A stretch of DNA of 35,080 nucleotides. Origin: Bdellovibrionales bacterium (lineage in GTDB: Bacteria; Bdellovibrionota; Bdellovibrionia; Bdellovibrionales; UBA1609). Within the stretch, counting starts at the first letter, position 1, and each line of letters opens with the position of its first letter. Made by a program: the position numbers and the translations under genes. Below are positions 1 to 35,080 of the stretch, piece by piece. Under the pieces are notes generated by a model. The model searched no databases and had not been told where the DNA came from. It saw only the letters and a list, made by a program, of their open reading frames with translations. Where the stretch lies: contig SKYF01000094.1 of the NCBI GenBank assembly GCA_007128005.1, forward strand, positions 1 to 35,080, in the 5' to 3' direction.

Positions 1-3
1 AAA

Positions 4-1134
4 TTACTTGAGCCCAACGTCTTCTCGCTTAAGATCTAGCTTACCTAAAATATCATCCACCGATTTATCAATAAAGCGGCCCGTTTTTGCAGAGAACTCC
101 AGCATTTCAAAAATGTGCAGCCAGAAGAACCTGTCAGCCCTTCCTTGGCGGATCATCTTTGCAAACTCGATTTCAAATTTAGTAAAGCCAAATTGAGCGG
201 CTTCCACTAAGCTGGCCACGGGAATCAGCTGATTGTTGGTGGCCACAGGGCTTGAGGCTCGGCCTTCGATAAGACCCAGGGACTCGACCCTCTGGATCAC
301 TTCTCCCTCAGAGAGGTTCCAAACGTAAAGGGGGAGAATGTACTCAGGGTCCTGCTCTCCTCCTGTCGGACTGGCTGAGGGAAATCTTGGAAAGTCCTCC
401 TCGTCGAGGATGTCGAAAAAACCCACGCCACTGAACTTCACCTTTTCAAGGTCGGAAAACTTCGCAGAAAAAGACTTTAAACCCAAAACGGACTGACTTT
501 GAGCCCTTGCAAGCCCTGCGATGATGGCGGGAATCCCTAAGTCCCTGGCCACTCTGTAGCCTGAAAAAAAAGTAAGGTGTCCGTCCATAAGGTCAGTGGG
601 AGGATAGTGATCCTCCCTTTTTACATGAGTCAAGGTGTAGCGATAGAGCTTTTTGACCACGGACCAAGGGGGCCGGTAGGTGAGATGAGGGGTGTCTAGT
701 AGGCGGATGGTCCGCTCCACATTGGCCTTGGCTTCGGGGCTTTGAAAGAAATTGTCCACCGTCAGGGCCAGGACTCGCAAAGCGGGATGACGCTCCTTGA
801 GTTCGTGCAAAACCAGACAGCTATCTTTGCCACCACTAAAAAGGCAGAGAGCGTCGTAGTCGCCCCGCCCCTTTCCTTCAAGTCCGGTCAGCCTTTCATT
901 GAGCTGCTGAACCATCTGCCTCTCCTCGGCTGAGGTCGTTTCGAGGCTCTCTTCCGCAGAGGAGTTTTGACAGATCTCACAGAGACTGGATTCATCCAGA
1001 GCGACGTAGTTTTCTGAGAGAATGCACTGCCGACAGCGTCTGGAAATTAGCCTTTTGGCCAAGGGCTTGAGGCGCGGCCAAAGGTAATTGGCGGTCAGTT
1101 GAAAAAAAAGGATCTCCCGTTGAGTTTTGTCCAC
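4..1134 (-). CDS. PP-loop ATPase with N-terminal zinc-ribbon-like cysteines
   Basis: The 376-residue product has a PP-loop, SGGKDS at residues 100-105, the ATP pyrophosphate-binding signature of the adenine nucleotide alpha-hydrolase fold. Before it lie two CxxC pairs (C34/C37 and C52/C55). This layout is known from N-acetyl sugar amidotransferases of the WbpG/PseA type and from some tRNA-thiolating enzymes, which activate a substrate as an adenylate before amidation or thiolation. The rest is too divergent for me to choose a substrate; a surface-sugar amidotransferase is one possibility. The start is a GTG with no clear Shine-Dalgarno sequence, so the N-terminus is uncertain, although the first CxxC pair requires a start upstream of residue 34. 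The stop codon lies at the left edge of the window, so its downstream neighbour is unseen. Confidence 0.75.
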   Translation of the reverse strand: MDKTQREILFFQLTANYLWPRLKPLAKRLISRRCRQCILSENYVALDESSLCEICQNSSAEESLETTSAEERQMVQQLNERLTGLEGKGRGDYDALCLFSGGKDSCLVLHELKERHPALRVLALTVDNFFQSPEAKANVERTIRLLDTPHLTYRPPWSVVKKLYRYTLTHVKREDHYPPTDLMDGHLTFFSGYRVARDLGIPAIIAGLARAQSQSVLGLKSFSAKFSDLEKVKFSGVGFFDILDEEDFPRFPSASPTGGEQDPEYILPLYVWNLSEGEVIQRVESLGLIEGRASSPVATNNQLIPVASLVEAAQFGFTKFEIEFAKMIRQGRADRFFWLHIFEMLEFSAKTGRFIDKSVDDILGKLDLKREDVGLK

Positions 1135-1252
1135 TTGGATAGCTTAACAGGCAGCTTTGGGGAAGCAAGAGGTCAGCTGAGAGTTACGTAAAGGCCTGAC
1201 CAAAGTCCTGCATCCTCTGGGGAGGCGATCCAGGATCTCACTCCTAGAGGTC

Positions 1253-1314
1253 CGTGCTTAAAATGGAGTTGACTCCAAAATAAGCGTGCTTAAAATGGAG
1301 TTGACTCCAAAATA
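1253..1314. repeat. Two direct copies of a 30-bp unit, each with a TGGAGT/ACTCCA dyad
   Basis: Two identical 30-bp copies occupy 1253-1282 and 1285-1314, with a 32-bp period. Each contains the dyad TGGAGT-TG-ACTCCA. They end about 30 bp before the ATG of the AAA ATPase. Each copy also spells the same minimal ORF, ATG plus five codons (MELTPK), ending in TAA at 1281-1283 and TAG at 1313-1315. A double operator for autoregulation of the ATPase is the simplest reading; leader peptides or a target site of a mobile unit are alternatives. Confidence 0.85.
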
Positions 1315-1343
1315 GTCAGAGGTTTAAGAGAGGGGATCAAAAC

Positions 1344-2471
1344 ATGAAGAGGCGCTACCTGGCTTCGACAATCGAGGATTTTTTAACGGACCGGATGGTT
1401 TTTTTAGGGGGGCCAAGACAAGTGGGAAAAACGACACTTTGTCTGAGTTTCCTTAAAAACAAAAGTGTGCGAAGCCCCGCCTACCTCAACTGGGATGATG
1501 TGTCTTCGCGGGCAGCGCTTCGTCGGGGGCAACTGCCTCCAGATCCGCTTCTGGTCATAGATGAAATACATAAATATAAACTATGGAGAGGTTTGATCAA
1601 AGGTTTTTATGATAAAAATAAGGGATATCAAAACTACCTTATCACAGGATCCGCCCGTCTGGACTACTATCGGAAAGGGGGAGATTCCTTGCTCGGGCGT
1701 TACCGCTACCTCAGGCTTCATCCATTCTCGGTTAACGAGGCAAAAATCACAACGGCCTCAGATTTCAAAGCCCTCTTGAAATTTGGAGGCTTTCCAGAGC
1801 CCTTCCTTCGTCAGTCTGAAAAGGAACAGAGGCTATGGTGTAGAGAAAGACTCTACCGCATTGTAAACGATGACATCAGTGATATGGAAAATTTAAAAGA
1901 CTACTCTCGACTGGAAACTCTTGCAGAGTCTTTAAACGGGAGGGTTGGGTCCTTGTTATCCCTTAAATCTCTAGAGGAGGATCTGCAAGTTTCTCAGAAA
2001 ACCATCGCCCATTGGGTGGAAATTTTGGAGCGGGTATATTACCTGTTTCGCATTTATCCTTATGGAGCCCCCAAAATTCGAGCTCTTAAGAAGGCTTCAA
2101 AGGTTTACCTATGGGATTGGGGGGAGGTTGAGGACTCTGGTGCTCGCTTTGAGAACCTTGTAGCTAGTCACCTATTAAAATATTGCCATTATCTTGAAGA
2201 CACAGAAGGAGAGAAAATGGAATTGAGGTACTTGAAGGACACGAGTCAAAGGGAAGTAGATTTTGTTCTACTGAGAAACAAGAAGCCTCTATTTGCAATA
2301 GAATGCAAGTCAGGAGAGAAGCAGGTCTCAAAGTCCATTTTATATTTTAAAGAGAGAACATCTATTCCACGCTTTTACCAAGTCCACTCTGGAAAGTCAG
2401 ACTACCTCAGTCGAGAGGGTGTGCGAGTCCTACCCTTTACTAAGCTGTGTCATGAGTTAAAACTTGTCTAG
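1344..2471 (+). CDS. AAA-type ATPase with C-terminal DUF4143 / PD-(D/E)XK-like domain
   Basis: The 375-residue protein has Walker A GGPRQVGKTT (residues 22-31), Walker B LLVIDE (69-74) and a sensor-like TGSARLD (about 101-107). It then has a winged-helix-like segment around 200-235 and a C-terminal half with EVDF (D306) followed by IECK (E320, K322), the spacing expected of a PD-(D/E)XK nuclease-like core. This is the architecture of the widespread and poorly understood AAA_14/DUF4143 family. The ATG has an AGGGG Shine-Dalgarno about 9 nt upstream. The gene looks more A+T-rich than its neighbours and is single and flanked by genes on the other strand, so recent acquisition is likely (inference). 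Its last 32 bp overlap the convergent HTTM gene. Family members are often carried as solitary mobile genes; their biochemical role is not settled. Confidence 0.88.
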   Translation: MKRRYLASTIEDFLTDRMVFLGGPRQVGKTTLCLSFLKNKSVRSPAYLNWDDVSSRAALRRGQLPPDPLLVIDEIHKYKLWRGLIKGFYDKNKGYQNYLITGSARLDYYRKGGDSLLGRYRYLRLHPFSVNEAKITTASDFKALLKFGGFPEPFLRQSEKEQRLWCRERLYRIVNDDISDMENLKDYSRLETLAESLNGRVGSLLSLKSLEEDLQVSQKTIAHWVEILERVYYLFRIYPYGAPKIRALKKASKVYLWDWGEVEDSGARFENLVASHLLKYCHYLEDTEGEKMELRYLKDTSQREVDFVLLRNKKPLFAIECKSGEKQVSKSILYFKERTSIPRFYQVHSGKSDYLSREGVRVLPFTKLCHELKLV

Positions 2472-3420
2472 GCGCAAGAAGGGTCCAGCGGCGCAGGTGG
2501 GTGGGGTGGACGAAGACCACATAGGCAGAAATCATTAGCAATGCAAAAAAGTAAAGGCCCATCACCAAGGCAATGCCAAGGTGGAGGGCCACACCCATCC
2601 ACAGCCAATAGGGGCGCAGAGAGCGAAGCCAAATGGCGATGGGAAAGTAAATTTCAAAGATCAAAGTGAAGAAGGTCAAAAGAGCAATCAGTAGGGGGAA
2701 GTGATACATAAAGCTGAGGTCATAGGTTGAGATCTGAGAGTTGCCCAAGACAGCCCAAACCGCTGACCCATCCCACCAAGTCTGTCCCCGGAGTTTCTCA
2801 AAGCCCGTGTAGGCATAGCCCACACAGAGCTGAATCTGGACAAAGCGCAGGGCCACGGAGGAAAGTGGGTCGTAAACTCTATTGGGGGCGGTAGAAATGG
2901 GCCCTTCACTGGCCCTGTGTCTGAGCCAGCGGTACAGATTGAAGTGGCTGTTGTTGCGGGCCAGGGTCAAAAAAAGCAGCCAAAAGCTGGCGTAAGCGTC
3001 TGCCCCGTAAATGATGGCAGGGTTCCGTTGGGCAAAGGAGAGGTGCAAAAACAAGGTGAGGGCTGCGGTCAGCCTCCCGCCAAAACCTAAAAACAGTGCC
3101 AGAAGAGACAGCAAAAGCAGGCCTTGCCCCAGGATCACAGCGGTGTCCGTGGGGGGCTGAAACCAAAATAGAGGTTTATAAAACTCGGGCACAAAGTCCC
3201 TGGCCTCACTCAGAGTGAAGTAGCCGGACTCAAAGAAAAAAAGCTCCGACTCCAGCATGCGTAGAGAGTACATCACCAACAAGATGCCTGCGACCAAGAG
3301 GCGAAATAGGGACATGTGGATGGGATCTTGAGGCCCAAACCAAAACTGCTGCCAGCACTCCCAAGTCTTTGTGAGGATTCCCAAGAGCTTACTCCCCATC
3401 CACTTGGGGAGCAAAGCCAC
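2440..3420 (-). CDS. HTTM-domain multi-pass membrane protein
   Basis: The product (326 residues from the GTG) is strongly hydrophobic, with several membrane segments, and contains RNPAIIYGADAYASFW-type sequence near residues 132-148. This is typical of the HTTM domain shared with vitamin K-dependent gamma-carboxylases, whose catalytic residues I cannot assign here; most bacterial HTTM proteins have no known function. The gene follows putA on the same strand and overlaps its end. The GTG start gives a 32-bp overlap, while an ATG at 3397-3399 would overlap by only 11 bp and may be the true start. Translational coupling to putA is likely. The 3' end overlaps the convergent AAA ATPase gene. A redox or quinone-linked membrane role beside proline oxidation is possible but unproven. 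Confidence 0.75.
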   Translation of the reverse strand: MALLPKWMGSKLLGILTKTWECWQQFWFGPQDPIHMSLFRLLVAGILLVMYSLRMLESELFFFESGYFTLSEARDFVPEFYKPLFWFQPPTDTAVILGQGLLLLSLLALFLGFGGRLTAALTLFLHLSFAQRNPAIIYGADAYASFWLLFLTLARNNSHFNLYRWLRHRASEGPISTAPNRVYDPLSSVALRFVQIQLCVGYAYTGFEKLRGQTWWDGSAVWAVLGNSQISTYDLSFMYHFPLLIALLTFFTLIFEIYFPIAIWLRSLRPYWLWMGVALHLGIALVMGLYFFALLMISAYVVFVHPTHLRRWTLLAPRQVLTHDTA

Positions 3421-6400
3421 GGCGCATAGTGTTTTCGGTCACTGAGCGAGGGTACATATAGTGAAGCAGGTAATCAGGGCCACCAGTCTTGCTGCCAAGT
3501 CCCGACATCTTAAAGCCCCCAAAGGGGTGGCGCTCCACAATGGCCCCCGTAATTCCCCGGTTGATATATAGGTTTCCAACAAACAGATTCTCTTTTACCT
3601 TTTCAATATTGGCAGGGCTTCGCGAGAACACTCCACCCGTCAGCGCGTAATCCGTGTCATTGGCGACTCTAATTGCCTCATCTAGATCCTTGACCTTCAT
3701 GACAGCGAGCACCGGGCCAAAGACCTCAGTCTGTCCGAGCTCAGAGTTCGGGGACATGTCGGCAAAGATGGTGGGGGGGACATAGTAACCTCCCTCAGGG
3801 CATCTGCCTTGAAAAACCATCTGGGCCCCACTTTGCTTGGCTCTGTCTATGATGGACAGGATTTTGTCCTGGGCCTCCTTGTCAACAACCGGGCCCATAT
3901 AGGCCCCAGGGTCTGAAGCGGGACGCACATGGAGACTGCCCGCCCCCTCCACTAGTCGGGTCATAAAGCGATCATAAATACTTTCCAGGACAATGGCTCG
4001 GCTCAGTGCGGAGCACTTCTGGCCCTGAAAGCCAAAGGCAGAGTAGAGGCTTGCCGCCACGGCCTCATCCAGGTCGGCGTCGGAGTCGATAATCAGGGCG
4101 TTCTTTCCCCCCATCTCCACCACACAGCCCTTGACCTGGCGCTGACCAGGCTGAATCACTCCAATTTTTTTCACAATTTCCAAGCCCACTCCTCGAGAGC
4201 CAGTGAAGGCGATCAGAGCCACATCGGGGTGGGAAGTTAAATGCTCTCCCACAATCTCTCCTTGGCCAGGCAGGTAGTTGACCACTCCGGGGGGAAGACC
4301 GGCCTCTTGAAGCAGTTTCATCAGCCAATGGGCGGTGATTGAACTCTGTTCGGCAGGCTTCATAACCACAGTGTTTCCCGTCACCACTGCGGCCACAGTC
4401 ATGCCGGTTAAAATAGCCAAGGGGAAGTTCCAAGGGGCGATCACCGCAGTCACTCCTCGGGGGATGTAATGGAGGTGAGTGACTTCCCCAGGGACTCGGC
4501 CCATGCGCTGAGCCTTGGCCTTCTGGCGCATATCCCAGGCGTAGTAGCGACAGAAATCAGCGGCCTCGATAATGTCTCCATCGGCCTCGGCCCAAGTCTT
4601 ACCCACCTCAAAAACTTCCCAGGCGCAGAGCTCAAAGCGCTTTTCCACAATTAGATCTGCCAGCTTTTCCAGGACTTGAGCTCGGTGCTCGACGGGAGTC
4701 TTTTTCCAGGAGTCAAAGGCCTGTTTGGCCACTTGAATGGCCTCCTCGGTCTGCTCAATGGAGGCCAAAGCAACCTCGCCCACCAACTGCTCGGCCCTAG
4801 AGGGGTTCGAGCGCTTGAGCGTCTCTTGGGTTTTGACTTCGTTTTTGCCGATCACCAAAGGGTAGCTGCGCCCCAGCTGTTTTTCCACGAGGGCCAGGGC
4901 CTGCTCCATTTTCTCACGAATGGACCTTTGCGTGAAATCAAGGGGAGGCTCATTGAAAAAACCCTGAGCAGTTTTGGCTTTTCCGGTCAGAGGAGAGCTG
5001 GGTTGAAGGTCCTGGTTTGGGTCCTTGAGCAGTTCTTCAGGCGCGACATTGTCGGCAAACTTGGAACGCAAAAAGGACTCGTTGGAGGTGTTTTCAAGCA
5101 GTCGGCGCACCAGGTAAGCCATGCCCGGGATAAGCTCTCCCACCGTGGCGTACTCGCGCACCCGGTAGCCCTGTTTGACCATGGCCTTTTTGATGGGATC
5201 CGCCATTCCAAAAAGCATCTGCACCTCAACGGCTCGCCTGTCCAGCCCTCTTTGTTCTGCCATCACCAGGGCGGCTGCCAGAGAGCGCACATTGTGTGAG
5301 CCCAAGGCTAGGCGGATATGGGGATAGCCTTCAATCAGCGCTTTTGCACAGGCTTCAAAGTTGGCATCGGACTCCTGTTTGTGGCCAAAGACAGGAATCG
5401 GCCAGCCCTTTTGCTCGGCTTCAATGACCTCATAGTCCCAGTAGGCCCCTTTGACCAGGCGAACGGTAAAACTAGTCCCACGGGCCTTGGCCAAAGACAC
5501 CAGTCGTTGAACGTCGGCAAGGGAGTCTCGGAGGTAGGCTTGAATGACAATGCCCCAATGGGGGTAGGTCTTAAACTCCTCCTCCATAATCAGTTCGCTA
5601 AACAGGTCGAGGGTGAGGTCCTTGAGAGCGTAGTGCTCCATATCGATATTGATAAAAACACCCTTTTCCATGGCCTTGCGGAAAATCGGCCGGATTCTCT
5701 CCTTGAGAGCCGTAAGGCTCTCTTGCCAGGCCTCCACATGAATTTGTGAATACACAGAGGACACTTTGACCGACACGTTGACTTTGGGAATGGGGCCTTC
5801 TTCGCTGGCGTCCAGAAGAGGCCTGTCCTCCCAGCTTTTGCTGTCTTCGCTCAGCCAATCAATGAGTTCCAAATAGCGGCCTTGGTAATCTTGGGCCTCC
5901 TTTTCTGACAAAGTGGCTTCACCCAGCAAGTCGACAGTAAAACATAAATTATTTTTCCTAGCTTTCTTTAAAACGGGGAGAGCCTCTTTAGGGGTTTCCC
6001 CAGTGATAAACATTTTTGCCATTTGGGTGACATTTTTTTTGACGGCTCCTGCGAGCAGGCCCGGGGCCAGGGCTCCCACTCCCACGCCAAAGTTGAAGAT
6101 GGAAGGCAGCTCATCGCCCTTTTCCCCTTTTTCGGCAAAGTACTCCTTGAGGTGTTTGGCCACTTCGGCACTGCTGTTGAGGTAGGGGAGCACATCGACA
6201 AAGCGGAACATTTGTGTCTTGAAGTGCTCATTGCGCATACTCCACTCCATAATGCGCCCATACCACCAGTCTTTATTGAAGAGGGAGCCACCTGAAGAAC
6301 TCGCCGACTCCATATCGCGAAAGATCTCAAGGCCTTTGTTTTGAATTGCCATTTGCAGAGCATCTTGAACTGAGTTTTGTCCCCGGGGCTGACGACCTTC

Positions 6401-6421
6401 TCCTTGAGTGACCATTTCCAT
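3389..6421 (-). CDS. putA: Bifunctional proline dehydrogenase / L-glutamate gamma-semialdehyde dehydrogenase
   Basis: This enzyme oxidises proline to P5C with FAD, passing electrons to quinone, then oxidises glutamate semialdehyde to glutamate with NAD. Numbered from the chosen ATG, the proline dehydrogenase barrel spans about 100-460 (KGAYWDYEV near 324, and the terminal strand with LVRRLLENTSNESFL). The aldehyde dehydrogenase domain spans about 520-1000 with APWNFPLA (about 662-669), general base E769 in VVEMGGKN and nucleophile C803 in GQKCS. There is no N-terminal ribbon-helix-helix domain, so unlike E. coli PutA it should not repress its own gene. I chose the ATG at 6419-6421 because GGAGG lies 5 nt upstream; an ATG two codons later is also possible, and the in-frame TTG upstream overlaps that Shine-Dalgarno. 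The HTTM gene follows with overlap. Confidence 0.96.
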   Translation of the reverse strand: MEMVTQGEGRQPRGQNSVQDALQMAIQNKGLEIFRDMESASSSGGSLFNKDWWYGRIMEWSMRNEHFKTQMFRFVDVLPYLNSSAEVAKHLKEYFAEKGEKGDELPSIFNFGVGVGALAPGLLAGAVKKNVTQMAKMFITGETPKEALPVLKKARKNNLCFTVDLLGEATLSEKEAQDYQGRYLELIDWLSEDSKSWEDRPLLDASEEGPIPKVNVSVKVSSVYSQIHVEAWQESLTALKERIRPIFRKAMEKGVFINIDMEHYALKDLTLDLFSELIMEEEFKTYPHWGIVIQAYLRDSLADVQRLVSLAKARGTSFTVRLVKGAYWDYEVIEAEQKGWPIPVFGHKQESDANFEACAKALIEGYPHIRLALGSHNVRSLAAALVMAEQRGLDRRAVEVQMLFGMADPIKKAMVKQGYRVREYATVGELIPGMAYLVRRLLENTSNESFLRSKFADNVAPEELLKDPNQDLQPSSPLTGKAKTAQGFFNEPPLDFTQRSIREKMEQALALVEKQLGRSYPLVIGKNEVKTQETLKRSNPSRAEQLVGEVALASIEQTEEAIQVAKQAFDSWKKTPVEHRAQVLEKLADLIVEKRFELCAWEVFEVGKTWAEADGDIIEAADFCRYYAWDMRQKAKAQRMGRVPGEVTHLHYIPRGVTAVIAPWNFPLAILTGMTVAAVVTGNTVVMKPAEQSSITAHWLMKLLQEAGLPPGVVNYLPGQGEIVGEHLTSHPDVALIAFTGSRGVGLEIVKKIGVIQPGQRQVKGCVVEMGGKNALIIDSDADLDEAVAASLYSAFGFQGQKCSALSRAIVLESIYDRFMTRLVEGAGSLHVRPASDPGAYMGPVVDKEAQDKILSIIDRAKQSGAQMVFQGRCPEGGYYVPPTIFADMSPNSELGQTEVFGPVLAVMKVKDLDEAIRVANDTDYALTGGVFSRSPANIEKVKENLFVGNLYINRGITGAIVERHPFGGFKMSGLGSKTGGPDYLLHYMYPRSVTENTMRRGFAPQVDGE

Positions 6422-6445
6422 CCCTTCCTCCAATTTTTAAGGCGC

Positions 6446-6475
6446 AGTATGGCAAAGGACAGCTTCTTTTTTCAA
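6446..6475 (-). promoter_or_regulatory. Candidate sigma-70-type promoter of putA
   Basis: Read on the minus strand, TTGAAA (6470-6475) and CATACT (6446-6451) are 18 bp apart. Transcription would begin near 6439, leaving a short leader with the GGAGG ribosome site. The -10 is imperfect. Confidence 0.35.
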
Positions 6476-6519
6476 GGGAATTGTGTGGTGGAACATAAGA
6501 CTCTGTAAAGACTTTGTTT

Positions 6520-6537
6520 AGACTCAGGATTGAGTCT
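6520..6537. promoter_or_regulatory. Perfect inverted repeat AGACTCA-N4-TGAGTCT between putA and the response regulator
   Basis: Seven-base perfect arms flank GGAT. The site lies about 45 bp upstream of the putative putA -35 and about 75 bp upstream of the response-regulator ATG. It is not followed by a T-run, so an operator is more likely than a terminator. Its arms differ from the GTCTCA dyad found elsewhere in this window. Confidence 0.45.
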
Positions 6538-6611
6538 TCGACCTTTTGGGGGTAAAAGCGGGGGTAAAAAGTTCAAGACCATTTTTTAAAAAATCTCCAA
6601 GGAGAAGGCAT

Positions 6612-7292
6612 ATGAAGAGAGTTTTAGTGGTTGAGGACGAAGCAGATCTACGGGAGCAGGTTTCCGAGGTCCTGCGTGAGGGCAGTTTTTTGGTCCACTC
6701 TCTAGGAGATGGCAAAGGGCTTCTGGATGAAATCACTCAGTTTTCACCCCACTTATTGCTGCTCGACTACCGCCTTCCCGGCCAAGACGGGCTGTCTTTG
6801 TTGCGCTCCATACGAAATTCAGGGGAGTTTCGCTGTTTGCCCATCATTATGCTGACGGGGGTCACAGAAGAGGACCAGAAGGTGGCAGCTCTTGAGCTCG
6901 GCGCCGATGACTATGTGGAAAAGCCCTTTTCCTCCAGGGAGCTTGTGGCTCGGGTGAAGGCAGTTTTGCGTCGAGCCGAGTGCGAACAGGAGGAGTTAGA
7001 GGAGAGTGTTCTTCAGGCGGGGGACCTCCAGGTGGATCTCACTTCCCACAAGGCAGACTATCAGGGCAGAGAGTTGCCCCTGACTCTGACAGAATTCCGT
7101 ATACTGACTGAGCTTATCAAACAAAGGGGCAAGGTTCTCTCACGGGATCGACTCAGAGCCAATGCCCTGGGCAACCTCAGTGTCAGTGATCGGACGATAG
7201 ATGTACATATGGCCTCTTTGCGCAAAAAGCTTGAGCCCATGGCCCGGCAGATTCGCACAGTAAGGGGTGTGGGTTACCGAATGTTGGTTTAA
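6612..7292 (+). CDS. OmpR/PhoB-family response regulator
   Basis: The 226-residue protein has a receiver domain (1-120) with acidic residues E8/D9, phosphoacceptor D52, T82 and K104, followed by a winged-helix DNA-binding domain (about 130-226) ending in the typical RTVRGVGYRML. The ATG at 6612 is preceded by AAGGAGAAGG with good spacing, and the receiver fold begins at once (MKRVLVVEDE); in-frame sequence further upstream is not needed. No histidine kinase lies next to it, so its partner is encoded elsewhere. It is divergent from putA, and the shared region carries a perfect 7-bp dyad at 6520-6537. As an OmpR-type protein it is not a sigma-54 activator, since it has no AAA domain, so it is not the regulator expected to bind the GTCTCA sites. 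The stop codon sits at the left end of a 150-bp palindromic element. Confidence 0.93.
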   Translation: MKRVLVVEDEADLREQVSEVLREGSFLVHSLGDGKGLLDEITQFSPHLLLLDYRLPGQDGLSLLRSIRNSGEFRCLPIIMLTGVTEEDQKVAALELGADDYVEKPFSSRELVARVKAVLRRAECEQEELEESVLQAGDLQVDLTSHKADYQGRELPLTLTEFRILTELIKQRGKVLSRDRLRANALGNLSVSDRTIDVHMASLRKKLEPMARQIRTVRGVGYRMLV

Positions 7293-7440
7293 TTAGTGAC
7301 TGGCGCGAAACCGCCAAATACGGCGTTGCTCGTCTCAAATTTCACTCCAACGTACCGCTCAAGTACGCCTGCGTTCTATTTGAGCCGGGCGCCTTGTCTT
7401 TGGCGGTTATCGCCAGTCACTTTCGCGCCAGTCACTAATT
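7291..7440. repeat. 150-bp palindromic element (REP/MITE-like), possible terminator
   Basis: Perfect 20-bp inverted arms lie at 7291-7310 and 7421-7440. Inside them, CCGCCAAA pairs with TTTGGCGG, CTCAAAT with ATTTGAG, and a central CGTAC/GTACG mini-hairpin closes the fold. The motif GTGACTGGCG occurs once on the left and twice in reverse complement on the right, so the right arm has an extra copy. The left end overlaps the last two bases of the response-regulator stop codon. A dispersed palindromic repeat of the REP, BIME or MITE kind fits best; no transposase is nearby. Confidence 0.8.
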
Positions 7441-7764
7441 CAAAGGGCGGGGAGTTCTCTCCCCACCCTCTCTCATTGCGATTGAGATGTGTCTTTTCTA
7501 TAGGTGGGCTTCTGGCTCTTTTAAGAATCCACGATTGTGGAAGAGCCGGTAGGTTGTCCTCTACATATGGCAAGGACTGGGCCAATAAGTTTGGTGTCAG
7601 ATTTTCCCCGGCCTTTGTTGAAAGTCCATTGAGAGGGAGCTGGGCCAAGGCCTAGAAAAATGGCTTATGGCAGTTCAAAGGGGATCTTTCTGCTCCGGTG
7701 TCAAAAGGCCACCGAGTGGCTGCCCTCAGGAGGGCCTCAGCCCTGACAATTTGCGAGGCTCCAC
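7441..7764. other. Non-coding stretch with several stem-loops
   Basis: I see no convincing gene between the palindromic element and the dyad at 7766; open frames here read from the palindrome and look random. There are three hairpins: GGGGAG-TTCT-CTCCCC at 7449-7464, a longer interrupted stem at 7514-7547 (GGCTCTT with AAGAGCC, inner TCCAC/GTGGA), and GGCTG...CAGCC at 7718-7742. None is followed by a T-run. A small RNA or leader is possible but unsupported. Confidence 0.4.
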
Positions 7765-7765
7765 T

Positions 7766-7780
7766 GTCTCATTTTTAGAC
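7766..7780 (+). promoter_or_regulatory. Candidate enhancer site GTCTCA-N3-TTAGAC
   Basis: The left half is a perfect GTCTCA and the right half matches TGAGAC at 5 of 6 bases. It lies about 160 bp upstream of the -24 element before the matrixin gene, a distance at which sigma-54 enhancers can act by looping. The same dyad recurs at 11717, 13598, 20965 and 27681. Confidence 0.5.
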
Positions 7781-7933
7781 ATCTTAAATCCTATGTCAGA
7801 TTAGAGGCTTAGAGCTGTTTTTCGCCGAGCTGTTGATGCTGGTGGAATTCGATGGGCCCAAGGGGGCTTTGTCTGAAGTTCAGGAAAAACCCTAAAAGGT
7901 AGTTATCTTAGGCGCTTACAGGGATTTTTGTCG

Positions 7934-7950
7934 CTGGCACTGGACTTGCC
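7934..7950 (+). promoter_or_regulatory. Sigma-54 (-24/-12) promoter of the matrixin lipoprotein gene
   Basis: CTGGCAC-N5-TTGCC is an exact match to TGGCAC-N5-TTGC with the obligatory 10 bp between GG and GC. Transcription should begin near 7961, about 42 nt before the ATG at 8003. Ten fixed bases would occur by chance about 0.07 times on both strands of a window this size. Confidence 0.75.
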
Positions 7951-8002
7951 ATGTTCAAGGGTGTGATCGGAAAACTGGCTTTTCAGAAAGGATAAGATCA
8001 AC

Positions 8003-8641
8003 ATGTGGAACCGAGGTCTTGTGCCCCTTATCGGATTGATGGTGATGGCCTTATGGCTTCAGGCCTGCGGACGTGGCTTTGAGCCCCAGAATTCCTGTAA
8101 CTTTCTGCTCAGCAGTCAGCAGCAGAGAGTGTCTTGGAAGGGCAAGTTGCCCGTGCGCTTTCATATTCATGGCTCCGTCCCCAGTCAATACTACCAGGCC
8201 ATCGAGGCCGCGGCACAGATTTGGAACCAGGCCAGTCCCGGCCAGGAGCTGATTCGCATTGTGGGTTATGGGGTCTCTGGTCCCCCCGAGCCGCAGAGAG
8301 ATGGACACTCCGTGATCTATTGGATGAGACAATGGGACAGAGTCCGATCCAGAGAGCAGGCTCGGACAACCATTTACTGGGCCGGCACACAAATTCTGGA
8401 GACCGATATACTTGTCAATGCGGAGCCTGATAACCATCACTTTTATCCCGGGCTCTCACTCGATGGGATAAAACCCAACCAGGTCGATTTTAAGAGTTTG
8501 ATGGTCCATGAGTTTGGTCATGCCCTCGGGCTGACCCATACTGCTTCTGCGCCGAGCGTGATGTCCGCTTATTTGAGTTCAGGAGTGAAGCGGCGGGATC
8601 TGTCGGAGCAGGACATTAGCTCTCTGACCTGCGAGTACTAG
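8003..8641 (+). CDS. Matrixin-like zinc metalloprotease lipoprotein
   Basis: The 212-residue product begins with a signal peptide ending in the lipobox LQAC (C22 lipidated), so it should be exported and anchored. The C-terminal half carries the metzincin zinc site HEFGHALGLTH (H169, E170, H173, H179) and a following Met-turn VMS (M187), as in matrixins and related M10/M12 peptidases. The domain is small (about 160 residues) with no visible propeptide cysteine switch, so its activation is unclear. GAAAGGA lies about 10 nt before the ATG. An exact sigma-54-type promoter (7934-7950) and an upstream GTCTCA dyad (7766-7780) suggest activator-dependent, condition-specific expression. A role in degrading envelope or prey proteins is plausible given the family, but that is inference. 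Confidence 0.9.
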   Translation: MWNRGLVPLIGLMVMALWLQACGRGFEPQNSCNFLLSSQQQRVSWKGKLPVRFHIHGSVPSQYYQAIEAAAQIWNQASPGQELIRIVGYGVSGPPEPQRDGHSVIYWMRQWDRVRSREQARTTIYWAGTQILETDILVNAEPDNHHFYPGLSLDGIKPNQVDFKSLMVHEFGHALGLTHTASAPSVMSAYLSSGVKRRDLSEQDISSLTCEY

Positions 8642-8716
8642 TTGAGGGAGAATTTGTAAAAAGTTCCATATTGGAACCTGAGGCTCGAGAAGTTGTATTT
8701 TTTAAGTTAATTTAAG

Positions 8717-8745
8717 TTTTAGTCAGGGTTTTGTCTGGCTATGAT
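8717..8745 (+). promoter_or_regulatory. Weak candidate promoter for the small coiled-coil gene
   Basis: TATGAT (8740-8745) lies 17 bp after TTTTAG (8717-8722), about 43 bp before the ATG at 8789. The -10 is good but the -35 is poor. An A+T-rich stretch precedes it. Confidence 0.25.
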
Positions 8746-8788
8746 TAAGAAAAGTCAAAGGGCGACGAAAGTCCAAAGGAGAGGTCAA

Positions 8789-9040
8789 ATGAAACTGGCT
8801 TTGCAAGAAATGAGTGAAAAGACTGTGGCTGTGGCCGCCCGGAACTCTTTTGAGCCTCTTCATGCCTCAGGGGCTCTTCCGCTTCCGCAGAGTCGACCGA
8901 GCTCCCCCCTTTCAGAGCAGGTTTTTCCCAGGGATGTCTTAGAGCAGCTGAACAGTAATATCTCTGAGTTGGAGGACCTTCACGGTCGCCTTAAGTTTAT
9001 GATGGGCGAAGTGCAGTCCCTGGTTAAAAAAATTCGCTAA
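8789..9040 (+). CDS. Small coiled-coil protein of unknown function
   Basis: I do not recognise this 83-residue protein. The start is set by a strong AAAGGAGAGG Shine-Dalgarno (8775-8784) four nt before the ATG at 8789; an upstream in-frame ATG at 8741 overlaps the possible -10 element and has no ribosome site. Residues about 1-50 are low in structure and rich in P, S and A. Residues about 50-83 form a short amphipathic helix with heptad-like leucine, isoleucine and methionine spacing (LNSNISELEDLHGRLKFM) and a basic tail. There is no signal peptide, so it is probably cytoplasmic. It stands alone between the matrixin gene and convergent sua5. Confidence 0.65.
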   Translation: MKLALQEMSEKTVAVAARNSFEPLHASGALPLPQSRPSSPLSEQVFPRDVLEQLNSNISELEDLHGRLKFMMGEVQSLVKKIR

Positions 9041-9070
9041 AATTTTCAGGTTCTAGCTGATGAGCTCTTT

Positions 9071-10033
9071 TCAGCAGAGATAATTCTTCGTTGCTGCTCG
9101 ATTGAGACGATCCCATATGGAGCTCCACAGACCGGTACTATCTTTGTGGCTAGCCTGTACATAAATCAATTTGCACTCGGGTTTTTGGCTGAGGCTGCGC
9201 ATCTGAGCGTAGAGTTCTCTTGCAGCCAGCTGGGGAGAGGGGGCCAATACAAGTTCGTACATCTCTGATAGAGACACAGAGAAATCTTCTCTCGCTGTCG
9301 CAAGGTCTTCATTCTTACCCACAATAACTAAAGGTTGTTGGGGCTGATAGTGGTGGGTCAGATGACCCGGACTTTGCGGGTCACCGGCTCTCCATTTCAG
9401 TTCCCAGTCGGGAAAGTGGTCAGAGCGGTCAGTCAAAAAAGCTCTGAGATCTTCATCCGTAACCGCTCCAGGGCGAAGGATCACAAGTCGCCTTTCTTGA
9501 GATTGGACCTGTAAGACTGTCGACTCTATGCCAAGCTCACAAGCTCCTCCATCCAGCACCATCACCTGAGAGCCAAACTCACTCTGTACATGTTCGGCGC
9601 AGGTGGGGCTGGTGCGGCCAAACATATTGGCGCTGGGGGCAGCCAAGGGTCCTGTGCGCCTGAGTAGCTCTAGACTGAGAGGATGACGAGGGATGCGAAC
9701 TCCTACGGTCTCTAGCCCTGAGTTGATTAAGGGGTTCAGCTGGGGGTGAGCCTCCAGAATCAGAGTCAAAGGGCCGGGCCAAAAAGTCTCTGCCAGAGCG
9801 CAGGCCAGCTCCGGCAGCTGCAGAACGACGGCATTGAGTTGCTGAAGGTCTGCCACATGGACAATCAAGGGGTCAAAAAAAGGCCTCTGTTTAAGGCGAA
9901 ATATCGACTGCAGTCCACTTTCTCGGTCAATTCGCGCTGCCAAGCCATAGACGGTCTCAGTGGGTATGGCAACCACACCGCCTTGGTCGAGAATTCTTTC
10001 AGCTTGGTCCAGCCATGGGCTTTGGGATGTCAT
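9071..10033 (-). CDS. sua5: L-threonylcarbamoyladenylate synthase (Sua5/YwlC type)
   Basis: This enzyme makes threonylcarbamoyl-AMP from threonine, bicarbonate and ATP, the first step of the universal t6A modification at position 37 of ANN-decoding tRNAs. The YrdC-like domain (about 1-195) shows KQRPFFDPLIVHV near residues 44-56, SANMFGRTSPT near 134-144 and LRPGAVT. The C-terminal Sua5 domain begins with the conserved linker SPGHLTHHYQP (about 220-230). At 320 residues it is the long Sua5 form rather than the single-domain TsaC form. The gene follows the alpha-crystallin-fusion gene with only 14 bp between them, so the two are probably co-transcribed. The Shine-Dalgarno is weak. Convergent to the small coiled-coil gene. 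Confidence 0.93.
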   Translation of the reverse strand: MTSQSPWLDQAERILDQGGVVAIPTETVYGLAARIDRESGLQSIFRLKQRPFFDPLIVHVADLQQLNAVVLQLPELACALAETFWPGPLTLILEAHPQLNPLINSGLETVGVRIPRHPLSLELLRRTGPLAAPSANMFGRTSPTCAEHVQSEFGSQVMVLDGGACELGIESTVLQVQSQERRLVILRPGAVTDEDLRAFLTDRSDHFPDWELKWRAGDPQSPGHLTHHYQPQQPLVIVGKNEDLATAREDFSVSLSEMYELVLAPSPQLAARELYAQMRSLSQKPECKLIYVQASHKDSTGLWSSIWDRLNRAATKNYLC

Positions 10034-10047
10034 CTTAGCTGAGAGCT

Positions 10048-10854
10048 TTAACCCAAGGCTCCGATTTTGGGAACCCGAACTTTTAAAAAGCCGTCCTCAT
10101 AGCTGGTTTCAGCCAACTTGGTCTCCACCGGGAACCTGAGGGGCAGCTCCTGTCGAAAGCTCTGATAGCTGTTGGTCGTTAGTTTCGTGTCGGGCTCTTC
10201 GATGCGGTCCTGGAAGGAGCGAGCCCCGGAGATAACAAAGCGCTTGGGGTGTACGGCCACCTGAACATTGTCCTTTTCATGTTCGGGAACGGCCAATTCC
10301 AGTGTGTAGTGGCTGATGTCTTCTTTGAGACGTGAGTCAAGGTTCTGCATCCGATAAAATGGGTCTTCATGGCGCTCTATGTGCTGACCCAAGCGGCCTT
10401 GTATTTGGCGCTTTTGATTGTTCAGGGCTGTGATCATCCGCTCTCTCTGATTGATGAGGGCCTGGTGATTGAGTTCATTTCTGAGCCCATAGTTCTTTTC
10501 AAACTGGCGATTCTGTCGATCCAGCTCTTGATCATAGGCCTGCTGCTGGCGCTCGAGCTCTTGTTGATGGCGATGCTTTTGCTCCAGAAGAGTTTTCCTT
10601 TCATAGGTCAGTTGCTGTTGTTTCTTATGTTCCAGCTCCTGAACCCCGGACTCGTGGCGCTCCTTGATGTGATTGATAGTGGCTTGATTGTGCTCCCTTA
10701 GGCGCTGGAGCTCTGCTTGGTGTTGCTCTTCCAGTTGGCGCATCTGCTGCTGGTGCCTCTCCTGTGCAGACTGTCTCTGTTGAGCCTTCTCTTGGGTGGA
10801 GAGTTGAGTGGTCCCAGAGTTTACAGCGGGTGGTGTTTTGGAAATCTCAGACAT
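10048..10854 (-). CDS. Long coiled coil fused to an alpha-crystallin (Hsp20-like) domain
   Basis: Of 268 residues, about 20-160 form a continuous charged, glutamine-rich helix with heptad character (repeated QEL, RQQQ and LEEQ patterns). Residues about 180-265 resemble an alpha-crystallin domain: beta strands, a SFRQELPLRFPV strand and the terminal ASYEDG-like segment SYEDGFLKVRVPK. Small heat-shock proteins normally have a short disordered N-terminal arm; a 140-residue coiled coil is unusual and suggests a filament-like or tethered holdase. This is inference, and the classic C-terminal IxI tail is not evident. It has no signal peptide, so it should be cytoplasmic. GGAG lies 2 nt before the ATG, which is close. 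It precedes sua5 by 14 bp and follows the small exported protein gene by 47 bp on the same strand. Confidence 0.75.
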   Translation of the reverse strand: MSEISKTPPAVNSGTTQLSTQEKAQQRQSAQERHQQQMRQLEEQHQAELQRLREHNQATINHIKERHESGVQELEHKKQQQLTYERKTLLEQKHRHQQELERQQQAYDQELDRQNRQFEKNYGLRNELNHQALINQRERMITALNNQKRQIQGRLGQHIERHEDPFYRMQNLDSRLKEDISHYTLELAVPEHEKDNVQVAVHPKRFVISGARSFQDRIEEPDTKLTTNSYQSFRQELPLRFPVETKLAETSYEDGFLKVRVPKIGALG

Positions 10855-10901
10855 AGCTCCATTCTAAACGGCTCTGTGAAGCTTTTAAAGAGACCCGGCC
10901 C

Positions 10902-11228
10902 TTAATTGGCCTCCTCGACTGGACCTTGATCCTCAGGGACCAGGTCTTCAACCGGGGGTGGTCTTGGGCAAAGCGGGGCAAAGTGAGCTGTGCTTCCCCA
11001 GCACATCCAGGAGCCCAAATATTCAAAGGTCTCTCCTGGGTTGAGGGGATAATACTCCACGTACTGAAAGGGATCTAAAGTGGTCGTCACATGGCGAACC
11101 ACCTGAGCCTCGGCCAGGGGGTCATCTAGGTTGGTCTCAAGGATCCTCAGCTCAAAGACCCTGTACTCTGCGATAGCAGACCAGGGTGAGAGGCTTAAGA
11201 GTAAAAAAAACCAGACTCCAAACTTCAT
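10902..11228 (-). CDS. Small exported protein of unknown function
   Basis: The 108-residue product starts with a clear Sec signal peptide (basic MK, hydrophobic core, predicted cleavage after SAIA at about residue 20). The mature part is about 88 residues, contains two cysteines that could pair (MCW and PLCP), has a proline-rich region and ends in an acidic tail. It has no lipobox, so it should be soluble and periplasmic or secreted. I recognise no family. The start codon is fixed by the signal peptide, although the Shine-Dalgarno is poor. It is the first gene of a same-strand run with the alpha-crystallin fusion and sua5. Confidence 0.65.
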   Translation of the reverse strand: MKFGVWFFLLLSLSPWSAIAEYRVFELRILETNLDDPLAEAQVVRHVTTTLDPFQYVEYYPLNPGETFEYLGSWMCWGSTAHFAPLCPRPPPVEDLVPEDQGPVEEAN

Positions 11229-11279
11229 AGTAGAGGTATCGGAAAAAGGAGAAAAAAGCTTTCGCCCGCTTAGGCCAGT

Positions 11280-11597
11280 TTAGTGCTGGGGTGGGCTGGA
11301 GGCATGAAGACTGTTGTCCACAATATGGAAATAGGTTCGCACCAACATCTCGTAAGAAGTCTCGTCCAGCTGATGAAGGAACCGTCTTTTGGCCTGGACA
11401 CTGTCTTGCGCAATCAGCTGAGAAAAGAGTTCCTGGACCCTATTCATATTCTCAAAACTAAATAAATCGATCTCCTCGGAGGGCTTGCCCAAGATCTTGG
11501 CAATACTTTTATTATCGAAAAGATGATGAATCCCATTCATGGACTGAACCAAGAGATATTCAATTTCATCCAAGTGACTATCATCGAGACGCATCAT
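11280..11597 (-). CDS. Hypothetical helical protein, start uncertain
   Basis: The likely product is about 106 residues (MMRLDDSHLDEIEYL onward), rich in predicted helix with no signal peptide or known motif. I do not recognise it. An in-frame extension reaches 11897, but that part overlaps the divergent gene at 11751 and its strong promoter and reads like antisense sequence, so I cut it at the ATG pair at 11592-11597. No good Shine-Dalgarno is visible there, and a non-ATG start slightly upstream is possible. The gene is divergent from the duplicated-domain gene, and the shared region carries a sigma-70-type promoter and a perfect GTCTCA dyad, so the two may share regulation. Confidence 0.55.
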   Translation of the reverse strand: MMRLDDSHLDEIEYLLVQSMNGIHHLFDNKSIAKILGKPSEEIDLFSFENMNRVQELFSQLIAQDSVQAKRRFLHQLDETSYEMLVRTYFHIVDNSLHASSPPQH

Positions 11598-11648
11598 AGA
11601 CTCATTGTTTAAATAAAGCGGTTCCGGAGCAAGGAAAATGAGGTCAGT

Positions 11649-11677
11649 TTGACATGGATGGTCGTTATCTCTATGAT
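11649..11677 (+). promoter_or_regulatory. Strong sigma-70-type promoter TTGACA-N17-TATGAT
   Basis: A consensus TTGACA (11649-11654) lies exactly 17 bp before TATGAT (11672-11677), predicting a start near 11684 and a leader of about 67 nt before the ATG at 11751. A perfect GTCTCA/TGAGAC dyad lies within that leader, well placed for repression. Confidence 0.7.
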
Positions 11678-11716
11678 TAGGAATATGACTATGGTCCGGT
11701 CTTTTTTCAAAGCTCC

Positions 11717-11731
11717 GTCTCAAATTGAGAC
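11717..11731 (+). promoter_or_regulatory. Perfect dyad GTCTCA-AAT-TGAGAC
   Basis: This is the only fully symmetrical copy of the dyad. It lies about 34-48 nt downstream of the predicted transcription start and 19 bp before the start codon at 11751. As DNA it could be a roadblock operator; as RNA it would be a 6-bp hairpin just before the AAAGGG ribosome site. It is also about 120 bp upstream of the divergent gene. Confidence 0.6.
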
Positions 11732-11750
11732 ATTTCAGTAAAGGGTCAGC

Positions 11751-12596
11751 ATGAAGAGGTTGGATAACAAAAAGAACAATCCCCCCAGTATTGTGATTGA
11801 TGAGTCTCGGGGCTTGGTGTTTGCGTCCGAACAGGACCTGTACAAGCATTTCTCTAATGGTATTGAACACTTTGAAAAGGAGTTCTTTTCTCGGCACTCC
11901 TCCGCGGACATAGCTGCTGCTGACTTTTCTCAGTATGAGAAGAATCTCTCAGTCCTTCTGGAGGATCCCGATGAGGTCTGGGCTGAGGACAACGAGGTCG
12001 TGGGAGAGGAAGTGGTGATTTACTTGCGAAAGATGGGAGAGCTAGAGGGGGGAGCAAAGAGTCTCTATCATGTGGCCCTGTGCTATATGACAGAGGACAT
12101 TCCAAGCTTCGTCTATTTGCACTTCCCCACTCATGATGAGGACCTACTCAACAGCTATCGGAGGGGGGAGAAGGTCTATGATCGAAGTCAACGGGAGGCA
12201 CCTATTGGGGCTCTTGACGGCGATGCTCTGAACGAAGGGGATGAACTCGCCATGGGTCTCTATAAGGCCATGATGCTCTTGCGCAGTGAAAAGGATTTAC
12301 CAGAAGAAAACTTTCCCCAATACTATCATCTCAGAGAGGAGACCTTGGCTGAGGCGGACGAGATTTGGCGAAGTGCAGACTCTATGGGCAACATTCTCGT
12401 CAGTTTTATCCGAAACTTCTCTGAGGGAGGGGAGGGAGAGGAACTCTTTTATATAGTTGTCACCCTAGAAGATATGCCTTCGAACAGTCATGCACTGTTG
12501 TTTTCCTTCCCCACCGAGGATCGCAGCCTTGTTGACCGATATCGACATGGTGAAAACCTACAAGCTGACGAAGTCGTCCAGGAAGCCAGTCATTGA
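11751..12596 (+). CDS. Protein with an internally duplicated domain of about 110 residues
   Basis: I do not recognise the 281-residue product with confidence. It contains two related halves, about residues 26-143 and 162-270. Shared landmarks are DEVW (74-77) and DEIW (203-206), then LYHVAL and LFYIVV, then LHFPTHDEDLLNSYRRGE (123-140) and FSFPTEDRSLVDRYRHGE (251-268). Strand-rich units with such endings recall PBECR-like members of the barnase/EndoU/RelE nuclease fold; this is a guess from pattern only. It is very acidic, has no signal peptide and is probably cytoplasmic. AAAGGG precedes the ATG by about 6 nt. It has a near-consensus sigma-70-type promoter (11649-11677) with a perfect dyad between promoter and ribosome site, suggesting repression. 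It ends 7 bp from a convergent lipoprotein gene. Confidence 0.8.
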   Translation: MKRLDNKKNNPPSIVIDESRGLVFASEQDLYKHFSNGIEHFEKEFFSRHSSADIAAADFSQYEKNLSVLLEDPDEVWAEDNEVVGEEVVIYLRKMGELEGGAKSLYHVALCYMTEDIPSFVYLHFPTHDEDLLNSYRRGEKVYDRSQREAPIGALDGDALNEGDELAMGLYKAMMLLRSEKDLPEENFPQYYHLREETLAEADEIWRSADSMGNILVSFIRNFSEGGEGEELFYIVVTLEDMPSNSHALLFSFPTEDRSLVDRYRHGENLQADEVVQEASH

Positions 12597-12603
12597 GGGG
12601 AGT

Positions 12604-13506
12604 TTATCTGATAAGGCATCTGGGTAAAGTGATTTCTGCTTTAGGTTTGCATTGCAGAGGAGGGCATCTTTGGTCTGCAAAATCGACATGGCCGACTAAG
12701 CAGGAGAGGGTTTGCTGATGGTCATCAGAAGTCAGGACCTCCTCTTGGCTGTGAACCTCTGACCACAAGAGAAGCCCATCTTCCACAGCAAAGAGCATTC
12801 GCCCCTGGATCAGACTTTTAAAGATCAGCTGCTCGGTATCGATTTGGGGGATCTCCAAATCTCCTGAGATATCTATGTCCGCACACCAGCCAAAGTCTGG
12901 ACAGCGCACCAGGCGAGTAAAAATACCTGCAACTCGCAAAATCAGGGGCAGTCCTCCCGGAGCCATCCAGCCGTGGCTGATCTCCCAGGTGTCTCCTGTA
13001 CTCACGGGTCGGTCAGGTAAGGGTATAGGTGGAACATAAAAGTGCGATGTCGGTGGATGGTCTCCTACTTGAAGGACCTCTGCCTGTGGCGAGAAGCTGT
13101 AGTCAAGTTCCTCATTGAGCTCTGGAAACCCCAAATTATTTAAATCAATCCGACCCTCTTTACTCAGAGTCCTCAGGCGGTGGCGAACAATGCTTTCTAG
13201 GGCAGGCACCATGGCTGTATTTAATACTTCAGAAACCTCAGGCTGTGTGGGTTTCGGGGCCAAGTGAGTGGTTTCGACGGAAAAGCGGCCACTCGTTGAT
13301 TTTTCTCTGATGAGCTGAGAGCTTTCAAAAGTTCTCAGTTGAGTCAGAGTAAAATAATCATATACAAAGCTCTTTGTGCTGGAGGGGGCCTTGAGCTCAA
13401 GATTGAGAGGAGTGGTCGGGGGCCTTGTGGCACAGCCAAAGCTCAAGATAGCGCTCAGTCCGAGGCACGAATAGGCTAAACAACTGTAAAGTTTATGCGC
13501 GATCAT
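12604..13506 (-). CDS. Predicted lipoprotein of unknown function
   Basis: The 300-residue product starts with a signal peptide and lipobox LSFGC (C25). The mature part begins with a proline- and threonine-rich linker and continues as a mixed domain. Cysteines cluster late (CPDFGWC near 200, then CLVG, CPPLQC and PRC near the end), suggesting disulphides. I recognise no family; the strand-rich core with a G-D-TW segment (VSTGDTWEISHGW, about 167-179) resembles some uncharacterised envelope proteins. AAGG about 7 nt upstream supports the ATG. It is divergent from another lipoprotein gene at 13688, and the shared region has a GTCTCA dyad and a sigma-54-type promoter pointing the other way. Confidence 0.75.
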   Translation of the reverse strand: MIAHKLYSCLAYSCLGLSAILSFGCATRPPTTPLNLELKAPSSTKSFVYDYFTLTQLRTFESSQLIREKSTSGRFSVETTHLAPKPTQPEVSEVLNTAMVPALESIVRHRLRTLSKEGRIDLNNLGFPELNEELDYSFSPQAEVLQVGDHPPTSHFYVPPIPLPDRPVSTGDTWEISHGWMAPGGLPLILRVAGIFTRLVRCPDFGWCADIDISGDLEIPQIDTEQLIFKSLIQGRMLFAVEDGLLLWSEVHSQEEVLTSDDHQQTLSCLVGHVDFADQRCPPLQCKPKAEITLPRCLIR

Positions 13507-13549
13507 GAGTTGGCCTTAATTTTCAATGTAATTACAAGAGCTTATTCAT

Positions 13550-13563
13550 AAACTCCAGAGTTT
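13550..13563. promoter_or_regulatory. Dyad AAACTC-CA-GAGTTT in the divergent lipoprotein promoter region
   Basis: Perfect 6-bp arms sit 35 bp from the GTCTCA site and about 83 bp upstream of the -24 element, within the range of sigma-54 enhancers. It could be a second activator site or an operator for the minus-strand gene. There is no T-run, so it is not a typical terminator. Confidence 0.3.
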
Positions 13564-13597
13564 GTTGCCGTCAAGTCTGACTAACTTTCAGCGCATT

Positions 13598-13612
13598 GTC
13601 TCATTTTGAGAG
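13598..13612 (+). promoter_or_regulatory. Candidate enhancer site GTCTCA-N3-TGAGAG
   Basis: Perfect left half, right half 5 of 6 against TGAGAC, centred about 41 bp upstream of the -24 GG of the promoter at 13644-13660. Confidence 0.5.
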
Positions 13613-13643
13613 CTGTGGGCAAGGAATTTAGGCAACTGAGGGC

Positions 13644-13660
13644 TTGGCACCCTTTTTGCC
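13644..13660 (+). promoter_or_regulatory. Sigma-54 (-24/-12) promoter of a lipoprotein gene
   Basis: TTGGCAC-N5-TTGCC matches the consensus exactly, with GG and GC 10 bp apart. Transcription should start near 13671, about 17 nt before the ATG at 13688. Confidence 0.78.
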
Positions 13661-13687
13661 TCTCTAAAGGAAACAGGGGGAATTTAT

Positions 13688-14536
13688 ATGTTCAGCAAAG
13701 CTCTTCGGATTTCATTTTTTAAGGCCCACAAAGGTCGACACATTCAGTTGGCCCTATTGGTGTCTCTGAGTCTGCTCTTTTTGGGCTGTGAGGCCTCCAA
13801 GGTCCAGAGAGTCGTGCAGACGGATATGAGCAGCCGCGATGGCAGTCGAGGCTCTAATTTTCCAACCCTTCCAGATGGACCTAGCGGGGGGGATCTGTGT
13901 CAGTCGGAAATTTGTAGTGACTGCGGACGTGTTGCTCACTCTGGCCAGAGCTTTGAGGCAGTTCTGAGCTCCTATGTGGATCCTCAGACAAGGGCTTACA
14001 TTTTAGATTTGGTGCGCCTGAGAATCACTCAGCCAGTTGCCAACTGGAGCACCTCTGATTCCGAGTATATGCAGATATTTCGCTTTGAAGAAGACGAGAG
14101 TGGGCGTCGGTTTAACAATCAAGCTGTTGAGATCAGCTTTCAAAAAAAGTACGGGGACAGAAGGTATCTGCCTACCACTCTCACACAGATTTCGAAGGCC
14201 GGTCTGATGGAATTGATCAGCAGACACAGTTTGGGCGATGACGGGGTGAGTTTAACAAACTTTTTCGAGCACTTTATCATGACTTTAAGAGATATCGACT
14301 TGATCTATGAGGGGTTCACCTTTGCCTTTTACGATGCCGAATCGGCAGATCCCTCTGAGGCTGTGGCCCGAGCTGATACTCTCATTCCATCCTTTATTGC
14401 CAACCCGAACAAATATGCAGCCTTCAGGCAAAACACGAGTCTTCCAAGACTCCACCCACTTTACCACTTGCGCAATAGCACCATGAATGATGATCAGTAC
14501 TTCTATAAGGCCAATGAATTCTGTCTCATGTTCTAA
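13688..14536 (+). CDS. Predicted lipoprotein under sigma-54-type control
   Basis: The 282-residue product has a long basic n-region, a hydrophobic core and lipobox LFLGC (C34). A serine- and glycine-rich linker follows, then a cysteine cluster (C70, C75, C78) and a helical C-terminal domain of about 200 residues without a motif I recognise. It ends within five residues of another cysteine. The GGGGG-containing stretch upstream can serve as ribosome site. It is preceded by an exact -24/-12 promoter (13644-13660) and a GTCTCA dyad (13598-13612). The protein should be anchored in the envelope; function unknown. Its end lies 20 bp from the convergent mutS2 stop codon. Confidence 0.8.
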   Translation: MFSKALRISFFKAHKGRHIQLALLVSLSLLFLGCEASKVQRVVQTDMSSRDGSRGSNFPTLPDGPSGGDLCQSEICSDCGRVAHSGQSFEAVLSSYVDPQTRAYILDLVRLRITQPVANWSTSDSEYMQIFRFEEDESGRRFNNQAVEISFQKKYGDRRYLPTTLTQISKAGLMELISRHSLGDDGVSLTNFFEHFIMTLRDIDLIYEGFTFAFYDAESADPSEAVARADTLIPSFIANPNKYAAFRQNTSLPRLHPLYHLRNSTMNDDQYFYKANEFCLMF

Positions 14537-14543
14537 TAGGGGA

Positions 14544-14569
14544 TCAATCAGCCAGCTCAATCAGCCAGC
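14544..14569. repeat. 13-bp tandem duplication at the mutS2 stop codon
   Basis: Two adjacent identical copies of tcaatcagccagc lie at 14544-14556 and 14557-14569. The second contains the mutS2 stop and its last codons; the first lies just downstream, so the protein is unchanged. It looks like a recent slippage duplication. Confidence 0.8.
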
Positions 14570-16899
14570 TCAACCCATGTGATACCATCCCCACCACTTC
14601 CTGCCGGGGCGGCCTCCCATTTTTTGACGTAGAGGCTACGCGACAGGTAGCTGCGCACGGCGCGCTTTAGGCTCTCCGTGCCATGCCCATGGATGATCTT
14701 GACGCGGTCCTCTTCTGCCATCACAGCTGCATCTAATTGGAGCTCCAGCCTTTCGATGGCCTCCTGGCTGCCCAGGCCTCGAAGATCAACGGTGCGGTCT
14801 CCCTCAAGGGCGGAGCTGGAAACAAGACTTGTTTTTCGTACAAGATCTATTGTTGGGTTGGGTGCCTGCTGAGGGGGCCTGAGGTCCTTAAAATGCAAGG
14901 TGATGCGCATGGATTGAGAGAGAACCGGCACCTCCCCCTTGGCATTTGGCTTTCCTTGAACAACGGCATCTCGTCCAATGCTAGGGGCAAAGACCTTGGC
15001 TCCGGGGGGGAAAAAGCGCGCAAAATCCTCTGAGGTCTCGACTCTAAGAACTCCTGCCGAGGATTTTAAAGACGAGGCTTTAATGACCTCAGGCAAATCC
15101 TGTTTGATTTTTTGCAGTTCATCGTGCTTGCGAAAAATTTCATCGGCCTTGGCATTTTCAATCAGGGAATCCACTTTTTTTTCCGCCCTTTTTAAGGCCT
15201 GCTCTAGCATTCGCTCCTTCTCGCGTTCAAACTTTTCTGCCAAAGCCATGTAGCGGCTCTTGCTCTGTCGAGCTTCAAGGCTGTCAGCCTTGGCTTTTAG
15301 AGTCAGCTTTCTCAGCTCGTCCTTCATGGCATCAATTTCAGCCAAGCTCTGCTGGAAGAGCTTTTGGTCTGGGCTGAGGAACTCAAGAGCCCTTTCGACA
15401 ATTTCTTTATCAACCCCCACTCGGCGCGCTGTTTGGATGGCCAGAGACTTTCCTGGGACTCCTAACAGGAACTGGTAAGTGGGTTGGCCACTTTCTGAGT
15501 CGTATTCTAGGCTGCCGTTGATCACTCCAGAGTCTTCACTCCAGCCAGATTTGAGCGGGCCCAGGTGACTGGTGATAATGCCAAAGGCCTTGTGTTCAGC
15601 ATAGGATTGAATAAAGCTTCTGGCCAAGGCCGCCCCCTCTTCAGGGTCTGTGGAGCCACAAATCTCATCAATCAGCAAGAGGTGCTCAGGGCCCCTGGCC
15701 TGAGTGGCCTCATTCAAGACTTTGAGATGGGCGGCAAAGGTGCTTAGAGCAGCGTCCACGCTCTGGCTGTCACCTACTGAAACATGAAGCCCCTTGAAAA
15801 AAGGCAGCTTTGACTTGGCCTCAGCGCAGATCAGTAACCCACAGCGAGCCATATGAGCCGCCAGTCCAATGGACTTGAGCAAGACTGTTTTTCCGCCGGC
15901 GTTGGGGCCAGAAAGCAGCAGAATCGACTGATCGCCATTCATTTCCACTGTGTTGGCAACAACTTTTTCGTTATTGAGAACCAAAAGGGGGTGGCGCACA
16001 TCGATCAAGTGGAGCTGTCCATCTGAAAACTTACAGGGTTGAGCTGCCAAGTGGTTGGCCAATTGCGCTTGGGCCAGGTAGCGGTCACACTCGCCCATCA
16101 AGTATCGGGTTCGATCCATCTGCGCGCAGAGGCCATGGAGGTATTGGCTGAGGTCGACTAGAAGCCTTTCAACCTCTGCTTCTATCTCAATCTCAATTTC
16201 GTTGAGGCGATTGTTCAGGCTGATAACTTCCTTTGGCTCCATGAAAACCGTTTGCTTGCTCTGGCTGGAGGCATGAATGATGCCATCAAAGTGGTGTTGC
16301 ATCCCACTTTTTACGGGCAGAACCCATCGCCCTTCTCGGGTGGTGACGTACTTTTCCTGAAGCACCGACTCCATCTGATGTTGGTGGACCAACCGGTCCA
16401 AACTGTTTTGAATGGAGCGGGCTTGCTGAAGCTTTTCCTGGTGAAGTGAATAGAGAGTCTCGCTGGCATCCGTGCGGATCTCACCCTCGGGTGTCATGAT
16501 TTGGTCTATAGCAGCCAGAGGCTCGGTGGCATCTAGAAGCTCCAAGGACATTTCGTTGAGCCAAGGACCTCGGCACTCACTGAGGGCAGATTTTAAAGCA
16601 ATGACTTCAAGGCAAAAGTGTCTGACGTCTTTTAGTTCTAAGGGCTTGAGATGGGCCTGTTTCATCAGTCGTTGGTACCAGAGGCTGTACAGATCTAGGC
16701 TTTCCATATAGGGGCGTTGACCTAGATTGAGCAAGCCCTGGAACTCCTGGGTTCGTAAGAAGTCTCTCTCAGCTGAGTCCTGGTCAGGTAGAGGCTGAAG
16801 CCCCTTTAAGGAAAGCCTCGTGGGCTCGGAAGTGGCGAAACTTGTGAGTCTTTCCAAGATTTTCGGCCAGTCCAGGTGGCTTAAGTCTTCGGTTCTCAT
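14557..16899 (-). CDS. mutS2: MutS2-family ATPase with Smr domain
   Basis: The 780-residue protein has the MutS core and clamp helices (about 1-300), the ABC-type ATPase with Walker A GPNAGGKT (331-338) and Walker B LLLIDEICGSTDP, a long coiled coil (about 490-610) and a C-terminal Smr domain (about 704-753) with VDLRG and the HGHGT loop (737-741). MutS2 proteins lack the mismatch-binding domain; known roles are suppression of recombination in some species and splitting of collided ribosomes in Bacillus. I chose the ATG at 16897-16899 because it overlaps the lnt stop codon as ATGA and gives the usual family length; an in-frame extension to 16977 would lie inside lnt. Translational coupling to lnt is likely. 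Confidence 0.96.
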   Translation of the reverse strand: MRTEDLSHLDWPKILERLTSFATSEPTRLSLKGLQPLPDQDSAERDFLRTQEFQGLLNLGQRPYMESLDLYSLWYQRLMKQAHLKPLELKDVRHFCLEVIALKSALSECRGPWLNEMSLELLDATEPLAAIDQIMTPEGEIRTDASETLYSLHQEKLQQARSIQNSLDRLVHQHQMESVLQEKYVTTREGRWVLPVKSGMQHHFDGIIHASSQSKQTVFMEPKEVISLNNRLNEIEIEIEAEVERLLVDLSQYLHGLCAQMDRTRYLMGECDRYLAQAQLANHLAAQPCKFSDGQLHLIDVRHPLLVLNNEKVVANTVEMNGDQSILLLSGPNAGGKTVLLKSIGLAAHMARCGLLICAEAKSKLPFFKGLHVSVGDSQSVDAALSTFAAHLKVLNEATQARGPEHLLLIDEICGSTDPEEGAALARSFIQSYAEHKAFGIITSHLGPLKSGWSEDSGVINGSLEYDSESGQPTYQFLLGVPGKSLAIQTARRVGVDKEIVERALEFLSPDQKLFQQSLAEIDAMKDELRKLTLKAKADSLEARQSKSRYMALAEKFEREKERMLEQALKRAEKKVDSLIENAKADEIFRKHDELQKIKQDLPEVIKASSLKSSAGVLRVETSEDFARFFPPGAKVFAPSIGRDAVVQGKPNAKGEVPVLSQSMRITLHFKDLRPPQQAPNPTIDLVRKTSLVSSSALEGDRTVDLRGLGSQEAIERLELQLDAAVMAEEDRVKIIHGHGTESLKRAVRSYLSRSLYVKKWEAAPAGSGGDGITWVELAD

Positions 16900-18485
16900 C
16901 GGTGGTGACTTTCTGTCATGGGTAAGTGGGTGGTTCTTAGGCTGATCAGTATCAATCCTATTAACCAAAGCATCCAAAAAATAAGAGGGGTGTAAATCCC
17001 TCCCCGAGAAAACAGAGTCTGAGAAGGGTTTTTGTTAAAGGGAACTGTGTAAAGCCCCCACCACTCTTCATGTAGAGGAGAGGTTTCCAGTAGAGTTCCA
17101 TCAGCCAGAAAGACTGTAGATATTCCGGTGTTGGTAGAGCGAATCAGAGGCCTGCGAACCTCAATCGCCCGAGCCAGAGTCATATACAGATGTTGATAGG
17201 GCTCCTGCCAGGTCCCGAACCAAGAATCGTTGGTCACATTCACTATAAACTGAGCCCCCTGTAAAGCCAGTTGTCTAGAAAAAGAGGGAAAAAGGCCCTC
17301 GTAGCAAATTTGCGCTCCTGCTTGGTGGGGCCCAATCTCAATCAACATGGGACCTTGACCTCGGTCAAAATCAGCAACCTGTGGCAGATATTTTTTCAAC
17401 AGGGGAAGCCAGTTTGCTCCGGGAAGATACTCACCAAAGGCAAGTAGAACCGTTTTGTGATAAATGGGTGGACGGATCTGGCCCTGTGAGTCTAAAGAGA
17501 TCAACGCATTTGTCACGCCAGCATCTGGGCTTTTTCTGCTGTAGGCTCCAGTGACAAGGTTCAGCTGTTGGCCGTCTAGGTACCTTGACAGCTGGTGGGC
17601 ACGCGAGCTTGGAGGTTGATCGGGGATCATGAGTTCCGGGAAGGCAGTCTCTGGCCAAACGGCAAAGTCGATCTGGAGGCCTCGTTGATGGGCCTCATTG
17701 AGAGCTTTGTCTGTGAGCTGAATGTAGCTCTTTAAGATGTGGTCGCGAAATCCCCAGCCTTTTTTAGCATACTGTTTTTCTTGGTTGCCAATGTTGGCCT
17801 GAACAATGGCCACTTCTAGACTGTCTGTGGACAGGGCCTGTGTGGGGATAACAACCCGCTGCTGATAGAGCCAGCCGGCCCCCTGCAGAGAAAGCACAAA
17901 AGCTACAGTTCCCAGGCTCCAGGCGACGGCCTGATGATTCTGACCCTTCAGCCAAGCCCAGAGAAAGCTGGCGTTGACCAAAAGAGTGATAGCACTGAGT
18001 CCAACAAAGCCAATGATGTCTGCAAAGTGAAAGGCGGGCCACCCTGCCCACAGCCATGTGTAACCCAGGTGCCAATCAAAAATCATCGGAAAGAACATCT
18101 CACCCAAGGAGAACAGGGCGGGAAGCAGGGCCACGGAGACGGCCAAGGGAAGGCGAAACAATTTGTGTAGATAGGCCCAAATCAAGCCAGCAATTGGGAT
18201 GTGAAGATGAGCCAGAGCCGCAAACAACAGTAGGACAGCAAAATTCAAGGGTATGGGGATATGACCAAATTCAAGTGCAGTGTAGGCCACCCAGTTGAAG
18301 CCAATCAATGAGAGAACAAATTGAGTGACCCATCCTGAGAGAAAAACTTTTTTGGGGCTAGGCTGATGAACCCAGTAGACCCATAAGGGCAAATAACAGA
18401 AAAATACGGCCCATGGCGGGAAGGGAATATAACTTGTCCCCACCAAGATTCCTGATAAAATTCCAATTGAGCTTGCGAGCCACAT
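16896..18485 (-). CDS. lnt: Apolipoprotein N-acyltransferase
   Basis: Lnt adds the third acyl chain to the N-terminal cysteine of lipoproteins at the inner membrane. The 529-residue product has about seven hydrophobic segments (1-205) and a carbon-nitrogen hydrolase domain (about 222-470) with the expected triad: E279 in WPETAFPE, K344 in YHKTVLLAFGEY and C394 in QICYEG. A last membrane segment ends the protein (about 495-520). Length and order match the family. The ATG has only a weak Shine-Dalgarno. Its stop overlaps the mutS2 start by 4 bp. It fits a window with several lipoprotein genes, although they are not in its operon. It is divergent from the zinc-ribbon protein gene. Confidence 0.96.
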   Translation of the reverse strand: MWLASSIGILSGILVGTSYIPFPPWAVFFCYLPLWVYWVHQPSPKKVFLSGWVTQFVLSLIGFNWVAYTALEFGHIPIPLNFAVLLLFAALAHLHIPIAGLIWAYLHKLFRLPLAVSVALLPALFSLGEMFFPMIFDWHLGYTWLWAGWPAFHFADIIGFVGLSAITLLVNASFLWAWLKGQNHQAVAWSLGTVAFVLSLQGAGWLYQQRVVIPTQALSTDSLEVAIVQANIGNQEKQYAKKGWGFRDHILKSYIQLTDKALNEAHQRGLQIDFAVWPETAFPELMIPDQPPSSRAHQLSRYLDGQQLNLVTGAYSRKSPDAGVTNALISLDSQGQIRPPIYHKTVLLAFGEYLPGANWLPLLKKYLPQVADFDRGQGPMLIEIGPHQAGAQICYEGLFPSFSRQLALQGAQFIVNVTNDSWFGTWQEPYQHLYMTLARAIEVRRPLIRSTNTGISTVFLADGTLLETSPLHEEWWGLYTVPFNKNPSQTLFSRGGIYTPLIFWMLWLIGLILISLRTTHLPMTESHHR

Positions 18486-18556
18486 ACTTAGAGTTCTAAC
18501 ATCAAAGCGAAGGGAGTCGCCAGTTGGAAAGTTTAAACAGGGAGGAAAAAAATCAG

Positions 18557-19426
18557 ATGGAGCCCAGAATGGGCCTGGATGACTTGGATAGGGCCGAGAT
18601 TTCTGCGCTTCAGGGTCGAATGTCTTCGTTTAAGTTGCGTTGTCCGGAGTGCTTTAAACTCTACGTGGTCAAGGCCTCTGACATTCGGGAGCCGCGACCC
18701 CGTTTTGAGTGTCTGTCCTGTAAGACGCAGTTTTGGATTCCCTTTGATGAGAGCTTGGACAGTCAGGAGATTTTGGGCTTTCCCTTGGCCTGGTTAGAGG
18801 AAAACGAGGAAAAAGCTCAGGCCGGGACAGAAAAGCAGCTGGACCAAAAACCGCCCCAGGAGCAAGTGTCTGCGGAATTCCACTGTCCAAAATGCGAAAG
18901 CCCCTATGCCGTAGGGGAGACAGAGTGTCGTCAGTGCGGGCTGATCTTTGCAAAATTTGACTGGGTCAACAGCCAAGGAACTGCCGACCACTTGGCTTCT
19001 GCCGAACTAAAATTTTTGTGGCATCAGGCCAAAATGGACTATGAGGACAAGTCTGCTCACCAGAAGTTTCTTGCAGCCTGCCAAAAAGAGGATAATTTGG
19101 TTTATGCTGCAGCTCAGTATGGACGGATATTGGAAGCTGAGCCAGGCGATCCCATGGCTCAGTCGATGAGTCAGGCCGTTCAAGCTTTGACAAGCTTTCC
19201 CTTAGAGCGAGAAGGCTTGCTAGGGCGAGCCAGTGGGGCCAAGGCCTCTGCGGCTCGCCCTCGGGGATCTTGGCCATGGCCGAGGTTGAGCTCATGGATA
19301 ATCTTGGTCAGTTCTATGCTCATTGTAGTGGGTTACTTTCTCCCAGCTCTGCGCAATATGGTGGGAGTCGGGGCAGCTCTGATCTTTTTAAGTATTGCTT
19401 TGAGGATGTACTTTCCTCGACTTTAA
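18557..19426 (+). CDS. Double zinc-ribbon protein with C-terminal membrane anchor
   Basis: The 289-residue protein carries two zinc-ribbon-like modules: C29/C32 with C52/C55, close to the MJ0042-type short ribbon, and C110/C113 with C124/C127 (CPKC...CRQCG). A helical region follows (about 145-210) that could be TPR-like, then two hydrophobic segments at about 243-285. The N-terminal ribbons would therefore be cytoplasmic and membrane-tethered. Such proteins are common in deltaproteobacteria-like genomes and largely uncharacterised. The start is the ATG at 18557 with GGGAGG about 11 nt upstream; an in-frame TTG at 18524 lies upstream of that site. It is divergent from lnt across 71 bp and convergent with the subtilase gene. 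Confidence 0.78.
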   Translation: MEPRMGLDDLDRAEISALQGRMSSFKLRCPECFKLYVVKASDIREPRPRFECLSCKTQFWIPFDESLDSQEILGFPLAWLEENEEKAQAGTEKQLDQKPPQEQVSAEFHCPKCESPYAVGETECRQCGLIFAKFDWVNSQGTADHLASAELKFLWHQAKMDYEDKSAHQKFLAACQKEDNLVYAAAQYGRILEAEPGDPMAQSMSQAVQALTSFPLEREGLLGRASGAKASAARPRGSWPWPRLSSWIILVSSMLIVVGYFLPALRNMVGVGAALIFLSIALRMYFPRL

Positions 19427-19446
19427 GGGAGATCTTTCAGGTGAGC

Positions 19447-20889
19447 TTAAGGCTTATCTTGAGTGACAGCCTCTTTTTGAGCAGCTGCTAGCACACTTCT
19501 GAGGTGTCCTCTGAGCTCCTGATTAAAGTCCTTGATCTCGGCCACAGAAGTCGTGTTGAGATTGGAGCCTATGTCAGAGGTGCGCACCCTGTCTTCGTCT
19601 GAGACAAAGCGAGTCTCGCGCATATTGCGAGTGTTTTCGGCAATGGCGCCATTGGCGGCAATCCCCTGATCTAAAATTGACAGAGCTCTATAGGAATTCA
19701 GGCGCCTCTGATAACGGGTTTTGCCGGCGAGATTCTGATCGAGATCCCCCGTTTGAGTGATAAAGCGGACCACTTGATGGGGGCTGAGGTTTCGGTTGTT
19801 GGCCATAATAAGGGCGGCCACTCCACTGACAAAGGCGGTGGCTTGAGAGGTGCCAGTCATGGTTCCATAGCGAGACCCAGGAAGAGTCGAGCGAATTTCA
19901 TTTCCGGGGGCTGCAATATGAACTGAGTTCACTCCATAGTTGGAGGTCGGAAGCACGGTGGTCTGTTGATTAAAAGCAGTCACTGAGATGATATTGTCGA
20001 GTTCATAGTCGGCAGGGTAGTACTTTCTAACGTCAGAGTTTGAGCTCTCGTTGCCGGCAGCAGCAACCACGAGAATGCCGGCTTTTTGGGCCCGCTCGAT
20101 GGCTTTTCTCTCCTCTTGGCTGGGGTCAAGACCTCCACCAGAGTAGTTGATAATATGAGCTCCGTTGTCAATGGCATAGTGTATGGCGCGAACCGTGTTC
20201 ATGAGGTTGCTTGATCCAGGGGCTTTGGGATCATAGTACTTCAGGGTCATCAAGCTGACATTTGGAGCTACGCCCAAGGCTCCACCTTTTTGTCTTCCGG
20301 TAGCTCCAATAATTCCAGAGATATGAGTTCCGTGCCCGTGATTGTCCGTGAGGTCGTTGTTACTGGCAACAAAGTTCCAGCCATAGACATCGTCAACAAA
20401 GCCATTGCCATCGTCATCGATGTTGTTACTTGCCTTGTCCCGCCCTTGGGAATCAAGTCCACTTTCTCCTGGATTGCGCCATAGGTTGTCTTTGAGATCA
20501 GGGTGTTGAATGTCAATTCCCGTGTCGATCACAGCAATGACAATGTCTCGACTGCCTTGGCTGATTCTCCATGCCTGATCGGACTGAGTGAGGGAAAGAC
20601 CCCATTTTTGTTGAACACTCAAATCGTTAAATAATATAGATTTCGGTTTGTCAGAACTCTTTGCATTTTGAGTTTTTGGATCTTTGAGCTCAATGGGCTG
20701 GCGATGGAACCCAGGGTTTGTTGAGGAAAATTCCCAGCTCTGAATATCTATAGAATCTACTTGGGTAGATACAGATGTAGAGGGCTTGAGAAGAACATGC
20801 CCTAGCAAACCACTGGTCAAAACAATGCCAAAGGCCCATAGAAGGGGTGAGGAACTCAAGGACATTTTATCATGAGTGGGTGCGTTCAT
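19447..20889 (-). CDS. Subtilisin-like serine protease (S8), exported
   Basis: The 480-residue protein has the full subtilase catalytic set: D122 in AVIDTGID, H186 in HGHGTH, oxyanion N280 in AAGNESS and S348 in GTSQA (usually GTSMA). An acidic DDDGNGFVDD loop (about 158-167) resembles a calcium-binding insertion. A hydrophobic segment at about 15-34 acts as signal or anchor, and a linker of about 80 residues precedes the catalytic domain. The 70-residue tail after about 410 has no known domain. The first ATG lies only 1 nt after AAAAGGG, too close for good initiation; an ATG nine codons in is the alternative. Upstream lie a sigma-54-like element (20902-20918) and a half-conserved GTCTCA dyad. 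With the matrixin it is one of two exported proteases apparently tied to the same signal. Confidence 0.92.
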   Translation of the reverse strand: MNAPTHDKMSLSSSPLLWAFGIVLTSGLLGHVLLKPSTSVSTQVDSIDIQSWEFSSTNPGFHRQPIELKDPKTQNAKSSDKPKSILFNDLSVQQKWGLSLTQSDQAWRISQGSRDIVIAVIDTGIDIQHPDLKDNLWRNPGESGLDSQGRDKASNNIDDDGNGFVDDVYGWNFVASNNDLTDNHGHGTHISGIIGATGRQKGGALGVAPNVSLMTLKYYDPKAPGSSNLMNTVRAIHYAIDNGAHIINYSGGGLDPSQEERKAIERAQKAGILVVAAAGNESSNSDVRKYYPADYELDNIISVTAFNQQTTVLPTSNYGVNSVHIAAPGNEIRSTLPGSRYGTMTGTSQATAFVSGVAALIMANNRNLSPHQVVRFITQTGDLDQNLAGKTRYQRRLNSYRALSILDQGIAANGAIAENTRNMRETRFVSDEDRVRTSDIGSNLNTTSVAEIKDFNQELRGHLRSVLAAAQKEAVTQDKP

Positions 20890-20901
20890 ACCCTTTTCTA
20901 A

Positions 20902-20918
20902 AGCAATTGGGGTGCCGT
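20902..20918 (-). promoter_or_regulatory. Sigma-54-like promoter upstream of the subtilase
   Basis: On the minus strand, ACGGCAC-N5-TTGCT has GG and GC 10 bp apart and differs from TGGCAC-N5-TTGC by one base. The expected start is near 20891, almost at the annotated ATG, so either the message is nearly leaderless or translation starts at the internal ATG at 20863-20865. Confidence 0.45.
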
Positions 20919-20964
20919 GAAGGCTACAGCCTAACCCATTGATTTTACCTATTTATTTTTGCAT

Positions 20965-20979
20965 GGGTCAGACTGAGAC
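20965..20979 (-). promoter_or_regulatory. Degenerate enhancer-like site GTCTCA-N3-TGACCC
   Basis: On the minus strand the left half is perfect and the right half matches 4 of 6 bases. Its centre is about 56 bp upstream of the -24 GG, similar to the 41 and 49 bp seen at two other promoters. Confidence 0.3.
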
Positions 20980-21049
20980 GGCCCTGGGATGACAAAATGT
21001 TAGAGCTTCGTCAACTCCTTAGCCAGAGCCTCATTTCCTATAGGTCTTC

Positions 21050-22717
21050 TTACATCATTTTGTAGTCCGGCCCACTGCCCCCTTCTCGAGGTTGCCAGCG
21101 AGGGCCGACCACATCTGTGGCCTTGCAGTCAATGCAATTGGGAGCATTGACAATCAGCTTGTCTCCCTGGCGTTCATAGACTCCCGCCGGGCACAGATGG
21201 GTATAAAAATCTGCGACTTCCTCAGGCACGTCCTGACCCACGATCAAGTGTTGGGGGATATCGTCTCGAGTTTTGTTGCCGGACAAATAAACGGCATCCA
21301 CCTTACTCAGCCCAACTTTATCCTGTTCAGGTGAGACCTCGCGCCACTCCTCTGCATCTTCAGCCTGAGGTCCCTTCACCCCGGGAAAAGACCCACCCGT
21401 CAGGGTCATTAGGGCCGCTTTTGCCCCCCCTTTGTAAAAGCCCTCTTTAAAGGCATGGCGCATATTGCGCACTTTGTAGAGGTCTTTCCACAGAGAGCTG
21501 GCTCTCAAGCTTTCGTCATAGGTTTTAAGTTTGTCCTTAGAGGTGTCCTTGGCCTTTAGGGCCTGAAATATGGAGCGGGCGGCAAGGATGCCCGACAGCA
21601 TGGCAAAGTGAATGCCCTTCAGGGCGGGTACGTTCACCAGACCTGCCGCATCTCCTAAGATCAGCAGTCCATCCCCGTGAAGTCTCTGACCAATAGCATG
21701 GTAGCCCCCCTCAGGGATGGTCTTGGCTCCCCACTCCATAATCTCGCCCCCATCAAGTAAGGCCTTGAACAGAGGGTGCTGTTTCATCCGCTGCAAACTG
21801 TGGTGAACGTCCAAGTTGTGCTCTCTGTAGTCCAAGCCCGCCACAAGGCCCAGAGCCAGGCAGTCGTCAGCAAGGGGATACATAAAGCTGCCACCAAAGG
21901 CGTCTTTGAGCGGCCAGCCTAGGGTGTGAATGATCTCTTGAGGAGCCTTTTTGACCCTCCAAATCTCTTTGACTCCAAGGGCATAGATTTGTGGGTACTC
22001 AGCACTGATATTTTGCCAATTGTAGTAGGCCTGGGACAGGGGACCACGGGTTCCTTCAGAGAGCACTGTCACCTGAGCTGTTATATCTGTTGCAGGCATA
22101 TGAGAAGGGCCTGCTTGTCCATCTCGCATGAGGCCTGCCGGAGTGGTTCTCACTCCGATCACTTTTTCATCTTCCACCAGAAGAGACTCCACTGGGAAGC
22201 TAGTAAATACATTGACTCCAAGTTCCTCAGCCTTTTGCCCCAACCAGCGCACCATCTCACAGAGGGAGCCAATGTAGTTGCCGTGATTCTTCATGGTCGG
22301 TGGGGTGGGCAGTCGGACAGAACCAGACTCAGTGAGCAGATAAACCTTTTCCTTGGTCACTGGCCGACGAAAGGGAAATTCTGAATCTTGCATTTGCGGA
22401 AACAAGGTGCGAAAGCCGATGGGGTTTACAACCGCTCCGGACAAGCTATGCCCTCCGAGATTGGCGGCCTTTTCAAGAACTCCAATCTGCACATCACCCA
22501 AATCCCCCCCTTGCTCGTTGTCCTGCTGGATCAACTTCGCAAGCTCTATGGCCCCAGATAGGCCAGCAGGCCCAGCTCCGACAAAGACCACGTCCAGGGG
22601 CACAACGTCTTCGCCTTCGGGGGACTCTCTGCGGATCAGCTGTGAATAGGGCAACTCCACTTGAAAGTTAGCGGGAACAAAGCGTTGAGGGTTAGAACTG
22701 TGTTGCTGTTGCGACAT
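21050..22717 (-). CDS. Electron transfer flavoprotein:quinone oxidoreductase
   Basis: ETF-QO passes electrons from reduced ETF (fatty acid and amino acid oxidation) to the membrane quinone pool. The 555-residue protein has an N-terminal FAD site (GAGPAG, 47-52), the ETF-QO core with GDAAGLVN, and the C-terminal ferredoxin-like segment. In that segment, C509 (CPAGVY), C528 and C531 are present, but the residue expected to be the last cysteine of CxxCxxC is T534 (NCIDCKATD). One ligand of the usual 4Fe-4S cluster thus appears to be missing. The ending PREGGSGPDYKMM is otherwise family-like. The ATG at 22715-22717 has GGGAG 7 nt upstream; the in-frame extension would overlap ppk. It lies 70 bp downstream of ppk on the same strand. 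Confidence 0.93.
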   Translation of the reverse strand: MSQQQHSSNPQRFVPANFQVELPYSQLIRRESPEGEDVVPLDVVFVGAGPAGLSGAIELAKLIQQDNEQGGDLGDVQIGVLEKAANLGGHSLSGAVVNPIGFRTLFPQMQDSEFPFRRPVTKEKVYLLTESGSVRLPTPPTMKNHGNYIGSLCEMVRWLGQKAEELGVNVFTSFPVESLLVEDEKVIGVRTTPAGLMRDGQAGPSHMPATDITAQVTVLSEGTRGPLSQAYYNWQNISAEYPQIYALGVKEIWRVKKAPQEIIHTLGWPLKDAFGGSFMYPLADDCLALGLVAGLDYREHNLDVHHSLQRMKQHPLFKALLDGGEIMEWGAKTIPEGGYHAIGQRLHGDGLLILGDAAGLVNVPALKGIHFAMLSGILAARSIFQALKAKDTSKDKLKTYDESLRASSLWKDLYKVRNMRHAFKEGFYKGGAKAALMTLTGGSFPGVKGPQAEDAEEWREVSPEQDKVGLSKVDAVYLSGNKTRDDIPQHLIVGQDVPEEVADFYTHLCPAGVYERQGDKLIVNAPNCIDCKATDVVGPRWQPREGGSGPDYKMM

Positions 22718-22787
22718 GACAACTCCCATCTGTGAGACTGTTGACAAGTACTTTAGGACCTTCTTAGGACTTTGTCCAGCCAGGGTA

Positions 22788-24932
22788 TCACTGGCCAGTA
22801 GGGGGAGAGACCTTTTGACCAGCCATGGCAGCCTCAATCAAACTCAAAGCGCGAGCCTGAGCCTTTTCCATCAGGGCCTGTTGGCTGCCGAGTTCAGGGT
22901 CCTTGGGGCCAGCCTTGCGCAGCTTGTAGCCTCCCTCTGAGTTCATATCCCAGGCCAGGCGCTGATCCTTAAGCTGCATCTGGAGCGACTCCCAGAGTTT
23001 TTCCTTGAGGCCTCGCTCCATCAGAGGGCAGAGCACCTCTACTCGTCGCTTCAAGTTGCGCCTCATCCAGTCGGCAGAGCCAATCAAAAAGTGTCCATCC
23101 AGCGGGTCCTTATGTCCCTGGCGAAAGTAAAAAGCCCTTGTGTGCTCCAGAAGGGGACCCAAAATTGAGATCACGGAGATGTTTTCGCTCAAGCCCTTTT
23201 TTTGGGGAACCAGGGTACAAAACCCACGTACGATCATCTGTATGGGGACTCCTGCAGCAGAGGCTTCATAGAGGGCCTCAATAAGGTCTTGATCTTGAAG
23301 GTTGTTGCACTTGACGATGATTCCAGAGGGCCTGTTCTTTTTTGCTAGCTCGGTTTCCTTCTGAATCAAACTCAATAGGCACTCTTTGAGGTTGAGGGGG
23401 GCGACGAGCAGATGCTGGTAATCTGACTTCAGCGAGCGGCCCGTCAAGTAGTGAAAAATCTCAATCACCTCTGAGGTGATTTCGGGCCGACAAGTAAAGT
23501 AGCTCATATCTGTATACAGCTTGGCGGTGTGAGGGTGATAATTGCCCGTGCCAATATGGACGTAGGAGCGGAACTCCTCTTTTTCTTGGCGCACAATCAG
23601 TGTTAGCTTTGCATGGGTCTTCAGGCCAACGAGACCATAGACCACGTGGACCCCCGCTCTCTCAAGAGCTTGGGCCAAGACAATATTTCGCTCTTCATCA
23701 AAGCGGGCTTGCAGTTCAATCAGGCACACCACCTGTTTGCCCCTTTCTGCGGCCTGGATCAGAGACTGAACGATGGGGCTATTTTCCAGGGTTCGGTAGA
23801 GAGTCATTTTGATGGCCACCACTTGGGGATCTTTTGCAGCCGTGCTGATAAAGCGCTCGACACTGGTGCGAAAGCTCTCATAGGGGTGGTGTACCAGAAG
23901 GTCATGGTTTTTTATGGCCGTAAAAATACTAGTTTCTTCATCCAGCAGAGCGGGGTGGCTGACACTGGGCCAGGCTTTAAACTTCAGGGCAGGGATGTCT
24001 AGTTCAGCGATGGCTCCCAGGTCCTTGCTCTCCAAAAAGAAGGGGTATTCGTAGACATCCTCAGGCTCCAGTTCGAGCTCCTCTAAAAGGAAATTCAAGA
24101 GCCAGGGGTCAGGCTGAGGGCCAACTTCAAGGCGCACCACTTCGGCCCAGCGTCGCTGTTTGACTTCCTCTTCAATCAGTTCCAACAGGTCTTCTGCGTC
24201 TTCGACATCGGCTTCGATGTCGACATTTCGGGTGACTCGAAAGGGCATGACAGCCTGAATTTCCATAAACGGAAAAAGATCCTGTAGATTTTGTCGCACT
24301 AAAGTCAGAGTTGAAACAAAGCGGTGCTCAGCCTTATTGTCACCCGGAGCGACTGTTTGCGGAATTCGAATCCAAGCTGCAAAAACCTGCGGAATTTTTA
24401 TGCGGGCAAAGAGCAGGTCTTCTTCTCTGGGGATTTTTAAGGCCACGGCCAAAGATGTGGAGAGGTTTGAAATAAGAGGAAAGGGGTGTCCCAAATCCAC
24501 AGCCATTGGTGTCAAGACGGGAAAAATCTTAGCGCGAAAAAACTCATCGGCCCAATCCTGCTCGCTTTTGGAGAGCTCTTGCCACTCCAGGAGTTGAATT
24601 CCCTGCTCCTTTAAGCCTTGACCCAACTCGACATGAATCAGTTCGTCAACGACTGGGTTGAGGGCGAGCAGGTGGCTGCGGATTTGTTCGAGCTGCGCTT
24701 CGGCCGTCAGCCCGTCCTGTGACAGAGTGGAGACCTTAGAGAGATGTTGTCTCTTGAGGCCGCCGACCCTCTTCATGAAAAACTCGTCTAAATTCGAATT
24801 GTAGATGTTCAAAAAGCGAATGCGCTCTAGTAGCGGCAAGCGAGGGTCTTGGGCCTGAAATAAAACCCGTTGGTTGAACTTAAGCCAACCCAATTCACGG
24901 TTGAAGAACTCATAGGTTTTGGTCTCTGCCAT
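22788..24932 (-). CDS. ppk: Polyphosphate kinase 1
   Basis: PPK1 reversibly transfers the gamma phosphate of ATP to polyphosphate. The 714-residue protein has the N domain (NRELGWLKFN, 11-20; NLDEFFMKRVGGL), the head domain, and the two phospholipase D-like C domains. The autophosphorylated histidine is H440 in LKTHAKLTLI; the second histidine region shows GHFLIGSADWMRRNL. Length is normal for the family. AGGG about 9 nt before the ATG overlaps the end of the patatin gene, which stops 11 bp upstream, so the two are very probably co-transcribed. No exopolyphosphatase lies nearby. Confidence 0.96.
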   Translation of the reverse strand: MAETKTYEFFNRELGWLKFNQRVLFQAQDPRLPLLERIRFLNIYNSNLDEFFMKRVGGLKRQHLSKVSTLSQDGLTAEAQLEQIRSHLLALNPVVDELIHVELGQGLKEQGIQLLEWQELSKSEQDWADEFFRAKIFPVLTPMAVDLGHPFPLISNLSTSLAVALKIPREEDLLFARIKIPQVFAAWIRIPQTVAPGDNKAEHRFVSTLTLVRQNLQDLFPFMEIQAVMPFRVTRNVDIEADVEDAEDLLELIEEEVKQRRWAEVVRLEVGPQPDPWLLNFLLEELELEPEDVYEYPFFLESKDLGAIAELDIPALKFKAWPSVSHPALLDEETSIFTAIKNHDLLVHHPYESFRTSVERFISTAAKDPQVVAIKMTLYRTLENSPIVQSLIQAAERGKQVVCLIELQARFDEERNIVLAQALERAGVHVVYGLVGLKTHAKLTLIVRQEKEEFRSYVHIGTGNYHPHTAKLYTDMSYFTCRPEITSEVIEIFHYLTGRSLKSDYQHLLVAPLNLKECLLSLIQKETELAKKNRPSGIIVKCNNLQDQDLIEALYEASAAGVPIQMIVRGFCTLVPQKKGLSENISVISILGPLLEHTRAFYFRQGHKDPLDGHFLIGSADWMRRNLKRRVEVLCPLMERGLKEKLWESLQMQLKDQRLAWDMNSEGGYKLRKAGPKDPELGSQQALMEKAQARALSLIEAAMAGQKVSPPTGQ

Positions 24933-24943
24933 GCCTAAAGGCC

Positions 24944-26125
24944 CTATCCTTGTTGGGTTAAGAAGCCCATGACTTCTTCTTGCTTGTCGTACACGTCTTT
25001 GTAGCCCAGATCAACCAGTGCGCTACAGTATTCCGGCTCAAACAGGAGGTAGCTCAGGAGCTCTGCAGACTCCTTCGGCGAGCCAAGCGAGTCCACAAGA
25101 AAGCCAATCATGCGGGGAAGGGTTTTGCGGTGGGCTTCAGCGATAAGCGCTAGGCGCTGAGAGGGGTACAGGTAAAGAGTGTTGATGACGTTCAGTGCGG
25201 GCAACTCCTGATCTTTGATATGCTCCTTTACAGCGGAAAAAAGCTTTACGCTTTTGTTGATTCTCTCGAGCCGCTCCATATCGGTCTCAATGGCATCCAT
25301 AAAAATTGCATCAATCAAGATGCTTAGGATGCGCCCCAGGGTCGGGTGAATCTCTTTGGCATCTTGAGTGCGATGCTCCACCTTTTGGCGCCAAGATCTG
25401 ACTCCAATCACCACCAGGTTTTGCGCCCCCAAGTGAATGGCCGGACTTAAAGGGGCAGTGTTTCTCAGGCTGCCGTCGCCATAGTAGCGGTCATCAATGG
25501 CTGTGGCCGGAAAAAACAAGGGAATGGCCGTCGAGGCCAAGACATGGGAGGCATTGATTTTGGCCCGTTCACTGCGCCTGGCCGCTCTGGCCCACATGGG
25601 GATTTCGGGAGCCCCTTCGACAAAGGTCACGCCAAGGCTTGTGGCATAGTCCGTGGCAGAGACAGAAATGGCCTTGATATGGCCTTGAGAGATATTTTTG
25701 CGAATTTTCTCAAACTCAATATGGGTCTGAATGAGTTCGGCCAAGGGTTTTGTATCCAGCAGGGAAGCTGAGATGGGGCGAAGTCGTCCAGAAATCCCCC
25801 CTAAAGACACCCCACGGGCTAGACGCAACGCGTTTCGAGAGATAGAAATTGAATCTGTGCGAAAAACCTGTTCGGCCTGAATAGTCCTCCAGAGCTCAAC
25901 GAGCTTTTTGGTCGCTTGGTCGAGGTCTTCCACCTCACTGGCCAAAAACGTACAGTTGATAGCTCCTGCACTGACCCCAGAGAGTATGCGAAAGGGCGAG
26001 AAGTTTTGCGTCTCTCGGCACATTTCATAGAGTGCCCTTGCCGCTCCGGCTTGATAGGCTCCCCGCGCCCCTCCTCCTGAGAAGACAATTCCATACTCTC
26101 TTGATGAAATCTGGGTCTGAACCAT
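24944..26125 (-). CDS. Patatin-like phospholipase
   Basis: From the ATG at 26123-26125 the product has 393 residues. The patatin domain (about 11-225) shows the oxyanion hole GGGARG (17-22), nucleophile S52 in GVSAG and the aspartate of the dyad, D217, in YGDGSLRN. The remaining 170 residues are helical and without a known domain. Family members hydrolyse acyl ester bonds of phospholipids or neutral lipids. No signal peptide is visible, so it may be cytoplasmic, membrane-associated, or exported by another route. AAAGGG touches the ATG directly, which is unusually close; a TTG six codons upstream is the alternative start. It heads the patatin-ppk-ETF-QO run. Confidence 0.9.
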   Translation of the reverse strand: MVQTQISSREYGIVFSGGGARGAYQAGAARALYEMCRETQNFSPFRILSGVSAGAINCTFLASEVEDLDQATKKLVELWRTIQAEQVFRTDSISISRNALRLARGVSLGGISGRLRPISASLLDTKPLAELIQTHIEFEKIRKNISQGHIKAISVSATDYATSLGVTFVEGAPEIPMWARAARRSERAKINASHVLASTAIPLFFPATAIDDRYYGDGSLRNTAPLSPAIHLGAQNLVVIGVRSWRQKVEHRTQDAKEIHPTLGRILSILIDAIFMDAIETDMERLERINKSVKLFSAVKEHIKDQELPALNVINTLYLYPSQRLALIAEAHRKTLPRMIGFLVDSLGSPKESAELLSYLLFEPEYCSALVDLGYKDVYDKQEEVMGFLTQQG

Positions 26126-26239
26126 CCCTTTATTTTGGAGCAAGTAGACGGGCTGTCAAGGCCTGGACAAGGGTGATCTTCCTGGGTAGAGTCTGGCAGC
26201 TTAAAACTTGCCTTTTTTAAATTTGGAGGGATGAGAACT

Positions 26240-26641
26240 ATGGAAATGTCTTACTTGATCTTTCGTCTCAGCTTTGCTTTGACCATGGCCTATGCCCATG
26301 GTCTGCCCAAACTCATGAACTTTTCGGCTGTGGCTGAGAGGTTTCCAGACCCCATTGGTCTTGGCTCTCAACTCAGTTTGATTTTGGCTGTAGGGGCAGA
26401 GCTTGGAGCCGCCTTATTTGTAGCTTTTGGACTGCTGACTCGGCTGATGTCCATCCCCCTTATTATCACCATGGCCGTGGCTTTTTTTATTGTTCACGCC
26501 TCAGATCCTTTTCAGCAAAAGGAGTTGGCTTTTTTATTTATGATGGCTTTTATTGCGACCTTTGTTGGGGGGAGCGGTCATTACTCCATCCAGAATTTTC
26601 TGAGACTGACCTCTGGAAAGTTCTCCTGGATTCTGCGTTAA
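26240..26641 (+). CDS. DoxX-family membrane protein
   Basis: The 133-residue product has four hydrophobic segments and the family-typical start (LIFRLSFALTMAYAHGLPKL), GAELGAALFVAFGLLTRL in the middle, and an FxxMAFIATFVGGSGHYSI end. DoxX-like proteins are small inner-membrane proteins, some linked to redox balance or organosulphur metabolism; the role here is unknown. The ATG at 26240 was chosen because GGAGGG lies 9 nt upstream; an ATG at 26231 abuts that site directly. It is divergent from the patatin gene and convergent with the nuclease gene. Confidence 0.85.
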   Translation: MEMSYLIFRLSFALTMAYAHGLPKLMNFSAVAERFPDPIGLGSQLSLILAVGAELGAALFVAFGLLTRLMSIPLIITMAVAFFIVHASDPFQQKELAFLFMMAFIATFVGGSGHYSIQNFLRLTSGKFSWILR

Positions 26642-26670
26642 CCGGATCCTCGCGGTAAAAGAGAGCAGAC

Positions 26671-27576
26671 TTAAAAGTTGTCAATAAGGTCGACCAGCTC
26701 CGGGTGGTCGATAAAGGGGTTTCTGACCCCCTGCTTTTCAAAGATTCTCTCATGGCGCCAGATTTCAAACTCGTCGACAGGGTCTTGCCAGTGCCATTTG
26801 CGCAGGTAGTACTCCTCCACCTCTGAGATGGGAAGCTGATAGCGAACGGCAAAGTAAAATAAGGCCCTGGCCACATTTCCCTTGTGATCATCGGGAGGTT
26901 CGTAAAAGGTCTGTGAGCCGCCATAGCGATTTTGGCCTTTTTTAGAGGGCTCGCAGGTGTCATGGGTGATTGTGTGCACCTCTGCAAACTCAAAGTTGCT
27001 GCGTTGGGTGTTGGCAGAGGGGGTGGTCGGATAGATCGCATGGAGGTCAGACTTCTGCAGGGACTTGGCGTATCTGTCAGAGAATCGGCTTTGCGGCCAA
27101 GTGTGCTCTGTATTGATGGTGAGGTGGCCAGGGATTTGTCCGGGGCCGGGCTGGCGGTTTTTGGGGAAGTCGCCGGGACCGTAATCACGCTCACAGTACA
27201 CGCAGCGAATCACATACTCGCCGTTGATCTCCTCTAAATGCAGATAACCATAGAGGTAGCGCCGGGCCTTGAGATAGCTAAAGTAGCGATGTCCGTAACA
27301 GCCCTTGTTGCGATAGGGCTCACAGCTGCTCACCAATTTATCAGGAGCGCTTTTCTGAGGCACATGGAAAGAAGAGAGAACCTGATAGAGGGCCTCCCTC
27401 AGTAGGGCTCCCGACGCTCCCTGCTCAAGATGCTCGTAGAGGTGGGCGTAGTAAGAAAGTCGCTCCTCTTCAGGGACCTGAAGAGCCTGGGCGAGGCTCG
27501 CTGCAAAGATGGGGAGCAGGAGAAGGGTGGAGAGGAGAAGACGATAAAGTCCTTGGTGGAGTGATCTCAGTTGCAA
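26671..27576 (-). CDS. endA: Exported endonuclease I (EndA/NucM family)
   Basis: This is a non-specific DNase of the His-Me finger fold, normally periplasmic or secreted. The 301-residue protein starts with a signal peptide (cleavage near ASLAQA, about residue 31). The catalytic motif NTEHTWPQS is at 155-163 with H158; SDLHAIYPT, the RSN segment, GNVARALFYFAVRY and the closing FEIWRHERIFEKQGVRNPFIDHPELVD are all family-typical. Two CxxC-like pairs (C85/C93, C125/C128) could be disulphides, which inhibit or stabilise some homologues. The only start allowing the signal peptide is a TTG with a G-rich stretch 4 nt upstream. A secreted DNase would help to use DNA from other cells (inference). Confidence 0.92.
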   Translation of the reverse strand: MQLRSLHQGLYRLLLSTLLLLPIFAASLAQALQVPEEERLSYYAHLYEHLEQGASGALLREALYQVLSSFHVPQKSAPDKLVSSCEPYRNKGCYGHRYFSYLKARRYLYGYLHLEEINGEYVIRCVYCERDYGPGDFPKNRQPGPGQIPGHLTINTEHTWPQSRFSDRYAKSLQKSDLHAIYPTTPSANTQRSNFEFAEVHTITHDTCEPSKKGQNRYGGSQTFYEPPDDHKGNVARALFYFAVRYQLPISEVEEYYLRKWHWQDPVDEFEIWRHERIFEKQGVRNPFIDHPELVDLIDNF

Positions 27577-27680
27577 TGCGCCCCCCTAAGCGTTGTAATT
27601 ATTTCAAGGCTAGCAAGTTCATAGGCCTAGGCCCAGTTAAAAATCTCGAACCAAACAGAATCCTAACAGAGAGCGAAAGT

Positions 27681-27695
27681 GTCTCACTTTGAGGC
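27681..27695 (+). promoter_or_regulatory. Candidate enhancer site GTCTCA-N3-TGAGGC
   Basis: Perfect left half, right half 5 of 6 against TGAGAC, about 49 bp upstream of a -24/-12-like element and about 100 bp before the lipoprotein ATG at 27786. Confidence 0.5.
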
Positions 27696-27734
27696 AAAGC
27701 ATTGAATTTATTAAAAAAAATTGGAATATACAGG

Positions 27735-27750
27735 TTGGGACTGTTATGCT
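27735..27750 (+). promoter_or_regulatory. Sigma-54-like element with a spacer one base short
   Basis: TTGGGAC followed by TGTTA and TGCT resembles TTGGCAC-N5-TTGCT with one base deleted, so GG and GC are 9 rather than 10 bp apart. The distance to the ATG at 27786 and to the dyad at 27681 matches the other promoters. Spacing is normally strict, so activity is doubtful. Confidence 0.3.
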
Positions 27751-27785
27751 TTGAGACAGACCATGACACGGGGAGGTATAAATCT

Positions 27786-28346
27786 ATGTTCAGTCAACGC
27801 CTATTTTACCCTTTCTTTGCTCTCGCCATATTGGGAGCCATTACCCTAGCGAGTTTTCAAAACTGTCAGGAAGCAGCGCCGCCTCAACCGAGACAGGCGG
27901 CCTCTTCAACGCCGGACACGCCTATGGATCCTGGCGACCCAGGGCAGCCTGTGATTCCCCAGGGCTTGAGAATTAGGACCGAGGCAACTCCTCACGTGTC
28001 TGTGGACTGCTCCAGCCCACAGGCCAGCTTTACGTGGGTGATTGAAAATGCCTCTGCCGATTTGCGGGCCTGCCTTTGGCACCGGTTGATCATGCCTGGT
28101 TTTGATCGGGATGGGGAGATCGCCCCCTGTGCTGAAGATGGTGAATGGGCGAGATTAAATGATAGATTTCCCTGGATGTATGACGCAGCTACTAGGACCT
28201 GGTCTTATTTCATGGCCGTGAGCCAGAGCGGATTTCTCGTTCCCGGTGATTTTGAGCTTATCGTTCAGGAGCCTGGCTCCTCAGAGAGGGTTAGAAGTGA
28301 TACGGTGAGAATTCGCCGAGATGGGGCTGAAAACTGTAAACCGTAA
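27786..28346 (+). CDS. Predicted lipoprotein of unknown function
   Basis: The 186-residue product has a signal peptide ending in ASFQNC (C27, an acceptable though not ideal lipobox), a proline-rich linker (about 30-60) and a compact domain of about 120 residues with four cysteines that could form two disulphides. The pattern FTWVIENASADLRAC followed by a D-G-E segment and a strand-rich end suggests an immunoglobulin-like or other beta fold; I recognise no family. The start is set by GGGGAGG about 9 nt before the ATG; an in-frame TTG at 27702 lies upstream of that site. The upstream region carries a GTCTCA dyad and a near sigma-54-type element. It is convergent with the lytic transglycosylase gene. 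Confidence 0.78.
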   Translation: MFSQRLFYPFFALAILGAITLASFQNCQEAAPPQPRQAASSTPDTPMDPGDPGQPVIPQGLRIRTEATPHVSVDCSSPQASFTWVIENASADLRACLWHRLIMPGFDRDGEIAPCAEDGEWARLNDRFPWMYDAATRTWSYFMAVSQSGFLVPGDFELIVQEPGSSERVRSDTVRIRRDGAENCKP

Positions 28347-28358
28347 ACAGTAGCCTTT

Positions 28359-30551
28359 TTAAGGGTCGATGCGCAGCAGGTGTTCGGGAAAGGGGATGGT
28401 CCTTTCTCGAGAGAGCAGCCACTGATAAAAGATATAGTTGCGCATCACCAGTCGGACATAGCTCTGAGTCTCCGCATAGGGGATGTCTTCAATAAATTCC
28501 AGACTGTCGCCGCGATATCTCGTTCGAAGCCAGCCCTGAATGGCTCTCTCGCTGGCATTGTAGGCGGCTACGGCCAAAATGAACTGCTCCTGAGATCGGT
28601 CCAAGAGCTCCCGCAGGTGGGCGGCTCCTAAGGGAATATTGACCTCGGGCAGGTAGAGGTCCTCAGCCTCCTGGTAGGCGATGACAAGCGACTTTTTGTT
28701 TGCAAGGTCTTCGGCTGTGCGTTTTGCCACCGAGGGCAGCAGCTGCATCAGACCAAAGGCATCAGCATGGCTACGTGCTCGAGGGTTGAAGGCCGACTCC
28801 TGGCGCATCACGGAGTAAATCAGTTGGGGGCTGACCTGAAAGTCCTCGGCCCACTTTTCCACCAGCTCCAGGTGAGGACGGGGGAAGAGGAGTTGGGGGT
28901 TGTTGCTCAGAATCTCCCTTCTCTGTTCAGCGGGCAGGCGGCCGATGGTCCCATAGAGGCTGAGGTACTGGCCGGCTAAGGCGTAGTATTTAAATATGGA
29001 CAGCCAAGTTTCTGAGTTCACATCCCCTTGGCGGTTGTAGGCAGAGCTGACAAAATCCAAATAAGCCCTGGTGAGTTCTGACTCATTCACCGAGATCAGC
29101 CATTCCACCAGATTGGGGTCGAGGATCTCTTGAGTCCCCTCGGGATCTGTGGCTGTGACAGTTCGGCGGGCCTGAAGCACGAGTTCTGGAGGCTTTTGTT
29201 CCGCCGGCCGGACCCGTTGGCCCAGCTGATGAAAGGCCATCAGGCCATAGTAACCGAGGGGATCCTCTTTGATAAGTTCGCGGTACTCCTGTCGCGCCAA
29301 CCTCTGCTGCCCCAGCTGCTCCTGGCTGCGTGCCAGCCAGAACATATAGCGGGCGCGGTGAAAGTCACTGGTTGCAGAGCTTTTTAGCTCCTCCAGAGTT
29401 TGCACAGCCAACTCCAACTGGTCGACCTTGCGCAGGTTCCAGGCCTTAAACCACAACAGTCTCTCCCGGAACTCTGGGGGCAGGGAGTTTTCTTTAAGGG
29501 CCTTTTCAAACCACTTCAGAGCCTCATTGAACTCCTGTTTCTCCTCAGCCATGCGACCAAAGATCCAGTAGACTTCATAGAGGGGGTAAGAGCCTTTCAG
29601 TCGTTCAACAATCTCATGGAGTGTGCTTTGGGCCTGAGTCAAGCGGTTGTGAGTCCAATGACTGCGGGCGGCCTCCAGCTGAATATCATGGTAGCTCTTT
29701 TGCATCTGGGTATTTTTGGGCTGCTTTAAGTAGGCCTGCTCGACAAATTCAGCCAAGCGGTCTGTGGCTTTGAGGTAGTCCTCCATGCGGCGCTCATTTT
29801 TATAGGCCGTACGAATCCCGCGCAGGGCCGAAATCTTCTCGGCAAAGCTGTGATTTCTTCCCCGAACCACCTTGTCATAGAGTGTTCTGGCCTGGTCAAA
29901 CTCTCTTGCGCGACGAAAATCATGGGCCGCCGAGAGGTAATCCTCAGGCCTTGGCTTTGGGTTCAAGCGAGGAGCCAGTTGGTAGATGCGGGCTTGAAAG
30001 CTCTGCACTTGCTCCTTCAGCTTTAAACTCTGAGCCACTTGCAGAGCTCGCTCGGTGAGGGCCACCTTTTCCTCTTGGGGGAGGTTGGCCTTGGATTTTT
30101 CAAAGCTCAACTCCATCACGGCCAGTCTGTTCTCATTATACTCAGCAAGCCTTAGGCCCACATCTAAGGCTTCGGGCTTGAGCCAAGGGGGAAAGCTCTT
30201 CCAGTCAAAATCCGCAAGTTGGGAGAGCGCTTCTGAGTCGAGGGGGCAGATCTGAAAGGCGCGAAGCTGGGCGACTTGCTTCAAGGCAAATTCGGGCTCC
30301 AGAGCCAACTCCACCAGATGGGAACAGGCCCTGAGTGGATGCTCCTCTGTCTCGACCTGTTGAGAGCTTTTGTACATGGCCCACCAGCGCTGGTTGCGAG
30401 GAGTGCCAGGTTGAAGGAGTCTTTCCAGCCTCTCAGGGGAGGAGGAGGGTTCGGCCAGGGTAGACCCATGAGGGGGGCTTAAGTCATTCAGCCTTGTGGC
30501 ACAGCTGATGACAAACAAATTGGTGAAAATAAACACAGCCCAAAAACGCAT
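28359..30551 (-). CDS. slt: Soluble-type lytic murein transglycosylase, lipoprotein
   Basis: This enzyme cleaves peptidoglycan between MurNAc and GlcNAc, forming 1,6-anhydroMurNAc. From the ATG at 30549-30551 the product has 730 residues. A short signal peptide ends in FVISC (C17), so it is lipid-anchored rather than freely soluble. A long helical, TPR-like superhelix spans about 40-540. The C-terminal SLT domain (about 565-715) has catalytic E585 in RQESAFNP, then GLMQLLPSVA and AYNAS. This order matches E. coli Slt70. A GTG eleven codons upstream is possible, but the signal peptide fits the ATG. It follows the DMT permease gene by 54 bp and htpX on the same strand, suggesting an envelope-maintenance run. 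Confidence 0.93.
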   Translation of the reverse strand: MRFWAVFIFTNLFVISCATRLNDLSPPHGSTLAEPSSSPERLERLLQPGTPRNQRWWAMYKSSQQVETEEHPLRACSHLVELALEPEFALKQVAQLRAFQICPLDSEALSQLADFDWKSFPPWLKPEALDVGLRLAEYNENRLAVMELSFEKSKANLPQEEKVALTERALQVAQSLKLKEQVQSFQARIYQLAPRLNPKPRPEDYLSAAHDFRRAREFDQARTLYDKVVRGRNHSFAEKISALRGIRTAYKNERRMEDYLKATDRLAEFVEQAYLKQPKNTQMQKSYHDIQLEAARSHWTHNRLTQAQSTLHEIVERLKGSYPLYEVYWIFGRMAEEKQEFNEALKWFEKALKENSLPPEFRERLLWFKAWNLRKVDQLELAVQTLEELKSSATSDFHRARYMFWLARSQEQLGQQRLARQEYRELIKEDPLGYYGLMAFHQLGQRVRPAEQKPPELVLQARRTVTATDPEGTQEILDPNLVEWLISVNESELTRAYLDFVSSAYNRQGDVNSETWLSIFKYYALAGQYLSLYGTIGRLPAEQRREILSNNPQLLFPRPHLELVEKWAEDFQVSPQLIYSVMRQESAFNPRARSHADAFGLMQLLPSVAKRTAEDLANKKSLVIAYQEAEDLYLPEVNIPLGAAHLRELLDRSQEQFILAVAAYNASERAIQGWLRTRYRGDSLEFIEDIPYAETQSYVRLVMRNYIFYQWLLSRERTIPFPEHLLRIDP

Positions 30552-30605
30552 CTTTTTATTGTAAGGGATGCCTTTGAGGATCACAAGGTCATCTCAGGCA
30601 GCCGT

Positions 30606-31547
30606 CTAGGCTTTAGCCGTCACTGAGGTTTTGTTGCGGCCCACAACCGTTAGGACCACACCCAGTACAACCAGGCCCGCCCCCACAAATCCCCTCCAGG
30701 CAATGGGCTCGGCTTGAAACCAGGTCACTTTTAAACTGAGAGTAAGCCAGGAGACCAGGCCAATGGTCACAAGTGGATTGAGGGCAATGATCAGGCTCAC
30801 ATGGCTTGCTGGAATTCTCTGAATGGCTTCTCCTAAGGCCACATAGGCCACCAGGGAATTGACGCCTAAAGCTATCATCAGAACATAGACCCAGGGCGAC
30901 CACTGCGAAAGCTCATTCCATTCCACCAGGGGAGCTAGGGCTAAGGTCGATATGCTAAAGATCAAAAGATTGAGCTGCTGCGGGGTCCACCTTTTAAGTA
31001 GGACTTTTTGTGCCGAGGCAAAAAAGGTCCAGGTCAAAGCCCCCATCACCAACCAGAGATTGCCCTCAATGTACTGATCTACATGAAGGGTGGCAGCCAG
31101 CAGTTGATCCCAGTAGAAAAAGGCAAAGCCCAGGCCTGCCGTCACGAAACCCAGAGTCTGAGTGAGAGAGGGCTGCTCCTTGAAATAAAAAAAACCCACC
31201 AGAGCAAAGGCCAAAGGGGCCATCTGGATCATAATCTGAGCATTGCTGGCCGTGGTCAGTTCAACGCCCTTCATATAGCCAAAGTAGTTGGCGGCAAGCC
31301 CCAGAGCGGCCAACACTCCAAGCCAGGGTAGACTTCTTAAAACACTGAGCTGCTGTGGTTTTACCGCAACAAAGTACAGTGAGAGCAGGGCTGCTGCCAC
31401 CATACAGCGGAACCACACAATGCTTCCGCTTGAGGCAAAGTTCAGGGCAAATTTAAGGCCAATGGCAAGAAGGGCCCAGGACAGGGCCGTCAGGCCTGCC
31501 AGAAGCAGGCCGACACTGTAAGAGGCCTCAGAGGGCGGCGTTTTCAA
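30606..31547 (-). CDS. EamA/DMT-family transporter
   Basis: The 313-residue protein has ten hydrophobic segments in two repeated halves, as in EamA permeases (RhaT/YdcZ-like); each half begins with a conserved short helix (ALSWALLAIGLKFAL and GALTWTFFASAQKVLL). The substrate cannot be predicted; relatives export amino acids or other metabolites. The only suitable start is a TTG overlapping the last 20 bp of htpX, which implies translational coupling. Confidence 0.88.
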   Translation of the reverse strand: MKTPPSEASYSVGLLLAGLTALSWALLAIGLKFALNFASSGSIVWFRCMVAAALLSLYFVAVKPQQLSVLRSLPWLGVLAALGLAANYFGYMKGVELTTASNAQIMIQMAPLAFALVGFFYFKEQPSLTQTLGFVTAGLGFAFFYWDQLLAATLHVDQYIEGNLWLVMGALTWTFFASAQKVLLKRWTPQQLNLLIFSISTLALAPLVEWNELSQWSPWVYVLMIALGVNSLVAYVALGEAIQRIPASHVSLIIALNPLVTIGLVSWLTLSLKVTWFQAEPIAWRGFVGAGLVVLGVVLTVVGRNKTSVTAKA

Positions 31548-32418
31548 GACGGCGAATTCGCTCTTCTAGAGGGGGGTGGGTAGAGAATAAAAACTGCAGA
31601 GCGCTTTTGGGCTTGCCGGAGATCTTGAGGCTGGCCATGGACTCGTGCTCTTGATCCACATAGCTGGTAGTTCCTGCCAGGGCCTTAAGGGCAGAGACCA
31701 TATTCTCGCGTCCGGCCAGCTTTGCTCCCCCTCGGTCGGCTCTATACTCTCGAGCTCTTGAGAAGTAGTTGACCACGATGGAGCCCAGGATGCTGAGAAT
31801 AATCTGTAGACCTATAATAAGCCCAAAGTGCACCCAAGGGCGGTAGCGAGCATCCACCTGAGCCGAAGCCACTCCGGCGATGATTCGAGCCAGGAACATC
31901 ACGAGGGCGTTGATGATCCCCTGAATCAGGGTCATAGTCACCATATCGCCGTTGGCAATGTGCGCGACCTCGTGGCCCAGCACCCCATCGACTTGACCTT
32001 TACTCATCCGGCGAAGCAGCCCTGTGGAAACAGCCACCAGAGAGCGTCTCTTGCTGGGGCCTGTAGCAAAGGCATTGACCTCGGGGCTGTCATAAATGCC
32101 AACTTCGGGCATAACGGGAAGACGAGCTCTGCGGGCCAGGTCATGAACGGTCTCCACCAAGTCTCTGAGTTGAGGGTCCCGAGTTTGAGGATCAATGACG
32201 CGAACGCCCATCATTTTTTTGGCCATAATGCGTGACAGCCCTAAAGAGATAAAGGCTCCACCCATCCCAAAGACGGCACAAAAGACTATCAGCCCAGTCA
32301 TTGAGTCAAAGTCGATCCCAAAGAAGGAGGACAGGATCCCAAAGGTGATCATCAGCGTGGTGATGATCAATATATTGACCAGCACAAATAGAAAGACTCG
32401 CTTAGACATTGCAAACAT
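31528..32418 (-). CDS. htpX: HtpX-type membrane zinc protease
   Basis: HtpX is an M48B protease of the inner membrane that removes misfolded membrane proteins together with FtsH. The 296-residue product has two N-terminal membrane segments (about 7-30 and 40-62), HEVAH (149-153) and the third zinc ligand E224 in REYRAD. AAAGGAGT about 9 nt before the first ATG supports that start; an ATG three codons in is the alternative. It is the first gene of a run with the DMT permease (20-bp overlap) and slt, and is divergent from the FMN protein gene. Confidence 0.95.
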   Translation of the reverse strand: MFAMSKRVFLFVLVNILIITTLMITFGILSSFFGIDFDSMTGLIVFCAVFGMGGAFISLGLSRIMAKKMMGVRVIDPQTRDPQLRDLVETVHDLARRARLPVMPEVGIYDSPEVNAFATGPSKRRSLVAVSTGLLRRMSKGQVDGVLGHEVAHIANGDMVTMTLIQGIINALVMFLARIIAGVASAQVDARYRPWVHFGLIIGLQIILSILGSIVVNYFSRAREYRADRGGAKLAGRENMVSALKALAGTTSYVDQEHESMASLKISGKPKSALQFLFSTHPPLEERIRRLENAAL

Positions 32419-32522
32419 AAGATTTCACTCCTTTAAGCCAAATTTTTTGGGCATAATAACTAAAAACAAGAACTTTTGCCACAAGAACCGGACAGCTCAA
32501 CAGGCGAAACAGAAAGGCTTTT

Positions 32523-34142
32523 ATGGCTAAGGAATTTATTCTGATCTCCATCCTCATTCTCTTTGTCAACGCCACCCTTGTGCTGGCGGGCTGGACCCAA
32601 GTTTTGTGGTCCATGCTGGTGTTCGGGCCCTTGATGTGGATTGGCTTTGCTGATTTTTTTCAAACATCCAAGGGGGTTCGCCGCAACTTCCCGCTCATTG
32701 GCAACCTGCGTTATTTCTTTGAGAGCATTCGTCCAGAGCTTCAACAGTATTTTGTTGAGTCCAACTTGAGTGGCCGCCCCATCCCCCGCGAGTTGCGCTC
32801 GGTGGTCTACCAGCGAGCCAAGGGCGAGCTTCAGACTCAGCCCTTTGGCACCCAGAGAGATGTGAACGAAGAAAACTACGAGTGGGTCAATCACTCCATG
32901 CAGCCCCTGGAGCCTCAGCTTGAGGATCTCCGTGTGCCCATTGGCGGGGCCCATAATGGTTCGAAAGTCTATCAGGCCTCTTTGTTCAATATCTCAGCCA
33001 TGAGCTACGGGGCTTTGAGCAGCGCAGCCATTGAAGCGCTCAACTTAGGGGCCAAAACTGGGGGCTTTTTTCACAACACCGGAGAGGGGGGAATCAGCCC
33101 CTACCACCTAAAAGGTGGAGATTTGGTCTGGCAAATCGGCACGGGCTACTTTGGCTGTCGAGATGGCAAGGGCAATTTCTCAGCAGAGAAGTTCAAGGAG
33201 AATGCCTCAAGGCCTGAGGTCAAGATGATTGAGATTAAACTCTCTCAAGGGGCCAAGCCAGGCAAGGGGGGAGTCCTTCCTGCAGAGAAGGTGACCGCCG
33301 AGGTTGCCAGCATTCGCGGAGTGGAAATGGGTAAAAGTGTGATCTCGCCCAGTGCCCACAGTGCCTTTGGCACTCCAGTGGAGATGCTGCAGTTTATTCA
33401 GCAGCTTCGCGAGCTCAGCGGGGGCAAGCCGGTGGGAATCAAGCTCTGTGTGGGAAGAAAGTCCGAGTTTATGGCCCTGTGCAAAGCCATGCTGAAGACC
33501 AACTTGCGCCCGGACTATATCAATGTGGACGGAGGGGAGGGGGGAACTGGGGCAGCTCCCTTGGAGTTTGCCAACTCGGTGGGCACTCCCTTGGATGAGG
33601 GGCTGTCTTTTGTCCACGACTGTTTGGTGGGTTTTGGTTTGAGGGACCGCATCCGCTTGATGGCTGGAGGCAAGGTTTTAACGGGCTTTCATCTGCTGAC
33701 CAAGCTGGCACTGGGGGCCGATGTGGTCTGCTCTGGACGGGGCATGATGTTGGCTCTGGGATGTATTCATGCTCTCAAATGCAACACCAACCACTGCCCC
33801 GTGGGAGTGGCCACCACCGACCCCGCTCTGGTCAGGGGGCTTCATGTGCCCTCAAAGTACCAACGAGTGGCCCGCTATCAGCAGGCCACTACGGAAGCTT
33901 TTGTCGAGCTTTTGGGGGCCATGGGCTACACCCGGCCTGAGCAGATTCAAAGAAGAGATATTCATCGCAGGCTCACCGATGGGGTGGTCAAGAGCTATGA
34001 GGAGCTCTTTCCCTCTATGCCCCCAGGCGCCCTAATGGAGCCCCAGGCCCTTCCCCCCCTTCCCCAGGACTGGCTCTATGCCTACCGGCAAAGCCAGGCT
34101 GAGAGTTTTTTGCCAGCAGAAGCCCACCACAGGGTCTCTTGA
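32523..34142 (+). CDS. Membrane-anchored FMN-binding glutamate synthase-family protein
   Basis: The 539-residue protein has two N-terminal hydrophobic segments (about 5-45) followed by the glutamate synthase central/FMN domain (about 90-510). Typical segments are FNISAMSYGALS (155-166), NTGEGGISPYH (185-195), EIKLSQGAKPGKGG (237-250), DGGEGGTGAAP (336-346) and the iron-sulphur cysteines C414, C420 and C425 (C-x5-C-x4-C), as in GltB. There is no glutaminase domain and no neighbouring gltD, so it is unlikely to be an ordinary glutamate synthase; stand-alone membrane forms have no settled function. AAAGG precedes the ATG by 6 nt. Confidence 0.9.
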   Translation: MAKEFILISILILFVNATLVLAGWTQVLWSMLVFGPLMWIGFADFFQTSKGVRRNFPLIGNLRYFFESIRPELQQYFVESNLSGRPIPRELRSVVYQRAKGELQTQPFGTQRDVNEENYEWVNHSMQPLEPQLEDLRVPIGGAHNGSKVYQASLFNISAMSYGALSSAAIEALNLGAKTGGFFHNTGEGGISPYHLKGGDLVWQIGTGYFGCRDGKGNFSAEKFKENASRPEVKMIEIKLSQGAKPGKGGVLPAEKVTAEVASIRGVEMGKSVISPSAHSAFGTPVEMLQFIQQLRELSGGKPVGIKLCVGRKSEFMALCKAMLKTNLRPDYINVDGGEGGTGAAPLEFANSVGTPLDEGLSFVHDCLVGFGLRDRIRLMAGGKVLTGFHLLTKLALGADVVCSGRGMMLALGCIHALKCNTNHCPVGVATTDPALVRGLHVPSKYQRVARYQQATTEAFVELLGAMGYTRPEQIQRRDIHRRLTDGVVKSYEELFPSMPPGALMEPQALPPLPQDWLYAYRQSQAESFLPAEAHHRVS

Positions 34143-34237
34143 AGAAGATGTCTTTATAAGAGGTCCTGTTGAGGCTTGAAATTCTCTCTGTCTGTGCCAG
34201 ACTCAAGACCATAGATCTATTTTTGGGGGGTATGAGT

Positions 34238-34834
34238 ATGGCATCTTCTTATGTATTGACTGTGGCGAGGTTCTCAAAGTTTTCAAAGCTATCTATCATC
34301 AGCCTACTGGCTCTGGGATCACTTATCCTGATGGGCTGTGGCAGGGATATCAAGATTGAAAATGGCGAGGTGCCTGAAGAGTATTTGTCCGTGGTGGAGT
34401 CTTATCTGGGGAGTTACTCTGGCGACTTCAACCACTTTCCCGGGCAAATTGAACTGTCTTTGGATGGGCGACAGCTAGTGGCCCAGTTCCAGGATTTGGA
34501 GGGCCAGCCCCAGGACTTGCTCGATCCCCGCTGCGGCTCTGAGATCGGCCTGCTCAAATCTGTGCGCATCCGCGAGGTGGATGGCGAGCCCACCCTGCGC
34601 TGGGCCACCTTTGGTTTCTCCCCGGGCGATTGTCAGCGCCAAGTTGCGGGGCGAGTGCTGGATGTAGAAGTAGAGCACAGGCGTGGGAATTTGCGCTTTT
34701 ACCTGTCGCTACTGCAGCGCTGGGAGAATGTGCAAAGATGTGAGTGGGAGCGTGATTCTCATCACTATCCTCCCGTCTATCGCTGCCGCACCTATAGAGA
34801 AGGTCGCTACCTCACCGGCCGCTTTGGCTTTTGA
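34238..34834 (+). CDS. Predicted lipoprotein of unknown function
   Basis: The 198-residue product has a signal peptide with lipobox LILMGC (C34). The mature part is about 165 residues, strand-rich (GQIELSLDGRQLVAQF), with four further cysteines and many basic residues near the end. I recognise no family. The GGGGGG stretch is 7 nt before the ATG at 34238 but only 1 nt before the one at 34232, so the second is preferred. There is no GTCTCA dyad upstream; a shorter dyad GTCTG-TGC-CAGAC lies at 34190-34202. The gene ends 16 bp before the heptanucleotide array. Confidence 0.75.
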   Translation: MASSYVLTVARFSKFSKLSIISLLALGSLILMGCGRDIKIENGEVPEEYLSVVESYLGSYSGDFNHFPGQIELSLDGRQLVAQFQDLEGQPQDLLDPRCGSEIGLLKSVRIREVDGEPTLRWATFGFSPGDCQRQVAGRVLDVEVEHRRGNLRFYLSLLQRWENVQRCEWERDSHHYPPVYRCRTYREGRYLTGRFGF

Positions 34835-34850
34835 GTTGGCGACCCAGAGA

Positions 34851-35080
34851 CGGTTGGCGGTTGGCGGTTGGCGGTTGGCGGTTGGCGGTTGGCGGTTGGC
34901 GGTTGACGGTTGACGGTTGTCGGTTGTCGGTTGTCGGTTGGCGGTTGACGGTTGACGGTTGACGGTTGGCGGTTGACGGTTGACGGTTGACGGTTGACGG
35001 TTGTCGGTTGTCGGTTGTCGGTTGTCGGTTGTCGGTTGTCGGTTGTCGGTTGTCGGTTGTCGGTTGTCGGTTGTCGGTTG
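34851..35080. repeat. Heptanucleotide tandem repeat (CGGTTGN), truncated by window edge
   Basis: There are 32 complete units plus 6 bases, perfect except for the last base of each unit. In order these are seven G, two A, three T, one G, three A, one G, four A and eleven T, then the edge. The minus strand has no stop codon in any frame across the array, while the plus strand meets TGA in the A units. The size and single-base variation resemble the short tandemly repeated repetitive (STRR) heptamers of cyanobacteria; the sequence is unrelated as far as I can tell. Confidence 0.97.

Follow-up and report, generated by a model that had tools for sequence, protein, structure and literature searches.

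The C proteins of restriction-modification systems are small repressors that act at autoregulated palindromic operators, PD-(D/E)XK restriction endonucleases read palindromes as dimers, and the Orc1/Cdc6 origin initiators carry two DNA-contacting modules per protein. In the excerpts cited here, PDC-S01 joins an ATPase domain to a PD-(D/E)XK member and is the fourth most frequent (candidate) defence across prokaryotes (PMC12988326), and a prevalent defence candidate (PMC12988326, PMC13356809). In an Argonaute-bearing strain of Thermus, an AAA_14/DUF4143 gene is upregulated 6.6-fold with plasmid DNA (PMC4406477). The literature searched gives no function for AAA_14/DUF4143 proteins, and neither an operator, autoregulation nor a DNA-reading code was found for them in the open-access literature searched.

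The locus described here lies near the start of the window, that is, the whole stretch of 35,080 nucleotides from a Bdellovibrionales bacterium (contig SKYF01000094.1) that was analysed, and it encodes a protein of this kind. The features of the gene are as follows.

1344 to 2471, forward strand: AAA_14 (PF13173) and DUF4143 (PF13635) protein of 375 amino acids, PADLOC phage-defence candidate PDC-S01
Protein residues ~1-130, ~187-245 and ~246-375: AAA+, wHTH and PD-(D/E)XK domains
1989 to 2000, forward strand: codons for V216 to K219 (V-S-Q-K), where the recognition helix of the wHTH begins (helix 218-230 in the model)
2241 to 2246, forward strand: codons for T300 and S301, in the hairpin turn that immediately precedes E304-x-D306 in the nuclease fold

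The domains are read from secondary structure, Pfam matches and conserved motifs. Both Pfam domains score above their curated cut-offs (97.2 bits against 28.1 for PF13173 and 80.6 against 27 for PF13635), and the PDC-S01 models of PADLOC are matched with a best E-value of 1.2e-51, six further PDC-S01 models being matched as well. AlphaFold2, which was run on the window and the genome loci with plasmid records set aside, returns a confident model (pLDDT 91.6, pTM 0.92), and no solved structure is matched by sequence. The Walker A/B residues G23, G28, K29, T30, D73 and E74 are invariant among 54 aligned sequences, as are the nuclease-motif residues E304, D306, E320 and K322; the PD-(D/E)XK domain is apparently intact, and a match to HSDR_N is weak at 21.6 bits, below its cut-off. 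The named relatives of the protein come mostly from metagenome-assembled genomes (MAGs) of Bdellovibrionota and Desulfobacterota.

The original prediction placed two identical 30-bp palindromic repeats, 32 bp apart, upstream of this gene, and both are there: CGTGCTTAAAATGGAGTTGACTCCAAAATA, read by eye, occurs at 1253-1282 and at 1285-1314, the copies being identical in 30 of 30 bp and 32 bp apart from start to start. The core of the repeats, TGGAGT-TG-ACTCCA, was said to be confined to them, and within the window TGGAGTTGACTCCA does have exact matches only at 1264-1277 and 1296-1309. Between the two copies sits a third palindrome that the original prediction had overlooked, AAGC-GT-GCTT, centred at 1286/1287, and the element is therefore an even array of alternating 16-bp half-sites and not two separate sites. 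It is composed of four such half-sites from 1255 to 1318, along which the palindromes succeed each other as A-B-A with a centre every 16 bp.

1255 to 1270, forward strand: half-site H1, TGCTTAAAATGGAGTT, from the sequence and the fit of an alternating 16-bp array
1271 to 1286, reverse strand: half-site H2, reading CGCTTATTTTGGAGTC on that strand, from the sequence and the array fit
1287 to 1302, forward strand: half-site H3, TGCTTAAAATGGAGTT, from the sequence and the array fit
1303 to 1318, reverse strand: half-site H4, reading TGACTATTTTGGAGTC on that strand, from the sequence and the array fit
1270/1271, H1/H2 junction: first A palindrome, TGGAGTTGACTCCA, from the sequence and the exact-match search
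1286/1287, H2/H3 junction: B palindrome, AAGC-GT-GCTT
1302/1303, H3/H4 junction: second A palindrome
1269 to 1274, forward strand: predicted -35 box TTGACT at the centre of the first A palindrome (promoter scan, 10/12)
1291 to 1296, forward strand: predicted -10 box TAAAAT within H3, spacer of 16 bp (promoter scan)
1331 to 1336, forward strand: probable ribosome-binding site AGGGGA, judged from the sequence

The promoter scan finds a single sigma-70-type match in the region, formed by TTGACT and TAAAAT and lying entirely within the array, and the position of the -10 box predicts a transcription start at about 1303, in the second A palindrome. Dyad-symmetric sites thus overlap the promoter of their own gene, as expected of an autoregulatory operator. 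Among the relatives an exact TTGAC coincides with an A centre (offset 0) in 22 cases, and four other offsets account for one case each. The double operator that had been proposed survives as an operator of the ATPase gene, for which the comparative evidence argues, but its unit is not a pair of palindromes in equal phase; it consists of four alternating 16-bp half-sites in which the promoter is embedded.

Relatives across phyla share the 16-bp array layout with other letters. When the palindrome is searched upstream of other DUF4143 genes, as the original prediction had proposed, the exact TGGAGT form is confined to the window gene and a few close relatives, whereas the promoter architecture, searched in generalised form, is far commoner before family genes than before controls. 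With gene starts taken as the first ATG of the frame for family and control genes alike, a best palindrome score of at least 10 is reached by 45 of 108 family genes and by 7 of 247 neighbouring genes from the same loci (Mann-Whitney p 3.6e-25). The result is replicated in loci chosen by HMM score alone (L172-L200), where 24 of 32 family genes score at least 8 as opposed to 2 of 35 controls (p 2e-8). In the ~45% of the bacterium's own genome that was covered (~1.17 Mb), the 26 family genes differ clearly from the 881 other genes (p 1.5e-9), and a DUF4143 gene lies behind each of the four most palindromic promoters. Enrichment is weaker among annotated plasmid members (13/24 against 5/32, p 0.04), several of which have no visible palindrome, and not every family member has the array. 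The period is equally distinctive: at a width of 16 bp with three alternating half-sites, 43 of the 108 family genes score higher than any of 108 controls drawn at random, while at widths of 12-15 and 17-20 bp only 0-5 do so, and palindrome centres lie 16 bp apart 65 times where 2.2 are expected from the controls. The arrays of many relatives stop at the start codon or close to it. Other DUF4143 subfamilies often have a single palindrome of 33-41 bp at the start codon and are less uniform. The plasmid members L167, L168, L170 and L354 (Alphaproteobacteria, Acidithiobacillus) have in common palindromes of the CCTTGCAAAT...ATTGCAAGG type, about 39 bp long, which abut the DUF4143 start codon.

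The letters of the half-site vary together with particular residues of the encoded protein. In 55 genes the strongest corrected mutual-information pairs link residue 300 with half-site position 4 and residue 219 with position 11. When some 340 variable columns are ranked as predictors in 65 pooled genes of less than 80% identity, with correction for overall identity, residue 219 (K219 here) is the best single predictor of positions 11-12 and residue 216 (V216) of position 10, while residue 300 or 301 (T300, S301) best predicts positions 1-3. Positions 4 and 5 are better predicted in the same 65 genes by residues 248, 204 and 348, so that residues 300-301 may not be the sole reader of the left end. 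Between pairs of genes whose proteins are 45-65% identical, sharing residue 219 goes with a 58-61% match at positions 11-12, against 19-23% otherwise, and sharing residues 300 and 301 goes with a 90-91% match at positions 1-4, against 48-54%. The crossed pairings, residue 219 with the left end and residues 300-301 with the right end, have no effect, which amounts to a double dissociation; a restricted permutation, which only approximates a phylogenetic correction, gives p 0.002 (its floor) for each of the two direct pairings and 0.96-0.99 for the crossed ones. Score thresholds, the filters (m of at least 39 or 40) and the 80% redundancy cut were single choices set by hand. Mantel correlations were dropped as evidence, since shared descent alone can produce them.

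At residue 219, lysine goes with GG, histidine with GC, proline with AA and arginine mostly with GT. By inspection, genes fetched after the first scan pair SQKT or TQKT with GGAGT, SPHT with GCAGT, NFRT with GTAGT and SQPT with AAAGT, although these genes are related to the training genes and the half-sites of L324, L333, L334 and L344 are nearly identical to those in the training set. As the operator letters vary with specific amino acids, the presumed DNA-reading code can in part be deduced. It had been suggested that the palindrome is the recognition site of the nuclease-domain protein, and the covariation of operator letters with residues of both the wHTH and the nuclease-like domain supports this; the strength of the covariation makes the product of the gene itself the most likely protein to recognise the site.

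Judging from sequence comparison, it is highly probable that the array serves the ATPase gene as a self-specific operator within its promoter, where two domains of the gene's own product read it, most likely for autorepression. One protein unit would bind each 16-bp half-site, its winged helix reading the right end (positions 10-15, here TGGAGT) and the hairpin turn of its PD-(D/E)XK domain the left end (positions 1-6, here TGCTTA). Units would bind the two strands alternately, so that two winged helices would face each other at every A palindrome and a pair of nuclease-like domains at B, and binding may be cooperative. Because the -35 box, the -10 box and the start all lie inside the array, its occupation should block RNA polymerase, which makes negative autoregulation the likeliest outcome, although activation may take the place of repression. 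Repression of this kind would limit the amount of an ATPase-nuclease that may be dangerous, until the protein is titrated away or its state is changed, possibly by an inducing signal. Gene and operator would form a self-contained cassette in which the operator letters drift together with the residues that read them.

Such a cassette is also suggested by the distribution of the gene. When the first 5 kb of the window are compared by blastn with 87 loci, the longest match (L321) spans 1264-2462, starting in the operator and breaking off shortly before the stop codon, and the DNA similarity to L322 likewise begins at 1264 within the operator; in the same comparison none of the window neighbours tested is found in either locus. 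The gene appears mobile, and together with its operator it has the look of a cassette that can be transferred. In G001, a genome of the same genus, the HTTM neighbour is present with no DUF4143 gene next to it; as the gene that flanks the other side is missing there too, this does not make a clean empty site. DUF4143 genes are found in 171 of 291 genomes of the phylum, with up to 84 candidates in one genome, a first-look figure, since at most 12 per genome were scored. A phage origin has no support, as viral contigs yielded no relative and only 5 phage records came up. A transposon or insertion sequence was rejected, given that the half-site is found in exact form only upstream of the gene and, with up to 3 mismatches, has no match near its 3' end. 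Two plasmid relatives have settings of their own: in a Candidatus Bandiella plasmid (L160:1201-2223) the relative is annotated as two reading frames, an AAA part and a DUF4143 part, flanked on either side by toxin-antitoxin genes, and in an Arcobacter cloacae plasmid (L356:541-1800) a DUF4143 gene with a palindrome upstream lies between cas3 and cas4. At the other end of the window a tandem array of the 7-bp unit CGGTTGT (34851-35080, about 33 copies, 96% matches) reaches the contig end.

A conserved nuclease active site on the promoter of its own gene counts against the autorepressive operator, as the absence of cutting needs explaining. It is conceivable, if unlikely, that each PDC-S01/DUF4143 gene is a single-gene cassette with a private address, that the B palindrome is a true recognition site for cutting or nicking, and that the protein surveys or acts on DNA that bears this address; in that case defence would come as a by-product, or the elements would be selfish in part. 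It is improbable that the array, instead of serving transcription, is cleaved or nicked by the nuclease domain of the protein to bring about mobility, copy control or self-destruction. In favour of that reading are the invariance of E304, D306, E320 and K322, the covariation of the loop just before these residues with the left half-site, the resemblance of gene and operator to a transferable cassette and the tens of family candidates in some genomes of the phylum. However, in dozens of genomes neither the array nor the gene next to it is damaged, the array is locked to the -35 box, and the operator of the window gene has no match elsewhere in the genome. The 14-base half-site GCTTAAAATGGAGT has two exact occurrences in the whole of its own genome, both in the array, and with up to 2 mismatches it gives 28 matches as compared with 20 for the reversed pattern, which is near chance. 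The two other TGGAGTNNACTCCA matches in the genome (contigs C11 and C164) both lie inside long open reading frames. The whole-genome search for the exact TGGAGT palindrome found no wider regulon: every further match looks like chance and lies within a reading frame.

Dedicated repressors are the usual readers of palindromic operators, and a separate host regulator could in principle bind these sites in place of the encoded protein. This is very improbable, as the letters of each operator track residues in the protein of the gene beside it, separately for each domain. The paralogues of one genome, moreover, carry mostly different operators, in a comparison that covered ~45% of the genome (~1.1 Mb) with operator strings copied by hand, and a matching number of regulators would be needed for them. 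The bacterium has about 25 DUF4143 genes, most with a different palindrome near the start codon. Several of these genes are clustered, three on contig C157 within 8 kb and two each on C62, C142 and C170. Inverted repeats can also fold as RNA, yet there is very little likelihood that the array acts as a hairpin, riboswitch or attenuator, given that H1-H3 precede the predicted start (about 1303), that the array has no Rfam match and that it stops at the start codon or close to it in many relatives. Short two-copy repeats often arise by chance, but chance or generic promoter symmetry has a negligible claim here when control genes from the same loci and genome have no array and the covariation is domain-specific.

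If the array is a self-specific operator, the covariation provides a concrete candidate DNA target for many AAA_14/DUF4143 proteins together with a partly readable specificity code, and with a candidate site known, binding, regulation and nuclease activity become testable at once. About 25 genes with mostly different operators in one genome would constitute a natural set of orthogonal protein-operator pairs.

The window protein matches the PDC-S01 models, and in the excerpts cited above PDC-S01 is treated as a defence candidate, with no mention of an operator, autoregulation or a DNA-reading code. With the Orc1/Cdc6 origin initiators it shares an AAA+ domain followed by a winged helix, and its best PDB fold match is 2qby, Orc1/Cdc6 on origin DNA (E 3.2e-6). 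The fold matches are partial and the TM-score for 2qby is only 0.28, the initiators have no nuclease domain and act in replication, and the similarity is one of parts of the fold and is not evidence of common function. As in PD-(D/E)XK restriction endonucleases, a nuclease-fold loop beside the catalytic residues appears to read a palindrome, but here the site is preserved within the promoter of the gene itself, and the window has no methyltransferase gene next to it. The arrangement is also reminiscent of the C proteins, in which paired palindromes extend across the -35 and -10 boxes of the regulator's own gene and guard a nuclease-linked activity. In contrast to these, the presumed regulator is the ATPase-nuclease itself, and its half-site is 16 bp long, is apparently read by two separate domains and varies in its letters from gene to gene within one genome.

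Follow-up and report, generated by a model that had tools for sequence, protein, structure and literature searches.

Dyads and gene contexts in the window

The window, i.e. the whole analysed stretch of 35,080 nucleotides from a member of the Bdellovibrionales, raises the question whether a repeated dyad, GTCTCA-N3-TGAGAC, serves as the binding site of a common regulator. A rescan recovered all the dyads given in the preliminary description with the mismatches given there: one each at 7766, 13598 and 27681, none at 11717, and two at 20965, where the minus strand gives the best reading. The four copies with at most one mismatch compare with a simulated mean of 0.13 and a maximum of 1 (60 first-order Markov simulations), so the chance expectation of 0.08 proposed earlier was about right. 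With up to three mismatches there is no excess of dyads in the window over chance (19 versus 16.4), and site 20965 is not remarkable by itself, since two further two-mismatch sites (11927 and 19591) share the window. Our own gene calls agree that the four strong sites are intergenic, with the caveat that the longest form of the ORF at 11280-11897 (minus strand) would cover 11717; the gene finder was home-made and its predicted starts may be wrong.

The dyad TGTCTCATTTTTAGACA (7765..7781) lies 5' of a matrixin (Peptidase_M10) gene (8003..8641, plus strand; PF00413, E 4.6e-10), whose product reads as a lipoprotein, and a perfect -24/-12 element TGGCACTGGACTTGC (7935..7949, plus strand) is found 53 bp from the ATG. 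The dyad CGTCTCAAATTGAGACA (11716..11732), perfect in the 12 letters of its core, is located between divergent genes, one without a Pfam match and with an uncertain start (11280..11597, minus strand), the other carrying a PBECR2 nuclease-like domain (11751..12596, plus strand; PF18810, E 2.7e-11) and beginning 18-19 bp after the dyad. The third site, TGTCTCATTTTGAGAGC (13597..13613), is followed by a perfect element TGGCACCCTTTTTGC (13645..13659, plus strand), 28 bp from the ATG of a gene whose protein has no Pfam match (13688..14536, plus strand). A weak dyad CGTCTCAGTCTGACCCA (20964..20980, minus strand), with three mismatches in 14 letters and alone not above chance, and a -24/-12-like element CGGCACCCCAATTGC (20903..20917, minus strand; 9/10 letters) precede a subtilase gene (19447..20889, minus strand; PF00082, E 7.1e-58). 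The last dyad, TGTCTCACTTTGAGGCA (27680..27696), stands before a gene of an exported-looking protein without a Pfam match (27787..28346, plus strand; the start was picked by eye within an ORF from 27702), and no canonical -24/-12 element was found behind it, the sole candidate TTGGGACTGTTATGC having a GG-GC gap of 8 or 9 instead of 10. Seven perfect TGGCAC-N5-TTGC sequences were listed in the 2.57-Mb genome, among them those at 7935 and 13645. The proposal that four of the five dyads precede such elements is thus reduced to two clear cases, one plausible case (20903, behind the weak dyad) and an unconfirmed one at 27681.

Extent, conservation and targets of the motif

In full the motif spans 17 bp and forms an odd-centred palindrome, TGTCTCA-N3-TGAGACA. 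The genome of the window contains 11 perfect copies, and 49 copies with at most one mismatch against 11 for the reversed control; the genome-wide scan suggested earlier therefore shows a real dyad, larger than first noted. It was found in 98/98 relatives and in all 104 sampled Bdellovibrionales genomes, whereas the reversed exact 17-mer was found in none of the 98, and in 182 genomes of other classes the dyad occurs only at the control level. Counts of a drifted motif, TGTYTCA-N3-TGARACA, in 12 mostly small genomes were mixed relative to the control (G030 13/0, G014 15/2, G022 6/6, G036 4/3), so the label 'dyad-poor' is uncertain. The literature matches listed contained no earlier report of the palindrome or of such a regulon. 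The dyad is very probably a genuine control site common to Bdellovibrionales, as judged from these comparisons of genomes.

Among 205 sites placed relative to genes, 104 were tandem, 56 divergent and only one convergent, while 31 lay inside genes and 13 at contig edges (for G000, G071 and G064 the gene finder was trained on each genome separately; for the remaining sets, on a mixture of genomes). Comparison of orthologous promoters revealed that some dyad promoters are kept across families: a matrixin homologue in an HD100-like genome also has an upstream dyad (L142), and a homologous divergent pair in another family (L264) carries the exact 17-mer in the arrangement seen at 11717. Exported-like proteins, recognised with a crude predictor, make up 23/47 dyad targets versus 35/126 other genes in the genome of the window, and 21/39 versus 129/352 in the HD100-like genome. 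Of the suggested regulon of exported proteins, the shared dyad and the regulon stand, but the exported share is only a modest excess.

Promoter elements downstream of the dyad

In 204 pooled segments following dyads, 33 sigma54-type -24/-12 elements were found in the forward and 2 in the reverse orientation; they lie downstream of the dyad with GG-N10-GC spacing and in gene orientation. The spacer of 5 is specific, with 22 matches against 1-4 at each of eight other spacers, and a second set of 28 tandem segments gave nine forward elements and no reverse one, again in gene orientation 3' of the dyad. In the HD100-like genome such elements occur in 8/38 dyad segments versus 9/224 ordinary upstream regions, an approximately fivefold excess (Fisher p 0.0009). 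In the genome of the window the corresponding counts are 6/48 and 10/104 (p 0.39), the background becoming 8/102 (p 0.26) once two dyad-linked regions are excluded. The sigma54 connection that had been put forward is therefore upheld by orientation and by the HD100-like excess, but it concerns a minority of dyads (33/163), and the excess in the genome of the window is not significant.

A second class of elements was at least as frequent: sigma28 (FliA) -10 elements follow dyads 42 times in the forward and 3 times in the reverse orientation in the same 204 segments. At the thresholds used they are found at 41/163 dyads; both promoter types occur at only two, and 91/163 show neither. In the HD100-like genome sigma28 elements are present in 11/38 dyad segments versus 20/224 ordinary upstream regions (p 0.0015), and in the genome of the window CCGATA occurs in just 1/48 dyad segments. 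According to PMC3627812, the FliA promoter TTAAG-N16-CCGATA accounts for 92/140 attack-phase promoters of HD100, and no strong motif is reported there for those outside FliA control, about a third of the mapped ones; the same CCGATA -10 box occurs downstream of dyads. The search described in that study reached 50 bases 5' of the start sites, so most dyads would have been outside it. Unlike the FliA programme, the dyad serves sigma54 promoters too. No promoter at a fixed distance from the dyad was found, and sigma70-like pairs after dyads (16 forward, 9 reverse) stayed below the background of 20 and 19.

The computations establish the motif, its retention throughout the order, its place upstream of genes, and correctly oriented sigma54 and sigma28 elements; activation, a single binder and its identity as an enhancer-binding protein (EBP) are inferred. 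The preferred reading, to which we assign a probability of about 0.55, is that one conserved activator, specific to the order Bdellovibrionales, uses TGTCTCA-N3-TGAGACA as its operator and at sigma54 sites is most simply an NtrC-family EBP. A dimeric protein would bind the dyad upstream of the promoter and raise transcription of targets that include genes of motility, pili, c-di-GMP receptors and exported enzymes. At sigma54 sites an NtrC-family EBP with a Fis-type helix-turn-helix would contact the sigma54-polymerase, while at the nearly disjoint set of sigma28 sites the protein may act as an auxiliary activator or, as FleQ does, take on a second role. We know of no EBP that activates sigma28 promoters, and the model is open to doubt because sigma28 elements match sigma54 elements in frequency, because more than half of the dyads show neither promoter type, and because no regulator gene with its own conserved dyad was found.

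A bolder version, offered tentatively and with well under even odds, is that one Bdellovibrionales-specific protein activates the disjoint sigma54 and sigma28 classes through one dyad, so that the attack phase would have two master regulators, FliA and this protein. If so, pili, flagella (a FlgM-like protein and flagellin), c-di-GMP receptors and secreted hydrolases would be joined in one regulon (the labels FlgM-like, Flp pilin and receiver-like are our own readings of the sequences). Little of the gene regulation of Bdellovibrio-like predators has been mapped, and an order-wide operator with target lists and two promoter classes would open the missing regulatory layer to direct tests in a predator that is tractable in the laboratory.

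Possible as well, with about half the weight of the preferred reading, is that a conventional activator of the attack-phase programme, not an EBP, uses the dyad as its operator and aids sigma28 and other polymerases, the nearby sigma54 promoters belonging to other EBPs. This would suit the prominence of CCGATA, which has the strongest strand bias of all 6-mers following dyads (32/2) and whose distance to the centre of the dyad is 39-94 bp in 33/42 cases, and also the lack of hidden sigma54 elements in the 42 sigma28 segments (3 forward and 5 reverse at 7/10 letters). Six of the 33 sigma54 elements lie 14-16 bp from the dyad centre, nearer than usual enhancers (random placement expects 1.7 at 14-17 bp, P 0.006). 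However, the 33/2 orientation and the fivefold HD100-like excess of sigma54 elements would then need another reason, and odd-centred 17-bp sites with weaker second copies suit NtrC-type proteins.

Rather unlikely is a repressor operator that holds attack-phase genes off during growth. Some dyads do lie within approximately 20 bp of a predicted start codon (11717, L041 and L026), and 2/42 overlap the -35 region near CCGATA, but the dyad ends before the expected start of the sigma28 -35 box in the other 40, and promoter elements are seldom 5' of the dyad (at tandem sites of the first set, CCGATA in 3/23 and sigma54 elements in 2/17).

Candidate regulators

The likeliest binder remains a candidate of the NtrC-type EBP class. 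The genome of the window has 13 PF00158 matches, 10 of them strong, none tied to a dyad. The expectation that the regulator gene would carry its own conserved dyad was not borne out in the EBP loci scanned: the sole site at 30 EBP loci was a two-mismatch one (L197), and at 16 loci (12 EBP loci of four genomes, three PilR-like and one spare) only L297 had a two-mismatch site, at its edge. Three of 21 EBP loci from five small genomes had sites with one or two mismatches, located about 0.27 kb before the EBP gene (L278, genome G002), near the 5' end of the EBP ORF (L292) and past its 3' end (L275).

The best single candidate, itself doubtful, is a PilR-like EBP (C14:11.2-12.6 kb in the genome of the window); a group of receiver-less EBPs (L203 in that genome) comes next and is less probable still. 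The PilR-like label rests on a C-terminal FRSMRYR helix, which we take to be characteristic, and on a kinase-like gene upstream, recognised by eye, because none of the 25 of 124 NCBIfam matches listed was a PilR model and none was above the cut-off. With its AAA+ domain as a query, matches at E<=1e-70 were obtained in 83/98 relatives. The 15 others, several of them incomplete, all carry at least one dyad with at most one mismatch, e.g. (control in brackets) G070 11 (1), G044 6 (0), G010 7 (0) and G002 5 (1); among these 15, G031 holds a 60% identical protein and G002 a divergent one. The pil locus is no special target, as the surroundings of PilR-like genes (80 loci, 906 kb) contain a single dyad. 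In the genome of the window a dyad (C14:13684) that precedes a prepilin-like gene lies some 1 kb from the PilR-like gene; a pattern search covering 400 kb of HD100-like sequence found no prepilin-like ORF, and type IVa pilA was not located.

PMC6058289 describes NifA-like TGT-N11-AGA and GTCT elements as hallmarks of PilR sites, and the dyad likewise contains TGT-N11-ACA with GTCT in both halves; the predicted PilR targets of Geobacter given there include pilus, flagellar and cell-wall genes. Unlike what a PilS-PilR regulon as in Pseudomonas and Geobacter would suggest, dyads are not clustered near PilR-like genes, are confined to one order and occur in the 15 genomes without a match. PilR is widespread, and the absence of the motif outside the order makes PilR doubtful. 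Regulators of the FleQ/FlrA type act at both sigma54 and sigma70 promoters, and the FleQ box is GTCA-N6-TGAC. In PMC6058289, one c-di-GMP-dependent EBP of this type governs flagellar, adhesion and biofilm genes, a parallel to the proposed dyad regulator. The box differs, however, and the group-A EBP found here has a receiver domain; this group was rejected as the binder as it is also present in dyad-poor genomes.

A role of the Crp/Fnr-family protein from C168 (L041) as the regulator is very unlikely, although its gene in the genome of the window is preceded, at 19-20 bp, by a dyad of its own, TGTTTCACTCTGAGACA, and its orthologue in a sister genome (G001) has a two-mismatch site on the 5' side. 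Orthologues above 160 bits are patchy (28/98 genomes, the own one included) against a dyad in 98/98, 27/28 other orthologue loci lack a site at up to two mismatches, the site of L067 lies just after the gene, and Crp/Fnr sites are even-centred. A terminator hairpin, a restriction or methylation motif, or chance, to which a palindrome with two GTCTC words might point, is negligible given the near absence between convergent genes, the upstream position, the order-wide conservation and the missing reversed 17-mer; chance is refuted. An SOS/LexA role was likewise rejected, no recA, lexA or uvr-type families being among 40 proteins near dyads in the genome of the window.

The preferred NtrC-type reading has a parallel in NmpR of Myxococcus xanthus, which, according to PMC11841059, binds GCGCA-N5-TGCGC, usually with a second site, 5' of -24/-12 promoters; both sites are odd-centred inverted repeats with a 5-5-5 layout. 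The dyad differs from the NmpR site in its letters, in occurring about as often at sigma28 promoters and in numbering tens per larger genome. Weak second dyads within 120 bp were found 70 times against 13 for the reversed motif around 215 dyads (60 versus 11 without L328 and overlaps), as would be expected for NtrC-type sites. In L328 an array of dyads precedes TGGCAT-N5-TTGC.

Occurrence and placement of the dyad

All five GTCTCA-N3-TGAGAC sites of the preliminary description (7766, 11717, 13598, 20965 on the minus strand, and 27681) are present in the window. Four dyads had at most one mismatch, against a mean of 0.13 and a maximum of 1 when the window was simulated 60 times with a first-order Markov model. 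The genome from which the window comes (2.57 Mb in 212 contigs) carries 11 perfect dyads, of which about 0.15 would be expected at random by simple arithmetic, and 38 with one mismatch; the reversed pattern gave 11 matches at one mismatch or fewer. Alignment of these 49 dyads revealed that a preceding T (67%) and a following A (67%) are also conserved, so the site was defined as TGTCTCA-N3-TGAGACA. Allowing one mismatch, this 17-mer occurs 26 times in the same genome (reversed control, 0) and in all 98 relatives, with up to 40 copies per genome; some small genomes have 1-4 copies only, and in one relative (G022) control matches equal 17-mer matches (3 vs 3). The exact 17-mer was found in 65 of the 98 genomes; none of them contained the exact reversed control. 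Among 289 genomes sampled across the phylum, the site is present in all 104 members of the Bdellovibrionales; a different order of this class is represented by three genomes, with 1, 2 and 0 copies, and in other classes it is found in 56 of 182 genomes, with 71 copies in total vs 55 for the reversed control. The dyad is real and conserved, and it is spread genome-wide and order-wide. It was not found in print among the matches listed in literature searches.

The placement of 205 sites (45 from the genome of the window, 39 from an HD100-like genome, 35 from genome G064, 30 from other genomes, at 29 loci, plus 56 additional exact sites) was 104 tandem, 56 divergent, 1 convergent, 31 inside predicted genes and 13 at contig edges. 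Of 151 dyad-gene pairs, 110 have the dyad 40-160 bp from the start codon. This position fits a putative protein-binding site at promoters and not a terminator.

Two classes of promoter element behind the dyad

Elements of the -24/-12 type had been proposed behind four of the window dyads: those at 7935 and 13645 are perfect, that at 20903 (minus strand) matches in 9/10 letters and stands behind a weak dyad, while that of the 27681 dyad has the wrong spacing. An Endonuclease I family gene (26671-27576, PF04231) is divergent from the 27681 dyad. Sigma54 elements were counted when they had GG-N10-GC spacing and at least 8 of the 10 letters of TGGCAC-N5-TTGC. In 150 dyad-to-start segments (17.0 kb), 22 lie in gene orientation and 2 are reversed, vs 16 forward and 7 reversed in 23.9 kb of ordinary upstream sequence from these loci; with the spacer set to eight other lengths, the matches numbered 1-4 each. 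At tandem sites of the first set, 15 of 17 forward elements are downstream of the dyad (3 reverse), and in the second set of 28 tandem segments all 9 forward ones are (0 reverse). One locus (L328:213-414, contig C30 of genome G031) has five dyad-like sites with 1-3 mismatches in an array before TGGCAT-N5-TTGC; by eye, the array also precedes a pentapeptide-repeat-like gene.

An unbiased k-mer count identified CCGATA, whose enrichment the preliminary description had missed, as the most strand-asymmetric 6-mer of the dyad segments (32 forward and 2 reverse; 10 and 6 in ordinary regions). According to an excerpt of PMC3627812, sigma28 promoters of the form TTAAG-N16-CCGATA, in which it forms the -10 box, make up 92 of the 140 attack-phase promoters in HD100. 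It lies downstream of the dyad in 20 of 23 forward cases at first-set tandem sites (3 reverse) and in 5 of 6 in the second set (2 reverse). At four loci (L124, L168, L176, L136), CCGATA boxes end just 8 bp ahead of the predicted start codon, a spacing that points to miscalled starts or to transcripts without a leader.

In the HD100-like genome, compared with 224 ordinary upstream regions taken from 400 kb, both elements are enriched: sigma54 in 8/38 dyad segments vs 9/224 (Fisher p 0.0009), and CCGATA in 11/38 vs 20/224 (p 0.0015). For the genome of the window by itself, the promoter link lacks statistical support, because sigma54 elements occur in 6/48 dyad segments vs 10/104 other upstream regions (p 0.39) and CCGATA in 1/48. 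Pooling gave 204 unique segments with sigma54 elements at 33 forward and 2 reverse, CCGATA at 42 and 3, and both together in 2, counts that include close relatives (e.g. L088/L090, L240/L245, L125/L089) and are not all independent events. One or the other element is found at 72 of 163 dyads. The proposed regulon was right in kind, but its sigma54 reading captured only half, sigma28 being the other half.

Candidate binding proteins

The 17-bp odd-centred inverted repeat shares the layout of NtrC-type sites, such as the GCGCA-N5-TGCGC reported for NmpR in an excerpt of PMC11841059. Weak second copies were found 70 times near 215 dyads vs 13 for the reversed motif (60 vs 11 without L328 and overlaps).

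PilR sites, as described in an excerpt of PMC6058289, comprise TGT-N11-AGA and GTCT elements, and the dyad resembles them as TGT-N11-ACA. One candidate binder is a PilR-like enhancer-binding protein (EBP) of the genome of the window, with a kinase-like gene upstream and the helix FRSMRYR; a search with its AAA+ domain gave matches at E<=1e-70 in 83 of the 98 relatives. However, the 15 relatives without a match, several of them incomplete, all carry dyads, the surroundings of 80 PilR-like genes (906 kb) contain only 1 dyad, and the motif ends at the order boundary. A second candidate, on its distribution, is a group of receiver-less EBPs (L203 in the genome of the window). It is present in all four genomes examined for EBPs as well as G010 and G031; G002 has a similar protein, and none was found in G015 or G042 (87 and 89% complete). 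No conserved dyad of their own was found at the candidate binder genes; in G002, a site with one mismatch lies about 0.27 kb ahead of one group-F EBP gene. We therefore claim a putative operator and, for its binder, candidates only.

Genes near the dyad

The regulon had been described as a possible one of exported proteins. With a crude predictor, a modest excess of exported-like products was seen in the genome of the window (23/47 targets vs 35/126 others, p 0.008) and in the HD100-like genome (21/39 vs 129/352, p 0.03). Ordinary enzymes are also among the targets, as are many proteins of no known family. Pfam was searched with dyad-near proteins from the genome of the window (40), the HD100-like genome (30, most without a match) and others (146). 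PilZ is the sole family with more than three members among the 146 scanned targets (7/146), and three PilZ proteins are near dyads in the genome of the window. BLAST clustering, in which the PilZ proteins also recurred, placed a subtilase cluster at eight dyad loci of several families, and reading of sequences identified a FlgM-like anti-sigma28 protein at four loci and Flp pilins at three. Single targets in the genome of the window include a flagellin, an L,D-transpeptidase, a lytic transglycosylase, a prepilin-like protein and a Crp/Fnr protein. A dyad lies 222 bp upstream of the matrixin gene of the window and 298 bp upstream of its homologue in the HD100-like genome; the homologue has a weaker TGGCCC-N5-TTGT ahead of its start. 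The two divergent genes flanking 11717 are conserved as a pair in a genome of another family (L264), where an exact dyad accompanies them.

One protein of the genome of the window (L024:542-2395, contig C57; dyad 124 bp upstream) combines a subtilase, a fervidolysin-like prodomain and a C-terminal PilZ domain; a protease fused to a c-di-GMP receptor domain is an unusual architecture. Dyad-linked proteins at L168, L222, L238 and L113 have a PilZ-like C-terminal part, and their N-terminal part looks receiver-like by eye. In the genome of the window, a dyad stands about 19 bp ahead of the start of the Crp/Fnr-family regulator gene (L041:1812-2480, contig C168), and the sister genome G001 has a weaker site there; the gene is probably a regulon member in this genus. 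In the HD100-like genome (G071, 178924-184509; L131), two dyads of identical sequence and immediate surroundings lie about 2.4 kb apart, and the pair may reflect duplication of a promoter or a gene.
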